DNA of 64,000 nt from Frondihabitans sp. PhB188 (GTDB lineage Bacteria > Actinomycetota > Actinomycetes > Actinomycetales > Microbacteriaceae): assembly GCF_003752365.1 (NCBI RefSeq), contig NZ_RJUO01000002.1:62001-126000 (forward strand), given 5' to 3'. The position numbers and the translations under genes are program-made. The notes under the pieces are model-generated. The model did no database searches, was not told where the DNA came from, and worked only from the letters and a program-made list of their open reading frames with translations. Below are positions 1-64,000 of this stretch, piece after piece. Each line of letters opens with the position of its first letter. Position 1 is the first letter of the stretch.

Positions 1-101
1 CGAGGTCGCGGAGCCGACCGAGTAGCCCGTCGGCACCTCGCCTCCCCGGTCTTTTGTCGGCGGTACTCCGTACACTGATGGAACTGTTTGAGGGAGTAGC
101 G

Positions 102-680
102 ATGAGCGACAAGAGCGCGGCCGTGGGGGCCTGGGAGGCCCTGTTCCGGGCGCAGGTCACGATCATGCGCGAGCTGACTGCGTGCTTTCCCACCAACGAG
201 ATCTCGTTCAACGAGTACGACGTGCTCTTCAATCTGTCGAACCAGACCGACAAGCGCGCTCGCATCAAAGACCTGACCCAGCACCTGCTGCTGACTCAGC
301 CCTCGATCAGCCGCCTCGTCGACCGCCTCACCGCGAAGGGCATCGTGGAGAAGCTCAGCGACCCCGGCGACGGTCGCGGCATAATCGTGGCACTCACTTC
401 CCTCGGCAGCGAGGTCTTCCGGTCGACAGCCGTCCGCCACGCCGATGCCATCGCGCGCCGGGTCGGCGGGACTCTCGACCGCGACGAGCTCGAGCAGCTG
501 ATGGCGCTCTGCCTCAAGCTGCGCCTGGGTCCGAAGATCGCGGACACGCCGAACGAAGACCGGCTGTGCTTCCCAGACGATCCCAGCCTCCCGGGCGACG
601 CGGCGAGCGTGCCGGATGAGCCAGTGGCGGCTGCCGAGTCGAGCGAAGGCGTCACCGCCCCGGTCGGGGTCGGCAGCTGA
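102..680 (+). CDS. MarR-family transcriptional regulator
   Basis: Winged-helix regulator of 192 residues. The winged HTH lies at about residues 38-100: helices around YDVLFNL and KDLTQHLLLTQPSISRLVDRL, then a wing at SDPGDGRG, the usual MarR layout. The last 45 residues are acidic, Pro/Ala-rich and look disordered. I chose the ATG at 102 because GAGGGAG lies 6 bases before it; an in-frame ATG at 78 has no ribosome-binding site. The next gene, a photolyase, starts with GTG on the base after this stop codon, so the two are one transcript and the regulator may control the photolyase and its own operon (inference). The ligand is unknown. Confidence 0.88.
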   Translation: MSDKSAAVGAWEALFRAQVTIMRELTACFPTNEISFNEYDVLFNLSNQTDKRARIKDLTQHLLLTQPSISRLVDRLTAKGIVEKLSDPGDGRGIIVALTSLGSEVFRSTAVRHADAIARRVGGTLDRDELEQLMALCLKLRLGPKIADTPNEDRLCFPDDPSLPGDAASVPDEPVAAAESSEGVTAPVGVGS

Positions 681-2054
681 GTGGCCTCCCCCACCCTCGT
701 CTGGCTCCGTGACGACCTCCGGGTCGCCGACAATCCCGCCCTCCACCAGGCCGTCCAACGCGGCGAGCCGATCGTCGTCGTGTTCGTCCTCGACGACGAG
801 ACGGCCGGTATCCGGCCGATCGGCGCCGCCTCCCGCTGGTGGCTGCACCACAGCCTCGAGTCGCTAGCCGCCGACCTCGACGACCGCGGGGCTGCGCTGA
901 CGCTCCGCCGCGGCCCGGTGTCCGACGTGATCCCCGCCCTCGCCGCCGAGATCGACGCCGGTGCCGTCGTCTGGAACCGCCGCTACGGCGGTCGGGCCCG
1001 CGAGGTCGACGCGGGCATCAAAGAGGCCCTGACCGACGCCGGCATCGAGGCGCACAGCTTCCAGGGCAGCCTCCTCTTCGAGCCGTGGACGATCAAGACC
1101 GGCTCGGGCACCCCGTTCAAGGTCTTCACGCCGTTCTACCGCGCGTGCCTCGACCAGCCGGAGCCCCGCCACCCGTATCCCGGGCCGAAGCACCTCGACG
1201 GCCTGACCCCCGCGCCGAAGGGCGACCGCCTGAGTTCCTGGTCGCTGCTGCCCGAGAAGCCCGACTGGGCGGGTGGCCTGCGCGACCGGTGGGAGCCCGG
1301 CGAGGCCGGCGCTCATCGTCGTCTCGAGCAGTTCATCGCCGACGACCTCGCCGACTACGACCGGCGCGACTTCCCCGGCGAGGACACCCAGAGCCACCTC
1401 TCGCCGTTCTTGAAGTTCGGAGAGATCAGTCCGTTCCAGGTGTGGCACCGCCTCCGCGGAGACCTGTCGCCGGCCGCGAAGAAGCAGGCGGCGGGCTTCT
1501 TGCGCGAGGTCGTCTGGCGCGAGTTCAACTACACGGTCCTCTTCGCCAACCCCGACCTCGCGACGGCGAACTACCGCCCCGAGTTCGACGCCTTCGAGTG
1601 GGCGGAGCCGCACGAGGCCGACCTCGAAGCGTGGCAGCAGGGCCGCACCGGCATCCCCATGGTCGACGCCGGGATGCGCGAGCTCTGGCAGACCGGCGTC
1701 ATGCACAACCGCGTGCGCATGATCGCCGCCAGCTTCCTGATCAAGAACATGCTCGTCGACTGGCGAGTGGGCGAGGCCTGGTTCTGGGACACCCTCGTCG
1801 ACGCCGACGAGGCCAACAACCCCGGCAACTGGCAGTGGGTGGCCGGGTCGGGCGCCGATGCGGCGCCGTACTTCCGCGTCTTCAATCCGGTGCTGCAGGG
1901 CGACAAGTTCGACAGGCAGGGCGACTACGTGAGGCAGTGGGTGCCCGAGTACGGCACCGACGACTACCCCGAGCCGATGGTCGACCTGAAGCGGTCGCGG
2001 CAGGAGGCCCTCGACGCCTACGACCACATGCGACGGAAGGCCGGTCTGAAGTGA
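681..2054 (+). CDS. phr: Deoxyribodipyrimidine photolyase (cryptochrome/photolyase family)
   Basis: Blue-light flavoenzyme that splits UV-induced cyclobutane pyrimidine dimers in DNA. The 457 residues match the family length. The N-terminal antenna-binding Rossmann domain starts with LVWLRDDLRVADNPAL; the C-terminal helical FAD domain carries GMRELWQTGVMHNRVRM, the W-F-W-D-T-L segment and NPGNWQWVAGSGADAAPYFRVFNP, which are photolyase hallmarks. The start is GTG directly behind the MarR stop codon, with no gap, so translation is probably coupled. The downstream hydrolase overlaps the end by four bases. A cryptochrome photoreceptor function cannot be excluded, but the sequence is closest in style to class I CPD photolyases. 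Confidence 0.95.
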   Translation: MASPTLVWLRDDLRVADNPALHQAVQRGEPIVVVFVLDDETAGIRPIGAASRWWLHHSLESLAADLDDRGAALTLRRGPVSDVIPALAAEIDAGAVVWNRRYGGRAREVDAGIKEALTDAGIEAHSFQGSLLFEPWTIKTGSGTPFKVFTPFYRACLDQPEPRHPYPGPKHLDGLTPAPKGDRLSSWSLLPEKPDWAGGLRDRWEPGEAGAHRRLEQFIADDLADYDRRDFPGEDTQSHLSPFLKFGEISPFQVWHRLRGDLSPAAKKQAAGFLREVVWREFNYTVLFANPDLATANYRPEFDAFEWAEPHEADLEAWQQGRTGIPMVDAGMRELWQTGVMHNRVRMIAASFLIKNMLVDWRVGEAWFWDTLVDADEANNPGNWQWVAGSGADAAPYFRVFNPVLQGDKFDRQGDYVRQWVPEYGTDDYPEPMVDLKRSRQEALDAYDHMRRKAGLK

Positions 2055-3490
2055 CGTCGCTCGCGGAGGCCGTGCGCGGCGTCGACAGGCTCTTCGCCCA
2101 GCGAGCCGGCGACGATCAGCGAGCCGGCGAGGTTCATGCCCCGAGCGCCTCGTACGGGGTGTTCACGCCCGAGGGCCTGGTGCACACCGGCTCCACGGGA
2201 ACGGTCGCAGGAACGCGGCCCACCGCCGACACCGTCTACCGGATCGCGTCGTGCACCAAGAGCTTCACGGCCACCGCCCTCCTCGCCCTCCGCGACGCGG
2301 GGTCGCTCCACCTCGACGACCCGGTGACGGCGTACGTCCCCGCCTTCGATGCCGTCCGACTGCCGTCGGCCGACGCGCCCGTGCCCACGATCCGGATGCT
2401 GCTCACGATGTCGGCGGGCCTTCCCACCGACGACCCGTGGGGCGACCGGCAGGAGTCGATCACCGACGAGGCCCTCGACGAGCTGCTCACCTCGGGGCTG
2501 TCGTTCGACAGCGTGCCCGGCACCCGATTCGCCTACTCCAACCTCGGCTACGCCCTGCTCGGCCGGGTCGTCGCGGTCGCCAGCGGCACCCCCTACCGCG
2601 ACGTCGTCACCCGGACGATCCTCGAGCCCCTCGGGCTCGCGTCGACCGGGTTCGTGCGGCCCGACGACGCCGACGACCGACTCGCCGTGGGCCACCGGAG
2701 GCTCGACGGCGAATGGCAGCCGCTCCCCTTCTCGGGCCCGGGCGGCTTCTCGCCGATCGGCGGGCTGTTCAGCACCGTCGCCGATCTGTCGCGCTGGGCA
2801 CGCTGGCTGTCGTCGGCATGGGCCGACGGCCGCGACGGCGACCGCGACGGGATCCTCTCGCGGGCGTCGCGGCGCGAGCTCCAGCAGATGCACCGGTACG
2901 TGCCCGCGGTGTCGAAGTCGAGCGGCGAGCCGACCGCGTACGGATTCGGGCTGTTCGTCGAAGACCAGGTCGACCTCGGAACGGTCGTGTCGCACTCCGG
3001 CGGCTACCCCGGCTTCTCGGCGCACATGCGCTGGCACGCCGCCTCCGGCATCGGCATGGTGGCGTTCGAGAACGCGACCTACGCGCAGGTGTCGGTCCCG
3101 ACCGCCTCGACACTGCACGCGCTGCTCCACGACGTCGACGCCGCGCCGCGCGCCACCGTGTGGCCCGAGACGCGCGTCGCCCAGGCGGCTGTCGATGCCG
3201 TCGTGCGCGGGGCCGACGTGCCCGCGGGCCTCCTGAGCGAGAACGTCGATCTCGACGTGCCCCTCGGCCACCGCCGCACGGCCTGGGCCGAGGCGATCGA
3301 CGCCGTGGGCGGGCTCGCCGAGCAGCCGCGCCCGGCGGGCCCCGAGGCCGGGCCCGACGAGGAGTCGTCGGCGCCCTCGCACCTGGTGTGGCGGATCCCC
3401 GGCGCGCACGGCCGGCTGCGGGTCGAGATCCGCCTGACCCCGGAGGCGGCGCCGCGGGTGCAGACGCTGGGCGTGCGCGTCGAGCGCTGA
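2051..3490 (+). CDS. Serine hydrolase of the beta-lactamase/DD-peptidase (class C) family
   Basis: Penicillin-binding-protein-like serine hydrolase of 479 residues from a GTG that overlaps the photolyase stop as GTGA. The family triad is visible: S67-C-T-K70 in YRIASCTKSF, the Tyr of YSNLGY near residue 164, and HSGGYPG in the place of the KTG box. Such proteins hydrolyse esters, D-amino-acid peptides or beta-lactams. I see no signal peptide, so it probably acts in the cytoplasm, which favours an esterase or peptidase role over antibiotic resistance (inference). It is the last gene of the MarR-phr operon and is followed by a large inverted repeat. Confidence 0.85.
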   Translation: MTSLAEAVRGVDRLFAQRAGDDQRAGEVHAPSASYGVFTPEGLVHTGSTGTVAGTRPTADTVYRIASCTKSFTATALLALRDAGSLHLDDPVTAYVPAFDAVRLPSADAPVPTIRMLLTMSAGLPTDDPWGDRQESITDEALDELLTSGLSFDSVPGTRFAYSNLGYALLGRVVAVASGTPYRDVVTRTILEPLGLASTGFVRPDDADDRLAVGHRRLDGEWQPLPFSGPGGFSPIGGLFSTVADLSRWARWLSSAWADGRDGDRDGILSRASRRELQQMHRYVPAVSKSSGEPTAYGFGLFVEDQVDLGTVVSHSGGYPGFSAHMRWHAASGIGMVAFENATYAQVSVPTASTLHALLHDVDAAPRATVWPETRVAQAAVDAVVRGADVPAGLLSENVDLDVPLGHRRTAWAEAIDAVGGLAEQPRPAGPEAGPDEESSAPSHLVWRIPGAHGRLRVEIRLTPEAAPRVQTLGVRVER

Positions 3491-3524
3491 GAGCGGCGGC
3501 GGGCGGAGAGTTCCTGCGCGTCTC

Positions 3525-3605
3525 AGAAATTCAAGGAGATTTTCGGCGCGGCGGCCCGCGATCGGTGATGATCGGCGGCTGGGGTGAAAAACTCCTTGAA
3601 TTTCG
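3525..3605. repeat. Palindromic element, copy 1 (arms GAAATTCAAGGAG)
   Basis: Inverted repeat between the convergent serine hydrolase and PfkB kinase. Left arm 3526-3544 and right arm 3586-3604 pair over 19 bases with one mismatch; the 41-base loop is G+C-rich. The arms are strikingly A+T-rich for this genome. A second copy with the same outer arms lies at 53233-53316, again between convergent genes. Likely a bidirectional terminator or a dispersed palindromic repeat. Confidence 0.8.
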
Positions 3606-3629
3606 GAGACAGCAGCGGCGGCCGACCGA

Positions 3630-4544
3630 TCAGCGGGAGGGGCGGCCGCCGACGACCGCGAGCGCCTGCGCCGACACCTTCACGCCCTTCCGCGTCGACA
3701 GGGCGAGGCTCGGCGAGTGCAGCCAGCCGCCGAGGAACCCCGCCCTGAACGCGTCGCCCGCGCCGACCGGGTCGACCAGGCGCGTCGCGACCCGCGGCGA
3801 GTGCACCAGCTTCGAGCCCGTGCGGCCCGCGATCGCCGATCCGTCGGGCAGAAACATCGCGACGACCCCGTAGCGGGGCAGCAGCGCCCGCAGCACCTCG
3901 TCGGGCGCGCGGAGGCCGGTGAGCAGGCGGCCCTCGTCGAGGCTCGGGAAGAACAGGTCGGCGCCGCCGGTCACGTCGAGGAACTCCGCCGCGCCGAAGT
4001 CCTCGATGAACCCCGAAGTGGCGGGGTCGACGCTGACCAGGGCACCGGCGCTGCGGACGCGCGTCACCAGGCGCCGGAACGAGACCGGCGTGCGCGACGC
4101 GACGACCGTGTAGCCGGTGGTGTGCACGATCGCGGTGCCGCCGATCAGCTCGTCCGAGACGCCGTCGAGGTCGAGACCCGCGCTGGCGCCGCGATCGGAG
4201 AGCATGGTGCGGTTGGTGCCGTCGAGCGTGATGACGACGGTTCCGGTGTGGCCGTCGGGCGCGTACTCCAGATGCGGCACGACCCCGGCGTTCGCGAGGA
4301 GCTGCGCGTGCCGCTGCACATCGCCGACTCCGACCCGGCCCAGGAACTCGACCCTGACCCCCTGCGTGCCCAGCCATGCCGCGGTGTTCGCCGCCGACCC
4401 GCCCGCCCGGTGCTGGATCCGCGCGCCGACGTCGGTGTTCTGGACCGGCCGCTTCGACGGGGCGACGATGACGTCGTCGAGCACGTCGCCCACGACGAGC
4501 ACGCGCCCGCTCGGCGACGCGGACGCGGGCGCGGTGCGGGGCAT
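3630..4544 (-). CDS. PfkB-family carbohydrate (ribokinase-like) kinase
   Basis: ATP-dependent sugar or nucleoside kinase, 304 residues, the normal family length. N-terminal VLVVGDVLDDVIV is the first beta strand; QHRAGGSAANTAAWLG is the PfkB substrate-binding signature 1; DPVGAGDAFRAGF near residue 260 is signature 2, with the catalytic Asp and the anion hole. The substrate cannot be read from sequence: ribose, pseudouridine, fructose or inosine are all possible, and no sugar-transport or psuG neighbour helps. Start ATG at 4544 has AGAGGA close upstream. It is transcribed alone towards the palindromic element. Confidence 0.88.
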   Translation of the reverse strand: MPRTAPASASPSGRVLVVGDVLDDVIVAPSKRPVQNTDVGARIQHRAGGSAANTAAWLGTQGVRVEFLGRVGVGDVQRHAQLLANAGVVPHLEYAPDGHTGTVVITLDGTNRTMLSDRGASAGLDLDGVSDELIGGTAIVHTTGYTVVASRTPVSFRRLVTRVRSAGALVSVDPATSGFIEDFGAAEFLDVTGGADLFFPSLDEGRLLTGLRAPDEVLRALLPRYGVVAMFLPDGSAIAGRTGSKLVHSPRVATRLVDPVGAGDAFRAGFLGGWLHSPSLALSTRKGVKVSAQALAVVGGRPSR

Positions 4545-4630
4545 GGTTCCTCTTACGACACCACGTTCGGTGCCCGAGCGTCTCGCCCGCCTGGCGAATC
4601 ACCCCCTCGATCACCCCGTACGCTCGGATG

Positions 4631-5071
4631 ATGACGGTCACGCACGACGACGCCCTCACCGCCCGCCTCGACCCGACGGTGCTCTACCGGATCATGCGGC
4701 TGCGCGTCGACGTGTTCGTCGTGGAGCAGGCGTGCGCCTATCCCGAGCTCGACGGCCGCGACCTCGAGCCCGACACACGCCAGTTCTGGACTGCCGACGC
4801 GAGCGGCGACGTGCTGGCGACGCTGCGCCTCCTGCACGACGGAGAGGATCGCAGGATCGGCCGGGTCGCCACCGCCCTCCCCGCCCGCGGGCACGGCTAC
4901 GCCGGCGTCCTGATGCAGCGCGCCGTCGATGCCGCCGAAGGCCGGCTCACCCGCCTCGACGCGCAGGCCCGCCTCGAGGGCTGGTACGCGCGCTTCGGCT
5001 TCGTGCGCTCGGGCGACGACTTCCTGGACGACGAGATCGTGCATGTTCCGATGACGCGCCCGGCAGGCTGA
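4631..5071 (+). CDS. GNAT-family N-acetyltransferase, ElaA type
   Basis: Small acetyltransferase of about 146 residues. The ElaA signature YRIMRLRVDVFVVEQ, followed by PELDGRD, is near the N terminus; the acetyl-CoA loop is RIGRVATALPARGHGYAG. Acceptor substrate unknown. Two ATGs stand in tandem (4628 and 4631). A -10-like TACGCT at 4619-4624 lies six bases before the second ATG and there is no Shine-Dalgarno sequence, so I favour a leaderless message starting at 4631. It is divergent from the PfkB kinase. Confidence 0.85.
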   Translation: MTVTHDDALTARLDPTVLYRIMRLRVDVFVVEQACAYPELDGRDLEPDTRQFWTADASGDVLATLRLLHDGEDRRIGRVATALPARGHGYAGVLMQRAVDAAEGRLTRLDAQARLEGWYARFGFVRSGDDFLDDEIVHVPMTRPAG

Positions 5072-5151
5072 CGAGGCTTCTCGCCGACACACCGAACGTT
5101 CTGTTCCGGATTTCTGGCCCGGGGATGCCGCTCCGGACATACACTCGAAAA

Positions 5152-5739
5152 ATGGCACGCAGAGAGACCCCTCCTCGCGAGAGGATCCTGGCGTCCGCGC
5201 ACACGGAATTCGCCGAGCGAGGCCTCGCCGGGGCCCGGATCGACACCATCGCGCGGAACGCGGAAGCAAGCAAGGAGCGCTTGTACGCGCACTTCAAGAC
5301 CAAGCGCGACCTCTTCGACGCCGCGCTCGGCTCGTCGATCGACCGCTGGCTCGAGGCAGTGCCGCTCGACGCGAACGACATGCCCGGCTGGGCGTCCCGG
5401 CTCTACCTGCACTTCTCCGCCCATGTCGACGACGCCCGGATGATCCTCTGGGGTCAGATCGAGGGCGTCAGCCTGTCGAGCCCCGGCATCGTCGATCACG
5501 AGGAGCTCGAGGCGCGCCGGGAGCGCGTGCGGGAGGCGCAGGCCGGCGGCCTTATCGACTCGGAGTGGCGCGTCGACGAGGTCTTCACGATGTCGTTCGG
5601 CCTCGTGCTCTCGTGGTTCGTCACCCCGTCGACGACGAACCTCCACCGCGAAGACACCGAACGGCGCGCGATCGTCGTCCGCGAGGCAGTCGACCGCATG
5701 CTGTCCGTCGCCCCCATCCCGGTCGCCGTCGGCGAGTAG
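5152..5739 (+). CDS. TetR-family transcriptional regulator
   Basis: One-component repressor, 195 residues. The N-terminal HTH is typical: RERILASAHTEFAERG, then IDTIARNAEASKERLYAHFKTKRDLFDAAL (residues 9-60). The C-terminal ligand domain is not diagnostic. Start ATG at 5152. Just upstream two TCCGGA words (5105-5110 and 5132-5137) frame the leader and could be operator half-sites, and TACACT sits eight bases from the start codon (inference). The dienelactone hydrolase begins 29 bases downstream with its own promoter-like box and is a plausible target. Confidence 0.87.
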   Translation: MARRETPPRERILASAHTEFAERGLAGARIDTIARNAEASKERLYAHFKTKRDLFDAALGSSIDRWLEAVPLDANDMPGWASRLYLHFSAHVDDARMILWGQIEGVSLSSPGIVDHEELEARRERVREAQAGGLIDSEWRVDEVFTMSFGLVLSWFVTPSTTNLHREDTERRAIVVREAVDRMLSVAPIPVAVGE

Positions 5740-5768
5740 CGCAGTCTCCTGCGAGTAGCGTCGGGACA

Positions 5769-6554
5769 ATGACCCTCGATGCCTCAGCCCTGACCCCCGA
5801 ACTCCGCGACCTCCTGGGCTCCGTGCCCGAGGCCGCCGTCACCGCCACAGACGTGCAGCACGACTCCGCCGGTACCGCGCTCGGCGGCTATCTCGCTACT
5901 CCCGCGGATGCCGACGATCTCTCGCCGGCCGTCCTCGTGCTTCACGACTGGTTCGGCCTGACCGACCATGTGAAGGTGCGCGCCGAGATGCTCGCGCGCC
6001 TCGGCTACATCGCCCTCGCGGGCGACATCTACGGCGCGGACAGCCAGCCGGCGGACGGCGACGAGGCGGGCGCCCTCGCCGGGAGGTTCTACGGCGACGT
6101 CGACCTGTTCCGCGAGCGCGTGCTCGCCAACCTCGACACCCTCAAGGCGACGCCGGGCGTCGATCAGTCGCGCATCGCCGTCATGGGCTACTGCTTCGGG
6201 GGCTCGGGCGCGCTCGAGGCCGCCCGCGCCGGGGCCGACGTCGCCGGGGTCGTGTCATTCCACGGCAACCTCAGCACGCAGTCCCCCGCCGCGTCCGGCT
6301 CCGTGACGGCGCCCGTGCTCGTGCTGACGGGTGCGGCCGACCCCATCGTCCCGCCGGCCGCCGTCGAGGCCTTCGAAGACGAGATGACCAGCGCGGGCGC
6401 CGACGACTGGCAGATCGTGTCGTACTCGGGCGCGCTGCACGCGTTCGCGGTGCCCGGCACCGACGCGCCCGACCACGGCGCCGCGTTCCAGGAGCGGGCG
6501 AACACGCGCTCGTGGGCGGCGATGGAGACGTTCTTCGGCGAGGTCCTCGCGTAG
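5769..6554 (+). CDS. Dienelactone hydrolase family protein
   Basis: Alpha/beta hydrolase of 261 residues. The first strand ends in LVLHDWFGL (oxyanion region). The nucleophile elbow is GYCFGG with Cys in place of Ser, as in dienelactone hydrolases. The acid is expected in LTGAADPIVPP and the His in SGALHAFAVPG, so the Cys-Asp-His triad is complete. The true substrate may be another lactone or ester. Start ATG at 5769 is seven bases behind TAGCGT (5756-5761) with no ribosome-binding site, which suggests a leaderless mRNA. It follows the TetR gene in the same direction. Confidence 0.87.
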   Translation: MTLDASALTPELRDLLGSVPEAAVTATDVQHDSAGTALGGYLATPADADDLSPAVLVLHDWFGLTDHVKVRAEMLARLGYIALAGDIYGADSQPADGDEAGALAGRFYGDVDLFRERVLANLDTLKATPGVDQSRIAVMGYCFGGSGALEAARAGADVAGVVSFHGNLSTQSPAASGSVTAPVLVLTGAADPIVPPAAVEAFEDEMTSAGADDWQIVSYSGALHAFAVPGTDAPDHGAAFQERANTRSWAAMETFFGEVLA

Positions 6555-6597
6555 CCCGTTCGCTGAGCGGCCGATTCGAGGGTCCGGCCCCGTCGAG

Positions 6598-7086
6598 CTA
6601 GGAGACCAGGGCGGGCGCCGCGATCGCGCGCAGCGTGAGCACCGTCTCGACGGCGGCCGTCGCGGCCTCCGCGCCCTTGTCCTCCTTCGACTCCGGGTAG
6701 CCGGCTCGGTCGATGCCCTGCTGCTCGTCGTCCAGCGTCAGCAGGCCGAATCCGACCGGCTTGCCGGCGTCGATGGCGACGCGGGTGAGGCCCGAGGTGG
6801 CGGCGTCCGACACGTACTCGAAGTGCGGAGTGCCGCCCCGGATGATGACGCCGAGGGCGACGACCGCGTCGGCGCCGTTCTCGAGCGCGGCCTTCGCGAC
6901 GACGGGGAGCTCGAAGCTGCCCGGCACGCGCACGACGGTGACGGTGGCGTTCATGGCCTCGAGGGCGCGAAGCGCACCGCTCAGCAGCCCCTCGGCGATC
7001 TTCGTGTGCCAGGTGCCCGAGACGACGGTGACGCGGACGCCGGTGCCGTCGATGTCGGTGGTGGTGGGTGCTCCTTCGCCGCTCAT
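6598..7086 (-). CDS. ribH: 6,7-dimethyl-8-ribityllumazine synthase
   Basis: Condenses 5-amino-6-ribitylamino-uracil with 3,4-dihydroxy-2-butanone 4-phosphate, the penultimate step of riboflavin synthesis. 162 residues. Conserved segments: VPGSFELPVVAK, ALGVIIRGGTPHFEYV (with the catalytic His), and VGFGLLTLDDEQQGIDRAG. Last gene of the minus-strand rib operon; its ATG overlaps the ribB stop codon as ATGA. No riboflavin gene follows it. Confidence 0.95.
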   Translation of the reverse strand: MSGEGAPTTTDIDGTGVRVTVVSGTWHTKIAEGLLSGALRALEAMNATVTVVRVPGSFELPVVAKAALENGADAVVALGVIIRGGTPHFEYVSDAATSGLTRVAIDAGKPVGFGLLTLDDEQQGIDRAGYPESKEDKGAEAATAAVETVLTLRAIAAPALVS

Positions 7087-7760
7087 GCGGTCGCTCCTTC
7101 TGTAGCAGCGGCAGTCGCCGCGGTGGGGGTCTGGCGGGGTTCGCGGGCGTCGAGCCACTCGATGAGCCCGGCGATCGTGATGACGGGCACGCCCTGGGCG
7201 GCGCCGAACTCGTGGAGGGCCGGCAGGCGCATCATCTCGCCGTCGTCGGCGACGATCTCGCTGATGACCCCGACCGGGCGCAGCCCTGCGGCGATCATCA
7301 GGTCGACGGCGGCCTCGGTGTGCCCGTTGCGGGCGCGGACGCCGCCGGCGACGGCGCGGAGGGGCAGGATGTGCCCGGGCCGGTGCAGGTCGTCTCGCAC
7401 GGACGCAGGATCCGCGAGCACTCGCAGCGTGTGGGCGCGGTCGTGCGCGCTGATCCCCGTCGTCACGCCCCTCGCCGAGTCGACGGACACCGTGTACGCG
7501 GTGCCCCGCTCGTCTTCGTTCCGCGCCACCATCGGCGGCAGGTCGAGCCGGTCGGCGATCTCGGCGCTCATCGGCGCGCAGACGAAGCCCGACGAGTAGC
7601 GGACCAGCCAGGCCAGCCACTCCTGCGAGGCGAGCTCGGCCGAGAGCACGATGTCGCCCTCGTTCTCGCGCGACTCGTCGTCGGCGACGATGATCGGCCG
7701 CCCCAGGCGCAGGTGCTCGAGCGCCGTGTCGATCGTGTCGAGCGTGGCGGCGGTGGTCAC
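7083..7760 (-). CDS. ribB: 3,4-dihydroxy-2-butanone-4-phosphate synthase (monofunctional)
   Basis: Makes the four-carbon unit of riboflavin from ribulose 5-phosphate. 225 residues. Motifs: DDESRENEGDIV (acidic metal/substrate loop), SGFVCAPMS, HRPGHILPL, and HTEAAVDL. The GTG start at 7760 overlaps the ribE stop as GTGA. The protein ends soon after the RibB domain, so the GTP cyclohydrolase II half seen in actinobacterial RibBA fusions is absent. An open frame extends far upstream of this GTG but has no protein similarity there. Confidence 0.93.
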   Translation of the reverse strand: MTTAATLDTIDTALEHLRLGRPIIVADDESRENEGDIVLSAELASQEWLAWLVRYSSGFVCAPMSAEIADRLDLPPMVARNEDERGTAYTVSVDSARGVTTGISAHDRAHTLRVLADPASVRDDLHRPGHILPLRAVAGGVRARNGHTEAAVDLMIAAGLRPVGVISEIVADDGEMMRLPALHEFGAAQGVPVITIAGLIEWLDAREPRQTPTAATAAATEGATA

Positions 7761-8389
7761 AGCGCGGCCGCCGTCTCGGACAGCTCGTCGAGCTTGAGCA
7801 TGCGGCGGACGTGGCGGGCCAGCACGTCGGTCTCGACGTTGACCCGGTCGCCGACGGCCTTGTTGCCGAGGGTGGTGGCGGCGAGGGTCTCGGGGATGAG
7901 GGAGACCTCGAACCACGCGTCCGGAGTTCCTGGGTCGCTGATCGCACTGACCGTGAGGCTGACGCCCTCGAGCGTGACGGACCCCTTGTCGACGAGGAGC
8001 GGCGACAGCTCGTCGCTCAGGCTGAAGCGGAGGCGGCGCCAGGCGTCGCCCGGCTCGAGCTCGACGAGGGTGGCGGTGCCGTCGACGTGACCCTGAACGA
8101 TGTGGCCGCCGAGACGATCGCCGACGCGGGCCGCCCGCTCGAGGTTGACCGACGAGCCGGCCTCCAGATCGCCCGTGGTGCTCATGACGAGGGTCTGCCT
8201 CATGACGTCGGCGGTGAAGCTGTCGGCCGTCGACTCCACGACCGTGAGGCAGACTCCCGAGACGGCGATGGAGTCGCCGTGGTGGACTCCGTCGACGGCC
8301 AGGGGGCCGTGGACGGTCAGCCGGACGGAGTCGCCGTTGTCGTCGATGCGGACGACCCGGCCCAGCTCCTCGATGATTCCCGTGAACAC
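7757..8389 (-). CDS. ribE: Riboflavin synthase alpha chain
   Basis: Dismutates two lumazine molecules to riboflavin. The 210 residues contain the duplicated lumazine-binding barrel: FTGIIEELG and SGVCLTVVE in the first half, LGGHIVQGHVDGTA and TLEGVSLTV in the second. I place the start at GTG 8389 because the family begins FTGIIEE and GGAGAAG lies six bases upstream; an in-frame ATG at 8410 would add seven residues. First gene of the operon ribE-ribB-ribH; the FMN riboswitch lies 115 bases upstream. Confidence 0.94.
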   Translation of the reverse strand: MFTGIIEELGRVVRIDDNGDSVRLTVHGPLAVDGVHHGDSIAVSGVCLTVVESTADSFTADVMRQTLVMSTTGDLEAGSSVNLERAARVGDRLGGHIVQGHVDGTATLVELEPGDAWRRLRFSLSDELSPLLVDKGSVTLEGVSLTVSAISDPGTPDAWFEVSLIPETLAATTLGNKAVGDRVNVETDVLARHVRRMLKLDELSETAAAL

Positions 8390-8504
8390 GTGTTCTTCTC
8401 CGGTCTGCATTCCGCCTTCGGGGCGGGGTGGCTCTTGTCAGAGCTCCGGGGATGGGTCGGCCGACGGCCGCCGCCCGCGCGCAGGATGACGCGCACGGGC
8501 ACGC

Positions 8505-8640
8505 GCTGCCTCCTATCCGGACTTTCACCGTCGGTACTGGAATCACACCAGTTCAGCCGCCTCGCCGTGCGATCGTCATGATCGCCGTGCGGTGCGGGTC
8601 GCGGACTATACCGCCGGTTCAGAATCTCACTGACCCCGGA
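8505..8640 (-). promoter_or_regulatory. FMN riboswitch (RFN element)
   Basis: Read on the minus strand, the conserved RFN blocks are all present in order: GGGGTCAGTGAGATTC, ACCGGCGGTATAGTCCGCGA, CTGGTGTGATTCCAGTACCGACGGT, and AAAGTCCGGATAGGAGGCAG. This matches the FMN aptamer that represses rib genes when FMN is high. Between the aptamer and the ribE start lie about 115 bases with several short hairpins, among them GGCTCTTGTCAGAGCT near 8431-8446, that could serve as the expression platform; I cannot tell a terminator from start-site masking. Confidence 0.95.
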
Positions 8641-8786
8641 GCGCGTTGCTTGTGATCCACAAGGTATCACCGCCATGTTTCGTTCGCCTTACGCGTTACG
8701 TCCGTCGACATTGCGCCGCCGCGGCGGATTCGCCAGAGCCCGGATCCCCGCGGCCGACGCCGGCAATGCGCCCGCGGGACACGGGA

Positions 8787-9452
8787 TCACCGAACCAGCA
8801 CGCCGATTCTCGCTGCGAGGATCGGGGCGAGCAGCTGGAGCTGGAGGTCGTCGATGACGGCGCCGCCGAGGTCGTCGACCCCGTCGATCCGGTCGAAGGT
8901 CGCGCCGCGCAGGTCGACCGACGACAACCGGGCGCCGGTCACGTCGAGGGTGCCGATGCGGCAGTCGAGCAGGGCGACCCGCGTCGCAGAGACGCCGCCG
9001 AGATCGAGCTCGGTGATCGAGCAGTTCTCGATGACGACGTCGGTCAGCTTGGACGACCGCAGGTTGAGGTAGTCGATCTTGCCGCCTGAGATCCGCACCG
9101 ACTCGAGCTCGGAGTCGAACAGCTCGGCAGACCCCCAGCGCGGACGGTCGAACCGCACGGCCCGCCAGTAGGTGCGTGACGCCTTCAGCTCGGGCGCGAA
9201 CGACTCGACGAGCACCGACTCGGTGAAGCGGCTGCCGCGCAGCCGGGCGCCGGTCAGCGTCAGCTGCTCGAACACGCACTCGCTGAACCGCGAGCCCTCG
9301 AGGTCGTACTCGGTGAGGTCGCCGCCGGTGAACCGCTCGGCGTCGTGCGACTCGCGTGAGCCCAGCTCTTCGGCCGCGGAGTCGTCGAGACCCTGCGGAT
9401 CGGGTTCGTCGAGACGCGGCGCCTCGAACTCGGTCTTCTTCTTGCTGGCCAT
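8787..9452 (-). CDS. Pentapeptide-repeat protein
   Basis: 221 residues with A(D/N)LxX-type pentapeptides over about residues 45-200, for example LTGARLRGSRFTES, SKLTDVVIENCSI, and LDVTGARLSSVDLRGATFD. Such proteins fold as a right-handed quadrilateral beta helix; some mimic DNA and protect gyrase (MfpA/Qnr), most have unknown roles. The N terminus MASKKKTEFEAPRLDEPD is charged. Start ATG at 9452: TACCCT on the minus strand (9464-9459) is six bases before it and no Shine-Dalgarno sequence exists. Its promoter interlocks with that of the divergent PabC-like gene. Confidence 0.88.
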   Translation of the reverse strand: MASKKKTEFEAPRLDEPDPQGLDDSAAEELGSRESHDAERFTGGDLTEYDLEGSRFSECVFEQLTLTGARLRGSRFTESVLVESFAPELKASRTYWRAVRFDRPRWGSAELFDSELESVRISGGKIDYLNLRSSKLTDVVIENCSITELDLGGVSATRVALLDCRIGTLDVTGARLSSVDLRGATFDRIDGVDDLGGAVIDDLQLQLLAPILAARIGVLVR

Positions 9453-9474
9453 GCCAGAAGGGTAGCGTCGGGGT
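9453..9474. promoter_or_regulatory. Interlocked divergent leaderless promoters
   Basis: Only 22 bases separate two divergent start codons. On the plus strand TAGCGT (9463-9468) is six bases before ATG 9475; on the minus strand TACCCT (9464-9459) is six bases before ATG 9452. The two -10 boxes share the TA step at 9463-9464, so each -35 region must lie inside the other gene. Confidence 0.75.
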
Positions 9475-10335
9475 ATGACATCGCCAGTGCTGCTGATCAT
9501 CGACCCCGCCGGAACCATCGCGACCGCCGACCCCGACGCCCCGCAGGTGTCGGTCCTCGACCTGGGCGTGACGCGCGGGGACGGCGTCTTCGAGAGCATC
9601 GGCGTCGTCGGCGGCCGAGCCCAGGCCCTCGAGCCGCACCTGACGCGCCTCGCGAGGTCGGCGGCGATGCTCGACCTCCCGGTGCCCGACCTCGACGTCT
9701 GGCGCGAGGCCGTGCTGCGGAGCATCGAGCTGGCCGACGACACCGCGCCCGAGCTGCTCGTCAAGCTCGTCTACACCCGCGGCATCGAGGGGTCGGCGTC
9801 AGCGGCGCCCACCGGCTGGGTGCACCTGTTCGAGGCGGGTGGCTTCGATGAGGAGCGCACGGCGGGGATCGCCGTCGTCACCCTCGACCGCGGCTACCGG
9901 AGCGACGTCCGCGACACCTCGCCGTGGCTGCTGCAGGGCGCGAAGACGCTCTCGTACGCCGTCAACAAGGCGGCGCTCCGCGAGGCCGCCCGCCGCGGGG
10001 CCGACGACGTGATCTTCGTGTCGACCGACGGCATCGTGCTCGAGGGGCCGAACTCGACGGTCATCGCACTCCTCGACGGGGTCTACGTGACCACGCCCGA
10101 CTCGCTCGGCGTGCTCGAGGGCACCACGCAGGCGGCGTTCTTCGCCGACGTCGAGTCACGGGGCGGCTCGACCGCCTACCGCGCCATCACCGTCGACGAG
10201 CTCCACGCCGCGACCGCCCTGTGGCTCGCCTCGTCAGGACGCCAGATCGCCCCGGTGGCCACCCTCGACGGCGAGCCGGTGGCGCAGGAACCGGCACTCA
10301 CCGCCGCCGGGGTCGAGGCTCTCCTGGCCCGCTAG
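9475..10335 (+). CDS. pabC: Class IV PLP aminotransferase, aminodeoxychorismate-lyase like
   Basis: Fold-type IV PLP enzyme of 286 residues. The start LLIIDPAGTI and the block VLDLGVTRGDGVFESIGV are typical; the PLP lysine is in LQGAKTLSYAVN; LEGPNSTV and GVLEGTTQ are the phosphate-binding loops. PabC cleaves 4-amino-4-deoxychorismate to p-aminobenzoate and pyruvate for folate synthesis; branched-chain or D-amino acid transaminases are close relatives, so the symbol is tentative. The start sits six bases behind TAGCGT without a ribosome-binding site. Confidence 0.8.
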   Translation: MTSPVLLIIDPAGTIATADPDAPQVSVLDLGVTRGDGVFESIGVVGGRAQALEPHLTRLARSAAMLDLPVPDLDVWREAVLRSIELADDTAPELLVKLVYTRGIEGSASAAPTGWVHLFEAGGFDEERTAGIAVVTLDRGYRSDVRDTSPWLLQGAKTLSYAVNKAALREAARRGADDVIFVSTDGIVLEGPNSTVIALLDGVYVTTPDSLGVLEGTTQAAFFADVESRGGSTAYRAITVDELHAATALWLASSGRQIAPVATLDGEPVAQEPALTAAGVEALLAR

Positions 10336-10371
10336 CCCCGTCCCTCTCCCCGCCCCGCCATTTCGAGCGGG

Positions 10372-11727
10372 TCAGCACTCGATGATGTTGACGGCGAGGC
10401 CGGCCGCCGAGGTCTCCTTGTAGTTCGCCGACATGTCGCGCCCGGTCTGGCGCATGGTCTCGACGACGGTGTCGAGGCTGACGAAGTGCGACCCGTCGCC
10501 GAGGAGGGCGAGCCGGGCGGCGGAGACCGCCGTTCCTGCCGCGATCGCATTGCGCTCGATGCAGGGCACCTGCACGAACCCGCCGACCGGGTCGCAGGTC
10601 AGGCCGAGGTGATGCTCCATGGCGATCTCGGCCGCGTTCTCGATCTGGCGCCACGAGCCGCCGAGCACCGCGGTCAGGCCGGCGGCGGCCATCGACGACG
10701 CCGACCCGACCTCGCCCTGGCAGCCGGCCTCGGCTCCTGAGATGGAGGCGTTGCGCTTGTAGAGCGAGCCGATCACGGCGGCGGTCAGGAGGTAGTCGCG
10801 CACGACGGCGGCGCGCTCGATGCCGAGGAAGCGGATCGCGTAGAGGCCGACGGCGGGGATGATCCCGGCGGCTCCGTTGGTGGGTGCCGTCACGACCCGG
10901 CCGCCGCCCGCGTTCTCCTCGTTGACGGCGAGCGCGAACGCCTGCAGCCAGCGAGCCGGGGCATCGAGGTCGGTCGCCGACACCTCGGACAGGCGCGCGG
11001 CCACGTCGGCGGCTCGCCGGGGCACCTTCATCCAGCCGGGGAGCACGCCGGTCGCGGTCAAGCCGGCGTCGATGCACGCCTCCATCGCCGCCCAGCGCGC
11101 TTCGAGCCCGGCGACCACGGCGTCGGCCCCGTGCAGGGCGACCTCGTTGCGCCAGGCGATGTCGGCGATCGGGGCGTCGTGCTCGTCGCAGAGCGCCAGC
11201 AGCTCGGCGGCCGTGTCGAAGCCGAGAGGGGCCTCGCGGTCGGGAAGCGCCTGGTCGGGCTCGCCCTCCCTGACGACGAACCCGCCGCCGACCGAGTAGT
11301 AGACGTCGCGGCGCACCGTCTCGCCCGTCGTCGAGCGCACCTCGAACGAGAGCGCGTTGGGGTGCGCCGGCAGGCGCGTGAGGGGTGCGAGACGCACACC
11401 GGCGAACCCCACCTCGCCGACGCCGTCGAGAGGCAGCGTGCCGGTGGTCCGCTCGGCCAGCCCGCGCACGGCCGCCGGGTCGCACGTCTCGGGATCGAGC
11501 CCCATCAGCCCGCCGATCACCGCGTCGGGCGTGCCGTGGCCGATCCCGGTCGCCGCGAGCGATCCGTACAGCGTCACCTCGAGCGCCTCCACGGAGCCCG
11601 GGGCGCAGGAACCCGCCACCTCGCCGGCGAACCTCCGCCCCGCGCGCATCGGCCCCACCGTGTGCGACGAGGAGGGGCCGATACCGACGGAGAATAAGTC
11701 GAGCGCCGAGACATACGTCGAAGACAT
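10372..11727 (-). CDS. sdaA: L-serine ammonia-lyase (iron-sulfur type)
   Basis: Converts L-serine to pyruvate and ammonia with a [4Fe-4S] cluster. The 451 residues are the single-chain form, beta domain then alpha domain. N terminus: SALDLFSVGIGPSSSHTVGPMRAG, conserved in SDH. Cluster cysteines are visible in GAEAGCQGEVGSA, in TCDPVGGFVQVPC, and near the C terminus IIEC. Start ATG 11727 lies six bases behind TAGCCT on the minus strand, a leaderless arrangement. It is a single-gene unit. Confidence 0.94.
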   Translation of the reverse strand: MSSTYVSALDLFSVGIGPSSSHTVGPMRAGRRFAGEVAGSCAPGSVEALEVTLYGSLAATGIGHGTPDAVIGGLMGLDPETCDPAAVRGLAERTTGTLPLDGVGEVGFAGVRLAPLTRLPAHPNALSFEVRSTTGETVRRDVYYSVGGGFVVREGEPDQALPDREAPLGFDTAAELLALCDEHDAPIADIAWRNEVALHGADAVVAGLEARWAAMEACIDAGLTATGVLPGWMKVPRRAADVAARLSEVSATDLDAPARWLQAFALAVNEENAGGGRVVTAPTNGAAGIIPAVGLYAIRFLGIERAAVVRDYLLTAAVIGSLYKRNASISGAEAGCQGEVGSASSMAAAGLTAVLGGSWRQIENAAEIAMEHHLGLTCDPVGGFVQVPCIERNAIAAGTAVSAARLALLGDGSHFVSLDTVVETMRQTGRDMSANYKETSAAGLAVNIIEC

Positions 11728-11800
11728 GCTCCGAGGCTACCCTTGCCGCGCGGCAGGTTTTCGGGCGGGGCGGCGGGACGGCCGAAGCGGAGCGCAGGAA

Positions 11801-12286
11801 CTACCCCGCCGCCGCTCCCCCGCGCCCGTGCTCGCGCATCGCGTCGCCCATCTCGCCCAGGAACCGCGTCACCGCGTCGAGCTCGTCGGGCGAGTAGCTG
11901 GCCATGACGTCGTCGGTGAGGCGTCCGAGCGGGGCGAAGAAGCCGCGTGCCACGTCGCGGGCGGGCTCGGCGAAATGGACGCGCACGATCCGCCGATCCT
12001 GCTCATCGCGCGTTCTCACGACGTGCCCCGCCTTGGCGAGCCGGTCGATGATGCCGGTCGCCGCCCCGGAGGTCAGGTCGAGCGCCTCGGCGATGCCGCC
12101 GGGCGTGGCCGGCGAGCCGGCGTCCTGCTGGTGCATCACGTAGAGGAGTGCGTCGAGGTCGCTCGACGAGAGTCCGTGCTGTGTCGAGAACGCGGTGGCG
12201 ACGTGACGCGACTCGGTCATGAGCACCTGCAGGCGCATGACGATCTCGGCGCGCCGACCGGAGTCGGGTCGTGTGCTCGGGTTCAT
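11801..12286 (-). CDS. MarR-family regulator of the adjacent exporter
   Basis: 161-residue winged-helix protein. HTH core: LDALLYVMHQQDAGSPATPGGIAEALDLTSGAATGIIDRLAKAG, wing RDEQDRRIVRVHF. The C-terminal dimer helices include LGRLTDDVMASYSPDELDAV. Start ATG 12286 has GAGGAGG nine bases upstream on the minus strand. It is divergent from an MMPL exporter, and a strong double dyad lies between them, so it most likely represses both genes until an exported compound binds (inference from the standard MarR-exporter arrangement). Confidence 0.9.
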   Translation of the reverse strand: MNPSTRPDSGRRAEIVMRLQVLMTESRHVATAFSTQHGLSSSDLDALLYVMHQQDAGSPATPGGIAEALDLTSGAATGIIDRLAKAGHVVRTRDEQDRRIVRVHFAEPARDVARGFFAPLGRLTDDVMASYSPDELDAVTRFLGEMGDAMREHGRGGAAAG

Positions 12287-12326
12287 CGGGAGAACCTCCT
12301 CGTTGCAGAATCTACCGGAACGGAGT

Positions 12327-12363
12327 AGAAGTCTTAGCATCTAGACTTCTCAGTGACTAAGAC
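12327..12363. promoter_or_regulatory. Probable MarR operator (two overlapping dyads)
   Basis: AGAAGTCT at 12327-12334 and its complement AGACTTCT at 12343-12350 flank an eight-base spacer. A second dyad, GTCTTAG at 12331-12337 and CTAAGAC at 12357-12363, overlaps it. The right end contains TAAGAC, six bases before the exporter's TTG, so a bound repressor would cover that promoter. Confidence 0.8.
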
Positions 12364-12369
12364 ATCGAT

Positions 12370-14451
12370 TTGCTGAAGGATCTCATCATTCGCCGTTTCT
12401 CCGCCGTCTTCCGCTCCCGCCGCAGCTCCTGGCTCGTCCTGGGGCTGACCGCCATCGCCGTCGCCCTGCTCTTCGCCTTCCTGCCGAAGCCGGCCTCCGA
12501 CTCGTACCCGCCGTCGGGCCTGCCCTCCAGCGCCGAGTCGGCGAAGGTGTCGGCCCTGCTCGCGGCGTTCCCCTCCGCCGACACGACCGTCGGAATCGTG
12601 GTCTACGACCGTGGCGGCGACGATCTGACCGCTGCCGACCGCACCGCGATCGCCGAGCGCGCCACCGCCCTCGCGACGCTCTCGACCACACCCGAGGCCG
12701 TCCGCCCGCAGTTCAGCGACGATGGCTCGGCAGCCCTGGTCGCGGTGCCCGTCTCGTCGTCCGACGACGTCGGCACGCCCGCGGCCGACCTCCGCACCGC
12801 GGCCGCCAAGTCGCTCCCGTCCGGCCTGACGGCTCAGCTCACCGGCCCGGTGGGGTTCCAGGACGACGTCAGCAACTCGTTCGCCGGCGCCGACTTCCGG
12901 CTGCTTCTCGTGACGGTGCTGGTGGTCGCCGCCCTCCTGATCATCACCTACCGCAGCCCGGTGCTCTGGATCGTGCCGCTCGCCGTCGTCGGCACTGCCG
13001 ACGGGCTCGCCGGGGTGGTCGTCAAGGCCCTCGCCGAGCCGCTCGGCCTCACCGTCGACGCCTCGATCTCGGGCATCCTGTCGGTCCTCGTCTTCGGGGC
13101 GGGCACCAACTATGCCCTTCTGCTCGTCGCCCGGTACCGCGAGGAGCTCACCCGCACCCCCGACCGCTTCGCCGCGATGCGCACTGCCGTGACGAGCGCG
13201 GGGCCGGCCATCGCCGCCAGCGGGGGGACGGTGGCGCTCAGCCTCCTGACCCTGCTGCTCGCCACCCTGTCGACCAACCGCGCTCTCGGCTTCGCCTGCG
13301 CCGTCGGCGTGGTCGTCGCGATCCTGTTCGCCCTCGTCGCCCTCCCCGCGGCCCTGGTGATCTGCGGACGTCGCCTGTTCTGGCCGTTCATCCCCCGCGT
13401 CGCCGACACGGCTCCCGAGACGGGCGATACTCCGCGCGGATTCTGGGCCGGTCTCGGCACCCGCGTCTCGCATCGACCCGTCGTCGTCTCCGTCGTGGCC
13501 GTCGTCGGCCTCGGGGTCCTGGCGCTCGGACTGTCGGGATACGCCGTCGGCCTCTCGCAGACGGCGCAGCTGCTCGGCGACCCGGCCAGCGTGACAGCGC
13601 AGAAGGTCATCGACCGCTCGTTCTCGGCGGGCCTGACCAGCCGCACGACCGTCCTCGCTCCGACCTCGGTCGCCGATGACGCCACGGAGCTGGCGAAGGG
13701 CACGACCGGCGTCTCGAGCGCGGCGGCCGGCGACGCCCACGCCGGACGCACCGAGATCAGCGTCTCGCTCACGGCCGAGCCCGAGAGCGACGCCGCGTTC
13801 CGCACCATCGAGCGGCTGCGCGACGGCTATGCCGACGGCGACGGCTCTCTGGCGCAGACTCTCGTCGGCGGGACCGATGCGACCGCCCTCGACACCCAGA
13901 ACGCCGCGAACCACGACCAGGACCTCGTCATCCCGATCATCCTGGCCATCGTCTTCGTGGTGCTGCTCCTGCTCCTGCGGTCGCTCGTCGCGCCGATCCT
14001 CCTGATCGCGAGCGTCCTGGCCACGTTCTTCGCCAGCCTCGGCGCCTCGACGTTCCTGTTCACGCACGTCTTCGGCTTCGACGCGCTCGACTCGTCGGTG
14101 ACGCTGTTCGCATTCCTCTTCCTGGTGGCGCTCGGCGTCGACTACAACATCTTCCTGACGACGCGGGCGCGCGAGGAGTCCGCCCTGCACGGCACCCGCC
14201 CCGGGATGATCCGCGCCCTCTCGTCGACCGGGGCCGTGATCACGAGCGCCGGCGTGCTGCTGGCCGCCGTCTTCGCCGTGCTCGGAGTGCTGCCGGTCGT
14301 CGCCCTGACCCAGGTCGGGATCATCGTCTGCATCGGCGTGCTGCTCGACACCCTCGTGGTGCGGACCGTGCTCGTGCCCGCGCTCGTCTTCGTCACCGGC
14401 AACGCGTTCTGGTGGCCGTCGCGGCCGCACCACGGGGCGCACATGCGCTGA
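12370..14451 (+). CDS. MMPL/RND-superfamily membrane exporter
   Basis: 693-residue transporter with the duplicated RND layout: one TM helix near residues 15-35, an extracytoplasmic loop (about 40-165), five TM helices (170-340), then the repeat with a second loop (about 400-515) and five more TM helices. Conserved points are FGAGTNYALLLVARYREEL and LGVDYNIFLTTRAREE in the halves. Such pumps export lipids, siderophores or drugs. I accept the TTG at 12370 because TAAGAC is six bases upstream and similarity begins at MLKDLIIRRF. Divergent from its MarR regulator. Confidence 0.9.
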   Translation: MLKDLIIRRFSAVFRSRRSSWLVLGLTAIAVALLFAFLPKPASDSYPPSGLPSSAESAKVSALLAAFPSADTTVGIVVYDRGGDDLTAADRTAIAERATALATLSTTPEAVRPQFSDDGSAALVAVPVSSSDDVGTPAADLRTAAAKSLPSGLTAQLTGPVGFQDDVSNSFAGADFRLLLVTVLVVAALLIITYRSPVLWIVPLAVVGTADGLAGVVVKALAEPLGLTVDASISGILSVLVFGAGTNYALLLVARYREELTRTPDRFAAMRTAVTSAGPAIAASGGTVALSLLTLLLATLSTNRALGFACAVGVVVAILFALVALPAALVICGRRLFWPFIPRVADTAPETGDTPRGFWAGLGTRVSHRPVVVSVVAVVGLGVLALGLSGYAVGLSQTAQLLGDPASVTAQKVIDRSFSAGLTSRTTVLAPTSVADDATELAKGTTGVSSAAAGDAHAGRTEISVSLTAEPESDAAFRTIERLRDGYADGDGSLAQTLVGGTDATALDTQNAANHDQDLVIPIILAIVFVVLLLLLRSLVAPILLIASVLATFFASLGASTFLFTHVFGFDALDSSVTLFAFLFLVALGVDYNIFLTTRAREESALHGTRPGMIRALSSTGAVITSAGVLLAAVFAVLGVLPVVALTQVGIIVCIGVLLDTLVVRTVLVPALVFVTGNAFWWPSRPHHGAHMR

Positions 14452-14475
14452 GAGGCGGACGGACGCCGATCGACG

Positions 14476-14996
14476 TCAGGCGGCGCCGACCGACAGGTCG
14501 AGCTCTCGCCCGAGGTACCGGGCGAAGTCGGCCGCCCGCCGCTCGACCCCGGCCACGACCCGGGCGAAGCGCTCCGGCCTCAGCGAGGCCGTGCGATCGG
14601 CGTACCCGAGCAGGAACTCGTCGAACGCCCCGAGCAGCCGCACGTCGCCGCGACGAACCGGCGACGCCGTGCCACCCGGGGGCTCGAGGTCGCCGCCGTC
14701 GACGGCCACGCCGCCGAGCGAGGCCGCCCGAGCAGCTCGGTGAGCCAGCGCAGGTCGTCGCGGGCGGCGAACATGAGGGTGCCGCGCATCGGCCAGGAGC
14801 GCACGATGGCGCCCGAGTCGAGGGCCGCATCGACGTCGGCGAGCGAACCGGTCGAGCGGAGCGCCAGGGCCCATTTGACCGCATGGAGATCCTGCGCCTG
14901 GAGGGCCAGCAAGCCCGACGCCGCCTCGGGGACGCTCGAGAATCCGCGCCCGGCGACACCCTGAGCGCGCAGGCGGCGTCGAGCGACCTCGGTCAT
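14476..14996 (-). pseudogene. Remnant of a winged-helix HTH_42 (AlkZ-like) gene
   Basis: The first about 100 codons from ATG 14996 read as the N terminus of the HTH_42 family: LLALQAQDLHAVKWALALRS, IVRSWPMRGTLMF and DDLRWLTELL. That frame then turns into Arg/Ser-rich nonsense and stops at 14580. The family's C terminus, VRLLGAFDEFLLGYADRTASL, appears in another frame ending at 14476. Intact members have about 350-400 residues, so some 200 central residues are missing as well as the frame. An internal deletion with frameshift is the simplest reading. Some relatives are DNA glycosylases that unhook crosslinks. The start still has CAAGCT six bases upstream. Confidence 0.75.
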
Positions 14997-15135
14997 GGCC
15001 ACAGCTTGTCACTGGCCGCCGACCGGGCGCTCGGCCGTGAACCTGCCAATCCGCCTGCCCCGGGTCGGAACGCGCTGCAAGCGCCGTAGCCTCGGGGGCC
15101 ACGGAACCGCACAGGTTCTGAACGGAGGCACCACC

Positions 15136-15273
15136 ATGGCCGACAAATCCGCCCGCAAGGACACCGCGAAACCCGCCGCCCGCTCCCTCAAGGAGAAGCG
15201 CCTCGACAAGAAGGAGAAGGCGGCCAGGACCTCGTTCAACGAGGACGTCGTCTCGAAGGTCAAGAAGAGGTAG
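15136..15273 (+). CDS. Small lysine-rich protein
   Basis: 45-residue, highly basic protein, MADKSARKDTAKPAARSLKE at the N terminus and VVSKVKKR at the end, with a predicted charged helix LKEKRLDKKEKAA. GGAGG lies eight bases before the ATG, so translation is well supported. Similar short Lys/Ala-rich proteins are common in actinobacteria, without known function; nucleic-acid binding is possible from the charge alone (inference). Confidence 0.7.
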   Translation: MADKSARKDTAKPAARSLKEKRLDKKEKAARTSFNEDVVSKVKKR

Positions 15274-15365
15274 CGGCAACGGGGTACACCCCCGGGTGAC
15301 AGACGTGGCGGGTGTGATTTAGGCTCACCCCGCAGAGTCACTGTTGCCAGGGGAAGGCGCACGCC

Positions 15366-16811
15366 ATGATCACCGTCTCGTCCATTCGTTCTCGCGTCGG
15401 TGCCGTGGTGGTCGCCGCCGCCGCGGTCGGGGCGCTCGCCCTCGTGAGCGCCGCCCCGGCCAGCGCGGCCGAGGCCGGCGCGTGGGGCACCTTCACCGTG
15501 GCCGGCTCCAGCAAGGCGTACACCGGCACGATGTCTCTCCCGGGCGGCTTCCCCGAGACGACCTTCACGAGCACGTCGAGCGCGGCCACGACCCCGAGCG
15601 GAGTGTCCACGTGGCAGGCGAACGTGACCCCGGTGGGCGAGGTCTACGGCACCAGCCGCGGCAAGCCCTACCTGAACCAGCGACCGAACGCGAACAACGC
15701 CGCGTCGCCCGCGGTCACCACCTACACGTTCGCGAGTCCGACCCCCGCCTCGGGCTGGTCGTTCGTCGTCGGGGACATCGACGCCGATGCCGCGACCATC
15801 ACCGCGACCGATGTGAACGGCGACGCCGTCCCGGTCGACGCGCTCGGGTTCCAGGGCGCCTACAACTACTGCGACCGCGCGGGCGGCCCCTCGTGCGACG
15901 CCTCCAAGGCCCACGACCTCCCGACCTGGGACCCGGCTAGGGCCACGCTCACCGGAAACGCCACGGCCACCGACACCGAGGGCGCCTCGGGCTGGTTCAG
16001 CCCGTCCGTGCCCCTCGAGACCCTGACGATCACCTACCAGTGGCGCTCGGGCTTCCCCGTCTACCAGACCTGGTTCGCCACGAAGACGTTCGCTGCGTCC
16101 GGCGCCGTCCGCGTGAACGGTGCCGCCTACGGCGGCGCGAAGCTGACGATCCGCGACGCCTCCGGCACGGCGGTCGCGACGACCACGACGGCGGGCGACG
16201 GCACCTGGAGCGTGCCCGGCCTGGTCTCGACGAGCGGATACACGGTCTCCGTGGCCACTCCCCCGCAGGCAGCGGCCGCCGATCCGATCACATTCGACAC
16301 GCTCGACGCCGACACCCCCGGCCTGGACTTCGACTTCACGATCCCGCCGGTCGAGGTCACCGCCACCATCGTCACGCCCAGCGGAGAGCCTGCGGCCGAC
16401 ACCCCGATCGTGATCACCCGCGACGGCGACGACGCGCCGACCGCCACCACGACGACCGACGCCGACGGCGGATTCACGGCCGAGCTGCTGCCCGGCCAGC
16501 CGTACACGATCGTCGTCGACGGGGCTGACGACCAGCCGATCGAGTTCACGACGCCCACGACATCGGGCGCCCTCGCGAGACCGCTGGCCCAGCCCGCGGC
16601 GCCTGCTCCGCCGGCCCCGCCCGCGCCTCCGGTCTCAGGCTCTCCGGCCCCTTCTCCCACCCCGGTCATCGCGGGTGCCGCAGACGACCCGGCTGAACTG
16701 GCCATGACCGGCTCGGCCCCGCAGCTGCCGTTCGCCGCCGGCGGGCTGCTGCTCGCCGCGGGCGTGGCCCTGATGGTCGCCGCGAGGGTCCGGACGCGAC
16801 GCCGCCCGTAG
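15366..16811 (+). CDS. Secreted LAxTG-anchored surface protein
   Basis: 481 residues. Sec signal peptide at 1-35 (VGAVVVAAAAVGALALVSAAPASAAEA). An N-terminal beta-rich domain (about 36-245) holds GWSFVVGDIDADAATITATD, then two carboxypeptidase-regulatory/SpaA-like repeats (about 250-320 and 325-395) with the pattern DGTWSVPGL and DGGFTAELLPGQPYT, and a Pro/Ala-rich wall-spanning linker. The C terminus has L445-A-M-T-G449, a hydrophobic helix and RVRTRRRP: a class-E-sortase sorting signal. AGGGGAAGG precedes the ATG, and TAGGCT at 15320-15325 is a fair -10 box. A wall adhesin or structural protein (inference). Confidence 0.85.
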   Translation: MITVSSIRSRVGAVVVAAAAVGALALVSAAPASAAEAGAWGTFTVAGSSKAYTGTMSLPGGFPETTFTSTSSAATTPSGVSTWQANVTPVGEVYGTSRGKPYLNQRPNANNAASPAVTTYTFASPTPASGWSFVVGDIDADAATITATDVNGDAVPVDALGFQGAYNYCDRAGGPSCDASKAHDLPTWDPARATLTGNATATDTEGASGWFSPSVPLETLTITYQWRSGFPVYQTWFATKTFAASGAVRVNGAAYGGAKLTIRDASGTAVATTTTAGDGTWSVPGLVSTSGYTVSVATPPQAAAADPITFDTLDADTPGLDFDFTIPPVEVTATIVTPSGEPAADTPIVITRDGDDAPTATTTTDADGGFTAELLPGQPYTIVVDGADDQPIEFTTPTTSGALARPLAQPAAPAPPAPPAPPVSGSPAPSPTPVIAGAADDPAELAMTGSAPQLPFAAGGLLLAAGVALMVAARVRTRRRP

Positions 16812-16818
16812 GCCGCGC

Positions 16819-16885
16819 GACGGAGATCCTCGCCGCCGGCCTCCCCCGACGCCGATCGGCGGGGCTGGGGTAGAGGATCTCCGTC
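16819..16885. terminator. Bidirectional terminator hairpin
   Basis: GACGGAGATCCTC at 16819-16831 and its perfect complement at 16873-16885, with a G+C-rich loop that itself holds the palindrome CGCCGATCGGCG. It lies between the convergent wall-protein and 88-residue genes. There is no long T run. Confidence 0.7.
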
Positions 16886-16910
16886 GTCGCGAACGCCGAA
16901 GGGTGCGAGC

Positions 16911-17177
16911 TCAGTCGACGTACGACCCGGCGCCGCGAGCGCCGAGCGCATCGACCGACACGAACGTGCCGTCGGCGCGGCCGACCGCAGGAGCACCGGT
17001 GAAGGTGCCGGCGGGGCGTGCCGCGTACTCCGCGTCGACCACGACGTACGTGCCGGCGGGGTAGGCCGCGCGGGGCGAGGCCATGGTGCGAGCCGGACGA
17101 GCGGCGCGAGCCGCCTTGGCCGGACGGGTGCGGACCGAAGCGGTGCGCGGGAGACGGATGGAAGCGGTGTCGGACAT
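16911..17177 (-). CDS. Small protein with internal VDA repeats
   Basis: 88 residues, function not recognised. The first third is basic (RLPRTASVRTRPAKAARAAR). The rest is three degenerate copies of a short unit: PAGTYVVVDAEYA, then PAGTFTG, then DGTFVSVDALG and GAGSYVD. GAAGGAG lies eight bases before the ATG on the minus strand. The 5' leader contains an 8-bp hairpin (17203-17224). Small repeat proteins of this style occur in Microbacteriaceae; no role can be given. Confidence 0.65.
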   Translation of the reverse strand: MSDTASIRLPRTASVRTRPAKAARAARPARTMASPRAAYPAGTYVVVDAEYAARPAGTFTGAPAVGRADGTFVSVDALGARGAGSYVD

Positions 17178-17319
17178 GGTGCGACTCCTTCATTCGAAGG
17201 TCGGGGCCGCTCCGTCGCGGCCCCCGTGTGTCAAGGTGCTCGTCGAGCACCCACTGGCGGTGAGCTTACGCGGCACGCATCGGAGGACGCTCCGTGCTCC
17301 GCGTGGGTAGGGTGCAGGC

Positions 17320-17601
17320 GTGACCGACCTCATCCGCCGCCGCCTGCTGGTCGACGGCGTCGTCCAGGGCGTCGGATTCCGCTACTGGACCGAGCACGAG
17401 GCGAACCGCATCGGGGTGGCGGGGTTCGTGCGCAACCGCGAGGACGGCCGCGTCGAGATCGAGGCGGAGGGTACGCCCGACCGGGTGGCCGAGCTGCTCG
17501 CGTGGGTTCGGGACGGCGGGCCGGCCGCCGCACGCGTCGACGGCGTGGAGGTGGGCGACGTGCCGGTACGGGGCGAGGGCGGGTTCACGACGGCCCGCTA
17601 G
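17320..17601 (+). CDS. acyP: Acylphosphatase
   Basis: Hydrolyses the carboxyl-phosphate bond of acylphosphates such as 1,3-bisphosphoglycerate or acetyl phosphate. The 93 residues fit the family exactly. VQGVGFRYW carries the catalytic Arg and phosphate loop; GFVRNREDGRVEIEAEG carries the catalytic Asn. The GTG start is six bases behind TAGGGT (17308-17313) with no ribosome-binding site, so the message is probably leaderless. Confidence 0.95.
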   Translation: MTDLIRRRLLVDGVVQGVGFRYWTEHEANRIGVAGFVRNREDGRVEIEAEGTPDRVAELLAWVRDGGPAAARVDGVEVGDVPVRGEGGFTTAR

Positions 17602-17619
17602 TTCCTGCGCCCGGGGCAC

Positions 17620-18579
17620 CTACGAGGGCGGGCCGGCGAGGAGCGCGCGCGGGTTCTGCGAGAAGACGGCGTGGTTGAAGCGGCGGCCGAGCTCGGGGTC
17701 GCGGGGCTGGCGGAACGGCCGGTCGGAGCCGTGCACGAGCGGAGCGACGCCGACGATGCGCGCCATCGCGTCGATCGCGCGCTCGTCGTAGGCGCTGGTC
17801 TCGTAGAAGACGTTGGGATCGCTCTTCGGCACGCGTCCGCCCCGTGCCGAGGCTGCGGCGTGCGCCAGCGGCGCGAGCCCGGCTAGCGCGATGAACGCCA
17901 CGCGCAGGGCGGGGTGCCGGTCGCGGCCGCCGTCGGCCCAGGTGTTCCAGGCGGTCTTGAGCTGCTCGGCCCGCGGCAGGGTGTCGCTTGTGGCGACACC
18001 GTGGTTCGGGGCCGCGACGACGTGGCGCGGGTGGAAGAGCACGGGCTTGCCTGCGCGCTCGACGATCGAGAAGACCGGCTCGAGGCGCTCGAGATCGGCC
18101 GCCGACGCCAGGCTGGTCGCGGGCACCTGCAGCCCGACGACCCGGTCGTGGGCGAGGATCGCGGCGACGCCGTCGAGGTCGAACTCGTTCATCGGGGTGG
18201 CCGCCCAGACGCGGAACGGCTCGCCGAGCTCGAGCGCCGACCGGTGCCAGACGGCGATGAGCTCGCGGGCGTCGTCGAACGGGAGCTCCTCGACGCGGAG
18301 GTTGCCCGGCAGCGACAGAAGCACGTCGCCCTTGCCCTCGGCCAGCTCGCGGAAGCGGCGGCTCTCGACGTCGTGCGCCGTCGGGTTCACCGAGTAGGGC
18401 GACTCGCCCTCAGTCAGCAGGGTCCAGTCGTCGACGATGCGCGGCAGAGCCGAGCGCGAGCGGAGAGCGTCGAGGAACTCGACCGGCAGCAGGTGCTGGT
18501 GCAGGTCGACCCGCGTCGACGCAGGCCTTACAGCACTCGTGAGAGGCGCAGTCGTCTCGGGGACACTCGCCAGACGCAT
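17620..18579 (-). CDS. Amidohydrolase-superfamily (TIM-barrel) hydrolase
   Basis: 319 residues with the metal-dependent hydrolase pattern: DLHQHLLP (HxH at strand 1), VLFHPRH (His at a later strand), and VHGSDRPF with the conserved Asp on the last strand. Decarboxylases of the ACMSD family are related, but the substrate is not evident. ATG 18579 is six bases behind TATTCT on the minus strand. It is divergent from tag and convergent with acyP. Confidence 0.8.
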   Translation of the reverse strand: MRLASVPETTAPLTSAVRPASTRVDLHQHLLPVEFLDALRSRSALPRIVDDWTLLTEGESPYSVNPTAHDVESRRFRELAEGKGDVLLSLPGNLRVEELPFDDARELIAVWHRSALELGEPFRVWAATPMNEFDLDGVAAILAHDRVVGLQVPATSLASAADLERLEPVFSIVERAGKPVLFHPRHVVAAPNHGVATSDTLPRAEQLKTAWNTWADGGRDRHPALRVAFIALAGLAPLAHAAASARGGRVPKSDPNVFYETSAYDERAIDAMARIVGVAPLVHGSDRPFRQPRDPELGRRFNHAVFSQNPRALLAGPPS

Positions 18580-18632
18580 TGCCCCAGAATACCGGGCGCA
18601 GGAACGTCGGAGGCCCCTCCTAGGCTTGGAGT

Positions 18633-19229
18633 ATGCCCCCGGAACCCCTCGTCGTCGGCCCCGACGGCCTCTCCCGCCCGATCTGGGCCTCGACCGACCC
18701 CGTGCTCCAGGCCTACTACGACACCGAGTGGGGCATGCCCGTGCGCGACGAGCGCGGCCTGTTCGAGCGGCTGAGCCTCGAGGCGTTCCAGTCGGGCCTC
18801 TCGTGGGCGACGATCCTGAAGAAGCGCGAGAACTTCCGTGCGGCGTTCCGCGACTTCGACCCCGAGGTCGTCGCGGCCTTCGACGACGACGACCGCGCAC
18901 GGCTGATGGCCGACGCCGGCATCGTGCGCAACCGGCTCAAGGTCGACGCCACCATCGACAACGCCCGGGCCGTGATCGCGCTTCGCGACGAGGGCGGGCT
19001 CGTCGACCTCGTGTGGTCGTTCCGTCCCGAGGTCACGCCCGAGCCCCTGACCCTCGCCGACATCCCGACGACGTCGCCCGAGTCGGTCGCCCTGTCGAAG
19101 GCCCTCAAGAAGAAGGGCTTCCGCTTCGTCGGCCCGACCACGATGTTCGCGCTGATGGAGGCGACGGGCATCGTCGACACCCACCTGCTGGGCAGCCACC
19201 GACGCGGAACCTCGGGCGTCTGGGCCTAG
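18633..19229 (+). CDS. tag: DNA-3-methyladenine glycosylase I
   Basis: Base-excision enzyme that removes 3-methyladenine from alkylated DNA. 198 residues. Signatures: YYDTEWGMPVRDERGLFERL, EAFQSGLSWATILKKRENFR, IVRNRLKVDATIDNA, and KKKGFRFVGPTTMFALMEATG followed by an H-x-x-x-C-like zinc region near the end, weakly kept here. ATG lies six bases behind TAGGCT (18621-18626), leaderless. It stands directly before the APC permease gene. Confidence 0.95.
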   Translation: MPPEPLVVGPDGLSRPIWASTDPVLQAYYDTEWGMPVRDERGLFERLSLEAFQSGLSWATILKKRENFRAAFRDFDPEVVAAFDDDDRARLMADAGIVRNRLKVDATIDNARAVIALRDEGGLVDLVWSFRPEVTPEPLTLADIPTTSPESVALSKALKKKGFRFVGPTTMFALMEATGIVDTHLLGSHRRGTSGVWA

Positions 19230-19269
19230 CCTCCCCTCCGGATTCACTTTCGGCGAGTAGAACTGCACC

Positions 19270-21258
19270 GTGACCACCACCGACCGAACCGGTCAGACAG
19301 ACGCCCTCGAGCAGGGTCAGATCAAGGCCCTGCGCAGGAACTCCCTCCGGGCCTGGATGCTCGACGGCCTGAGCGACCGCTCCGGGGTGCACCCCGGCCC
19401 CCACGCCGAGGCACCCGAGAAGACCCACTCGTGGTGGCGCGTCATGTGCCTCACCGGCGTCGACTACTTCTCGACGCTGGGCTACCAGCCGGCGATCGCG
19501 GCCGTCGCCGCGGGCCTGCTGTCGCCGTTCGCGACCATCGTGCTCGTTCTTCTGACCCTGCTCGGCGCGCTCCCCGTCTACCGCCGGGTCGCCCGCGAGA
19601 GCTTCAAGGGCTCCGGCTCGATCGCGATGCTCGAACGGCTGCTGCCGTGGTGGGGCGGCAAGCTGTTCGTGCTGATCCTGCTCGGCTTCGCGGCCACCGA
19701 CTTCATGATCACGGTCACCCTGTCGGCGGCCGACGCGACGGCCCATGCGATCGAGAACCCGTACGCGCCCGGCTGGTTCCACGGGGCGCAGGTACCGCTC
19801 ACGCTCTTCCTGATCGCGCTGCTCGCCGTCGTCTTCCTCCGCGGCTTCAAGGAGGCGATCGGCATCGCGGTCGTGCTGGTCGGCCTCTACCTGGTGCTGA
19901 ACGCCGTCGTCATCGTCGTCGCCTTCGTGCACGTCGGCGAGAACACGCAGGTGATCGGGAACTGGTGGCAGGCGCTCACCACCCAGCACTCCAATCCGCT
20001 CGCGATCGTCGGGATCTCGCTGCTGGTGTTCCCCAAGCTCGCACTGGGTCTCTCCGGCTTCGAGACCGGGGTCGCCGTCATGCCTCAGATCACCGGCGAC
20101 AAGGACGACACCCCCGAGCGTCCGCTCGGCCGCATCCGCGGCGCCAAGCGCCTGCTGGCCACGGCCGCGATCGTCATGAGCTGCTTCCTGATCACGTCGA
20201 GCATCGCGACCACGCTGCTGATCCCGCAGAAGGAGTTCCAGGCGGGCGGACAGGCCAACGGGCGGGCGCTGGCCTACCTCGCCCACCAGTTCCTGGGCAA
20301 TGGATTCGGCACGGTCTACGACATCTCGACCATCACGATCCTCTGGTTCGCCGGCGCCTCGGCCCTGGCCGGCCTCCTCAACCTGGTGCCGCGCTACCTG
20401 CCCCGCTACGGCATGGCCCCGCACTGGGCCGCCGCGGTCCGCCCGCTCGTGCTGGTCTTCACCGCGATCGCCTTCATCATCACTCTCGCCTTCGACGCAA
20501 ACGTCGACGCGCAGGGCGGCGCCTACGCGACCGGCGTGCTCGTGCTCATCACGTCGGCCTCGGTCGCCGTCTTCCTGTCCGCCCTGCACAAGCGCCAGCA
20601 GAAGCGCACCATCGGCTTCGGCGTCGCAGTCGCCGTCTTCGGCTACACGACGGTGCTGAACGTGATCGAGCGCCCCGAGGGCGTGCGCATCGCGGCCCTC
20701 TTCATCGCCGGGATCGTCGTCGTCTCGATCCTGTCGCGCGTGCGCCGTTCGTTCCAGCTCCGGGCCACCTCGGTCTCGCTCGACGCCGCCGCCCTGGCAT
20801 TCGTGCAGGAGGACGCCGACGAGTACGGAGCCGTCCGCATCGTGTCGAACGAGCCCGACGACGGCTCACGGCTCGAGTACAAGACCAAGCTCGCCGACGA
20901 GCGCAAGGCCAGCGGCATTCCCATGCGGTCGCCGATCATGTTCCTCGAGGTCTACCCCGACGACTCCTCCAACTTCGAGGAGGACCTCGAGGTGTGCGGG
21001 TACTCGGTGCACGGGTACCGCGTGCTGAAGGTCCGCAGCGGCAACGTGCCGAACACGATCGCGACGATCCTGCTCGAGATCCGCGATGTGACGGGCGTCG
21101 TGCCCGACATCTACTTCGAGTGGACGGAAGGCAGCCCGATCTCGAACATGCTGCGCTTCTTGGTGACCGGCGTCGGCGAGGTGGCGCCCGTGACCCGCGA
21201 GGTGCTGCGGCGCGCGGAGAAGGAGCGCTCTCGTCGCCCCGACGTGCACGTGAGCTGA
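19270..21258 (+). CDS. APC-superfamily permease with C-terminal cytoplasmic domain
   Basis: 662 residues: a soluble N-terminal tail with [15 protein letters not shown], about 12 TM helices between residues 60 and 480, and a cytoplasmic domain of some 170 residues ([20 protein letters not shown]). [20 protein letters not shown] is the first-helix motif of the APC/KUP group. Amino acid transport is the usual annotation; the length and tail resemble the potassium importer KimA, which I consider possible but unproven. GTG start; TAGAAC six bases upstream is a weak -10 box. Confidence 0.8.
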
Positions 21259-21278
21259 ATGCTCGATCTAGCGGTGGT

Positions 21279-21332
21279 GAGGGGTCGCTGCTTGCTCTCG
21301 CCGGGGTCTGGCTGAGCAACCAGCGACTCCTC
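21279..21332. terminator. Hairpin between convergent genes
   Basis: 19-base arms 21279-21297 and 21314-21332 (GAGGGGTCGCTGCTTGCTC and near complement) pair with two mismatches around a 16-base loop. The right arm runs into the stop codon of the minus-strand hydrolase. Probable bidirectional terminator. Confidence 0.65.
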
Positions 21333-21942
21333 AGCCGGGTGAGTGCGAGGGATGGAAGGCGGGCAGGCCGAGGCACCAGTCGAGCATCGCCGGCCACTCG
21401 CCGTAGCCGGAGGACGGCGTGATGTGACCCGCGCCCGGAACCTCGACCACAGGGGCCGCTACGTGCGGGGCGATCCCGGCCGCGCCGTGCGGCGCGAACT
21501 CGTCGCCGCCGCCGATCACGACGAGCGCCTCGTCGGCGCGGAGGTCGAGCGGCTCGCCCGTCGGTCGCCAGGCGAACGCCGCCACCGCGGGGATCGCGAG
21601 CATGACGTCGGCCTCGGGCGGCGAGACCACCGCCACGCGAGCCACCCGGGGCACCTCTATGCCTTCGGCATCCGCTCGCGAACAGGCTCGGAGCCACATC
21701 ACCGCTGAGGCGCTGTGGGCGACGACCGTGACCGGCCCCTCGGTGAGCGTCGCCAGGTTCGCGAGCGCGACCTCGAGCCAGGCGGCTTCGTCGGGGGCGT
21801 CGGGATCCGGCAGCTGCGGGTAGCGGACGTCGTGTCCGCGGACTGTGAGCTCTTCCGCGAGATACCGCTGCCAGTGCCCGGGCGGCCGATGGTTCTCATA
21901 GCCGTGGAGGATCAGGAAGCTCGAGGGCGTCGGGACGTCCAT
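21331..21942 (-). CDS. RBBP9/YdeN-family alpha/beta hydrolase
   Basis: 203-residue serine hydrolase. FLILHGYENHRPPGHWQ opens the fold; VVAHSASAVMWLR holds the nucleophile Ser (AHSASA); the acid is expected near GGGDEFAP and the His in PGAGHITPSSGYGEWP. This matches the RBBP9/YdeN family, whose natural substrates are mostly unknown. The ATG lies two bases after the stop of the SDR gene, so both are read from one transcript. Confidence 0.85.
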   Translation of the reverse strand: MDVPTPSSFLILHGYENHRPPGHWQRYLAEELTVRGHDVRYPQLPDPDAPDEAAWLEVALANLATLTEGPVTVVAHSASAVMWLRACSRADAEGIEVPRVARVAVVSPPEADVMLAIPAVAAFAWRPTGEPLDLRADEALVVIGGGDEFAPHGAAGIAPHVAAPVVEVPGAGHITPSSGYGEWPAMLDWCLGLPAFHPSHSPG

Positions 21943-21944
21943 CG

Positions 21945-22658
21945 TCAGCCGAGCGCCAGGGGGCGGACGGAGACGACCTCCGCGACGGCCCGCGGCGGCA
22001 GGTCGACGACCATGCGGACGGCATCCGCGATGTCGCTCGCCCCGAGGTACTTGTCGGCCTGGTAGGCGTTGCCCCTGGAATCCTGGATCTCGCGCTGCAT
22101 GTCGGTGTCGACCTGCCCGGGGTGGACCGAGCTCACGCGGACGCCGTGGGCGCGCTCCTCCTGTCGGAGGGCGTCGGCGAAGGCCCGGACGGCGAACTTG
22201 CTGGCGGCGTAGACGCCGCCGTCGCCCCGAGAGGTGAATCCCGCACCCGAGTTGATGACGATGACGGTGCCCCGTGCCGCACGGAGGGCGGGGAGGGCGA
22301 CACGCGTGATCTCGGCGACGGCCACGACGTTCACCTCGAGCACTCGGCGCCACTCGTCGCGCGACGTGGCCTCGACGGTCGACCCGCCGATGACACCGGC
22401 CGAGTGCACCAGCACGTCGAGCGTCGTGAGCGAACCGTCAGGCCCGGCGGCCAGGAATCCGTCGAGCGCACCGTCGCCGGTCAGCTCGGCCGCCCAGGTC
22501 GTGGCCGACGGCAGCTCGGCGGCCAGGGCGTCGAGAGCCCCCTGATCGCGGCCCTGCACGATGACGTGGTGGGTGCGGCCGAGGTCGACGGCGATGGCGC
22601 GCCCGATTCCGCGCGAGGCACCGGTAACGAGGGCGATGGGGCGGGGCGTCGTGGTCAT
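21945..22658 (-). CDS. Short-chain dehydrogenase/reductase
   Basis: 237-residue classical SDR. NAD(P) motif TGASRGIG; LVHSAG in the place of NNAG; catalytic Ser in INSGAG and Y-x-x-x-K in YAASK. The C terminus HPGQVDTDMQ is the usual PG motif. Substrate unknown. ATG 22658 is six bases behind CAGAAT on the minus strand, leaderless. It forms an operon with the downstream RBBP9-like hydrolase. Confidence 0.9.
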   Translation of the reverse strand: MTTTPRPIALVTGASRGIGRAIAVDLGRTHHVIVQGRDQGALDALAAELPSATTWAAELTGDGALDGFLAAGPDGSLTTLDVLVHSAGVIGGSTVEATSRDEWRRVLEVNVVAVAEITRVALPALRAARGTVIVINSGAGFTSRGDGGVYAASKFAVRAFADALRQEERAHGVRVSSVHPGQVDTDMQREIQDSRGNAYQADKYLGASDIADAVRMVVDLPPRAVAEVVSVRPLALG

Positions 22659-22769
22659 GGCTCCATTCTGGCGGGCCGGGAGGGGCGGCGGCGGGGAGTT
22701 CCTGCCATCTGAAGGCAACTCGGCGCCACCCGTAGCGTGTCGAGGACCCGCCTCCGGTAGCGTGCACGG

Positions 22770-23576
22770 ATGCGCAGCGTGCCCGATTCCCTCGACCTCG
22801 ACGTCGTCTCTGAGATCGACTCCCGACTCGACGCGGTCATCGCCGACCACGACGTCGTCGTGCCCTGGGCCATCGAGAGCGGCAGCCGGGCGTGGGGCTT
22901 CCCCTCACCCGACAGCGACTACGACTGCCGGTTCTTCTTCGTGCGCGGTCGCGACCGCTACCTGTCGCTCTGGCCCGAGCGCGACGTGATCGAGACGCCG
23001 CTCGACGAGGTCTTCGACGTGAACGGCTGGGACCTCGCCAAGGCCGTGCGGCTCCTGGCCCGCGGAAACGCGGTGGTCGTCGAGTGGCTGAGGTCGCCGA
23101 TCGTGTACCGGGGCGACGAGTGGTTCCGGGAGGAGTTCCTGCACCTGGCCTCCGAGGTGGCCGACCGCGCGCTGACCGGGCGCCACTACCTGCACACCGG
23201 CATCAACCACTGGCCCGACACCGACGCCCCGATGAAGCTGAAGCGCATCTTCTACTCGCTCCGCGCCGCGACGACCCTGCGGTGGCTCGTGTCGAACCCC
23301 GACTCGGCTGTGGCGCCGATGGACCTCCCGACCCTGCTCGCCGAGAGCGACCCGCCCGCCGACGTGCTGGCCGAGACCGCCGAGCTGCTCGAAAAGAAGC
23401 GCACGACGCGGGAACCCGGGGTCGGCCGCCCGCCCGGAGCCGTCGCCGCTTTCATCACCGGCGAGTTCGAGCGCGCCACCGAGCTGTACGAGACCGCCGA
23501 GCTGGTGCCGTCGGTCGTCAAGCAGACGGCCTCCGACGCATTCTTCCGCCGCGTGCTCGAGCGCTACCAGGGCTGA
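22770..23576 (+). CDS. Predicted nucleotidyltransferase, YcgL/COG3541 family
   Basis: 268 residues. The pol-beta-like core GSRAWGFPSPDSDYDCRFF at about residues 44-62 has the G-S and D-x-D metal ligands. It continues with WDLAKAVRLLARGNAVVVEWLRSPI and HYLHTGINHW, both typical of the YcgL group. The biochemical role is unknown. ATG is six bases behind TAGCGT (22758-22763), leaderless. Divergent from the SDR operon, convergent with zwf. Confidence 0.85.
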   Translation: MRSVPDSLDLDVVSEIDSRLDAVIADHDVVVPWAIESGSRAWGFPSPDSDYDCRFFFVRGRDRYLSLWPERDVIETPLDEVFDVNGWDLAKAVRLLARGNAVVVEWLRSPIVYRGDEWFREEFLHLASEVADRALTGRHYLHTGINHWPDTDAPMKLKRIFYSLRAATTLRWLVSNPDSAVAPMDLPTLLAESDPPADVLAETAELLEKKRTTREPGVGRPPGAVAAFITGEFERATELYETAELVPSVVKQTASDAFFRRVLERYQG

Positions 23577-23598
23577 CGCGGCTCCGGCGCGGCGCCGC

Positions 23599-24966
23599 TC
23601 AGCGCCAGCTCCTCGGCCCGTCGGTGCCCGCCGGGTACTCGTCGAGCGGCACCTTCCCGGCGCGCCAGGCCTTGAGCACCGGCTCGACGATCCGCCAGCC
23701 CTCGACCGCCGCGTCGCCACGCACCGACAGGGCCGCGTCGCCGTCGAGGATCCCCTGCAGCACCTCGCCGTAGGCCGGCAGGTCGCCCTCGCCGAAGTCG
23801 ACTTCGAGGCTGGCACGGTCGATCGTGTAGGGGTCGCCGGGCCCGTTGACGTTCAGCTCGAGGCTCATCGTGTCGGGCGAGATCGCGATGCGGAGGCGAT
23901 CGGCGGTGGTGCGGGTGTGGAACTCCGGCGGCACGTGCGTCGGCGCCTTGAACGTGATCATGATCTCGCGCCGGTGAGTCAGGAGGGCCTTGCCCGAGCG
24001 CAGCAGGATCGGCACGCCGGCCCACCGCATGTTGCGCACCTCGACGGTCATCTCGGCGAGCGTCTCCGTCCCGAGATCGGGGTCGACCCCGGGCTCCTTC
24101 TTGTAGGCGGGCAGCTTGCGCCCCTCGATCGTGCCCGTGCCGTACCGCGCTCGGCGGCTGGTGGTCGCGTCGTCGTTCCACAGGTGCGTGGCCCGGAGCA
24201 CGAGCTGCTTCTGGTCGCGCACGTCGGCCGCCCCGAGAGTGGCGGGCGCCTCCATCACGAGGACGGCCATCACCTGCAGCAGGTGGCTCTGGATCATGTC
24301 GACGAGCGCCCCGGCGTGGTCGTAGTAGCGCGCGCGGTTCTCGAGGCCGAGCTGCTCGTCGTAGACGATCTCGATGCTCTCGACATCGCGGCTCGACAGC
24401 ATCGGCTCGATCAGGCGGTTCGCGAACCGGAGTCCCAGCAGGTTCAGCACCGTCGACCGGCCGAGGAAGTGATCGACCCGGTGGATCCGGTTCTCGGGCA
24501 CGATCTTCAGCAGCTGCGCGTTCAGCTTCTTCGCCGACCGCTCATCGGTGCCGAACGGCTTCTCGAGCGCGAGCGACGTGCCCTCGGGCACCCCCATCTT
24601 CTGGAGCGCCGCGCAGGCCTTCTCGGTGATCGCCGGCGGGAGGGCGAAGTAGATCGCGGGCGGTGAGGCGCAGGAACTCAGCAGCCCCGCCAGCCCCTCC
24701 TCCGAAGTGACATCCGCCTTGATGTACGTCGTCGAGCGCAGCGCCGCCTGCACGGCGGCCCCCTTCGCCCCCTCGCTCGCGAAGGAGTCGGCGACCCGCT
24801 GCTTCCACTCCTCGGGGCTGAGGTCTTCGACGCCCGAGCCGATCAGCTGCACGCGGCGGTCGCGGTCGTGCGTCAGGAGCGTCCCGAGGCCGGGCATGAG
24901 GAGCCGTGCAGCGAGGTCGCCCGAGGCGCCGAGGATGAGGAGGGTCGAGGTCTTCGAGGGGGCCAT
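23599..24966 (-). CDS. zwf: Glucose-6-phosphate 1-dehydrogenase
   Basis: First step of the oxidative pentose phosphate pathway, giving NADPH. 455 residues. N-terminal nucleotide motif ILGASGDLAARLL; active-site stretch RVDHFLGRSTVLNLLGLRFAN, where families usually show RIDHYLGKE; EIVYDEQLGLENRARYYDHAGALVDMIQSHLLQ is also conserved. It is somewhat short and divergent, and actinobacteria often carry two zwf genes; no tkt, tal or opcA neighbours are here, so this may be the secondary copy (inference). ATG is seven bases behind TAGCAT on the minus strand. Confidence 0.92.
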   Translation of the reverse strand: MAPSKTSTLLILGASGDLAARLLMPGLGTLLTHDRDRRVQLIGSGVEDLSPEEWKQRVADSFASEGAKGAAVQAALRSTTYIKADVTSEEGLAGLLSSCASPPAIYFALPPAITEKACAALQKMGVPEGTSLALEKPFGTDERSAKKLNAQLLKIVPENRIHRVDHFLGRSTVLNLLGLRFANRLIEPMLSSRDVESIEIVYDEQLGLENRARYYDHAGALVDMIQSHLLQVMAVLVMEAPATLGAADVRDQKQLVLRATHLWNDDATTSRRARYGTGTIEGRKLPAYKKEPGVDPDLGTETLAEMTVEVRNMRWAGVPILLRSGKALLTHRREIMITFKAPTHVPPEFHTRTTADRLRIAISPDTMSLELNVNGPGDPYTIDRASLEVDFGEGDLPAYGEVLQGILDGDAALSVRGDAAVEGWRIVEPVLKAWRAGKVPLDEYPAGTDGPRSWR

Positions 24967-25015
24967 GCCTCGGATGCTAGACGTGCAGGACGACCGGCGC
25001 CCGGGGAGACCCGGC

Positions 25016-26677
25016 TCAGCCGCGGAGTGCCGCGAGTAGCGCCTCGCCGTTCGGCGACCCGAGGCCGGTGCAGGCGTCCCACCCCGGACCGGCCGAGAAG
25101 CTGCCGTTGTCGCCCTCGGTCACGTCGCGGAACGCGGAGGCCGCTGCGTACAGCTTCGGCTGGGCGAGCCCGAGCGGTGCCCCGAGCGCCTGCGTGAGCC
25201 TCGCGGCCAGCGCCGCCCACAGCGGAGCCACGGCGCTGGTGCCGCCGATGACCGAGCGCGTGCCGTCGACCAGCACCTCGTAGCCCGTGGCCGGGTCGGC
25301 GTTGCCCGAGACGTCGGGGACGCCGCGGCCGCCGCCGGGCTGGGTCGACGCGGGCACGCCGCTCGACGACTGGTAGCCGGGCCGCGCGAAGGCACGGCTG
25401 ACCCCGCCGCCGGTGGCGCCGCGGCCGGCGCCGTTGTTCCAGACGGTCTCGGCGGCGATGGCGCCGCCGGTCGCTCTCACGCGCGTGCCCCCGCACGCGA
25501 GCACGTTCGGGCTCGACGCGGGGAAGTCGACGTGGTCGGCGCCGTCGGTCTGCCCGTCGCTCGAGCCGTTGTCGCCCGCCGCAGCCGTGACCGTGACTCC
25601 GAGCGCGGCCGCATCGACGAGGGCGTCGTCGAACGACGAGCGCGCCTGTGCGGTCCAGCGGTCTTCGCTCTGACCCCAGCTGATGCTGATCGCCGCCGGA
25701 GTCGGCGTCGCGTGCGCCGCCGTCGCGACAGCGTCGACGAAGCCGTCATCGGTGTTGGGCGCGAAGTAGACGACTATCGCGGCCTCGGGCGCCAGCGCGC
25801 CGACCACCTCGATGTCGAGCAGCACCTCGCCGTCGGCGCCCGACGGGTCAGCGCCCGGCGCGTTGGAGCCGCCGTCGACGCCGACCGCAGTCACGGACGG
25901 CGTCGCGATGCCCAGCCCGCCGAAGTACGCGTCGAGATCGGCCTGCCCGAAGCCGCCGCCGAGCTCGACGATGGCGATGGTCTGGCCCTCGCCGTCGGTG
26001 CCCGCCGGGAACGCGTAGAGCTCGCCGAGCTCGACGGGCGTGAAGGAGGCGGCCCCCGCCGTCGCGGGGGCTACCCGAAACTGGGCGCGCGCCTGGGGGC
26101 GGTCGTCCAGCCCGAGGACGGCGGTGACGACGCCGTCGAGGGCGCTCGGAACGCTGAGTGTTCCGGTGCGGTGCCGGTGGACGGCGCGAGGCGAGGCGCT
26201 GTCGGGCCCGGCGTCGTCCGTGACCGGCGCGTCACCTCCGACCGGCGCGTCACCTCCGACCGGGCCGTCACCCGCGACCGGGCCATCACCTGCGACCGGC
26301 GCCTCGCTCGCGACCTCGTCGAGCGAGGTGCCGAAGACGGCCGACATCACCCGCACGCTCCCCGAGACCCGGACCCGTCGGCTCGCCGCGTCGACGGCGA
26401 TGACCGTGACGCCGAGCGACTCGAGGGTGCTTCGCAGCAGGTCGACGTCGGCCGGGGCGGCGCCGTGGTCGCGCAGGTACGCGTCTCGATCGACGGCGCC
26501 GGCCTCGACGACAGCGGGATCGACGGGGTTGGCCCGCCGCAGGATGAGCGTGGCCTCGACGAGCGCCGAGTCGTCGAGGGTCGCGGCCGCCGGCTGGACG
26601 CCGGGCGCGGGGGCGCGCTCGCTGCCGGGCAGGGTGACGAGGTCGAGGTGGGCGAGTGGATCGGTCGCGTCGGTCAT
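25016..26677 (-). CDS. Sedolisin (S53, kumamolisin-like) serine-carboxyl peptidase
   Basis: 553 residues. The activation prodomain (about 10-145) is followed by a low-complexity hinge of PVAGDG-type repeats and the catalytic domain (from about 200). The catalytic Glu and Asp are in GEVLLDIEVVGAL, the oxyanion Asp in AAAGDNGSSDG, and the Ser in GGTSAVAPLWAAL; calcium ligands are in DVTEGDNG and the C-terminal GWDACTGLGSP. Sedolisins work at acid pH. I see no classical signal peptide. Start ATG 26677; TACACC is six bases upstream, a weak -10 match. Confidence 0.9.
   Translation of the reverse strand: MTDATDPLAHLDLVTLPGSERAPAPGVQPAAATLDDSALVEATLILRRANPVDPAVVEAGAVDRDAYLRDHGAAPADVDLLRSTLESLGVTVIAVDAASRRVRVSGSVRVMSAVFGTSLDEVASEAPVAGDGPVAGDGPVGGDAPVGGDAPVTDDAGPDSASPRAVHRHRTGTLSVPSALDGVVTAVLGLDDRPQARAQFRVAPATAGAASFTPVELGELYAFPAGTDGEGQTIAIVELGGGFGQADLDAYFGGLGIATPSVTAVGVDGGSNAPGADPSGADGEVLLDIEVVGALAPEAAIVVYFAPNTDDGFVDAVATAAHATPTPAAISISWGQSEDRWTAQARSSFDDALVDAAALGVTVTAAAGDNGSSDGQTDGADHVDFPASSPNVLACGGTRVRATGGAIAAETVWNNGAGRGATGGGVSRAFARPGYQSSSGVPASTQPGGGRGVPDVSGNADPATGYEVLVDGTRSVIGGTSAVAPLWAALAARLTQALGAPLGLAQPKLYAAASAFRDVTEGDNGSFSAGPGWDACTGLGSPNGEALLAALRG
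26222..26303. repeat. 18-bp tandem repeat inside the sedolisin gene
   Basis: About 4.5 copies of an 18-base unit, GACCGGCGCGTCACCTCC with variants, encode the Gly/Asp/Pro linker between prodomain and catalytic domain. The length is likely to vary between strains. Confidence 0.8.
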
Positions 26678-26997
26678 GGGTCCGGTGTACTCCGAGCCAC
26701 CGACATGGCAGCCGGGATGGACGAGAGGACTCCGGACGCACGTGTGCCCCCGGCACGAAGCCGAGGGCACACGGAGGTCGAAGGGAATGCTCGGCGCGGC
26801 CGCCACTCGGATCAGGAGAAGGACGAGCGCACCGTCCCCATCGACGCTGGGCGCCCGGTAACCAGCCGAGTCGCTTGGACACCATAGCGAACTCCTCGGT
26901 GCCACGGGTGTCTTTTGTCTCGGAATGCCTCCCGATCTGGGGTGAGCCGCCTCGATCCCGGTGCTTCCCTCAGGCGACACCTGGGACAATGGTCGGC
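26678..26997. other. 320-base intergenic region with a hairpin
   Basis: Lies between the divergent sedolisin and 67-residue membrane protein genes. I see no convincing gene. CGTGTGCCC at 26741-26749 pairs with GGGCACACG at 26765-26773 (extra C-G pairs in the loop), so a hairpin would form in the sedolisin leader. GACAAT at 26985-26990 is the -10 box of the rightward gene. Confidence 0.6.
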
Positions 26998-27201
26998 GTG
27001 ACCGTCCTGATCGTCTCGCTCCTCGTCGCCTGCATCGTGCTCCTCATCGTGGTGCAGAGCGTCGCGCGCCACCGCCGCCTGCAGAAGCGGGCCGACGCCG
27101 GTCAGGCGAGCCTTCCCGCCACCACGTGGATCGTGTTCGGGGCTTCGGCAGCCTTCCTGATCTTCGCCGTGTTCGTGCTGCCTGCGATCCTGCGGGCCTG
27201 A
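26998..27201 (+). CDS. Small two-TM membrane protein
   Basis: 67 residues: TM helix VLIVSLLVACIVLLIVV, a basic loop ARHRRLQKRADAG, and TM helix WIVFGASAAFLIFAVFVLPA. Function unknown. I place the start at GTG 26998, seven bases behind GACAAT; an ATG at 26989 in the same frame overlaps that box. The next gene begins 15 bases on, probably in the same operon. Confidence 0.65.
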   Translation: MTVLIVSLLVACIVLLIVVQSVARHRRLQKRADAGQASLPATTWIVFGASAAFLIFAVFVLPAILRA

Positions 27202-27216
27202 CGTGCGGGGCTCAGC

Positions 27217-27798
27217 GTGACGGCGGCCACCCCGCTCTGGCGCGACCTGACGGTCGGGCTGTCGCTGCCCGATGCGGCCTTCGGCGCCGCGATCGACATC
27301 GACGGCCTCCTGGTCGAGCCCGATCTCCACTACACCGCGACGGCCGAGTCGAGCCGCCTTCTCCTGATGCCGCGCGCGGGGACCTTCACGAGGCTCCTGC
27401 TCGAGTGGGAGACGCTTCCTGAGATCGGGATCTTCTCGGCCACGTCGTTCCCCGCCGACGCATTCGACTCCGCCGAGCTGGCCCGGCTCGAGACCTGGAT
27501 GCGCGACGCGGCCTTCCTGCTGCACTCGCACCGCGACCTGATCCGCGGGTCGGCCGAGCGCGCCGTCGCCGACGCGGCCGGCGGTCGCGACACGAGCCTG
27601 CCGCGGACGACGACGCCGAGCTCGCACGTCGTGTCCGTGCATGTGGGCACACGGGTCGGCGAGCCGTTCGAGACGGGCGACGCCGCTCAGACGTACGACC
27701 AGCACATCTTCCGCGAGCTGCTGTTCGACGACCTGTGGCAGGCGCACGTGCACCTGCTGGCGGGCCTCGACGCACCCGCCAGCATCACGTACCTCTAG
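27217..27798 (+). CDS. Conserved hypothetical protein
   Basis: 193 residues, not recognised. It looks soluble and mixed alpha/beta, with no signal peptide or TM helix; segments such as DLTVGLSLPDAAFGAAIDIDG and HVVSVHVGTRVGEPFETGD show no known motif. GTG start 15 bases after the small membrane protein, without a clear ribosome-binding site, so coupling is likely. Codon use is normal for the window, supporting a real gene. Confidence 0.6.
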   Translation: MTAATPLWRDLTVGLSLPDAAFGAAIDIDGLLVEPDLHYTATAESSRLLLMPRAGTFTRLLLEWETLPEIGIFSATSFPADAFDSAELARLETWMRDAAFLLHSHRDLIRGSAERAVADAAGGRDTSLPRTTTPSSHVVSVHVGTRVGEPFETGDAAQTYDQHIFRELLFDDLWQAHVHLLAGLDAPASITYL

Positions 27799-27835
27799 TC
27801 CGTAGTCCTGTCCGTCTGATCCAGCCCTGCGGGCG

Positions 27836-29482
27836 TCAGACCTCTTCGATGCCGAACCGGTCGACCCGGCGGTGGAACACGGTGCCGGTCAGGCCGCCCA
27901 GCAGGGCGCCGCCGATCGACAGCACGATGATGAGACCTTCGACGATCAGTGCCGGCACGGTGATGAAGTCGTCGATGGTCAGCGGTCCGAGCTGGTCGCG
28001 GTAGTCGGCGATCATCGAGTTCTGGCTGCCGATCACGACGGCCACGACCGAGAAGATGATGGCGAGGAACACGCCCCACAGCCACACCGCGAAGCCCTGC
28101 TTGATGCCCGAGAACCGGGCCATCCGCGCTGCGACGAAACCGCCGACGAAGTACGAGATCAGCATCACGAACAGCGCGATCCCGAGCGCGACGATCTGCA
28201 GCGTCTGGACGCTCAGGGTCGTGCCCGACGACGAGATCGTGTCGACGCTTCCGTCGAGGAGCGACTTCTGCACGAAGCCCGAGGCCTGCGCGATGCCGCC
28301 GGCGATCCCGCCGAGCAGGACTGCCAGGCCCGTCGCGGCGAGCCATCCGAAGAACGCGGCGCCGAAGTTGAAGCCCGAGAACTCCTGCTTCTGCCGGAAC
28401 ACCATCTCGCCGTGGAACGCGCGCCGCTGCGCGAGCTCCTCGGGGGTGAAGTCGTCGTCCGAGGCGATCCCGTCGGCGAACCCGAGGCTCTCGGCCGGCG
28501 AGGTGCCGAGGCTCGAGATCGGCGTGGTGCTGGTCACGGCCGGAACCGTCTGGGTCGGCGGCGCGTACGGCGTCGGCGTCGTCACCGGCGCGGGAGCGGC
28601 GCCCTCCGACGGCGAGACGGGCGCGGGCGGCGGGGTCCACGACGAGGCGCGGGTGCCGTTCGGCGCCGTGATGCGCGTGTCGTCGAGGTCGTCGTTCGCA
28701 TCGGCGCCTGCGGGGGCGGATGCCGATGATGCGGGCGCAGGAACTCCGGCCTCCCCCGAGCGGGCCGCCTCGGCGGCCCGGAGCGCGCTGTCGTCGTGCA
28801 GCGCGCCGGTGGCCGAGGCTGCGGCGGGAGCCGCCGACGTCGGCTGCGCGAGCGGCGGCACGCTCGGCGCCGCGGGAGCGGCGTCCGGCTCAGGCGTCGA
28901 GGCGGGCTCGCGGGTCGAGGTGGGCTCGGGCGTCGAGGCAGGCTCGGGCGTCGAGGCTCGCTCGGCTGCGGCAGGCTCCGGCGACGAGTCCGGCTCCGGG
29001 CCGGGCGCGGAGCCGACGGCGATGGGCTCGGAAACGGCCTCGTCGGCGGAACGGGCGGGCTCGTCGACGGGCTGCTCAGGGGTGCGCACGGGCTCGTCGA
29101 CCGGCTGCTCGGCAGCGTGCACCGGTTCATCCACCGGCTGCTCGGACGCGGGCTGCTCGGACGCGGGCTGCTCGCCGGCGGGCTCCGACTGGCTCGGACC
29201 GACGGGCTCGGACTCCGCCTCGGCTGCCGACTGCTCGGCGGCGGGCCGCTCCGTCTCGGCGGAGGCCTCCGGGGCGCGGGTGGCGGTCCACGCGGGGGCG
29301 GGCGCGGCGAAGGACGTGTCGTCGGGGTCGGCGCTACGTTCCTGCGCGAGGGCACCGTCCTGCGTGAGAGCACCGTCCTGCGCGGAGGCATCGTCCTGCG
29401 AAGGGGCACCGCCCTGCGCTGTCCTGCTCTGCTCTTCGGCCTCGCCGTGCGGGGCGCCGGCCGGCGTGTTCGGATCCGTCAT
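27836..29482 (-). CDS. Membrane protein with long disordered N terminus
   Basis: 548 residues. Residues 1 to about 350 are low-complexity Pro/Glu/Ala/Ser with tandem motifs (EQPVDEPV three times, STPEPAS-type units). The C-terminal 190 residues hold four TM helices: GAAFFGWLAATGLAVLLGGIAG, LQIVALGIALFVMLISYFVGGF, WLWGVFLAIIFSVVAVVIG, and ALIVEGLIIVLSIGGALLGGL. The end FHRRVDRFGIEEV is cytoplasmic by charge. GAGGAGC precedes the ATG. The disordered cytoplasmic tail suggests a scaffold or signalling role, but none is known. Confidence 0.75.
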   Translation of the reverse strand: MTDPNTPAGAPHGEAEEQSRTAQGGAPSQDDASAQDGALTQDGALAQERSADPDDTSFAAPAPAWTATRAPEASAETERPAAEQSAAEAESEPVGPSQSEPAGEQPASEQPASEQPVDEPVHAAEQPVDEPVRTPEQPVDEPARSADEAVSEPIAVGSAPGPEPDSSPEPAAAERASTPEPASTPEPTSTREPASTPEPDAAPAAPSVPPLAQPTSAAPAAASATGALHDDSALRAAEAARSGEAGVPAPASSASAPAGADANDDLDDTRITAPNGTRASSWTPPPAPVSPSEGAAPAPVTTPTPYAPPTQTVPAVTSTTPISSLGTSPAESLGFADGIASDDDFTPEELAQRRAFHGEMVFRQKQEFSGFNFGAAFFGWLAATGLAVLLGGIAGGIAQASGFVQKSLLDGSVDTISSSGTTLSVQTLQIVALGIALFVMLISYFVGGFVAARMARFSGIKQGFAVWLWGVFLAIIFSVVAVVIGSQNSMIADYRDQLGPLTIDDFITVPALIVEGLIIVLSIGGALLGGLTGTVFHRRVDRFGIEEV

Positions 29483-29685
29483 GATCGCTCCTCGTGATCG
29501 GTCTCCGGGGACGCTACCCCGCCCCGCGCCGCCCGCCGCTCTCCCCCGCCGCCCGCCGCCGAACCCGCGCCGGCGCCGTCCCGGGCCGCCCCGGCCCTTT
29601 CCCGCGCGCCCGCGTCACGAACCGGCCGATGCCGCCGCCGCCCGCTAGCGTGGGGGCACCGATCGACGACGAACGACGAGGCACC

Positions 29686-30543
29686 ATGACCGACACGACT
29701 TCGCAGCCCGCGACGGGCCGCTCGCGCCCCGACCCCGAGATCGCCCGCTCCTGGCTGCTCGTGCCGGGAACGCGGCCGGAGTCGTTCGATTCCGCCGGCT
29801 CGTCGCGCGCCGACCAGATCGTGCTCGACATCGAGGACGCCGTCGACCCGAAGCGCAAGCCGGCCGCCCGCGACGACGTGGTCGCCTGGCTGTCGAACGG
29901 CGGTCGCGCCTGGGTGCGGATCAACGACCGGTCGAGCGACTTCTGGTCGGACGACGTCGACGCCCTGGTCGGGCTCCCCGGCCTGCAGGGCGTGATGCTC
30001 GCCAAGACCGAGGCCGGCGAGCACGTCACCGAGACCTTCGACCGCCTGCACGGCGTCACACCGGTGCTGGCGCTGGTCGAGTCGGCCCTCGGCATCGAGC
30101 TCTCGCCGAGCATCGCCAGCGCGCGCGGCGCGTTCCGCCTGGCGTTCGGCTCGGGCGACTACCGCCGTGACACCGGCACCAGCGCCGACGACATGGCCAT
30201 GGCCTACCCGCGCTCCCGCCTCGTCGTGGCATCGCGCATCGGCAACCTGCCCGGCCCCATCGACGGCCCCACGGTCGGCTCCAGCCACGGCGTGCTCCGC
30301 GAGCAGTCGACCATCGCGGTCAACCTCGGCCTGACGGGCAAGCTGTGCCTCGACGTCGACCAGCTCCCGGTCATCAACGAGGTGATCTCGCCGACGCCGT
30401 CCGACACGGCGTGGGCCCGCGACTTCCTCGCCGACTTCGAGGCCCGGGGCCGGATCATCCGCGACGGCAGCGACCTGCCCCGCCTCGGCCGCGCCCAGAA
30501 GATCGACCGGCTCGCGCGTGCTTTCGGAGTGCAGCCGAACTAG
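29686..30543 (+). CDS. HpcH/HpaI aldolase / citrate lyase beta-like protein
   Basis: 285-residue TIM-barrel C-C lyase. RSWLLVPGTRPE, VLDIEDAVDP (metal-binding Glu and Asp), AWVRIN, VMLAKTEAG and LALVESALGIEL are the CitE-family strands. Substrates are acyl-CoA thioesters such as citramalyl- or malyl-CoA; there are no citrate-lyase alpha/gamma genes nearby, so it is a stand-alone CitE-like enzyme. ACGAGG lies five bases before the ATG; TAGCGT at 29646-29651 gives a short leader. The 203 bases upstream hold nothing else that I recognise. Confidence 0.88.
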   Translation: MTDTTSQPATGRSRPDPEIARSWLLVPGTRPESFDSAGSSRADQIVLDIEDAVDPKRKPAARDDVVAWLSNGGRAWVRINDRSSDFWSDDVDALVGLPGLQGVMLAKTEAGEHVTETFDRLHGVTPVLALVESALGIELSPSIASARGAFRLAFGSGDYRRDTGTSADDMAMAYPRSRLVVASRIGNLPGPIDGPTVGSSHGVLREQSTIAVNLGLTGKLCLDVDQLPVINEVISPTPSDTAWARDFLADFEARGRIIRDGSDLPRLGRAQKIDRLARAFGVQPN

Positions 30544-30580
30544 GCGCCCCAGCGAGCCCCGCAGGTGGCACGCTTGACCC

Positions 30581-30856
30581 ATGCCCTCCCGCCCCCGCCG
30601 CAGCGTCACCCGCATGACGCTCGATGAGGCCGAGCGCATCGTCGCCCTCGACCGCGACGGCACGCTCGACCGGAGCGAGCCCGCCGTCGACAAGGTCGTC
30701 TACGAGGCGCACCGGGTCATGCAGCGCGCGGCGATCTGGGGTTCTGGCCCGGGCCACCCGTCGCGCCGCCGCTTCGCCTTCCTGTTCGTCGGAGTGGCCG
30801 TCTTCTTCGCGGCGTGGATCGCCGGACTCCTCGTCCCGCTCGTCGTGGGGAGCTGA
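30581..30856 (+). CDS. Small single-TM hypothetical protein
   Basis: 91 residues: a charged soluble part (MTLDEAERIVALDRDGTLD, RVMQRAAIWG) and a C-terminal TM helix FAFLFVGVAVFFAAWIAGLLV. Not recognised. ATG lies six bases behind CACGCT (30569-30574), a weak -10 box. The next gene starts five bases after the stop codon, so they form an operon and may work together at the membrane. Confidence 0.6.
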   Translation: MPSRPRRSVTRMTLDEAERIVALDRDGTLDRSEPAVDKVVYEAHRVMQRAAIWGSGPGHPSRRRFAFLFVGVAVFFAAWIAGLLVPLVVGS

Positions 30857-30861
30857 TCGGA

Positions 30862-31476
30862 GTGGCACCGGCCCGCCCGCTGTACCGCCTCGAGTTCCTG
30901 CTCGTGATCCTCGCGGTGGTCGGCATCGTCGCCGCCATCGGCGTCACGCACGACCGGGCCACGTCGACGCAGCTGTCGCACGGGGCCGCGAGCTCGCCGC
31001 CGTGGCCGGCCCCGACGGGTGATCGCCAGCAAAAATTGAGCGCCGCCGCCGACCTGCCGAACGTCTACGGCGCGAAGCTGGCCGAGCACGTCCACACGCA
31101 CCTCACGATCACCGTCGACGGCGTGCCCCAGGCCGTCGCCGCGCAGATCGGGCTCGACGAGAGCCACGGCTACGCGACGTCGCTCCACACGCACGACACG
31201 TCGGGCATCATCCACGTCGAGTCGCCAGAGCGCCGCGACTTCACCCTCGGTCAGTTCTTCACCGAGTGGGACGTCCGGCTCGACGCCCGCCACATCGGCT
31301 CCGAGGGCGGCGACATCGGCGAGATCCTGACGGTGTTCGTCGACGGCCATCGGCGGGCCGGCGATCCCTCGTCGATCGTGCTGCGGAACCTCGACGACAT
31401 CGACCTCGTCATCCACGCGGCAGGAACTCGCGCGCAGCCCGCTCCGGCCTTCGACTGGCCGGGCAACTACCGCTAG
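30862..31476 (+). CDS. Membrane-anchored protein with clustered His motifs
   Basis: 204 residues: N-terminal TM anchor LEFLLVILAVVGIVAAIGV and an extracytoplasmic domain. Conserved-looking HVHTHLTITVDG and SLHTHDTSGIIHVESP hold seven histidines and could bind metal (inference); homologous domains occur in actinobacteria without assigned role. GTG start with GGAGCTGATCGGA just upstream. Its TAG stop overlaps the stop of the convergent hydrolase through the palindrome CTAG. Confidence 0.7.
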   Translation: MAPARPLYRLEFLLVILAVVGIVAAIGVTHDRATSTQLSHGAASSPPWPAPTGDRQQKLSAAADLPNVYGAKLAEHVHTHLTITVDGVPQAVAAQIGLDESHGYATSLHTHDTSGIIHVESPERRDFTLGQFFTEWDVRLDARHIGSEGGDIGEILTVFVDGHRRAGDPSSIVLRNLDDIDLVIHAAGTRAQPAPAFDWPGNYR

Positions 31477-32504
31477 GCGGGCTCCCCCGCCCCGGCGGCG
31501 TCCTTCGCGCCGTCCTCTGCGTCGTGCTCGCCCTCGGCGCGAGCGTGCGCGCGCTGCATCGCCTCGCCGTGCTCCGTCTTGCCCTCGGCGATCAGATCGT
31601 CGTCGCCGGTCACCATGCCGATCGACTCGCGCACACGGCCTCGGACCGACGCGACCACGTCGGCGGCCGAGGGATCGAACATCTCGCCGGCCTCGCCTTC
31701 GCCTTCATGACGGAACACCCGGAGCACGCCGCCCTCGTCGTACTCGATGGGCTGCTCGGCGTGCTCCACGCACAGCTTCGCGACCTCCTCGGCGTGGGCG
31801 TACATGACCGAGTGGGCGGCCCCGGGGATCTCCCACAGACGCGACGACGGCAGGAGCTCGCCGACCCGGCGCACCCAGTCGCTCGGAGCGACCGCGTCGA
31901 ACTCGCCGCGGATCACGAGCGTGTCGGCCTTCACGTGCGGGAGCGCGCGCTCCATCGGGAATGTCATCATCTTCGGCAGGATCCGCGAGAACCACTTCAT
32001 GCCGCAGAACAGGTAGGCCGAGAACGCGAGCGCCTTCACGCGGCCGGGCTCGTGGACAGCGGCCTGGGTGAATCGGAGGCCCTGCTTGAGGAGGACGCGC
32101 TCAGCCGGGTTGATGACCGGCCCGATCAGGACGACGGTCGAGATCTCAGGACGCCTCGCGACGAGATCGGTCACCACCTGCGTGCCCATGGAGTGGCCCA
32201 CGATCACCGGATCGACGAGCTCGAGCTCGTCGATGACCTTTCCGACGAGGTCGGCGTACTGGCGGATCGTCATGGCGTCTTCCGGGTGCGGAACGCCCGC
32301 GAATCCCGGAAGGTCGACCGCGTAGACAGGGCCGAACTCGTTCAGGTTCGGGGCGAGCCTCTCGAAGTAGTTGCTCGCGACGCCGATACCCGGGACCAGC
32401 ACGAACGGCCGGACCCCCTTGTCGCCGATCGACGACACGCGCACGTAGACGTCGCCGGCTTGGACGCGCTTGACGCTGACGGTGGTGTCGGATCCCTTGA
32501 CCAT
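31473..32504 (-). CDS. Alpha/beta hydrolase
   Basis: 343 residues. FVLVPGIGVASNYFERLA holds the oxyanion region; VIVGHSMGTQVVTDLV is the nucleophile elbow GHSMG; acid expected in VIRGEFDAVAPSDW and His in PGAAHSVMYAHAEEV. The last about 60 residues are charged and probably disordered. Substrate unknown. I choose ATG 32504 rather than an upstream ATG at 32648 because similarity starts there and CAGACT lies six bases before it (minus strand). Confidence 0.85.
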   Translation of the reverse strand: MVKGSDTTVSVKRVQAGDVYVRVSSIGDKGVRPFVLVPGIGVASNYFERLAPNLNEFGPVYAVDLPGFAGVPHPEDAMTIRQYADLVGKVIDELELVDPVIVGHSMGTQVVTDLVARRPEISTVVLIGPVINPAERVLLKQGLRFTQAAVHEPGRVKALAFSAYLFCGMKWFSRILPKMMTFPMERALPHVKADTLVIRGEFDAVAPSDWVRRVGELLPSSRLWEIPGAAHSVMYAHAEEVAKLCVEHAEQPIEYDEGGVLRVFRHEGEGEAGEMFDPSAADVVASVRGRVRESIGMVTGDDDLIAEGKTEHGEAMQRAHARAEGEHDAEDGAKDAAGAGEPA

Positions 32505-32547
32505 CGGGCCAGTCTGCCAGCGCCGGGAAGAAAGTTTCAGTCGGGGC

Positions 32548-32589
32548 TTGCTTAACGAACTATCACGATATATCTTTGAGCTATCGCCC
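32548..32589 (+). promoter_or_regulatory. padR promoter with overlapping operator-like dyad
   Basis: TTGCTT at 32548-32553 and TATCTT at 32571-32576 are 17 bases apart, a good -35/-10 pair. The -10 overlaps the palindrome GATATATC (32567-32574). CGATA at 32566-32570 and TATCG near 32582 form a wider dyad. This A+T-rich island is unusual here and fits PadR autorepression (inference). Confidence 0.6.
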
Positions 32590-32667
32590 GGCAGGAACGC
32601 CCGGCGGTCCACCGAACTTGCAGAGCCCGACAGCGTCGCCCTCTGCACCTACCGAAAGAAGTACTCC

Positions 32668-33303
32668 ATGAACACGCACGATTTCTTTGAGAAAGACACA
32701 ACCCGTACCCACCACGAGCGTCCCGAGTTCGGCCCCTTCCGAGGCCGCGGCCGCGGCTTCGGTCCCGGCATGGGCGGCTTCGGTGCCGCAGCCGGCGCCA
32801 TGGGCCCCGGCTTCCCGTTCGGCGGCCCCGGCATGGGCTTCGGCCCGGGCCGAGGCGGCCGCGGCCGCGCTCGCAAGGGCGACGTCCGGCTCGCGATCCT
32901 GTCGCTCCTCGGTGACGCCCCCGCGAACGGCTACGGACTGATGAAGTCCATCGCCGAGCGCACCGAAGGCGCCTGGCGTCCCAGCCCGGGCTCGGTCTAC
33001 CCGACCCTGCAGCAGCTCGTCGACGAGGGCCTCATCGCCGTCACCGGCGAAGGCCGTCAGTCGATGTACCAGCTCACCGACGAAGGCACCGCCTACGTCG
33101 CCGAGCACGGCGACGAGATCGCCAAGGCGTGGGGCGAGGCCACCGAGGCCGACCCCCGCCACGACGAGTTCATCGGCTCGGCCATCAAGCTCGCCGGCGT
33201 CATCAAGCAGTTCGCCTTCGACGCCACCCCCGAGCAGCGCAGTGCCGGCAAGGACAAGCTCGACGAGCTGCGCCGGGCGCTCTATTCGATTCTGGCCGAC
33301 TAG
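32668..33303 (+). CDS. PadR-family transcriptional regulator
   Basis: 211 residues. A Gly/Phe/Pro-rich N terminus (about 20-70, RGRGRGFGPGMGGFG) precedes the PadR winged helix: RLAILSLLGDAPANGYGLMKSI, RPSPGSVYPTLQQLVDEGLI, and the wing TGEGRQSMYQLTDEG. A C-terminal helical part gives dimerisation. GAAAGAAG lies before the ATG. PadR proteins of this Gly-rich type often control exporters; none is adjacent, so it may act elsewhere. A dyad overlaps its own promoter. Confidence 0.9.
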   Translation: MNTHDFFEKDTTRTHHERPEFGPFRGRGRGFGPGMGGFGAAAGAMGPGFPFGGPGMGFGPGRGGRGRARKGDVRLAILSLLGDAPANGYGLMKSIAERTEGAWRPSPGSVYPTLQQLVDEGLIAVTGEGRQSMYQLTDEGTAYVAEHGDEIAKAWGEATEADPRHDEFIGSAIKLAGVIKQFAFDATPEQRSAGKDKLDELRRALYSILAD

Positions 33304-33503
33304 CTCCGTCTCTCACCGGATGGCCCTCGTGCTCCGCGCGGGGGCCATGCGGCGTCGGCGGAGCTAGTGGTGCCTTATGGCGGCTGCGCCGCGGGCTCCG
33401 TCTCTCACCGGATGGCCCTCGTGTTCCGCGCGGGGGCCATGCGGCGTCGGCGGAACAAGTGGTGCCCTCTGGCGGCTCCGCCGCAGGGGCCATGCGGCGT
33501 CGG
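33303..33503. repeat. 92-bp tandem repeat after padR
   Basis: Two copies with a 92-base period start at 33303 and 33395 (GCTCCGTCTCTCACCGGATG), about 90 % alike, followed by a partial third copy of GGGGCCATGCGGCGTCGG at 33486-33503. Each unit contains ATGGCCC and GGGCCAT that could pair as a hairpin. It lies between the convergent padR and sulP genes. No spacers of CRISPR type. Confidence 0.8.
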
Positions 33504-33558
33504 GGGTGATTGCTTGGACGGCGGTTGGGCTGCACGGGAGTTCCTGCGCAGGAGGGGG

Positions 33559-35076
33559 TCAGTGGCCGGCGCCGAGGTTGCCGGCAAGGCGACCGTGGAA
33601 CGCCCGGGAGGCGTCGTTCATACCGCGGATCTCGACCGTCTTCGCGTGCGCCCGGTACTTGGTCTCGATGGCGTCGAGGGCAGCGACGGTGGAGGCGTCC
33701 CACACGTGAGAACGGGCCATGTCGATGACGATCCCGTCTGGATCCCCGTCGTAGTCGAACTGGGTCGTGAGGTCGTTGCTGGAGGCGAAGAAGAGCTCCC
33801 CGTCGACGGTGTAGATGGCGCGCCGGGTGCCGTCGGCGTGAGTCTCGATGCTGCGGGTGACGCTCGCGAAGCGCGAGACCCGTTTCGCGAAGACGACCAT
33901 GGCTGCGATCACCCCGACGATGACGCCGATCGCGAGGTTGTCGGTGGCGACGACGACCACCACCGTGAGGACCATGACGATGGTCTCGCCGACGGGCATC
34001 CGCCTCAGGGTCGACGGCTTCACGCTGTGCCAGTCGAAGGTGCCGACCGAGACCATCACCATGACGGCGACCAGAGCGGCCATCGGAATGACGGCAACGA
34101 CGTCACCCAATCCGACGACGAGAACCAGGAGGAAGACGCCGGCGAGGAAGGTGGAGATGCGGGTGCGGGCACCCGAGGCCTTGACGTTGATCATCGTCTG
34201 GCCGATCATCGCGCAGCCGCCCATTCCGCCCAGGAATCCTGAGCAGATGTTCGCGATGCCCTGCCCGAGTGCTTCACGGGTCTTCCGGGATCCCGTGTCG
34301 GTGACCTCGTCGACGAGTTTCGCGGTCATCAGCGATTCGAGGAGCCCCACGAGTGCCATCGCGAACGCGTAGGGGGCGATGATCGTCAACGTCTCGAAGG
34401 TGAGGGGGACGTGCGGGACGAACAGGGTCGGGAGACTGTCCGGGAGCTTCCCCTCATCGCCCACGCGCGGGATCGCGATCGATCCGAGAACCGTGACGAC
34501 GGTAACGAGGACGATCGCGACCAGCGGCGCGGGGATCGCCTTCGTCAGGCGGGGCAGGAGAACGATGACCGCGATCCCGGCGGCGGTCATCGGCCACACG
34601 ATCCACGACACTCCGATGATGTTCGGAAGCTGCGCGGTGAAGATGAGGATGGCCAGCGCATTGACGAATCCGACCATCACGGAGCGCGGTACGAAGCGCA
34701 TGAGCTTTGCTGCTCCCACGCCGCCGAGGACGAGTTGGAAGACGCCGCCCAGGATGACCGTCGCGATGAGGTAGTCCAGACCGTGGTGGTTCATCACCGG
34801 GGCGACGACGAGGGCGATCGCTCCCGTGGCGCCGGAGATCATGGCGGCGCGCCCGCCGACGATCGAGATGACGACCGCCATCACGAACGCGGAGAACAAC
34901 CCCACGCGCGGATCGACGCCCGCGATGATCGAGAACGAGATCGCCTCCGGGATCAAGGCCAGGGCGACGACGAGACCCGCCAGGGCTTCGCGTGTCAGAA
35001 GACGCGGATTCTTCAACGCGCTGAGGACGCTGGGGCTGGTGTGCACGGGCACAGGCACGGACGCGGTCGTGGTCAA
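33559..35076 (-). CDS. SulP-family anion transporter with STAS domain
   Basis: 505 residues. About 10-12 TM helices: LVVALALIPEAISFSIIAGV is the SulP signature near residue 40, GFVNALAILIFTAQ and GMGGCAMIGQTMINV follow. The C-terminal STAS domain (about 400-495) includes VIDMARSHVWDASTVAALD. It carries sulfate, bicarbonate or another anion; the substrate is not evident. I place the start at TTG 35076, which has AAGGAGAG upstream, because MTTTASVP then begins the protein and the upstream frame is not conserved. Divergent from a MerR gene. Confidence 0.88.
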   Translation of the reverse strand: MTTTASVPVPVHTSPSVLSALKNPRLLTREALAGLVVALALIPEAISFSIIAGVDPRVGLFSAFVMAVVISIVGGRAAMISGATGAIALVVAPVMNHHGLDYLIATVILGGVFQLVLGGVGAAKLMRFVPRSVMVGFVNALAILIFTAQLPNIIGVSWIVWPMTAAGIAVIVLLPRLTKAIPAPLVAIVLVTVVTVLGSIAIPRVGDEGKLPDSLPTLFVPHVPLTFETLTIIAPYAFAMALVGLLESLMTAKLVDEVTDTGSRKTREALGQGIANICSGFLGGMGGCAMIGQTMINVKASGARTRISTFLAGVFLLVLVVGLGDVVAVIPMAALVAVMVMVSVGTFDWHSVKPSTLRRMPVGETIVMVLTVVVVVATDNLAIGVIVGVIAAMVVFAKRVSRFASVTRSIETHADGTRRAIYTVDGELFFASSNDLTTQFDYDGDPDGIVIDMARSHVWDASTVAALDAIETKYRAHAKTVEIRGMNDASRAFHGRLAGNLGAGH

Positions 35077-35206
35077 AGGGAGTCTCTCCTTGCGATGGGG
35101 TGCGGGCGCTGCGCCCGCGATGGTGTCGTTCGCGTGGCGCGCGTCTACGCGCACCCCGCACCGAGGGGTGCGGAAACTCAGAGACCGGCCTCAAGCAGCC
35201 GGCGTG

Positions 35207-35265
35207 CAACCCTTCCGCGGCGGTAGGGTTGGTCTGCGGCCAACCCTACCGTCGCGGAAAGGTTG
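35207..35265. promoter_or_regulatory. Large dyad between sulP and merR
   Basis: 19-base arms 35213-35231 and 35241-35259 (TTCCGCGGCGGTAGGGTTG and complement) pair with one G-T wobble around a nine-base loop; CAACC and GGTTG extend it to 35207-35265. Each arm reads TAGGGT outwards, a possible -10 box for either gene. Probable MerR operator or leader hairpin. Confidence 0.65.
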
Positions 35266-35368
35266 GTGTCCACCGGGTCGAGGTCGCAGCGAGTCGACCG
35301 AGCAGTGCACGGGAACTCGGGGGAACTACGATCAGTCCCGCACGACCGCACGGTGCAGAGGAGGACAT

Positions 35369-35758
35369 GTGGACGACGCCGACGCCGGTTCGACGATGCA
35401 CATCGGCGAACTCGCCGAACGCACCGGCCTCTCCACGAGGACGGTCCGTCACTACGACGATGTCGGCCTGCTCCATCCCACGGGCCGCAGCGACGGAGGA
35501 TTCCGGCTCTACACCGCCGACGACCTCGAGCGGCTCCTGATCATCCGGCGCATGAAACCCCTCGGGTTCGCACTCGAGGAGATGGCGGACGTTCTCGACG
35601 TCATCGATCGGATCACCGCCGCACGGACACCGGAGACACGAGCGGCGATTCAGGCTGAGCTCGATGCCTACATCGCCGATACGAGACTCCGACGGGCCAA
35701 TCTCCAGCGAAACCTCGAATGGGCAGACGAGTTCCTGGCCATCCTGGAGCGGCACTGA
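35369..35758 (+). CDS. MerR-family transcriptional regulator
   Basis: 129 residues. HTH IGELAERTGLSTRTVRHYDDVGLL, wing GGFRLYTADDLERLLIIRRMK, then a coiled-coil dimer helix (about 85-125, RRANLQRNLEWADEFLAIL). No effector cysteines are present, so it is not a metal-type MerR. I chose GTG 35369, with GAGGAGGAC five bases upstream, over ATG 35396. A perfect 14-base palindrome, ACGCCGATCGGCGT, follows the stop codon. Probably controls the divergent sulP gene. Confidence 0.85.
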   Translation: MDDADAGSTMHIGELAERTGLSTRTVRHYDDVGLLHPTGRSDGGFRLYTADDLERLLIIRRMKPLGFALEEMADVLDVIDRITAARTPETRAAIQAELDAYIADTRLRRANLQRNLEWADEFLAILERH

Positions 35759-35834
35759 CGCCGATCGGCGTGGCGATTGCCGCGACTGCGTGTCAGCCGG
35801 TCATCTCCGAGCTGCTCATCGGATCGACTGAGGG

Positions 35835-36179
35835 TCAGCTCTGCGAGACGAATTCGATCTCAGGCGCAATGCCGTCGGCAAGCAGGAAGTAGCCCAGGAA
35901 CACCACGGGCTCGTTCCGGGTGTCGAACTTCGAGACCACGGTCCCGGCGGGTTCGTAGAAGACATCGCCGGCCCGCAGGACCGACTCCGGCTCGGAACCG
36001 ATCTGGAAGGTGACAGAGCCGCTCTCGATCGTGCCGAAGACCGGCCCGTTATGCATGTGAGCTCCGCCGGCAGTGAAGGCCTCGATCGATATGCGTCGCA
36101 CCTCGACGCGCGAGACGCTCATCACAGAACCGAGGTCCTGTTCCATCAGCGTCGATCGGGAGACAGGCGAGTCAGTCAT
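35835..36179 (-). CDS. Cupin-domain protein
   Basis: 114-residue single beta-barrel. GGAHMHNGPVFGTIESGSVTFQIG matches cupin motif 1 (with HxH and a later E), and AGDVFYEPAGTVVSKFD is motif 2 (usually PxxxxH, here degenerate). Metal binding is therefore only partly supported. Role unknown. Its ATG overlaps the stop of the upstream GNAT gene as ATGA, so the two are translated together. Confidence 0.8.
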   Translation of the reverse strand: MTDSPVSRSTLMEQDLGSVMSVSRVEVRRISIEAFTAGGAHMHNGPVFGTIESGSVTFQIGSEPESVLRAGDVFYEPAGTVVSKFDTRNEPVVFLGYFLLADGIAPEIEFVSQS

Positions 36180-36700
36180 GGCCGTAGCCTGCCACGGGCT
36201 GCTCGGTCATCGACTGACGTGCCCCACGGTCGAGAGCCTTTGCTGTACCAACGGTCGGAGTACGGCTCGTCGTTGAACGCGTCGACGGACTCGAAGCCGA
36301 GGCGTTCGTACAGGGCGCACGCCTCTCCGAGTTCGGCGCGGGTATCGAGCCGGACAGTGCTTATCCCCCGTTCCCTGCACGCCTCCTCGGCAGCTCGCAG
36401 GAGACGTGAGCCGACTCCTCTCCCCCGGTGAGCCGGCAGCGTGAAGACCTTCGTCAATTCCGCCACTCCGGCCGTGAACTGCACGCCGACACAGCCGATC
36501 GGCTGGTCGTCCTCAGTAGCGAGGAAGAGCACCCCCGCGTCTCCGTCGAGGTCGTCGCAGGGCTCGTCGAGCAGGGCTTGATCGACCTCCCGAGCCGTTG
36601 CCGGCCGATTGAACCATCGAGACGCGACGTCGAGCATGTAGGCCCGCACGATCGTCGATGCCGCAGGCGCATCGGGGGAAACGGGCTCGATCATGACCAT
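36176..36700 (-). CDS. GNAT-family N-acetyltransferase
   Basis: 174 residues. The acetyl-CoA binding stretch is VFTLPAHRGRGVGSRLLRAAEEACRERG (motif A with R-G-x-G), and ACALYERLGFESVDAF is motif B. Substrate unknown. ATG 36700 is six bases behind TAGGCT on the minus strand with no ribosome-binding site. Operon with the downstream cupin gene. Confidence 0.87.
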   Translation of the reverse strand: MVMIEPVSPDAPAASTIVRAYMLDVASRWFNRPATAREVDQALLDEPCDDLDGDAGVLFLATEDDQPIGCVGVQFTAGVAELTKVFTLPAHRGRGVGSRLLRAAEEACRERGISTVRLDTRAELGEACALYERLGFESVDAFNDEPYSDRWYSKGSRPWGTSVDDRAARGRLRP

Positions 36701-37028
36701 GGCAGGAGCCTAGGGCTCCGATGGACGAGGGCACGAGCGAAGGCGGCAGCGCGATCGTGACCGCAGTCGCACTCAGGCGACGCGGAGTGGCCGCACGGTG
36801 GAATCGAGATGATGGCGGCGATCCGCAGAGGCGCTCTCGTTCAGTCGTGCTGCCAGGCGGAGCGCGGCGCGCGCACGCCACGTCGCGATCGCAGCTTCGT
36901 GTGCTGATGCCGACTGACGATGGGACAGCTCTACGATGGGAATTCGGTCCGTCGCGCGCGGTGTCTCGATCTCTCTGAGGGGAATGTCGCGGCTCGGGCG
37001 AACGATGGTCATGCTGAGGGGGAGCGTC
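36701..37028. other. 328-base divergent intergenic region
   Basis: Between the GNAT gene and the GH20 gene. It holds TAGGCT (minus strand) for the GNAT gene. On the plus strand ACGATGGGA occurs twice (near 36917 and 36933) and TACGAT at 36932-36937 could be a -10 box for the GH20 gene. No gene seen. Confidence 0.5.
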
Positions 37029-38552
37029 GTGGTGCGTCGGAAGAGAGATCGATTCGTAGCGGACGGAGCGCCTGCGCCTCGTCACGCCCGACGGATCATC
37101 GCTGCCGGAGTGGCGATTTCGATGTCGGCTGCAGCGCTGGTCGGCATCGGCGCATTCGCAGGATCAGCGAAGACCGCGACGCCTGACGCCTCTGCCGTGA
37201 CGCTCGCCGCCCTCAGCTCGAAGGTGTCACCGCTGAAGATCACCAAGGTCACCGCCACCTCGACCGGCACGTCCGTGCGCACCACCCTGAAGATCACGAA
37301 CAGCTCCTCCGTGCGGAAGCCGGCTCTCCACGCCTGGCTCTACCTGGCCGCAGGCACCGAGAAGTACACGCTCGGCCAGGTCACCGTGAAGTCACTCGCG
37401 GGGGGCGCGAACACGACGGTCCGCGCGATCCACCGTGCTCCTGCCCGCGCGGCGAAAGGGAAGTACGCGGTCCTCGCCTGCACTGGCGTGTACTCGACGC
37501 AGAACTGCCGCGCGTCGGCGGCCAGTGTCAGGACCTCGCCCGCGACCCGGGCACGTCCCGACACGGGTGTGATGCTCGATGTCGCTCGGGCCTACTACCC
37601 GGTGGCGCTGATCAAGAAGTACATCGACCTCCTCGCCGCGAACGGCGGCCGCTTTCTGCACCTGCACCTCACCGACGACCAGAACGTCGGAATCGAGAGC
37701 AGAGTCCTCGGCCAGACCCTCGCGAATGCCGATCTCGACGACGGCGTCTACACGAGTCGAGTGACCGGCCGTCCCTTTCTGAGCGCCGCGCAGGCGCGCG
37801 AGATCTCCGACTACTCAGCGAAGCGAGGCATCGCGCTGGTGCCCGAGATCGACACTCCCGGTCACATGGCTGCCGCATTCGCCCTTCTCGAGGCTCGACA
37901 CGGCACCAAGTGGGTCGATCGCATACGTGCGGATGAAAGCGAGCTCGACACCTCGGTTCCGGGAAGTCTGGCGCTCGCGACCGAGCTGTACACGGAGGTG
38001 ACGCGGACCTTCCCGTCCAGTCGCACCGTGCACATCGGCGGCGACGAATGGGGAGGCGGCGTCACCGCCGATCAACGCGTCAGATGGCTGAATGCGATGG
38101 CGGCCGCTGTCGGCAATCGTCAGGTGTGGGCGTGGAACGACGGGATCGACCGGACGGCGGTGAAGCGATTGGATCCGCGCGTCCGCGTCACCTACTGGAG
38201 CTTCGATGGAGATACCGAAGACGAGGCGGAGCGCCTTCAACGGAGAAAGCACCGGGCGAGCGCGAACGACCTCTCCGCGGCGGGGATCGACCTGCTCAAC
38301 TACAACTCGTACTACCTCTACGAGGTGCCGAGCGATCTCGACGAGGCCGACAGCGCGTACACCGTCGCCGATCTCCGCACGAACTGGTCGCTCCGGACGT
38401 GGGACGGCGACTCCGGTTCGCTTCTTCCTGCTCCGATGTCGGGTGCGGCCGTGGCGATCTGGGGAGAGGACCTCGAGAACCCGCCCTCGGACGCTCTCCT
38501 GCGCTGGAGCACGCCGCACGTGGTCGCGATGATCGACACCGCGCGCTCCTGA
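37029..38552 (+). CDS. Secreted dispersin-B-like beta-N-acetylglucosaminidase (GH20) with CARDB domain
   Basis: About 507 residues. A basic N-region and Sec signal helix (IIAAGVAISMSAAALVGIGA) end near residue 50. A CARDB-like beta domain follows (about 60-165, TLKITNSSSVRKPALHAWLY). The GH20 barrel (175-507) resembles dispersin B throughout: GVMLDVARAYYP, GGRFLHLHLTDDQN, HIGGDEWGG with D339-E340 as the substrate-assisted catalytic pair, WAWNDGI, VTYWSFDGDTED, LNYNSYYLYEVP, and IWGEDLENP. Dispersin B cleaves poly-N-acetylglucosamine and disperses biofilm. There is no GH20b domain. GGGGGAG precedes GTG 37029/37032; upstream ATGs lack a site. Confidence 0.88.
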   Translation: MVRRKRDRFVADGAPAPRHARRIIAAGVAISMSAAALVGIGAFAGSAKTATPDASAVTLAALSSKVSPLKITKVTATSTGTSVRTTLKITNSSSVRKPALHAWLYLAAGTEKYTLGQVTVKSLAGGANTTVRAIHRAPARAAKGKYAVLACTGVYSTQNCRASAASVRTSPATRARPDTGVMLDVARAYYPVALIKKYIDLLAANGGRFLHLHLTDDQNVGIESRVLGQTLANADLDDGVYTSRVTGRPFLSAAQAREISDYSAKRGIALVPEIDTPGHMAAAFALLEARHGTKWVDRIRADESELDTSVPGSLALATELYTEVTRTFPSSRTVHIGGDEWGGGVTADQRVRWLNAMAAAVGNRQVWAWNDGIDRTAVKRLDPRVRVTYWSFDGDTEDEAERLQRRKHRASANDLSAAGIDLLNYNSYYLYEVPSDLDEADSAYTVADLRTNWSLRTWDGDSGSLLPAPMSGAAVAIWGEDLENPPSDALLRWSTPHVVAMIDTARS

Positions 38553-38690
38553 TTCTTCTCGTCGTCGAGAGCCGATCGCCGACATGCACGCCAGCCGTCG
38601 GCGAACATGGCGCGACAACCAGCTGACGCCGCCTATAGTAGCGGCGGGCTGACCGCCCGACCGCTTCCCCCAGACCCACAGGAGATCCCG

Positions 38691-38984
38691 ATGGCTGCCG
38701 ACTACGACGCCCCACGCAACGCCCCCGACACCGACGACAACGTCGTCTCCATCGACGCCCGAGCGACCAAGCCGACCGGCCTGACGGCCGACCTCGACGA
38801 CGGCGACTCGGCCGACGGCTTCGAGCTCGAGGCCTCCATCGTCGACGAGGCGCTCGACGTCATCGTGCTGCCGATCCAGGAGCACGAGTTCACCTGCGTC
38901 GAGTGCTTCCTCGTCCGTCCGCGCATCCAGCTCGACCACGAGACGAAGCTCGGACCGGTGTGCATGGAGTGCGCCGCGCTCTAG
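38691..38984 (+). CDS. DUF4193 family zinc-ribbon-like protein
   Basis: 97 residues, acidic, with two Cys pairs, CVEC and CMEC, near the C terminus that probably bind zinc. The block HEFTCVECFLVRPRIQL is the DUF4193 hallmark, a family nearly confined to actinobacteria and of unknown role. AGGAGATCCC precedes the ATG. TATAGT at 38634-38639 is a strong -10 box. Followed closely by an MFS transporter in the same direction. Confidence 0.88.
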   Translation: MAADYDAPRNAPDTDDNVVSIDARATKPTGLTADLDDGDSADGFELEASIVDEALDVIVLPIQEHEFTCVECFLVRPRIQLDHETKLGPVCMECAAL

Positions 38985-39096
38985 ATCGACAAACCGACGC
39001 CCTTTTCACCCCGGGCGGACACGACGCCTCCGCGGGTCTACCGTGCACCGCGTTGCTCCACGCAACATCCGAGGTGCAATGCGCGAAGGAGCACAC

Positions 39097-40542
39097 ATGT
39101 CGAGCACGACGGCAAGCCAGAGCAAGGGTCCGGTGACGAGCCTCGTCGCCGCCCGGATGGACCGTCTCCCCTGGACCAGGTTCCACTGGTCGATCATCGT
39201 CGGCCTCGGCATCTCGTGGGTGCTCGACGGTCTCGAGATCCAGATCGTGGCGTCGAACGGCTTCGCCCAGGAATTCAACATGTCCTCCGGGCAGGTCGGC
39301 GCACTCGGTACGACGTACCTGATCGGCCAGGTCGTCGGAGCCATCGTCTTCGGCCGGCTCTCCGACCGCCTGGGGCGCAAGAAGCTCTTCATCCTGACGC
39401 TGGTGATCTACCTGGTCGGATCGGGTGTCGCGGGCCTCTCGCCCGCCGTCTGGTTCCTGTTCGTCTTCCGATTCGTCGCCGGCCTCGGCATCGGCGGCGA
39501 GTACGCCGCCATCAACTCGGCGATCGACGAGCTGATCCCGGCCAAGTACCGCGGTCGCGTCGACATCGCCATCAACGGCACCTACTGGGGCGGTGCGGCT
39601 CTCGGAGCGGCGACCAACTACTTCTTCCTGAACCACGACATCTTCGCGGTCAATGTCGGCTGGCGCCTGGCGTTCTTCATCGGGCCGGTCCTCGGAATCC
39701 TGATCATCTTCCTCCGCCGCAACATCCCCGAGAGCCCCCGGTGGCTGATGACTCACGGCTTCCAGAAAGAGGCCGAGGCGACGGTCGACGACATCGAGTC
39801 GCGGGTGAAGCACGAGGGCGGCCACCTCGAAGACGTCGACCCGAAGCTCGCGATGGAGGTCAAGGCGACGGGCAGCATCCCGTTCCGGACGATCGCTCGG
39901 GTCCTGTTCAAGCAGTACCCGACCCGCACGCTCGTCGGCGCGACCATGATGATCACGCAGTCGTTCCTCTACAACGCGATCTTCTTCACCTACGCGCTCG
40001 TGCTCACGAACTTCTACGGCCTCAGCGACAGCGGCGCCCAGGTCTACTTCTTCCCGTTCGCGATCGGCAACCTGGTCGGGCCCCTCGTGCTCGGGCCGCT
40101 CTTCGACACCATCGGCCGCCGCAAGATGATCTTCAGCACGTACGTGATCTCTGGAGCAGTGCTCGCGGTGTCGGCGGCCCTCTTCAGCGCCGACCTCCTG
40201 ACCGCGACGACGCAGACGATCTTCTGGTGCGTGGCGTTCTTCTTCGCGTCCGCCGGGGCGTCCAGCGCGTACCTGACCGTGTCCGAGATCTTCCCCCTCG
40301 AGATCCGCAGCCAGGCGATCTCGTACTTCTTCGCGCTCGCCCAGATCTTCGGCGCCCTTGCGCCGCTCATCTACGGCGTGCTCGTCGGCGACGGCACCGA
40401 CCGCGGGCCGCTCACCGCGGGCTACTACCTGGGCGCGGCCATCATGATCATCGGAGGCGTCATCGCCCTGATCTTCGGGGTCAACGCCGAGCGACAGGGC
40501 CTGGAGTCGATCACCGAGCCCCTGTCCGTGGTGCGCAAGTAG
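39097..40542 (+). CDS. MFS transporter (metabolite:H+ symporter type)
   Basis: 481 residues, 12 TM helices in two halves with a cytoplasmic loop near 225-280. Motif A copies: GRLSDRLGRKKLF and DTIGRRKMIF. FRFVAGLGIGGEYAAINSAIDELIPAKYRGR is the sugar-porter-like signature of helices 4-5. Substrate unknown; organic acids or sugars are transported by relatives. GAAGGAG lies six bases before ATG 39097; an upstream in-frame ATG at 39079 is less likely. A hairpin with TTTT follows it. Confidence 0.88.
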   Translation: MSSTTASQSKGPVTSLVAARMDRLPWTRFHWSIIVGLGISWVLDGLEIQIVASNGFAQEFNMSSGQVGALGTTYLIGQVVGAIVFGRLSDRLGRKKLFILTLVIYLVGSGVAGLSPAVWFLFVFRFVAGLGIGGEYAAINSAIDELIPAKYRGRVDIAINGTYWGGAALGAATNYFFLNHDIFAVNVGWRLAFFIGPVLGILIIFLRRNIPESPRWLMTHGFQKEAEATVDDIESRVKHEGGHLEDVDPKLAMEVKATGSIPFRTIARVLFKQYPTRTLVGATMMITQSFLYNAIFFTYALVLTNFYGLSDSGAQVYFFPFAIGNLVGPLVLGPLFDTIGRRKMIFSTYVISGAVLAVSAALFSADLLTATTQTIFWCVAFFFASAGASSAYLTVSEIFPLEIRSQAISYFFALAQIFGALAPLIYGVLVGDGTDRGPLTAGYYLGAAIMIIGGVIALIFGVNAERQGLESITEPLSVVRK

Positions 40543-40559
40543 CGCCGAACCCGCCGCTT

Positions 40560-40601
40560 CGGCTCAGCCCCTCGGGAGTTCCTGGGGGGCTGAGCCGTTT
40601 T
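40560..40601 (+). terminator. Rho-independent terminator of the MFS gene
   Basis: CGGCTCAGCCCC (40560-40571) pairs perfectly with GGGGCTGAGCCG (40586-40597), then TTTT. It is one of the few hairpins in the window with a T run, and it overlaps the 3' end of the minus-strand epimerase gene. Confidence 0.85.
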
Positions 40602-41307
40602 CGCGGGCCTGAGCCGTCACCAGCGGCGTCTCTCCCGCGAGGTCGAGGCCGAGGTCGACGAGCACGACCCGCCCGGCGAGGCCCGACGCGGGCGCCAGCA
40701 GCAGCCCGGCCTTCACGGCGCCGAACGTCACGGTCACCAGCGCAGGAAGCACGGCTCCGGGCTCGGGCACCGACCCGTCGTCGCACCCGACGCCCGAGGG
40801 CAGATCCACCGCGACGACCGACGGCGCGCCCATCATCCGCGTGATCACGCGCGGGCGCACAGCCTCGACGACCTCCTCGGCCCGACCACGGAGCGCAGGA
40901 TCTCCTCCGGACCCGATGCCGAGGATCCCGTCCACCACGACGTCCACCCCCTCGAGCAGCCCGTCGAACTCGGCCGAGCCGGGCACGGCCCCGCGCGCGT
41001 CGGCCGACGCGCCCGCAGCGACGGCGGCGGCGAGCCCGGCGTCGTGGACGCGCGAGCCCGTGGTCAGGATCCGCACGTCCGTGCCGTCGGCAGCGATGGA
41101 CGCCGCGGCGAAGAGCGCATCGCCGCCGTTGTCTCCCGTTCCTGCGAGCACCAGGACCACGCCGGGTACGGATCCGCGGGTGCTCAGGACGGCGCGCACC
41201 TCGTCGGCGAGCGCGGCAGCGGCACGCCTCATCAGGGGTTCGCCCGCCTCGAGCAGGGGCGCCTCGGCCCGACGGACCTGCTCGGCGCTGTATCCCGGAG
41301 TCGTCAT
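40564..41307 (-). CDS. nnrE: NAD(P)H-hydrate epimerase (YjeF N-terminal domain)
   Basis: Epimerises damaged NAD(P)HX so that the dehydratase can repair it. 247 residues covering only the YjeF N domain: VVLVLAGTGDNGGDALFAA is the GxGNNGGD signature, VDGILGIGS and AVDLPSGVGCDDG the later loops. The dehydratase half of bacterial fusion proteins is missing. ATG 41307 is six bases behind CACCAT on the minus strand, leaderless. The last codons overlap the terminator of the MFS gene. Confidence 0.88.
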   Translation of the reverse strand: MTTPGYSAEQVRRAEAPLLEAGEPLMRRAAAALADEVRAVLSTRGSVPGVVLVLAGTGDNGGDALFAAASIAADGTDVRILTTGSRVHDAGLAAAVAAGASADARGAVPGSAEFDGLLEGVDVVVDGILGIGSGGDPALRGRAEEVVEAVRPRVITRMMGAPSVVAVDLPSGVGCDDGSVPEPGAVLPALVTVTFGAVKAGLLLAPASGLAGRVVLVDLGLDLAGETPLVTAQARENGSAPQELPRG

Positions 41308-41355
41308 GCGGCCATGGTGGCACGGCGGACCCTCGGGAGTTGCGAGAATGGCCGG

Positions 41356-42162
41356 ATGCGCGCAACGACTCCGAGCCCCTTCGACGGCACCGAGATCGCC
41401 TACGAGGTCTCGGGGGCGGGCGAGCCGCTCCTGCTCGTGCACGGGTCAGGGCTCTCGAAAGGCACGTGGCGGGGCCTCGGCTACCTGCGCGACCTCGAGA
41501 GCGACTTCACGGTGATCGCGCTCGACCTGCGGGGCCACGGCCGCAGCGGCAAGCCGCACGACGCGAGCGCGTACGTGCCGGCGGCGTTCGCCTCGGACGT
41601 CGACGCGGTGCTCGACGCGGCCGCGCTCGGACCGGTGCACTACGTCGGCTACTCCATCGGCGCGCGCATCGGCCTGCGGCTCGCGCTCGACGAGCCGGCG
41701 CGCTTCCTGACTCTGACCACCATCGGCGGCTCGTTCGGCGACATGCACGGTCGCATCTCGTCGACGTTCTTCCCGACGTGGCGCGATGCGCTCGACAGCG
41801 GAGGGATGGACGAGTTCCTGAGGCGGTGGGGCGCGTTCCGCGGGCGCGAGGTCGACCCGGCGACGGCTCAGGCGTTCCGGGCCAACGACCCGCTGGCGCT
41901 GCGCGCCTTCTTCGAGGCCGTCGAGGAGCAGCCCGAGATCACCGACGTCGAGACTGAGCGGATCACGGTGCCGAGCCTCCTGATCGCCGGCACGCACGAC
42001 CACCCCCGCTACGAGCAGTCGCAGGCGGCGGCGAAGCGCATGCCGAGCGCCGCGTTCTTCGACCTGGTCGAGCAGGATCACAGCTCGTCGCTGCTGCCGG
42101 TCGACGAGGTCTCGGACCTGATCCGCACGTACGTCGAGGTGCAGCGGTCGCAGGTGCCCTAG
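41356..42162 (+). CDS. Alpha/beta hydrolase
   Basis: 268 residues. LLLVHGSGLSKGTW (oxyanion), DLRGHGRSGKP, nucleophile elbow VGYSIGARIG (Ser in GYSIG), acid in IAGTHDHPRY and His in VEQDHSSSL complete the fold. Substrate unknown. ATG is six bases behind GAGAAT (41344-41349). A short palindrome, GACGCCGACCGGCGTC, at 42167-42182 follows the stop codon. Confidence 0.87.
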   Translation: MRATTPSPFDGTEIAYEVSGAGEPLLLVHGSGLSKGTWRGLGYLRDLESDFTVIALDLRGHGRSGKPHDASAYVPAAFASDVDAVLDAAALGPVHYVGYSIGARIGLRLALDEPARFLTLTTIGGSFGDMHGRISSTFFPTWRDALDSGGMDEFLRRWGAFRGREVDPATAQAFRANDPLALRAFFEAVEEQPEITDVETERITVPSLLIAGTHDHPRYEQSQAAAKRMPSAAFFDLVEQDHSSSLLPVDEVSDLIRTYVEVQRSQVP

Positions 42163-42254
42163 GGCCGACGCCGACCGGCGTCGAAGCCCGATGCGCACGT
42201 CATCGGCACGGCCCGGGACGGCGGCGGCCGATCAGGCCGCTCTGAAGCCGCAGC

Positions 42255-42902
42255 TCAGCCGCGGCCGGTGGGGTCGGCGGCCACGCCAGCGCCGACGCCG
42301 CCGACGGGCGATCCGGCCCACGAGACCAGGGTCCAGCCCGCGTCGGGCGAGCCGTCGAGCGTGACGACGCCGGTGTTGCCGAGCTCGTGCCCGCGCAAGA
42401 AGGAGCCGTCTTCCGACAGCCCTCGCGTCGTCGCCCACACGCGGATGGCGGCACCGTGGCTGACGGCGGCCGCGACGGCGACGCCGCTCGCGGCGATCTC
42501 GGCCACGGCGTCGTCGTACCGGGCGAAGAACTCGTGTCCGCTCGGACCGCCGGGCAGCCGCACGTCGAGATGGCCCTCCGCCCAGCGGTGGACCGGGTCG
42601 ATGTAGCCCTCGTACGCCTCCTGGTCGGCTCGGTCTTCGAGGTCGCCGGCCTCGACCTCGCGGAGTCCGTCGAGCGGCATCGGCTGGATGCCGAGGGCGG
42701 CGGCCAACGGCGCCATCGTCTCGTGGGTGCGCACGAGAGTCGACACGAAGAGCGCCTCGATGCCGGCGTCCTGAAGCGCCGACGGGAGCGCCGCCGCCTG
42801 CTCGCGCCCCAGCTCGGTCAGGCTCGGCCCGGGCGCCTTCGTGTCGAGGATCCCCCCGACGTTCGCAGTGGTCTGACCGTGGCGGATGAGGAGCAGGCGC
42901 AT
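42255..42902 (-). CDS. Histidine phosphatase family protein
   Basis: 215 residues of the phosphoglycerate-mutase-like branch. LLLIRHGQTTAN is the RHG motif with the phosphorylated His; REVEAGDLEDR has the Glu; AVSHGAAIRVW the second catalytic His. Substrate unknown. ATG 42902 is seven bases behind TAGGCT on the minus strand; divergent from the M18 peptidase 34 bases away. Confidence 0.9.
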   Translation of the reverse strand: MRLLLIRHGQTTANVGGILDTKAPGPSLTELGREQAAALPSALQDAGIEALFVSTLVRTHETMAPLAAALGIQPMPLDGLREVEAGDLEDRADQEAYEGYIDPVHRWAEGHLDVRLPGGPSGHEFFARYDDAVAEIAASGVAVAAAVSHGAAIRVWATTRGLSEDGSFLRGHELGNTGVVTLDGSPDAGWTLVSWAGSPVGGVGAGVAADPTGRG

Positions 42903-42936
42903 GCCTCTCAGCCTACGATGCGGCATTCTGGTCGGG

Positions 42937-44229
42937 ATGACTTCTCTCACCGACCACATCGACTCGTTCTCCGCGTTCATCTCGGCATCGCCGTCGTCGT
43001 ACCACGCGGCCGAGGAGGCCGCGGCGCGTCTCACGGCGGCCGGCTTCGAGCGTCTGGCCGAGGGCGACGCCTGGCCGACGTCGGCCGGTCGGCGCTTCGT
43101 CGTGCGCGACGGCGCCGTGATCGCCTGGGTGCAGCCGGAGGGGGCGACCGCGACGACGCCGTTCCGGATCGTCGGCGCGCACACCGACTCGCCCTCGTTC
43201 AAGCTCAAGCCGAACCCCGACACGGGCAGCTTCGGCTGGCAGCAGGCGGGCGTGGAGGTCTACGGCGGTCCGCTCTCGAACTCGTGGCTCGACCGAGACC
43301 TGGAGTTCGCCGGCCGCCTCGTCACCCGCGACGGCGCCGTCCACCTGGTGCGCACGGGGCCGGTCCTGCGCTTCCCGCAGCTGGCGATCCATCTCGACCG
43401 CGGGGTCAACGACGGGCTGAAGCTCGACCCGCAGCGTCACCTGCACCCGATCGTCGGCCTCGACTCGTCGGGCGGGCGCGGCGGCGACATCCTCGGCGCC
43501 CTCGCCGACATCGCGGGGGTCCGGGCCGACGAGGTGCTGGGCCACGACGTGCTCGTCGCCGACACGGCGGCACCGGCGCGCATCGGCTTCGACGGCGAGC
43601 TGCTCGCGGCCGGCCGCATGGACAACCTCTCGAGCGTGCACGCGGGGCTGACCGCCCTGATCGAGGGGGCGCAGGAACTCGCCGCCGCCGCCTCCATCTC
43701 CGTCCTGGCCGCCTTCGACCACGAGGAGGTGGGGTCGGCCAGCACGAGCGGTGCGAGCGGCCCGATCCTGGCCGACGTGCTCACGCGCATCTCCGCCGGC
43801 CTCGGTGCGACCGACAGCGATCGCTTCCGCGCGTTCTCGGCGTCGTGGTGCCTGTCGAGCGACGCCGGCCACGCGGTGCACCCGAACTACCCGGAGCGAC
43901 ACGACCCCGGCAACCTGCCGGTGCCGAACGGCGGGCCGCTGCTCAAGATCAACGCGAAGCAGCGCTACGCGACCGACGGCGTCGGCTCGGCCGAGTGGGC
44001 GCGGGCCTGCGAGCAGGCGGGCGTGCCGTTCCAGCCGTTCGTCTCGAACAACGCCGTGCCCTGCGGGTCGACCATCGGACCGCTCACCGCGACCCTCCTG
44101 GGCATCCGCACGATCGACGTCGGCGCTCCCCTGCTGTCGATGCACTCGGCTCGCGAGCTGGCCGGGGTCGACGACCTCCTCTCGCTCTCGCTCGCTGCGG
44201 GTGCGTTCCTCCACCCGCGCAGCGTCTAG
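42937..44229 (+). CDS. apeB: M18-family aminopeptidase
   Basis: Dinuclear-zinc aminopeptidase, 430 residues. RIVGAHTDSPSFKLKPNP holds the first His/Asp ligands, GRMDNLSSVHAGL the bridging Asp, AAFDHEEVGSASTSGASGP the catalytic Glu, SSDAGHAVHPNY and IGPLTATLLGIRTIDVG further ligands. These match aspartyl/neutral aminopeptidases of family M18, which release N-terminal residues in the cytoplasm. No obvious ribosome-binding site before ATG 42937. Confidence 0.93.
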   Translation: MTSLTDHIDSFSAFISASPSSYHAAEEAAARLTAAGFERLAEGDAWPTSAGRRFVVRDGAVIAWVQPEGATATTPFRIVGAHTDSPSFKLKPNPDTGSFGWQQAGVEVYGGPLSNSWLDRDLEFAGRLVTRDGAVHLVRTGPVLRFPQLAIHLDRGVNDGLKLDPQRHLHPIVGLDSSGGRGGDILGALADIAGVRADEVLGHDVLVADTAAPARIGFDGELLAAGRMDNLSSVHAGLTALIEGAQELAAAASISVLAAFDHEEVGSASTSGASGPILADVLTRISAGLGATDSDRFRAFSASWCLSSDAGHAVHPNYPERHDPGNLPVPNGGPLLKINAKQRYATDGVGSAEWARACEQAGVPFQPFVSNNAVPCGSTIGPLTATLLGIRTIDVGAPLLSMHSARELAGVDDLLSLSLAAGAFLHPRSV

Positions 44230-44304
44230 CGGCTCCCACCGCCGCCGGTCAATCCCCGCGCCTCCGACTTGGCATGGACGGGTCGGTCTGCCACTATGCC
44301 TGGT

Positions 44305-44352
44305 ATGAAGCGCTACGAGAACCCTCGGGGGATCGGTTCGGAACGCTCATGA
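44305..44352 (+). CDS. Leaderless micro-ORF MKRYENPRGIGSERS
   Basis: 15-codon ORF. CACTAT at 44292-44297 is seven bases before its ATG, the same geometry as other leaderless genes here. Its TGA overlaps the ATG of the next ORF as ATGA (44349-44352), so ribosomes could pass directly to it. It may be a regulatory leader or merely a coupling device; chance is possible. Confidence 0.4.
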   Translation: MKRYENPRGIGSERS

Positions 44353-44543
44353 CCAGCAGCTACTCGAGTGATCCCCGCGTCCCGCCCGTGCGTGTCGAGC
44401 ATCTCGGCAAGCACCATCGGTCGACGCCTCACGGACCGGTCGGCCTGCCCACTGCGGCGCCGGCTCCCGATCCGGGGCCCAGCTACGAGGACTTCCTCGA
44501 GCCTGACGACACCGGCGGCGAAGTCCCCGACAGGACCGGCTGA
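44349..44543 (+). CDS. Small hypothetical protein
   Basis: 64 residues, Pro/Ser-rich with acidic end (YEDFLEPDDTGGEVPDRTG); not recognised. It begins at the ATGA overlap with the upstream 15-codon ORF and has no ribosome-binding site of its own at proper distance. The rest of the 460-base space between the M18 peptidase and the acyl-CoA ligase holds only short repeats. Confidence 0.4.
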   Translation: MTSSYSSDPRVPPVRVEHLGKHHRSTPHGPVGLPTAAPAPDPGPSYEDFLEPDDTGGEVPDRTG

Positions 44544-44593
44544 GCACGACCGGCTGAGCAAGACCGGCTGAGCCCTCGACGGGCCCTCGACGG
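44534..44593. repeat. Short direct repeats before the acyl-CoA ligase
   Basis: GACCGGCTGAGC occurs three times with a 14-base period (44534, 44548, 44562), followed by CCCTCGACGG twice (44573 and 44584). The repeats span the end of the 64-residue ORF. They may be regulatory sites or slippage products. Confidence 0.75.
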
Positions 44594-44688
44594 TAGGCCA
44601 GGGTAGACATGTCGGTGCACGACGCAACACGATGTCGGCATCGAGCGAGGCGGCCGCGCCGGGTGGCGCCCGCACAGAAAGGCACGCC

Positions 44689-46371
44689 ATGACCACGACG
44701 TCGAACAGCGACTACGACCCCTCCGTCCTGAAGGGGGTGTTCGAGAGCCGGTTCACGTACGCAGCGGGTGTCGAGCGCAACGTACACCGCTATGCGAGCC
44801 GCACGGCTCTCACCGACTCCGAGACGGGGCAGAGCTGGACCTACGCCGAGCTCGGCGAGGTCACCGGCCAGCTCGCCGCGGGCCTCGCGGACCGCGGCGT
44901 CGGCACGGGCGACGTGGTCTGCTACCAGCTCATGAACCGGCCCGAGTTCGCCTTCCTGTACGTCGCGACGCAGGGCCTCCGGGCGGTCGGGTCGCCCATG
45001 AACTTCCGGCTCGCCCCGGGCGAGACCGCCTTCATCCTCGACGACTCGAAGCCGCTGGTCTTCGTGTTCGAGGCGGCCGACGCCGCACTCATCGCGCAGG
45101 CGCTCGAGCTCGCCTCGCACCGGCCGAGCGTGCTGGTCGCCGTGGGCGACGCCGACGTCAGCGCGGTCGAGGGCGCGATCGGCTTCGACGAGCTGCTCGT
45201 CGAGGGGGCGCCGTCGTTCACCGCCCCCGCCGACGGCTCGACCTGGGACGAGACCACCCGCCTCTACACGTCGGGCACGACCGGCCGCCCGAAGGCCGTC
45301 CCGCTGTCGAGCCTCAACGAGGTGCTGACGGCGCACGACGTGATCATCAACATGTCGCTGACGCCCAAGGACAAGACGATGAACATGTCGCCATGGTTCC
45401 ACCGCGGCGGCACCTACTGCGCTGGCCCGAACACGGTCTTCTACGTGGGCGCCGAGGCCGTGACGCTGCCGCGCTTCGATGCCGGGCTGGTCATGGACCT
45501 CGTCGAGCAGCAGGGCGTCACGTACGTGATCGGCGCCCCCACCAACCTCGAGCGGCTCGCCGACGAGCAGGAGGCCATGCCCCGCGATCTCTCGACCCTC
45601 AAGGGGATCGTCACGATGGGCGCCCCCTTCGAGCGGAACGCCGCCCTCCGCTACCAGAAGGTTCTGACGCCGAACATCTCGAACGGCTACGGCACGACCG
45701 AGGCGTTCTGGAACACCTTCCTGCCGGGCGACGAGCTGACCACCTACGCGGGCGCCGCCGGTCGCGCGTCGATCGACGACGACGTCGTGGTCGTGGCCGT
45801 CCGCAGCACCGGGCTCGGCGACCCGGCCGACCAGGTCGCGACCGACGGCAAGGAGATCGGGGAGGTCGCCGTCCGGAGCGTGAAGTCGGGCTACGCCTAC
45901 CGAAACAACCCCGAGGAGGACGCCAAGAAGTTCCGCGACGGCTGGTTCTTCGCCGGCGACCTCGCCACCTGGAACGACGACGAGGTGATCACCGTCGTCG
46001 GCCGCAAAGACGACATGATCATCTCGGGCGGCGAGAACGTCCACCCGGTGCAGGTCGAGGAGCTCCTCGCGCAGCACGGCGGCGTCGCCGACTCGATCGT
46101 CTGCGGCCTGCCCGACACCGAGTGGGGCCAGATCGTCGTGGCCTACGTCGTCCGCCGAGACGGCCTCCCCGCCGACGACCAGGCCGCTGCCGATGAGCTC
46201 GAGGCGTACTGCCGCGCGTCGGCCGAGCTCGCCGACTTCAAGCGCCCGCGCTTCTACGCGTTCGTCGACGAGCTGCCGTACACCGCCACCGGCAAGAAGC
46301 AGCACTTCGTGATGCAGGACCGCTCGACGCGCGACTTCGCCGACGGCGAGTTCACCAAGCCGAAGCGGTAG
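44689..46371 (+). CDS. Acyl-CoA ligase (ANL superfamily, long-chain-fatty-acid-type)
   Basis: 560 residues. Activates a carboxylate with ATP and joins it to CoA. P-loop LYTSGTTGRPKAVPLS at about 205; GYGTTEAFW (A5); FAGDLATWNDD (A7); VGRKDDMIISGGENVHPVQVEEL (A8, hinge); and PYTATGKKQ with the catalytic Lys. The acyl specificity is open. AGAAAGG precedes ATG 44689. A 27-codon ORF from 44609 also ends in ATGA on this start. The ABC exporter genes follow from a separate promoter. Confidence 0.9.
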   Translation: MTTTSNSDYDPSVLKGVFESRFTYAAGVERNVHRYASRTALTDSETGQSWTYAELGEVTGQLAAGLADRGVGTGDVVCYQLMNRPEFAFLYVATQGLRAVGSPMNFRLAPGETAFILDDSKPLVFVFEAADAALIAQALELASHRPSVLVAVGDADVSAVEGAIGFDELLVEGAPSFTAPADGSTWDETTRLYTSGTTGRPKAVPLSSLNEVLTAHDVIINMSLTPKDKTMNMSPWFHRGGTYCAGPNTVFYVGAEAVTLPRFDAGLVMDLVEQQGVTYVIGAPTNLERLADEQEAMPRDLSTLKGIVTMGAPFERNAALRYQKVLTPNISNGYGTTEAFWNTFLPGDELTTYAGAAGRASIDDDVVVVAVRSTGLGDPADQVATDGKEIGEVAVRSVKSGYAYRNNPEEDAKKFRDGWFFAGDLATWNDDEVITVVGRKDDMIISGGENVHPVQVEELLAQHGGVADSIVCGLPDTEWGQIVVAYVVRRDGLPADDQAAADELEAYCRASAELADFKRPRFYAFVDELPYTATGKKQHFVMQDRSTRDFADGEFTKPKR

Positions 46372-46478
46372 CGCTCCCCCGGTGCCGTCCGGGCGTGGCC
46401 CAGGTGAGTCCTCCCGGCGTACCCCCGTGGTACCCCGGGACGATGCCGGGCGGCCGGGCTCTGCGTAGCTTCGTGAGC

Positions 46479-46511
46479 ATGGAATCAGAGAGCACGGAGA
46501 AGACAGCATGA
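46479..46511 (+). CDS. Leaderless micro-ORF MESESTEKTA
   Basis: 10-codon ORF. TAGCTT at 46466-46471 is seven bases before its ATG. The TGA overlaps the ATG of the ABC ATPase gene as ATGA (46508-46511). The ribosome-binding site of the ATPase, GGAGAAG, lies within the micro-ORF, so its translation would control access. Same arrangement as at 44305. Confidence 0.45.
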   Translation: MESESTEKTA

Positions 46512-47464
46512 TCATCGCAGACGGCCTCACCAAGCGGTACGGCGAGCGCGTGGCTCTCGACCACGTGTCGTTCGAAGTCCAGCCCGGCATGGTGACCGGC
46601 TTCCTCGGGCCGAACGGCGCCGGCAAGTCGACCACGATGCGTCTCATCGTCGGTCTCGACCGCGCCTCCGAGGGGGGCGTCACGGTCAACGGCAAGCGCT
46701 ACGCCGATCACCGCGCCCCGCTCCGCGAGGTCGGCGTGCTCCTCGACGCGAAGGCCGTGCACCGCGGCCGCAGCGCCTACGACCACCTCCTCGCCATGGG
46801 CGCCACCCACGGCATCGGCGCCAAGCGCGTCAAGGAGGTCATCGCCCTCACCGGCCTCGAGTCGGTCGCGAAGAAGCGCGTCGGCGGCTTCTCGCTCGGC
46901 ATGGGCCAGCGCCTCGGAATCGCCGCCGCCCTGCTCGGCGACCCGGCCACGCTGATCCTCGACGAGCCGGTCAACGGCCTCGACCCCGAGGGCGTCGTCT
47001 GGGTCCGCACCCTGGCACGGCACCTGGCCCGCGAGGGCCGCACCGTCTTCCTCTCGTCGCACCTGATGAGCGAGATGGCCCAGACCGCCGACCACATCAT
47101 CGTGCTCGGCCGCGGCCGGGTCATCGCCGACGAGTCGGTCGAGACGATCCTCGCCCGAGCCAAAGGCGACGGAGTCCGCGTCCGCACCCCGCACGCCTCG
47201 TCCCTCACCCCACTCCTCCAGGGCCAGGGCATCACGGTCACCGGGACCGCGGCCGACCTCCTCGAGGTCCACGGCCTGCCGGCCTCCCGCATCGGCGAGC
47301 TCGCCGCCTCCTCCGGCGTCGTCCTGCACGAGCTGACCCCCCTCTCCGGCTCCCTCGAGGACGCCTACATGAGCCTCACCCAGGACGAGGTGGAGTACCG
47401 CGACACCTCGGTGCCTGACGCCGCCGCCGTCTCCACCGACACCCAGAAGGAGGCAGTCCGATGA
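46508..47464 (+). CDS. ABC transporter ATP-binding protein (BcrA/CcmA type)
   Basis: 318 residues. Walker A GPNGAGKST, Q-loop region VGVLLDAKAVH, signature FSLGMGQRLG, Walker B LILDEPVNGLDPEG and switch His in LSSHLMSEM. The C-terminal 90 residues (ATHGI group end, LTPLLQGQGI) form the accessory domain of drug/bacteriocin exporters. Its last codons overlap the permease start (ATGA). Upstream GTACC at 46419-46423 and GGTAC at 46429-46433 form a possible operator dyad. Confidence 0.92.
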   Translation: MIIADGLTKRYGERVALDHVSFEVQPGMVTGFLGPNGAGKSTTMRLIVGLDRASEGGVTVNGKRYADHRAPLREVGVLLDAKAVHRGRSAYDHLLAMGATHGIGAKRVKEVIALTGLESVAKKRVGGFSLGMGQRLGIAAALLGDPATLILDEPVNGLDPEGVVWVRTLARHLAREGRTVFLSSHLMSEMAQTADHIIVLGRGRVIADESVETILARAKGDGVRVRTPHASSLTPLLQGQGITVTGTAADLLEVHGLPASRIGELAASSGVVLHELTPLSGSLEDAYMSLTQDEVEYRDTSVPDAAAVSTDTQKEAVR

Positions 47465-48339
47465 GCACCGCGACCGCACCCGCCCGTCTCACCAGCCACG
47501 CGAGCCTCTCGCACCTCACCTTCGCCGGGCTCCTCCGCTCGGAGTGGATCAAGCTCCGCAGCCTCCGCTCGACGTTCTGGTGCTTCGCGCTGATCTTCGT
47601 GCTCAACATCGGGTTCGCTGCCCTCATCGCCGCGCAGGACCTCACCGGCGGCGCCTCCCAGGGCCCCGCCGATGCGGCTGCGGGCGAAGCCGGCATGAGC
47701 GCGGCGACCACGGCCGTGACGCTCGGCATCAACTTCACGGTCCTGATCGCCGCCGTCCTCGGTGCGCTCGTCATCACCGGCGAGTACGGCACCGGGATGA
47801 TCAAGTCGACCTTCACGGCCGACCCGCGACGACTCGGAGCGCTCCTCGGCAAGGCCCTGGTGTTCGGCGTCGTCACGTTCATCGTCGGGCTCGTCTCCCT
47901 GATCGTCGCCTCGCTGGTCGCGACACCGCTCCTCGACTCGTCGAGCAACATCTCGATCGACTGGTCGGACGGCACGTTCTGGCTCGCCCTCGTCGGCGGC
48001 GCGGGCTTCCTCGCCCTGGCCGGGCTGATCTCGTACTTCCTGGGCGCGATCATCCGCTCGAGCGCCGGCGGCATCGCCGCCGGCATCGGACTCCTGTTCG
48101 TCGTCCCGATCGTGCTGTCGATCTTCACCGGCCTGACGAACGCCAAGTGGGCCGCCAACGTGGCCGCCTTCACGCCCTCGAACGCCGGCGGGCTCATGTA
48201 CGGCTACGGCGCTGGCAAGGCCGGCATCACGGACGGAATCGTCTCGCTCGACCAGGGCCTGGGGTTCCTGGTCATGATCGGCTGGGTCGTCGTCACCGGC
48301 ATCCTCGCCGTGATCCTGGTCAAGCGCCGCGACGCGTAG
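47461..48339 (+). CDS. ABC-2-type permease
   Basis: 292 residues, six TM helices: STFWCFALIFVLNIGFAALIAA, VTLGINFTVLIAAVLGALVI, VTFIVGLVSLIVASLVA, FLALAGLISYFLGAIIRSS, AAGIGLLFVVPIVLSIF, and FLVMIGWVVVTGILAVILVKR. TGEYGTGMIKSTFTADPRR is the cytoplasmic coupling loop found in BcrB-type permeases. Pairs with the ATPase upstream through an ATGA overlap. Likely exports an antibiotic, peptide or lipid. Confidence 0.9.
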   Translation: MSTATAPARLTSHASLSHLTFAGLLRSEWIKLRSLRSTFWCFALIFVLNIGFAALIAAQDLTGGASQGPADAAAGEAGMSAATTAVTLGINFTVLIAAVLGALVITGEYGTGMIKSTFTADPRRLGALLGKALVFGVVTFIVGLVSLIVASLVATPLLDSSSNISIDWSDGTFWLALVGGAGFLALAGLISYFLGAIIRSSAGGIAAGIGLLFVVPIVLSIFTGLTNAKWAANVAAFTPSNAGGLMYGYGAGKAGITDGIVSLDQGLGFLVMIGWVVVTGILAVILVKRRDA

Positions 48340-48350
48340 CGTCCGCTCCC

Positions 48351-48406
48351 CGAGATGGCCGCCGCCGTCGCCTCCCCGCCCGGAGGCGACGGCGGCGGCC
48401 ATCTCG
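48351..48406. terminator. Perfect 25-bp hairpin after the ABC operon
   Basis: 48351-48375 and 48382-48406 are perfectly complementary over 25 bases with a six-base loop (CCGCCC). No T run follows. It is the strongest stem in the window, 11 bases after the permease stop codon. Confidence 0.9.
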
Positions 48407-48497
48407 CGTACGTCCGAGAGGTCTCGCTCGACACCCCAGGGTGCACGCGCCGAGCCGACCCGCCAAAACGACGGCTGTCGGACGTAGAATCTGGCGC

Positions 48498-48998
48498 ATG
48501 AGCTTGTACGACATCCCCGTCGAGACCGCGTCCGGTACCACCACCTCCCTCGCCGAGTACAGCGACAAGCTGCTGCTCGTCGTCAACGTCGCCAGCCGCT
48601 GCGGCCTCACCCCTCAGTACGGCGACCTCCAGCAGCTCCAGGAGAAGTACCGCGACCAGGGCCTCCAGGTCGTCGGCTTCCCGTGCAACCAGTTCAACGG
48701 GCAGGAGCCCGGCTCGAACGAGGAGATCCAGGAATTCTGCGTCGCCACCTACGGCGTCGACTTCCCGGTGTTCGCGAAGGTCGACGTGAACGGCGACGAC
48801 CGGCACGCGATCTACGACGAGCTCACCGCCGTCGAGGACGCCTCGGGCGAGGCCGGTGACGTGAAGTGGAACTTCGAGAAGTACCTCGTCGCGCCCGGCG
48901 GCGGAGTCGTCGCGCGCGTCCGCCCGCAGGAGAGCCCGGCCGCCGACGAGTTCGTCGCCCTCGTCGAGGCCAACCTGCCAGTGCCGGTCGTCGGCTAG
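48498..48998 (+). CDS. Glutathione-peroxidase-family thiol peroxidase
   Basis: 166 residues. Catalytic Cys (not selenocysteine) in NVASRCGLTPQYGDL; FPCNQFNGQEPGSNEEI holds the resolving region and Gln; VKWNFEKYLV the Trp-Asn. Bacterial members usually use thioredoxin to reduce peroxides. ATG is seven bases behind TAGAAT (48485-48490), leaderless. Confidence 0.93.
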   Translation: MSLYDIPVETASGTTTSLAEYSDKLLLVVNVASRCGLTPQYGDLQQLQEKYRDQGLQVVGFPCNQFNGQEPGSNEEIQEFCVATYGVDFPVFAKVDVNGDDRHAIYDELTAVEDASGEAGDVKWNFEKYLVAPGGGVVARVRPQESPAADEFVALVEANLPVPVVG

Positions 48999-49046
48999 AG
49001 CCGCCGCCGCCCCGCGGGGCCGTGACCCTCCCCAGCGCCGCAGAGA

Positions 49047-50078
49047 CTAGCCCCGGGGCGCCGCCGTCGACTCGCGCACCACGAGCGACGTGGCCAGCTG
49101 CAGGTGGTGGGAGAGCGGCGCCGAGCCCTCGATCATGGCGAGGACCGTCGACAGGGCCGTCCGGCCGATCTCGTCGAGCGGCGTGTGCACGGTCGTGAGC
49201 AGGACCGGCGCCGGCAGGGCCGCGTACGTGTCGTCGTAGCCGACGACGCTGACGTCGTCGGGCACGCGGAGTCCGGCGCGCGCGAGCTCGCGCATCACGG
49301 CGAGCGCGCCCGGATCGCTCGACACGAAGAACGCGGTCGGCGGGTCGACGAGGTCCATCATCCGCACCGCCTCGGGCCCGGCGCTGACCATGCCGTCCTC
49401 CGAGACGAGCGCCGAGTCTTCGTCGAGCCCCGCCGCCTCGAGCGCCGACCGGTAGCCGGCGCGCCGCTCGCGGAGCCCGGCGTGCGTGGCCAGGCCTCCG
49501 ACGAAGCCGATCCGGCGGTGCCCCAGGCCCAGCAGATGCTCGGTGGCCTGCATGGCTCCCGACCAGTTGTTGGAGCCGACGCTTGCGACGTCGGGATCGA
49601 GCGCGTTGGGCGGGTCGATCGAGACCACCGGGAGGTCCAGCTCGGCGCACACCCGGAGCGCGTCGCGCGAGAGCTGGGTCGTCACGACGAGGAGCCCGGC
49701 GTAGCCGCGCTGCCAGAGCGCACGGATCCGGTGCGGCTCGAGGCGCGACGCGGGCCCCGGGTCGAGCGGCGCGATGACGTCGGCGACGATCTCGACGTCG
49801 GCGGCGTGGCCCCCGGCGAGCAGCGCGTCGAGCATCCGCAGCGAGTACAGGTTCGCGAGCGTGTCGAAGAGCACGAGGATGCGACGACGTCCGCCCGACT
49901 CCGGCGCTCGCGTCGTCGGGGCGTAGTCGAGGAGCCGGACGGCGTCGTGGACGCGCAGGCGGGTGGCCTCCGAGACCCCGGGCCGGTCGTTCAGGACCTT
50001 CGAGACGGTGGCCTTCGAGACGCCGACGACCTCGGCGACGCTGTCGAGGGTGGCGCGGCGGCGGGGGGCTTCGGGCAT
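49047..50078 (-). CDS. LacI-family repressor of the GH43/MFS operon
   Basis: 343 residues. N-terminal HTH TLDSVAEVVGVSKATVSKVLNDRPGVSEATR; the periplasmic-binding-protein-like sensor domain follows (RRRILVLFDTLANLY, HRRIGFVGGLATHAGLRERRAGY, VVGYDDTYAALPAPVLLTTV). I place the start at ATG 50078 because TACTAT on the minus strand (50091-50086) is seven bases upstream, which excludes the ATG at 50087. An operator GCGAAAAGGTTTCGC abuts that -10 box, so it is autoregulated. The inducer is probably a xylo- or arabino-oligosaccharide (inference from the target genes). Confidence 0.9.
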   Translation of the reverse strand: MPEAPRRRATLDSVAEVVGVSKATVSKVLNDRPGVSEATRLRVHDAVRLLDYAPTTRAPESGGRRRILVLFDTLANLYSLRMLDALLAGGHAADVEIVADVIAPLDPGPASRLEPHRIRALWQRGYAGLLVVTTQLSRDALRVCAELDLPVVSIDPPNALDPDVASVGSNNWSGAMQATEHLLGLGHRRIGFVGGLATHAGLRERRAGYRSALEAAGLDEDSALVSEDGMVSAGPEAVRMMDLVDPPTAFFVSSDPGALAVMRELARAGLRVPDDVSVVGYDDTYAALPAPVLLTTVHTPLDEIGRTALSTVLAMIEGSAPLSHHLQLATSLVVRESTAAPRG

Positions 50079-50091
50079 GGAGTCCATAGTA

Positions 50092-50106
50092 GCGAAAAGG
50101 TTTCGC
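50092..50106. promoter_or_regulatory. LacI operator O1 (GCGAAAAGGTTTCGC)
   Basis: Palindrome GCGAAA-AGG-TTTCGC directly upstream of the -10 box of the lacI-type gene. It matches O2 at 50212-50226 except in the three central bases. Confidence 0.85.
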
Positions 50107-50163
50107 CAGTTCCTGCGCAGGCGTGCCCTTTCTACGAAGCGGATGTGAGGGCACACGGTCGTG

Positions 50164-50192
50164 TTGACGCGGTCCCAAAACCGACCTAGAGT
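50164..50192 (+). promoter_or_regulatory. Promoter of the GH43 operon
   Basis: TTGACG at 50164-50169 and TAGAGT at 50187-50192, separated by 17 bases: the best -35/-10 pair in the window. Operator O2 starts 20 bases after the -10 box. Confidence 0.8.
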
Positions 50193-50211
50193 CGCTTTTG
50201 AGCGAAACAAC

Positions 50212-50226
50212 GCGAAAATGTTTCGC
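50212..50226. promoter_or_regulatory. LacI operator O2 (GCGAAAATGTTTCGC)
   Basis: Palindrome GCGAAA-ATG-TTTCGC just downstream of the expected transcript start of the GH43 operon. A further half-site GCGAAACA lies at 50202-50209. O1 and O2 are 120 bases apart (centre to centre), so looping is conceivable. Confidence 0.85.
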
Positions 50227-50236
50227 ACAGTGCGGT

Positions 50237-50285
50237 GTCGCAACGACAGTGCAGAGTCGCAACGACACTGCCGTGTCGCAACGAC
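50237..50285 (+). repeat. Three 19-bp direct repeats in the GH43 leader
   Basis: GTCGCAACGAC occurs at 50237, 50256 and 50275, exactly 19 bases apart, in the 5' untranslated region. Too few and too close for CRISPR. Possible second regulator site or RNA element. Confidence 0.8.
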
Positions 50286-50337
50286 CGCGCCGCCACCGCT
50301 CGGAGCGCAACGAAGCCCTAGTGCAAGGAAGCATGCC

Positions 50338-51870
50338 GTGAACGACGACGACACCAGCAGCGCCATCTACCCCAACCCGATCCTGCCCGGATTCAACCCC
50401 GATCCCAGCGTGGTCGCGGCCGACGGGGCGTACTACATCGTCACCTCGACCTTCGAGTACTACCCGGGCCTGCCCGTCTACCGCAGCCACGACTTCGTGA
50501 CCTGGGAGCAGGTCGGCAACGTCGGCACGCGCCTCGGCCAGCTGGCCGTCACCGAGGTTCCGACCGGCCTCGGCGTCTGGGCCCCGACCATCCGCTACCG
50601 CGACGGCGTCTTCTACGTCATCGTCGTGATTCCCGCCGGACGCGGCTGCGTCGTCTTCACCGCCACCGACCCCGCGGGCGAGTGGAGCGACGGCACCGTC
50701 GTCGAGGGCTTGAACGGCATCGACCCCGACCTCGCCTGGGACGATGAGGGCACCGCCTACGTCACCTACTCGGGCCTCGTCATGAGCGGCGACGAGCTCG
50801 GCACGCACCTGGGCATCCAGCAGGTCAAGGTCGACCTCGCCACCGGCGCGATCCTCGAGGAGCCCCGCTCGCTCTGGTCGGGCTCGGGCTTCATGTTCCC
50901 CGAGGCGCCGCACCTCTACCACCGCGGCGAGTACTGGTACCTGATGATCGCCGAGGGCGGCACCGAGCGCGGCCACGGCGTCTCGATCGCCCGCGGCACC
51001 TCGCCCGAGGGTCCGTTCACGGCCTACGAAGCCAACCCCTTCCTGACGGCGCGGAGCACGATCCGACCCGTGCAGAACACCGGCCACGGCGACCTCGTCG
51101 AGGGCCCCGCTGGCCAGACTCTGATCGTCCTGCTCGGCGTCCGCCCCGGCGGCGGCACCCGCGCGTTCTCGCCGCTCGGCCGCGAGACCTTCGTGTCGAC
51201 CGTCGACTGGATCGACGACTGGCCCGTCGCCCAGCCGGTCCTCCTCTCCGAGCAGAGGCCGATCGACTCCGTGCGCTTCGACGCTCCGCTCGACGACCGC
51301 TGGATGGCCGTCCGCCGCACCCCCGCCGAGATCGCCGCCATCGACGCCGAGCGCGGCGTGCTCACCCTGACCGGCGACGGATCGACCCTCGACGACGCGC
51401 ACCCCGTCTTCGTCGGCCGCCGCCAGCTGACCTGGTCGGTCACGTCGCAGACCACGGTCGACGTCTCGAACGGCACCGGCGGCCTCGGCGTGCGCTACGA
51501 CCAGCAGGCCCACTACGAGATCGAGGCCCGCACCGACGGCGACGAGGTCGTCGTGACAGCCCGCGCCTCCGTGCCGAGCTTCAGCCGGGAGTGGTCCGGC
51601 CGCCTGCCCGCCGGGCCCGTCACGCTCCACCTCGACTCGGCCGCACCCGAGGCCGACGGGTTCGGCCCCGACATGATGACCAGCGACTTCGTGTCGCTCT
51701 GGGCGTCGTCCGGGGTGCCGGGCGGCGCCTATCAGGAGCTCCGCCTCGCGTCCGTCGACGGCCGCTACCTGACCGCCGAGACGGCCGCCTCCTTCACCGG
51801 CCGCGTGATCGGCCTGTACGCCACTGCCGGCACCGTCGCGTTCGACGGGTACGACGCCACCGGCGTCTGA
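50338..51870 (+). CDS. GH43 beta-xylosidase / alpha-L-arabinofuranosidase
   Basis: 510 residues, no signal peptide, so an intracellular enzyme for imported oligosaccharides. The five-bladed propeller (residues 10-310) has the GH43 carboxylates: general base in PGFNPDPS, pKa-modulating Asp in GIDPDLAWDDEG, general acid in MFPEAPHLYH. A C-terminal concanavalin-like domain (about 330-510, WSVTSQTTVDVSNGTGGLGVRYD) is the usual GH43 xylosidase partner. Start GTG with AAGGAAG upstream. First gene of the LacI-controlled operon; an MFS permease follows. Confidence 0.9.
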   Translation: MNDDDTSSAIYPNPILPGFNPDPSVVAADGAYYIVTSTFEYYPGLPVYRSHDFVTWEQVGNVGTRLGQLAVTEVPTGLGVWAPTIRYRDGVFYVIVVIPAGRGCVVFTATDPAGEWSDGTVVEGLNGIDPDLAWDDEGTAYVTYSGLVMSGDELGTHLGIQQVKVDLATGAILEEPRSLWSGSGFMFPEAPHLYHRGEYWYLMIAEGGTERGHGVSIARGTSPEGPFTAYEANPFLTARSTIRPVQNTGHGDLVEGPAGQTLIVLLGVRPGGGTRAFSPLGRETFVSTVDWIDDWPVAQPVLLSEQRPIDSVRFDAPLDDRWMAVRRTPAEIAAIDAERGVLTLTGDGSTLDDAHPVFVGRRQLTWSVTSQTTVDVSNGTGGLGVRYDQQAHYEIEARTDGDEVVVTARASVPSFSREWSGRLPAGPVTLHLDSAAPEADGFGPDMMTSDFVSLWASSGVPGGAYQELRLASVDGRYLTAETAASFTGRVIGLYATAGTVAFDGYDATGV

Positions 51871-51926
51871 CCCGCCCCGCTCTCCTCCTCCCCCTGCACG
51901 TCGAATCGACCCCAGAAGGCACTCTC

Positions 51927-53225
51927 ATGAGCTCCCACCCGACCATCCCGGAGTCCGCGTCACGGCCGTCGCCGACCGCGACCGAAGCGCCTGAGACGAC
52001 GGCCATCCCGACTCGCCCCCGCCTCGTCCGCTTCGGCGCGGGCTTCATCATCATCGGGCTGTTCTGGGCGGTCGGCCTCGCCATGGTCGCGAACGTGCTG
52101 CTGCCGCAGCGCCTCACCGACATCGGGGTCGCGTCGCCCGAGGCCTGGTTCGGGACGATCAACGCCATCACCGCCGTCGTCTCGCTGGTCTCGAACCTCG
52201 TGTTCGGCAATCTCTCGGACCGCGTCCGCACCCGCTTCGGCCGTCGCACGCCGTGGATCGTCGGCGGCGCAGTGCTCGGCGGAGTGGCGCTCGCCGCCGT
52301 CGGAGTCATCGACGACCCGGTCGGCATCACGGTCGTCTACTCGTTCGCGCTCGTAGGCCTGAACATGATGCTGGCCCCCGCCGTCGCCGTGATCTCGGAC
52401 CGCGTGCCGCTCTCCGCTCGCGGGACGATGTCGGCGTTCTGGGGTGCCGGCGTCACCATCGGGTACCCGATCGGCGCCCTGGTCGGAGCGGCGTTCATCA
52501 CCGTGACCGTGCCCGGCTACTTCCTGGGCGGCGCGCTCATGCTGCTCGCCGGCGTGCTGGCCGTGATCGTCTGGCCGCGTGAGAAGTCGGCGCTCGACCT
52601 GCCCGCCAAGGCCGGAGGCTTCAAGGAGCTCGGAAAGTCGTTCCGCCCGCCCCGCCACGCCCCCGACTTCTACAAGGCCTTCGTCGGCCGGCTCTTCATG
52701 CTCATCAGCTACCAGATGATCGCGGCCTACCAGCTCTACATCGTGCAGCAGTACATCGGCCAGACCGTCGCCGAGTCGGCCGCCACGATCTCGGTCATGT
52801 CGATCATCACGCTCGTCGTCGGCCTCGTCGCCTCGCTCGGCTCCGGGCCGATCTCGGACCGCATCGGCCGCCGCAAGGTACCGGTCGTCGTCGCATCGGT
52901 GCTGTTCGCCGCCGGAGTGGCCATGCCGTGGATCTGGCCGACGACGATGGGCATGTTCCTGTACGCCGGCATCGCTGGCCTCGGCTACGGCGTCTACTCG
53001 TCGGTCGACCAGGCGCTGAACGTCGACGTGCTGCCGAGCAAGGAGGAGGCCGGCAAGGACCTCGGCATCCTCAACCTGGCCACGACTCTCGGCCAGACCC
53101 TGGGCCCGATCATCACCTCGTCGATCGCCGTCGCCACCGGGTCGTACACGTTCATCTTCCCGATCTCGATCGCGATGGCCGTGCTGGGCGCGTTCACGAT
53201 CACGCGGATCAAGTCGGTGCGCTGA
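51927..53225 (+). CDS. MFS permease for oligosaccharides
   Basis: 432 residues, 12 TM helices after a Pro/Thr-rich soluble N terminus. Motif A copies: GNLSDRVRTRFGRRTPWIVGG, as in GPH/SLC45-like sugar symporters, and GPISDRIGRRKVPVV. Given the GH43 partner and the LacI operators, it most likely imports xylo- or arabino-oligosaccharides (inference). AGAAGGCACTCTC precedes the ATG, 56 bases after the GH43 stop codon. The operon ends at the palindromic element at 53233. Confidence 0.88.
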   Translation: MSSHPTIPESASRPSPTATEAPETTAIPTRPRLVRFGAGFIIIGLFWAVGLAMVANVLLPQRLTDIGVASPEAWFGTINAITAVVSLVSNLVFGNLSDRVRTRFGRRTPWIVGGAVLGGVALAAVGVIDDPVGITVVYSFALVGLNMMLAPAVAVISDRVPLSARGTMSAFWGAGVTIGYPIGALVGAAFITVTVPGYFLGGALMLLAGVLAVIVWPREKSALDLPAKAGGFKELGKSFRPPRHAPDFYKAFVGRLFMLISYQMIAAYQLYIVQQYIGQTVAESAATISVMSIITLVVGLVASLGSGPISDRIGRRKVPVVVASVLFAAGVAMPWIWPTTMGMFLYAGIAGLGYGVYSSVDQALNVDVLPSKEEAGKDLGILNLATTLGQTLGPIITSSIAVATGSYTFIFPISIAMAVLGAFTITRIKSVR

Positions 53226-53232
53226 CCCGCTT

Positions 53233-53316
53233 CAGAAATTCAAGGAGAAATGCCCCGGATGGCGCCAGTCAGGTGCGATCCGGGGCATTTCTGCGAAAAA
53301 TCTCCTTGAAATTCTG
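53233..53316. repeat. Palindromic element, copy 2 (arms CAGAAATTCAAGGAGA)
   Basis: Outer arms 53233-53248 and 53301-53316 pair with one mismatch and match the copy at 3525-3605. Nested inside, AAATGCCCCGGAT (53248-53260) pairs perfectly with 53278-53290. Located between the convergent MFS and XRE genes. Only the outer arms are shared; the cores differ. Confidence 0.85.
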
Positions 53317-53329
53317 GGGCGGCACGGGG

Positions 53330-54193
53330 CTAGGGACGGGCGGCGGCGGTGAGCCCGGCGACGCGCACCAGGTCGAGCTTCGACTCCTCGGGGCTGCCGG
53401 CGGGCACCGTGTAGGCGACGATACGGAGGTCCGACCCCGCGACCGAGAACACGTCGCAGTCGAGCTCGATCTCGCCGACGAGCGGGTGCGTCACGTACTT
53501 GTGCTCGGAGACGTGGGTGCCGACGGAGCCCGACGCCCACATCGTGCGGAACAGCTCGCTCGTCTCCATCAGGCCGTCGATCAGCGACCGGACCGCCGGG
53601 TCGCCGGGGTACCTGCCCTGCACCTCGCGCAGATCGCAGACGAGCGAGCCCTGGAAGTGCTCCGTGCCGAGCTCCTGCCGGACCCGGAAGCCCGCTCCGC
53701 CTGCCAGGTCGGAGCCCGCGAACACGGCTCGCACGAGGTTGCGCTCCCGCGCCGGGGCCAGAGACGGGTCGCCCAGCAGCGCCGCCCAGAGCGGGCTCCA
53801 GGTCAGGAGGTCCCACGTCGCCGAGAAGACGGCGACGGGCGTCTCGCCGAGCCGCGCGATCAGGCGCTGGACGCTCGGCGGGATGTGGTTCGACACGATG
53901 CCGTCGCCGGGAGGCAGGAGGCCGACGACGCGGTACAGGTGGTCGCGCTCGTGATCGGTGAGCTGCAGCGCCCGCGCGAGGGAGGCCGCGACCTGGTCGG
54001 ACGGGTTGCGCGCTCGCCCCTGCTCCAGCCGCACGACGTAGTCGACGCTGAGCCCGGCGAGCGCCGCCAGCTCTTCGCGTCGGAGGCCCGTCGCACGGCG
54101 GCCCGTTCCTGCGGGGAGGCCCACCGCACCCGGCGACAGGCGCTCGCGCCACGACTTCAGGAGCGAGGCGAGTTCGCCGTGAGGATCTTGCAC
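53330..54193 (-). CDS. XRE-family regulator with MmyB-like ligand domain
   Basis: 287 residues. HTH GLRREELAALAGLSVDYVVRLEQGRARNPSDQVAASLARAL at residues 55-95; the C-terminal MmyB-like domain includes AVFSATWDLLTWSPLWAALLGDP, ERNLVRAVF, and HPLVGEIELDCDVF. This architecture typically controls a divergent SDR gene, and one lies 101 bases away. The start is GTG 54193, six bases behind CACAAT on the minus strand. Confidence 0.92.
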   Translation of the reverse strand: MQDPHGELASLLKSWRERLSPGAVGLPAGTGRRATGLRREELAALAGLSVDYVVRLEQGRARNPSDQVAASLARALQLTDHERDHLYRVVGLLPPGDGIVSNHIPPSVQRLIARLGETPVAVFSATWDLLTWSPLWAALLGDPSLAPARERNLVRAVFAGSDLAGGAGFRVRQELGTEHFQGSLVCDLREVQGRYPGDPAVRSLIDGLMETSELFRTMWASGSVGTHVSEHKYVTHPLVGEIELDCDVFSVAGSDLRIVAYTVPAGSPEESKLDLVRVAGLTAAARP

Positions 54194-54294
54194 CCCTCTA
54201 TTGTGCGCAGGAACTCGGGACCGCGGCTGGTATCGCGAGTCCTACCGTCGACGGGGGCCTGGGCACTCCGAGGCACGACGAGCACCATGGAGCC

Positions 54295-54990
54295 ATGACA
54301 ACGACACTCATCACAGGAGCCAACAAGGGTCTCGGCTACGAGACCGCCCGCCGCCTCATCGAGGCCGGGCACAGCGTGTGGATCGGCGCCCGCGACGCCG
54401 AGCGCGGCCAGAAGGCCGCCGACGAGCTCGGCGCGACGTTCGTGCAGCTCGACGTGACCGACCAGGCATCGGTCGACGCGGCCGCCGCGACGGTCGCAGC
54501 CGCCGGCGGCCTCGACGTTCTCGTGAACAACGCCGGCGTCACCGGCCCTCAGTCGAAGCCCGCCGCCGAGCTGACCGGCGCCGACTTCGAGGGCGTCTAC
54601 GCCGTCAACGTGTTCGGCATCGTGCGGGCCATCCACGCGTTCCTACCGCTGCTGCAGGCGTCGGCCAACCCGACGATCGTCAACGTCACGAGCGGTCTCG
54701 GCTCGTTCGACTCCGTCCACGACGCGAACCGCATCGAGTCGAAGGTCGTCGCGCCGATCTACAACTCGTCGAAGTCGGCGGTCACCATGCTCACCGTGCA
54801 GTACGCCCGCGCGCTCGACGGCATCAAGGTCAACGCGGCCGACCCGGGCTACACGGCCACCGACCTGAACGGCAACTCGGGTCATCAGACGCTGACCGAG
54901 GGCACCGACGCGATCGTCACGCTCGCGACGCTCCCGGTCGGCGGCCCCACCGGCACCTTCATCGACCGGAGCGGCCCCGCGGCGTTCTAG
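54295..54990 (+). CDS. Short-chain dehydrogenase/reductase
   Basis: 231-residue classical SDR. TGANKGLGYETAR is the cofactor motif, LVNNAGVTG the NNAG motif, NVTSGLGS holds Ser, and YNSSKSAV the Y-x-x-x-K. The stretch DPGYTATDLNG is typical of SDRs paired with MmyB-type regulators; substrates are unknown. ATG lies six bases behind CACCAT (54283-54288), leaderless. Divergent from the XRE gene. Confidence 0.92.
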   Translation: MTTTLITGANKGLGYETARRLIEAGHSVWIGARDAERGQKAADELGATFVQLDVTDQASVDAAAATVAAAGGLDVLVNNAGVTGPQSKPAAELTGADFEGVYAVNVFGIVRAIHAFLPLLQASANPTIVNVTSGLGSFDSVHDANRIESKVVAPIYNSSKSAVTMLTVQYARALDGIKVNAADPGYTATDLNGNSGHQTLTEGTDAIVTLATLPVGGPTGTFIDRSGPAAF

Positions 54991-55019
54991 CGGACCCGCG
55001 CCACCGAGCGACCCGGCGG

Positions 55020-55069
55020 GTGCGTGGAATCAGCAGGATGCAGGCCCGGACCCCGCAGATTCCACGCAC
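55020..55069. terminator. Inverted repeat after the SDR gene
   Basis: GTGCGTGGAATC at 55020-55031 and its exact complement at 55058-55069, loop of 26 bases. No T run. Probable terminator of the SDR transcript. Confidence 0.6.
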
Positions 55070-55151
55070 TCGGACCGCCCGACAGGTGTGCGATACCGAA
55101 AAGATCCCGAGGCCGGTTTGCCTGTTCACCTTGACCCGCCACAATGGCCCC

Positions 55152-55481
55152 GTGACCAAGAAGATCGACACCGCCCTGAAAGACCTCACGCACGCTCTCG
55201 AGAAGCACGCGCAGATCGTCGGGCTGAAGCCCATCCCGCTCAAGAAGGCCGGCCGCGCCGCCGCCGAGCTTCGAAGCGCGGCGACCGCCTACGCGACGAT
55301 CGTCGAGCAGAAGACCGGTCAGACGAACCCCTTCATCGACTTCCTCGACGCGGCGACCATCGAGTCGCTGACAAAGGAGCGGGAGTTCATCGCCGCCCGC
55401 AAGGCAGCCGAGGCGAAGGCGGAAGCCAAAGCGCAGGCCAAGGCCGAGGCGAAGGACTCGAAGGCCGGCTCCGAGGCCTGA
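55152..55481 (+). CDS. Small helical hypothetical protein with Ala/Lys tail
   Basis: 109 residues. LKDLTHALEKHAQIVGL and GRAAAELRSAATAYATIVE predict helices; the C terminus is repeated KAEAKAQAKAEAKD, a charged helix. Not recognised. GTG start six bases behind CACAAT (55140-55145), leaderless. Convergent with the DUF5997 gene. Confidence 0.65.
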   Translation: MTKKIDTALKDLTHALEKHAQIVGLKPIPLKKAGRAAAELRSAATAYATIVEQKTGQTNPFIDFLDAATIESLTKEREFIAARKAAEAKAEAKAQAKAEAKDSKAGSEA

Positions 55482-55485
55482 GGCG

Positions 55486-55848
55486 CTACGACCGCTCGTC
55501 GACCAGTGCGATGAAGCGGCTGCCGACGCCCTCGACCTCTGTCCGCGCGAAGCCGGCCGTGGGCTCCGGCGCCTGGAACGGCGAGTGGTAGTCGCACATC
55601 AGGTAGGTCCAGTCGGGCCACCACTTCTTCGGACGAGCGTCCTCGGCGAATCCGCACACGACGCAGTCCAGGTGCGCCCACACCTTCTTGGCACCCGTGC
55701 GGTTCGCACGCGACTGCACGAGCCACTGCGGCGGATCGCTCTCGATCGCCGCCAGCTCGTCTTCGGTCAGGCGCGACGGGATGCCGTGGCGCGTCGCCAT
55801 CTCGAGCGGGATGTCGAGGCGGAGGGCGGCGTCGCGGCGAGTGAGCAT
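55486..55848 (-). CDS. DUF5997 family protein
   Basis: 120 residues. RLDIPLEMATRHGIPSRLTEDEL, WLVQSRANRTG and CVVCGFAEDARPKKWWPDWTY are typical of this actinobacterial family, which has one Cys pair and unknown role. ATG 55848 lies five bases behind TACCCT on the minus strand. Confidence 0.85.
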   Translation of the reverse strand: MLTRRDAALRLDIPLEMATRHGIPSRLTEDELAAIESDPPQWLVQSRANRTGAKKVWAHLDCVVCGFAEDARPKKWWPDWTYLMCDYHSPFQAPEPTAGFARTEVEGVGSRFIALVDERS

Positions 55849-55921
55849 GCCCCAGGGTAAACAGCGCGTAGCAATCGAGCCAATTCGCGCAATGCCCTAT
55901 GCCGGGAGGCCCCCGGGGGTC

Positions 55922-55954
55922 TAACGTCAGCGGCGAGAGGGGGATTCCTCCCTC
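55922..55954 (+). promoter_or_regulatory. Promoter and 5' dyad of ferritin-like gene 1
   Basis: TAACGT (55922-55927) and, 15 bases from its first base, the dyad GAGGGGGATTCCTCCCTC (55937-55954). The same pair with the same spacing precedes the second copy (57076 and 57091). The dyad would start at about base +3 of the RNA. Confidence 0.6.
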
Positions 55955-56037
55955 CCGACGCGTGGGGTCGATATCTGGGGTCGACTCCGTTCACAAAGCG
56001 CGCCGCCTGCGTCGCAGTACCCAGAAAGGGAACATCG

Positions 56038-56985
56038 ATGTTCGACAAGCGATTCATCACATCCGCCATCTCCAGGAGCGCCGAGAACGGCCTCGACCGT
56101 CGCAACTTCTTCACCGCCGCCGGCGTCGCCGGCGTGGGTGTGGGTGTGGCGGCCATCGCCGGCAACACTCTCGCCGGCCCTGCCGCTCCGGCCCATGCCG
56201 ATGAGGTCAGCGACGCCGCTATCCTCAACTTCGCCCTCAACCTCGAGTACCTCGAGGCCGAGTTCTACCTCCGCGCCGTCACCGGCTCGGGCCTGCCCTC
56301 GAGCATGACCGACGGCACGGCGACCCTGGGTGGCGTCGTCGGCGGCAAGAAGGTTCCGTTCAAGTCGGGCGCCATCAAGGCCATCGCGACCGAGATCGCG
56401 GCGGACGAGAAGGCGCACGTCGCGTTCCTGCGCTCCGCTCTCGGTTCGGCCAAGGTCTCGCGCCCGGCGATCGACCTCAAGACGAGCTTCAGCGCCGCGG
56501 CCACCGCCGCCGGCCTGATCAAGAAGGGCCAGACCTTCGATCCGTTCGCCAACGAGGAGAACTTCCTGCTCGGCGCTTACCTGTTCGAAGACGTCGGAGT
56601 CACGGCCTACAAGGGTGCGGCGCCGCTCATCACGAACGCCACGTACCTGGGCGCCGCCGCCGGCATCCTGGCCGTCGAGGCGTACCACGCGGGCATCATC
56701 CGCGAGCGGATCCTGAACACCGGGCTGTACGAGCAGGCGCAGGCCATCTCGAACGCCCGAGACAGCCTCGACGGCAAGTCGAACGACGACCAGGGCGTGG
56801 TCGAGAAGAACGTGCGCAACCTCGTTCCGACCGACAAGAACGGCATCGCCTACGGCCGGACCGCACCGCGCGTGCTGAACGTCGTCTACCTGACGCCGAA
56901 CGCGGCCACCAAGGGCGGCTTCTACCCGGCCGGCGTCAACGGCACCATCTCGACGAGCGGCGCGGCGGGCGACCCCACGTCCTGA
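56038..56985 (+). CDS. Tat-exported ferritin-like protein, paralogue 1
   Basis: 315 residues. A Tat signal, [20 protein letters not shown], ends at PAHA near residue 57. The Ferritin_2-type helical domain follows: [19 protein letters not shown] has the first Glu ligand pair, [17 protein letters not shown] the E-x-x-[23 protein letters not shown] and [17 protein letters not shown] the later helices. Possible extracytoplasmic diiron protein, perhaps for oxidative stress or desiccation (inference). AGAAAGGGA precedes the ATG. A close paralogue follows. Confidence 0.85.
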
Positions 56986-56997
56986 TCGAGCAGCGAG

Positions 56998-57033
56998 GGA
57001 GGCGGCGGGCGCGATCAGGCGCCCGCCGCCTCC
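56998..57033. terminator. Hairpin after ferritin-like gene 1
   Basis: 15-bp perfect stem, 56998-57012 and 57019-57033 (GGAGGCGGCGGGCGC), six-base loop. It separates the two paralogues, which thus have separate transcripts. Confidence 0.8.
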
Positions 57034-57075
57034 TGCGTTAACGTGCCGCCTCTAGCGCTCAGCGCGGAACGGGGA

Positions 57076-57108
57076 TAGCTTGTCCCCCAAGAGGGGGACT
57101 CCTCCCTC
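57076..57108 (+). promoter_or_regulatory. Promoter and 5' dyad of ferritin-like gene 2
   Basis: TAGCTT (57076-57081) and the dyad GAGGGGGACTCCTCCCTC (57091-57108), spaced as at 55922. The leader further down, with CATCTGGGACCGGCTCCG and CAGTGCCCAGAAGGAGAAC, also resembles that of copy 1. Confidence 0.6.
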
Positions 57109-57191
57109 TCGACGCGAGGAACCGGCATCTGGGACCGGCTCCGATCACCCATCGCGTCGTCTGCTCTGCAGTGCCCAGAAGGAGAACAACG

Positions 57192-58139
57192 ATGTTCGAC
57201 AAGAAATTCATCACGACCGCTATCACGCGAAGCGCCGAGAACTCGCTCGACCGGCGCAACTTCTTCACCGCGGCCGGCGTCGCCGGCGTCGGGGTCGGCG
57301 TGGCTGCTGTCGCGGGAGGGGCCTTGCCCGCCCACGCCGACACCGCGTCGGACGGAGCCGTCACCGACTCCGCGATCCTCAACTTCGCGCTGAACCTCGA
57401 GTACCTCGAGGCGGAGTTCTACCTCCGCGCGGTGTACGGCACCGGCCTCGACAGCTCGCTGATCGGCGGGATCGACCCGCAGGGGAAGGTGCTCGGCGGC
57501 CACAAGGTGCCGTTCAAGTCATCGTTCGTCCGTGCCATCGCCACGGAGATCGCGGCCGACGAGAAGGCGCACGTCAAGTTCCTGCGCACCGCTCTCGGCG
57601 GAGCCAAGGTGGCACGGCCCGCGATCGACCTGCGCAACAGCTTCACGGCTGCGGCCATGGCGGCCGGCCTGATCAAGAAGGGCGAGACGTTCGACCCGTT
57701 CGCGAGCGACGAGAACTTCCTGCTCGGCGCCTACATCTTCGAGGACGTGGGAGTCACGGCCTACAAGGGGGCTGCGCCGCTCATCACCAACAAGACGTAC
57801 CTCGGCGCCGCCGCGGGCATCCTGTCGGTGGAGGCGTACCACGCCGGCATCATCCGGAGCGAGCTCTTCCGCAAGGGCCTGCACACTCCCGCCGACCGGA
57901 TCTCGGACGCCCGCGACTCGCTCGACGGTCCGACGAAGGACGACCAGGGCGTCGTCGTCAACAACACGCAGAACCTCGTTCCGACGGACGCGAACTCCAT
58001 CGCGTTCGGCCGGACCGCGGCCCGCGTGCTGAACGTCGTCTACCTGAACCCGAACCAGGTCGACAAGGGCGGATTTTTCCCCGCGGGCGTCAACGGCGCG
58101 ATCGTCGCGAGCGGGAACCCGGGCAGCCCGACGGCCTGA
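57192..58139 (+). CDS. Tat-exported ferritin-like protein, paralogue 2
   Basis: 315 residues, collinear with paralogue 1 and very similar over most of its length. Tat motif [81 protein letters not shown]. The insert [17 protein letters not shown]-like loop (here [17 protein letters not shown]) differs. AGAAGGAGAAC precedes the ATG. The duplication includes the promoter and leader, so both copies respond to the same signal (inference). Confidence 0.85.
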
Positions 58140-58151
58140 GAGACCGGGCCG

Positions 58152-58181
58152 GGGTGCACGTCGCCCGAACGACGTGCACCC
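58152..58181. terminator. Hairpin between ferritin-like gene 2 and corA
   Basis: GGGTGCACGTCG (58152-58163) and its perfect complement (58170-58181), six-base loop. Between convergent genes, so it can end both transcripts. Confidence 0.8.
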
Positions 58182-58188
58182 TGTGCCC

Positions 58189-59187
58189 CTACAGCCAGTG
58201 GCGGTGCTTGAACACCCGGTAGAGGCCGAACCCCGCAGCGAGCATCAGGAGGACTGCGAAGGGGTAGCCGAACTCCCAGTGCAGCTCGGGCATGTGGTCG
58301 AAGTTCATGCCGTAGATCGAGGCGATCAGGGTCGGCGTGAACAGGATGGCCGCCCACGACGAGATCTTCTTGACCTCCTCGTTCTGCTGGATGCTCTGGT
58401 CGGTCTGCCGCCTCGTCACGATCGTGGCGTGCACCGTCAGCGCGTTGTCGAGGATGGCGCGGAACGAGGCCACACGTTCGACGATCAGGAGCGTGTGGTC
58501 CTGGACGTCGCGCAGATTGCGCTGCAGCTCGACGTCGACGCCGTACTTCTCGCTGCCGCGCTGCAGGTTGTCGAGCATCTTCACGAGCGGCACGACGGCC
58601 CGCTGGAAGTTGATCACCTCGCGCGACAGGTTGTAGATGCGCTCCGAGAGCCCCGTGCTCTCGAGGCGGAAGAGATCGTTCTCGATCTCGTCGATGTCGT
58701 TCTCGAGGCCGGCCAGCACGGGCTCGTACTCGTCGACGACCTGGTCGAGGATCGCGTAGAGCACGGCCTCGGGCCCCTCCGCCAGCAGCTCGGGAGCCGC
58801 CTCCATCCGCTTGCGCACGGTCATCAGGTCAGGTGACTCCGCGTGCCGGATGGTGACGACGAACTCGGGCCCGAGGAAGACGTGGAGCTCGCCGAACTCG
58901 ACGGTCTCCTCCGCGTCGACGTAGCGGGCCGGTCGCAGCACTGCGAACAGGATGTCGTCGTAGCGCTCCAGCTTGGCGCGCTGGTGGCCGAGCAGGGCGT
59001 CCTCGACGGCGAGGGGGTGGAGCGAGAACTCGGCGGCGACCGAGCGCACCTCGGCGGGGCTCGGCCGGTACAGGCCGATCCAGCCCATGCCGTCGTGCTG
59101 GTGCATCAGGCGGTAGGTGGCGTCCAGGCTGCGCGGGTTCTCGATCCGGCGTCCCGCGACGTACACGCCGTTGTCGATGAGGGGCAT
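58189..59187 (-). CDS. corA: CorA-family magnesium/cobalt transporter
   Basis: 332 residues. A cytoplasmic funnel domain with a long helix (DNIDEIENDLF to about residue 240), then two TM helices at the C terminus; YGMNFDHMPELHW is the GMN selectivity motif and the periplasmic loop. The short basic tail RVFKHRHWL follows. It takes up Mg2+ as a homopentamer. ATG 59187 is six bases behind CATCCT on the minus strand. Confidence 0.95.
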   Translation of the reverse strand: MPLIDNGVYVAGRRIENPRSLDATYRLMHQHDGMGWIGLYRPSPAEVRSVAAEFSLHPLAVEDALLGHQRAKLERYDDILFAVLRPARYVDAEETVEFGELHVFLGPEFVVTIRHAESPDLMTVRKRMEAAPELLAEGPEAVLYAILDQVVDEYEPVLAGLENDIDEIENDLFRLESTGLSERIYNLSREVINFQRAVVPLVKMLDNLQRGSEKYGVDVELQRNLRDVQDHTLLIVERVASFRAILDNALTVHATIVTRRQTDQSIQQNEEVKKISSWAAILFTPTLIASIYGMNFDHMPELHWEFGYPFAVLLMLAAGFGLYRVFKHRHWL

Positions 59188-59223
59188 CCCAGAAGGATGC
59201 TCCCCGCGGGTGAACGAGCGGCG

Positions 59224-59796
59224 TCAGACGCGCCGCGAGCGCCAGAGGGCGGCGGCGAGGAAGGCCGCGCCGGCGACGATGTCGAGGGTCCAGTAGACGG
59301 GGCTGGTGGTGTCCGAGATGAACAGGAGGCCGTACGCGCCCTCCGCCATCAGCACGACGGTCAGGGGGAGCACGGCGAGCCAGCGTCGAGCAGGGCGCCC
59401 CCAGCGCACGTACGCCGCACAGGCGCCGAGGATCAGGCCGGCCGCGATGCCGGGCACCGTGTACATGTTCTGCAGCGGAGCGGCGTAGTAGTAGCCGCGC
59501 CAGATGCTGACCACCCCGTAGGCCTCGAGCATCGCCTCGAAGGCCACGATGCCGAGGATCGCGCCGAGCAGGGGCCGGGCCCGCGAGAGCCACACGAGCA
59601 GGAAGGCGAACATGCTCCAGCCACCCGCCGAGTTCGCCAGCGACCCCAGCCAGTCGGGCAGGAACCCCTGCGCCGGGCTGGTCGCCCCGCCGATGAGAGC
59701 GGCCCCGACGAGCACGATCACGACGGCGCGCACGGTGCTCGCGACAGTCTCGGAGCGCCACGGGTGACGGACGGCGGCAGCATTCGCAGAACTCAT
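59224..59796 (-). CDS. DUF6518-like integral membrane protein
   Basis: 190 residues, about six TM helices (VVIVLVGAALIGGATSPAQG, WSMFAFLLVWLSRA, LLGAILGIVAFEAMLEAYGV, AAGLILGACAAYV, LTVVLMAEGAYGLLF, VAGAAFLAAALW). TSPAQGFLPDWLGSLANSAGGW fits the DUF6518 family; function unknown. ATG 59796 is six bases behind TACAGT on the minus strand. Divergent from the phosphopantetheinyl transferase. Confidence 0.75.
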   Translation of the reverse strand: MSSANAAAVRHPWRSETVASTVRAVVIVLVGAALIGGATSPAQGFLPDWLGSLANSAGGWSMFAFLLVWLSRARPLLGAILGIVAFEAMLEAYGVVSIWRGYYYAAPLQNMYTVPGIAAGLILGACAAYVRWGRPARRWLAVLPLTVVLMAEGAYGLLFISDTTSPVYWTLDIVAGAAFLAAALWRSRRV

Positions 59797-59890
59797 ATAT
59801 CGACTGTAGGGGCTCTCCGCAGCCAGGCAATCCCTCCCCGGATCGGATCGTCTCGTCCTCCAGGACCACCCGGGCCGCTACCGTCGAGGC

Positions 59891-60481
59891 ATGCCCCACG
59901 ACGCTCGGGTGTGGATCGTCGACTGCGACGCGCCCATCGACACCGGCTCGCTCGACGCGGGCGAGCGACGGCGGGCTGCGCGGTTCGCGAGCGCCCGCGA
60001 CGCACGCCGGTACGCGGCAGCGCACGCGGGGCTGCGCGACGTGCTGGGCGAGGCGGCGGGGGTGGCGGGCGGCGGCCTGGAGTTCCTGCGCGCCCCCTGC
60101 TTCTCGTGCGGCGAGCGGCACGGCAAGCCCTCCCTCGCCGACGGCCCGCACTTCAGCCTGTCGCGCTCGGGGCGGTGGGCGGCGATCGCGGTCGCCGACG
60201 AGCCGGTCGGCGTCGACATCGAGAGGGCGCAGGAACTCGGGGCGGCACCCTCCCTCGCCGACACTCTGCTGGCGGAGGGCGAGGCATCGTCCGACCTGCT
60301 GCGCACCTGGGTGCGCAAAGAGGCGCTCCTGAAGGCGACCGGCGAGGGTCTCACCCGGCCGATGACCACCGTGCGCGCCGACGACGAGCGGATCGTCGAC
60401 CTCGCTCTGGACGGTCCGCTGGTGGGGGCGCTGGCGTTCACCGTCGCGTCGCCGGCGTCCACTAGGGTGCGCAACCGATGA
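59891..60481 (+). CDS. 4'-phosphopantetheinyl transferase (Sfp type)
   Basis: 196 residues. Transfers the phosphopantetheine arm of CoA to a carrier-protein serine. The signatures are PVGVDIERAQEL and WVRKEALLKATGEGL, with the metal-binding Asp/Glu pairs; GKPSLADGPHFSLSRSGRW is the third conserved block. ATG is six bases behind TACCGT (59879-59884), leaderless. It overlaps the NRPS gene as ATGA, so it very probably primes that protein's carrier domain. Confidence 0.93.
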   Translation: MPHDARVWIVDCDAPIDTGSLDAGERRRAARFASARDARRYAAAHAGLRDVLGEAAGVAGGGLEFLRAPCFSCGERHGKPSLADGPHFSLSRSGRWAAIAVADEPVGVDIERAQELGAAPSLADTLLAEGEASSDLLRTWVRKEALLKATGEGLTRPMTTVRADDERIVDLALDGPLVGALAFTVASPASTRVRNR

Positions 60482-63400
60482 ACGACGACTCGCGCCCCGG
60501 CCTCCTGCTCGGCTCCGACCGGACTCCGCCCGAGCGCACGCTCGTCGACGTGCTGCGGCAGACGGTGGCGGCGTTCCCCGAGGCCTCCGCGCTGGAGGAC
60601 GACCAGGGGGCCCTCAGCTACCGCGAGCTCGCCGTGCAGGTGGGCGCGGCAGCGTCCGCGCTCACCGCGGCGGGCGTCGCCCGAGGCGACCGGGTCGGCG
60701 TGCGGATGCATTCGGGCGACCGCTTCCTCTACCTCGCCATATTGGCCGTGCTCACCGCCGGCGCCGCGTACGTGCCCGTCGACGCCGACGACCCCGAGGA
60801 GCGCGCGGCGCTCGTCTTCGGCGAGGCCGGGATCGTCGGCGTCGTCGGAGCCGGCGGGGTCTTCGACCCGCGCGGCGGCACCACGCGCGCCGCCTCGATC
60901 TTCGCCGGGCCGGCGCCGCACCGCAGCCGCGCCGAGGCTCTGCCCGCAACGGCCCCGCTGCCGGCCGACGACGCCTGGATCATCTTCACCTCGGGCTCGA
61001 CCGGCACGCCGAAGGGCGTCTCGGCGAGCCACCGCTCGGCCGCCGCGTTCGCCGACGCCGAAGCGCGGATGTTCCTGAACGCGCCCGGCGTCGACCCGCT
61101 CGGCCCCGGCGACCGCGTGCTCGCCGGCCTGAGCGTGGCGTTCGACGCGTCGTGCGAAGAGATGTGGCTCGCCTGGCGGAGCGGCGCCTGCCTCGTGCCG
61201 GCCCCGCGCTCGCTCGTGCGCACGGGCGCCGACCTCGGGCCGTGGCTGGTGCTGCACGGCATCACCGCCGTCTCGACCGTGCCGACGCTGGCCGGCCTGT
61301 GGCCCGCCGAGGCGCTCGAGAGCGTCCGCCTGCTGATCTTCGGCGGCGAGGCGCTGCCGCCCGACATCGTCGACCGGGTCGCCGGCGAGGGCCGCGAGGT
61401 CTGGAACACCTACGGCCCCACCGAGGCCACCGTCGTCACGACCGGCGCACTCGTCGTACCGGGCGAGACCGTCCGCATCGGCCTGCCGCTCGACGGCTGG
61501 GACGCCGCTGTGGTCGACGCCGACGGCCGGCCCGTCGCCGAGGGCGAGGTCGGCGAGCTCATCATCGGCGGCGTCGGCCTGGCCCGGTACCTCGACCCGG
61601 CGAAGGACGCCGAGAAGTACGCGCCGCACGAGGGCCTCGGCTGGGAGCGCGCCTACCGCTCCGGCGACCTGGTGCGGTTCGAGCGTGAGGGCCTGGTCTT
61701 CCAGGGCCGCGCCGACGACCAGGTGAAGGTCGGCGGCCGCCGCATCGAGCTGGGCGAGATCGAGGCGGCGCTGCTGGCGCTGCCCGGCGTGGGCGGCGCG
61801 GCGGCGGCCGTCCGGAGGACCGACGCCGGCAACCAGCTCCTCGTCGGCTACCTCGCCGTGGCCGACGCGCAGGCGTTCGACCGCGGCTCAGCGCTCGAGC
61901 GGCTCCGCGAGGGGCTCCCCGCGGCCCTCGTCCCGCTGCTCGCCCTCGTCGAGGGCGACCTGCCCACCAAGACCAGCGGCAAGATCGACCGCGACGCCCT
62001 CCCGTGGCCGCTCCCGGCGACGAGCATCGACGGCGCCGACGCCGGTCTCGGCTCGGACGAGCTGATCCTCGCCGCCGACTGGCAGGCGGTGCTCGGCCTG
62101 CCGATCGACGACCGGGACGCCAACTTCTTCGACCTCGGCGGCGGCTCGCTGGCCGCGGCGCAGCTGGTCGCGCGCATCCGCGAGCGCGATCCCGAGTTCA
62201 CAGTCGCCGAGATCTACTCCCACCCGCGGTTCGGTGCCATGGCGGATGCCCTCGCCGTGCGCGGCGGCGGTCAGGCCGCCCGCGACGACTACCACCGCTC
62301 CGAGCCGACGCCGCTGCGGATGCAGTGGCTGCAGACCCTGCTCGGGATCCCCCTGCACATCCTTAGCGGCGTGCGCTGGCTCACGTACGCGCTGACGGCC
62401 TCGACGCTGCTCCACTGGGCCGATAGCGACGCGTTCCGCGCTCTGCCGTCCGTCGGCTGGCTGACCCTGGTGATCCTGATCGTGGTGTTCGTGAGCCCGA
62501 TCGGCCGCATGGCCATCTCGGTCGTCGCCGCGCGACTGCTGCTGACGGGCGTCGAGGCCGGCGACTACCGGCGCGGGGGCGGCGTGCACCTGCGGCTCTG
62601 GCTCGCGGAGCAGGTGGCGCACCAGATCGGCGCCGTCGGGCTCGCGGGCGCGCCGTGGGTGAGCTACTACGCCCGAGCTCTCGGGGCCCGTATCGCCCCC
62701 GGCGTCGACCTGCACGCGCTCCCGCCGGTGACGGGCATGCTCCGCGTCGGCCGCGGCGCGTCGATCGAGCCCGAGGTCGATCTGTCGGGCTACTGGATCG
62801 ACGGCGACGTCGTCCGGATCGGCGCCATCCGGATCGGCGCCGGCTCCACCGTCGGCATGCGCTCGACGCTGCTCCCGGGCACCCGCATCGGCAAGAACTC
62901 GTCGGTCGCACCCGGGTCGGCCGTCTTCGGGCGCGTGCCCTCCGGGCAGGAGTGGGCCGGCTCCCCCGCGGCACGCGTCGGGAAGAACCGCACCTGGTGG
63001 CCGGCCGATCGCCCCGCGGCCCCGAAGCGCTGGCTGCTCGCGTACGGTCTGTCGTCGGTGGTGCTCGCGCTCCTCCCCGTCGCGGCCCTGGCCGGCGGCG
63101 GCGCCGTCCTCGCCCTGGGGGTCGCAGGATCGGGCTCGCTGGGCGAGGTCTTCGCCCGCGCGCTCGCGCTGCTCGTGCCCGCGACGCTCCTGGCCGGCTT
63201 CACCGCCGCCGTGCTGGTCGTCGCCTTCGTCCGGCTCCTGGCGCTCGGCGTCGCCGAGGGCACATTTCCCGTGCGCTCCCGCGCCGGCTGGCAGGTGTGG
63301 AGCACCGAGCGGCTGCTCGACCTCGCCCGCACCTTCCTCTTCCCGCTCTACTCGAGCCTGTTCACGCCCGTCTGGCTGCGCCTCCTCGGTGCGGAGGTGG

Positions 63401-64000
63401 GCCGCGACGTCGAGGCGTCGACGGTTCTGCTGCTGCCGTCGATGACCACGATCCGCGACGGCGCGTTCCTCGCCGACGACACCCTGGTCGCCTCGTACGA
63501 GCTCGGCGGCGGGTACCTGCGGATCGCGCGGGCCGAGATCGGCCAGCGGGCCTTCCTCGGCAACTCCGGCATGACCGGCCCCGGCCACACCGTGCCCCGC
63601 GACGGTCTCGTCGCCGTGCTGTCTTCCGCTCCGAAGAAGTCGAAGGCCGGGTCGTCGTGGCTCGGCTCGCCGGCCGTCCGGCTCCGCCGCACCGTCGCCG
63701 CGACCGACGAGGCCCGCACCTTCCGCCCGCCGGCCGGCATCCGCGCGGCGCGCATCCTCTGGGAGCTCGGCCGATTCGTGCCCGTCGTCGTGTCGTGCCT
63801 GCTCGGCCTCACGCTCCTGTTCGCCCTGATCGCGCTCGTCGACGCCGTGGGCCTCGGCTGGACCATCGCGCTCTCGGGTGCCGTCATGCTCGCCGCGGGC
63901 GCGGTCGCGGCGCTCACCGCGACGGCCGCCAAGTGGGCGCTCGTGGGCCGGATCCGCGCCACCGAGAAGCCGCTCTGGTCGAGCTTCGTCTGGCGCAGCG
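60478..64000 (+). CDS. Pls/PosA-family NRPS (poly-amino-acid synthetase like), 3' end beyond window
   Basis: About 1174 codons are visible. Adenylation domain (15-505): A3 FTSGSTGTPKG at 170-180, VAFDASCEEMWLAWRSGACL, A5 NTYGPTEATV near 310, A7 YRSGDL at 393, A8 from G410, A10 SGKIDR with Lys502. Carrier domain: Ser557 in LGGGSL. Then TM helices and hexapeptide-like domains (ARIGKNSSV-type, GIRIGAGSTVGMRSTLLPG), repeated a second time (SMTTIRDGAFLADDTLVAS) and more TM helices. This is the architecture of epsilon-poly-L-lysine synthetase. No condensation or thioesterase domain of normal type. Substrate not proven. Confidence 0.88.
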   Translation, partial: MNDDSRPGLLLGSDRTPPERTLVDVLRQTVAAFPEASALEDDQGALSYRELAVQVGAAASALTAAGVARGDRVGVRMHSGDRFLYLAILAVLTAGAAYVPVDADDPEERAALVFGEAGIVGVVGAGGVFDPRGGTTRAASIFAGPAPHRSRAEALPATAPLPADDAWIIFTSGSTGTPKGVSASHRSAAAFADAEARMFLNAPGVDPLGPGDRVLAGLSVAFDASCEEMWLAWRSGACLVPAPRSLVRTGADLGPWLVLHGITAVSTVPTLAGLWPAEALESVRLLIFGGEALPPDIVDRVAGEGREVWNTYGPTEATVVTTGALVVPGETVRIGLPLDGWDAAVVDADGRPVAEGEVGELIIGGVGLARYLDPAKDAEKYAPHEGLGWERAYRSGDLVRFEREGLVFQGRADDQVKVGGRRIELGEIEAALLALPGVGGAAAAVRRTDAGNQLLVGYLAVADAQAFDRGSALERLREGLPAALVPLLALVEGDLPTKTSGKIDRDALPWPLPATSIDGADAGLGSDELILAADWQAVLGLPIDDRDANFFDLGGGSLAAAQLVARIRERDPEFTVAEIYSHPRFGAMADALAVRGGGQAARDDYHRSEPTPLRMQWLQTLLGIPLHILSGVRWLTYALTASTLLHWADSDAFRALPSVGWLTLVILIVVFVSPIGRMAISVVAARLLLTGVEAGDYRRGGGVHLRLWLAEQVAHQIGAVGLAGAPWVSYYARALGARIAPGVDLHALPPVTGMLRVGRGASIEPEVDLSGYWIDGDVVRIGAIRIGAGSTVGMRSTLLPGTRIGKNSSVAPGSAVFGRVPSGQEWAGSPAARVGKNRTWWPADRPAAPKRWLLAYGLSSVVLALLPVAALAGGGAVLALGVAGSGSLGEVFARALALLVPATLLAGFTAAVLVVAFVRLLALGVAEGTFPVRSRAGWQVWSTERLLDLARTFLFPLYSSLFTPVWLRLLGAEVGRDVEASTVLLLPSMTTIRDGAFLADDTLVASYELGGGYLRIARAEIGQRAFLGNSGMTGPGHTVPRDGLVAVLSSAPKKSKAGSSWLGSPAVRLRRTVAATDEARTFRPPAGIRAARILWELGRFVPVVVSCLLGLTLLFALIALVDAVGLGWTIALSGAVMLAAGAVAALTATAAKWALVGRIRATEKPLWSSFVWRS

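What the first reader, a model, noticed from the sequence alone, without database searches (positions are those of the whole stretch)
3508..60238. Over-represented 12-base word GCGCAGGAACTC, in several frames and between genes
By eye the core GCGCAGGAAC occurs at least 18 times: plus strand at 10282, 11603, 11792, 18596, 19332, 24668, 28735, 43669, 54205, 60227; minus strand at 3510, 17601, 29338, 33540, 50109, 56424, 57578, 60082. The form GCAGGAACTC is also present at 31420 and, on the other strand, 22696, 23133, 30892. A simple 70 % G+C model predicts fewer than one. The copies fall in intergenic DNA and in several coding frames (AQEL, SSCA, VPAP, RRNS), so the selection is on DNA, not on a peptide. 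The near-equal strand use argues against a polar FtsK (KOPS) signal; a Chi-like recombination site, a DNA-uptake-type word, a methylation target or a protein-binding site remain.
Basis: partly seen in the sequence, partly recalled or inferred. Interest (0 to 1): 0.8.

Follow-up and report, generated by a model that had tools for sequence, protein, structure and literature searches.

The report
Candidate DNA-uptake words in Microbacteriaceae
A short DNA word is scattered several hundred times through this bacterium's genome, and each sister species looked at has its own version of it, which looks most like a password for taking up DNA of one's own kind; the uptake itself has not been tested.

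Summary
GCGCAGGAAC occurs 18 times in the window and 734 times in the 3.79-Mb genome; the reversed word 7 times. Only this species is boosted: six other genomes of the genus (Frondihabitans) have 14-39 copies, 292 of other genera at most 76. In 7 of 7 Frondihabitans samples the most over-represented 8-mer contains AGGA, with species-specific ends. Other genera have GGATGCCGC-type words, up to 2858 copies. The words show no strand polarity, use both strands and several frames of genes, and are absent from 40 kb of a relaxase-bearing contig. Of 25 sampled genomes, 18 of 18 normal-sized ones with type IV pilus or second-tad genes have such a word at rank 1 or 2; 0 of 5 with neither and 0 of 2 reduced ones do (kinship uncorrected, five chosen for high counts). 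Best reading: dialects of a DNA-uptake sequence in Actinomycetota; one 2025 paper knows such words only from Neisseriaceae and Pasteurellaceae. Biased uptake and a receptor are unproven. Chi- or KOPS-like polarity is not seen.

The parts
3510..3519 (-). exact GCGCAGGAAC (12-mer exact 3508-3519), intergenic
10282..10291 (+). exact word, in gene 9487-10335 (+), sense frame 0
11603..11612 (+). exact word, antisense in gene 10372-11727 (-)
11792..11801 (+). exact word at the edge of gene 11801-12238 (-)
17601..17610 (-). exact word at the edge of gene 17320-17601 (+)
18596..18605 (+). exact word, intergenic
19332..19341 (+). exact word (12-mer exact), in gene 19270-21258 (+), sense frame 2
24668..24677 (+). 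exact word (12-mer exact), antisense in gene 23599-24966 (-), glucose-6-phosphate dehydrogenase
28735..28744 (+). exact word (12-mer exact), antisense in gene 27836-29482 (-); sister G201 has GCGGAGGACCTC here
29338..29347 (-). exact word, in gene 27836-29482 (-), sense frame 0
33540..33549 (-). exact word (12-mer exact 33538-33549), intergenic
43669..43678 (+). exact word (12-mer exact), in gene 42937-44229 (+), M18 aminopeptidase, sense frame 0
50109..50118 (-). exact word, intergenic
54205..54214 (+). exact word (12-mer exact), intergenic
56424..56433 (-). exact word, antisense in gene 56038-56985 (+)
57578..57587 (-). exact word, antisense in gene 57192-58139 (+)
60082..60091 (-). exact word (12-mer exact 60080-60091), antisense in gene 59909-60481 (+); sister G087 has GCGCAGGATCCG at the same place
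60227..60236 (+). exact word (12-mer exact), in gene 59909-60481 (+), sense frame 0; sister G087 has GCGCAGGAGCC at the same place
40893..40904 (+). one-mismatch site GCGCAGGATCTC; G087 GCGCAGGATCCG, G246 GCGCAGGATCCT, G201 GCCCAGGATCGC at the same place (not kept in G150): probably an inherited site
31420..31429 (+). GCAGGAACTC (partial word)
22696..22705 (-). GCAGGAACTC (partial word)
23133..23142 (-). GCAGGAACTC (partial word; GTGCAGGAACTC)
30892..30901 (-). GCAGGAACTC (partial word; GAGCAGGAACTC)
14610..14619 (+).

Best explanation
The word is the local dialect of a DNA-uptake sequence. Cells take up environmental DNA with a retractile pilus (a type IV pilus in Frondihabitans; a two-locus tad pilus in other genera) and ComEC. 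A surface DNA receptor binds fragments that carry the word better than others. Fragments from relatives that carry the word replace homologous alleles more often, so the word accumulates by biased recombination at many tolerant places, on both strands and in several frames, where substitutions make it. A change in the receptor shifts the preferred ends around a conserved GGA core and the genome follows; hence species dialects, inherited sites that differ only in the ends, and relics of an older form. SHOWN: genome-wide enrichment, dialects, shared core, no strand polarity, substitutions and no inserted cassette at aligned sites, absence from sampled mobile DNA, presence of pilus and ComEC genes. 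INFERRED: that uptake is biased by the word, that a receptor exists, and which pilus carries it.
For: 734 copies vs 7 reversed; boosted in this species alone among 299 family genomes. In 7 of 7 Frondihabitans samples the top 8-mer holds AGGA, with species-specific ends, against a codon-pair-preserving null; CGCAGGATCC, perhaps the older form, is 2.1- to 10-fold in all seven (5 to 28 copies each). G000 keeps GCGCAGGATC at 33 vs 8.5. Sister G087 has its own form at the same place at window 60080 and 60227; of 43 site-by-sister comparisons 31 have no gap and none shows the word as an inserted cassette. No strand polarity in 8 of 8 genomes. Low-GC 2-kb windows: 2 copies in 54 kb vs 104 in 430 kb. 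0 copies in 40 kb of contig C6, which bears a TrwC relaxase, about 7.7 expected at the genome mean; half of this 40 kb is also in the low-GC sample, so the two are not independent. ComEC and over-cut-off pilins in 7 of 7; a type IV pilus gene cluster. A GGAT/AGGA word ranks first in 17 of 18 normal-sized genomes with type IV pilus or second-tad genes and second in the 18th, behind an overlapping word; 0 of 5 with neither. Over 199 genomes GGATGCCGC is commoner where the second tad ATPase is present (>=2.5 Mb: 106 genomes, median 160 per Mb, vs 43 genomes, 53; p 7e-8, not corrected for kinship). Micrococcus luteus needs two tad loci for transformation (PMC4322843, passages read).
Against: No uptake or transformation data exist for this genus in what I searched. 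No receptor is identified: the pilins are divergent (33-58% identity), but so are PilN and PilO (38-56%), so divergence points to none of them. Type IV pilus markers alone predict the family word weakly (genus level p 0.055). Exceptions: G043, G115, G153, G155 and the incomplete G177 exceed 150 GGATGCCGC per Mb with neither marker; G013 and G030 have a divergent second tad ATPase but no boosted word. Hairpin-forming inverted pairs, usual for Neisseriaceae DUS, are absent: 5 pairs under 150 bp in 484 kb (4 inverted, 1 direct), the closest 75 bp apart. One-mismatch variants in the core are not enriched. In 36 Curtobacterium loci around pilT no such word stood out, though that region shows none in two Frondihabitans either. 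Ranks depend on settings: (words of 5 or more copies, smaller samples) another 8-mer came first in G246, G150, G285 and G084; one search required 10 copies. G142, G060, G106, G057 and G043 were sampled because their GGATGCCGC count was high. G034 (91 vs 45) and G084 (20 vs 5.8) are weak cases.
Confidence: 0.6

Rival explanations
1. A non-polar chromosome-binding site: a nucleoid or chromosome-organising protein binds the word on the main chromosome; binding specificity drifts between species.
For: Dispersed, without strand polarity, absent from the sampled 40 kb of a relaxase-bearing contig.
Against: Known organising sites of this abundance are, to my recollection, palindromic or conserved within a family; here ends change between species of one genus. 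Does not explain why sampled genomes without type IV pilus or second tad lack such words.
Confidence: 0.15
2. A Chi-like recombination signal read by a RecBCD/AddAB/AdnAB-type enzyme.
For: Abundance of about 0.2 per kb is of the Chi order (recalled); intergenic and coding positions.
Against: Chi-type sites lean to one strand with replication (recalled); here the heterogeneity chi2 is 13.6 on 19 df where about 51 is expected at 75% polarity, with the same outcome in 7 other genomes. Species dialects inside a genus. I did not look for the enzymes.
Confidence: 0.08
3. A DNA-modification or restriction-related target (methylation, phosphorothioation).
For: Some dialects hold GAAC or GATC, which I recall as phosphorothioation contexts.
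Against: The G246 and G150 words hold GATGC; restriction targets are usually avoided (recalled) rather than boosted 14-fold (106 vs 7.8); a 10- to 12-base word is longer than such targets (recalled).
Confidence: 0.06
4. A mobile or insertion-borne repeat.
For: High copy number, boosted in one species only.
Against: No aligned sister shows the word as an inserted cassette (31 of 43 comparisons have no gap at all), and information falls off outside 13 bases.
Confidence: 0.02
5. Codon usage or codon-pair effect (for example ATC CTG, TTC CTG).
For: Reverse complements of some words read common codon pairs.
Against: Excess persists against a codon-level Markov null, in several frames and both strands and between genes; sisters with similar base composition lack the word.
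Confidence: 0.03

Closest known systems
DNA uptake sequence (DUS) dialects of Neisseriaceae, read by the minor pilin ComP
   Same: Short non-palindromic word in hundreds to thousands of copies, conserved short core with species-specific ends (PMC3630211, passages); unusual distribution in conjugative elements (PMC7371117, abstract); type IV pilus and ComEC present.
   Different: Unrelated core (GGA, with A before or T after, not CTG); Gram-positive, high-GC hosts; hairpin-paired copies not seen; receptor unknown; uptake untested.
Uptake signal sequence (USS) of Pasteurellaceae
   Same: Abundant dispersed word with two dialects (PMC12616744, passages).
   Different: Other sequence; other phylum; its receptor (ComN/PpdA) is itself only predicted in that paper.
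Flp/tad-dependent natural transformation of Micrococcus luteus
   Same: Two distant tad loci plus ComEA/ComEC in the same phylum (PMC4322843, passages); the four sampled boosted genomes without type IV pilus markers and with a strong word (G142, G060, G106, G057) have the second tad ATPase clade.
   Different: The terms 'uptake sequence' and 'sequence-specific' do not occur in that paper's main text. Frondihabitans G000, G004, G087 and G150 lack the second tad clade and have a type IV pilus instead. That the two clades correspond to tad-1 and tad-2 of M. luteus was not tested.
Chi sites and KOPS
   Same: Short, abundant chromosomal words (recalled).
   Different: Those are polar (recalled); here no polarity.

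Membership tests
DNA uptake sequence (DUS/USS-type) | Short (about 9-12 nt) motif strongly enriched over the whole genome | tested here: met
   734 vs 7 reversed; 106 vs 7.8 in 484 kb
DNA uptake sequence (DUS/USS-type) | Dispersed on both strands without polarity | tested here: met
   G000 83/65, p 0.81 for heterogeneity; p 0.24 to 0.95 in seven further genomes; single stretches such as L072 (5/14) and L098 (4/12) are skewed
DNA uptake sequence (DUS/USS-type) | Dialects with a conserved core among relatives | tested here: met
   7 of 7 Frondihabitans samples; other genera
DNA uptake sequence (DUS/USS-type) | Host encodes pilus and ComEC machinery | tested here: met
   ComEC is in 195 of 199 family genomes and so discriminates nothing
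DNA uptake sequence (DUS/USS-type) | Scarce in recently acquired mobile DNA | tested here: met
   0 in 40 of the 195 kb of contig C6, which has a relaxase; low-GC windows 2 in 54 kb vs 104 in 430 kb; the two tests share L027
DNA uptake sequence (DUS/USS-type) | Inverted pairs at terminators (usual in Neisseriaceae, not defining) | tested here: not met
   no pair closer than 75 bp in 484 kb
DNA uptake sequence (DUS/USS-type) | Specific surface receptor | tested here: inconclusive
   three genes with N-methyl pilin hits and one PilX-like gene by position; none singled out
DNA uptake sequence (DUS/USS-type) | Preferential uptake or transformation of word-bearing DNA | not testable with these tools
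   needs an experiment
Chi / KOPS | Strand polarity with replication | tested here: not met
   (polarity within stretches; origin and terminus were not located)
Restriction-modification target | Modified base at the word | not testable with these tools
   no methylome

The most novel reading that the evidence does not exclude
Many Microbacteriaceae share one evolving uptake-sequence language with a GGA core, read both in lineages that use a type IV pilus and in lineages that use a two-locus tad pilus. By what one 2025 paper says is known, it would be the third family and the first Gram-positive group with sequence-guided DNA uptake.
Probability: 0.4. Interest if true: 0.95.

Novelty: new variant of a known kind. 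Interest (0 to 1): 0.85.

Why it matters
[quoted passage not shown] A dialect system in high-GC Gram-positives would show that sequence-guided uptake arose again, under another cell envelope, and would give one genus with at least five distinct dialects in seven genomes for testing how receptor and genome co-evolve and how dialects isolate species. It also offers a genome-only marker of transformable lineages in a phylum whose competence is little known (abstract of PMC8467076 in the listing).

Tried and rejected
Type IV pilus genes as the sole requirement: rejected, because G142, G060 and G106 have neither PilM nor N-methyl pilin hits but carry strong words. ComEC presence as discriminator: useless, 195 of 199. 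Whole-family test with one word: positive but confounded by kinship and by dialect shifts. Words around pilT in named Curtobacterium, Leifsonia, Frigoribacterium and other loci: uninformative; my count there also double-counts palindromes, and two Frondihabitans show no such word in that region either. Hairpin pairs: none. The order in which matches are printed by the genome search (all + first for large contigs) looked like polarity; I judged it a listing artefact, since one search shows both strands in stretches of the same contig. Papers: searches gave 1, 0, 0, 2 and 0 papers (listings only); none is about such words in Microbacteriaceae or Actinomycetota by its title and abstract start. 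This covers an open-access library only. Of the 26 papers (20 listed) I opened one, PMC4322843 (passages); of the 44 (20 listed) three, PMC3630211 and PMC12616744 (passages) and PMC7371117 (abstract and outline). (Chi, AdnAB): listing only.

Weak points of method: genes were called with a home-made codon caller; nulls are simulated; about 504 kb of the 3.79-Mb genome was analysed as letters, though the counts are for whole genomes. Rows dropped: one search ranked words with at least 5 copies, with at least 10. At k = 9 and 10 the best AGGA word is second in one genome each (G246, G150). In one search, of 37 sites with up to 2 mismatches, 12 aligned to G087, 13 to G201, 8 to G246 and 10 to G150; the rest were dropped; the CAGGA core was kept at 6 of 12, 3 of 13, 1 of 8 and 1 of 10. 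In some searches the marginal PilM hit of G073 (below the cut-off) was not counted, and the second tad clade was set at E below 1e-80 after seeing the values. In one search two of five genomes with neither marker (G017, G043) have some other 8-mer at p 1e-6.4 and 1e-7.0, so p alone does not separate the groups; the identity of the top word does. In one search a run of C at a contig end outranks the word at k = 10. Two notebook slips: entry 1 gives the family maximum as about 79 (recount 76), and entry 7 calls window 44689-46371 an ABC protein (AMP-binding enzyme).
Full report
WHAT IS THERE. The 10-mer GCGCAGGAAC is at all 18 stated places; it or a piece of it heads the window's list of over-represented words at each k from 8 to 12. 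Genome-wide it occurs 391 + 343 = 734 times, its reversed form 7 times. The information spans about 13 bases, GCGCAGGAACTCS, with CAGGA as the firm core. Of 99 exact copies in 444 kb, 25 lie between genes, where about 13 would be expected from the non-coding share, and coding copies use sense and antisense frames (20/12/2 and 16/3/18).

BOOSTED IN ONE SPECIES. Of 299 genomes of the family searched, only this one is boosted: six same-genus genomes have 14 to 39 copies, 292 of other genera at most 76.

DIALECTS. Against a null that keeps codon pairs, the best 8-mer of each of seven Frondihabitans samples (80 to 164 kb) contains AGGA, out of 16 to 20 thousand distinct 8-mers each. The ends differ: G000 GCGCAGGAACTC, G201 GCGCAGGATCG, G087 GCGCAGGAGC with CGCAGGATCC, G285 GCAGGATC(C), G004 AGGATCCGGC, G246 CAGGATGCGA, G150 GCAGGATGCC. 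In the table of ten chosen words each has its highest ratio in the species it was taken from, or, for CGCAGGATCC, in G285 (GCGCAGGAAC: 17-fold in G000, 0 to 1.3-fold elsewhere). CGCAGGATCC is raised 2.1- to 10-fold in all seven and may be the older form; G000 still holds GCGCAGGATC at 33 vs 8.5. At k = 8 support is strongest for G201, G000, G004 and G285 (1e-34 to 1e-17) and weaker for G087, G150 and G246 (1e-11 to 1e-9).

HOW SITES ARISE. Against sisters at 78-80% identity, 43 site-by-sister comparisons were possible; 31 have no gap and none shows the word as an inserted cassette: for instance window 28735 GCGCAGGAACTC is GCGGAGGACCTC in G201. At 60080 and 60227 sister G087 has its own form in the same place, and 40893 is kept in GGATC form in three of four sisters. 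In most comparisons (32 of 43) the sister does not keep the CAGGA core, so most sites are not shared. This is what turnover of inherited and newly made sites with shifting ends looks like.

NO POLARITY, NOT IN SAMPLED MOBILE DNA. In eight genomes strand counts within stretches are no more skewed than chance (G000 83/65; heterogeneity chi2 13.6 on 19 df, about 51 if 75% polar; the others p 0.24 to 0.95). The word is scarce in low-GC windows (2 in 54 kb vs 104 in 430 kb, p 4e-4) and absent from 40 kb of the 195-kb contig C6, which has a TrwC relaxase and a resolvase; the two tests share the stretch L027. Neisseriaceae DUS distributions have been used to find conjugative elements in the same way (PMC7371117, abstract).

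MACHINERY. The genome has ComEC and a gene cluster with PilB, PilT, PilC, a major pilin, further pilin-like proteins, PilD, PilM and PilO by Pfam; three of the pilin genes have N-methyl hits. The names PilV, PilW, PilX and PilN rest on position and resemblance (recalled); PilN was not scanned. Across the genus PilB is 92-95% identical, PilC 84-94%, PilM 80-84%, PilT 72-87%, PilD 65-71%, PilN and PilO 38-56%, pilins 33-58%: no pilin stands out.

THE FAMILY. In other genera the words are of the form GGATGCCGC, GGATGCGC or (weakly) GGATCC. GGATGCCGC reaches 2858 copies (G142; reversed 122) and is high in many genera. Type IV pilus markers (PilM or N-methyl pilin, 105 of 199 genomes) go with it (median 155 vs 47 per Mb), but weakly at genus level (p 0.055), and three strong genomes lack them. 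Those have a second clade of tad ATPase. Of the 199, among genomes of at least 2.5 Mb: both markers 73 genomes, median 187 per Mb; second tad only 33, 99; type IV only 20 (four Frondihabitans among them), 51; neither 23, 57. In the uniform test of 25 sampled genomes, 17 of 18 normal-sized ones with either system have a GGAT/AGGA word at rank 1 and the 18th at rank 2, all at p <= 1e-5.5; 0 of 5 with neither and 0 of 2 reduced genomes with a divergent tad ATPase do. Genomes are related, five were picked for a high count, three samples are only 40 to 60 kb, and ranks shift with settings, so this is association, not proof. Micrococcus luteus needs two distant tad loci for transformation (PMC4322843, passages).

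VERDICT. Works like a DUS/USS system, probability about 0.6. Member of that family in the strict sense: not shown, since biased uptake and the receptor are untested. Chi and KOPS fail on polarity. Searches for earlier reports found none (listings of an open-access library only).

Noticed in passing
window 56038-56985 and 57192-58139: Two genes of equal length (316 codons) side by side, each with the word at the same offset: probably tandem paralogues (not compared).
   Followed up: no
L027 13087-13206 (G000 contig C6): An 8-base tandem repeat (unit CAAAGCCG), 13 matches to its 10-mer, near a TrwC relaxase gene.
   Followed up: no
L020 57-119 (start of G000 contig C2): A run of 18 G followed by 13 and 31 C near the contig end, probably an assembly artefact.
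   Followed up: no
L053 (G246 ComEC region): The ComEC match of G246 lies in two adjacent frames: perhaps a sequencing error or a broken gene in that species.
   Followed up: no
G285 C2 (449,692 bases): 15 of the 19 N-methyl pilin matches of Frondihabitans sucicola lie on its second contig; sister genomes have 3 to 5 in all. Some G285 genes read in pieces, perhaps assembly indels.
   Followed up: no
G034 samples L084-L087: GCGGATCC 91 vs 45 in 80 kb: a weak GGATCC-type word in a genome with the second tad clade and no type IV pilus markers.
   Followed up: partly
L112, L115-L117 (G285): CTGAGTTAC, 7 copies all between called genes: a separate intergenic repeat.
   Followed up: no
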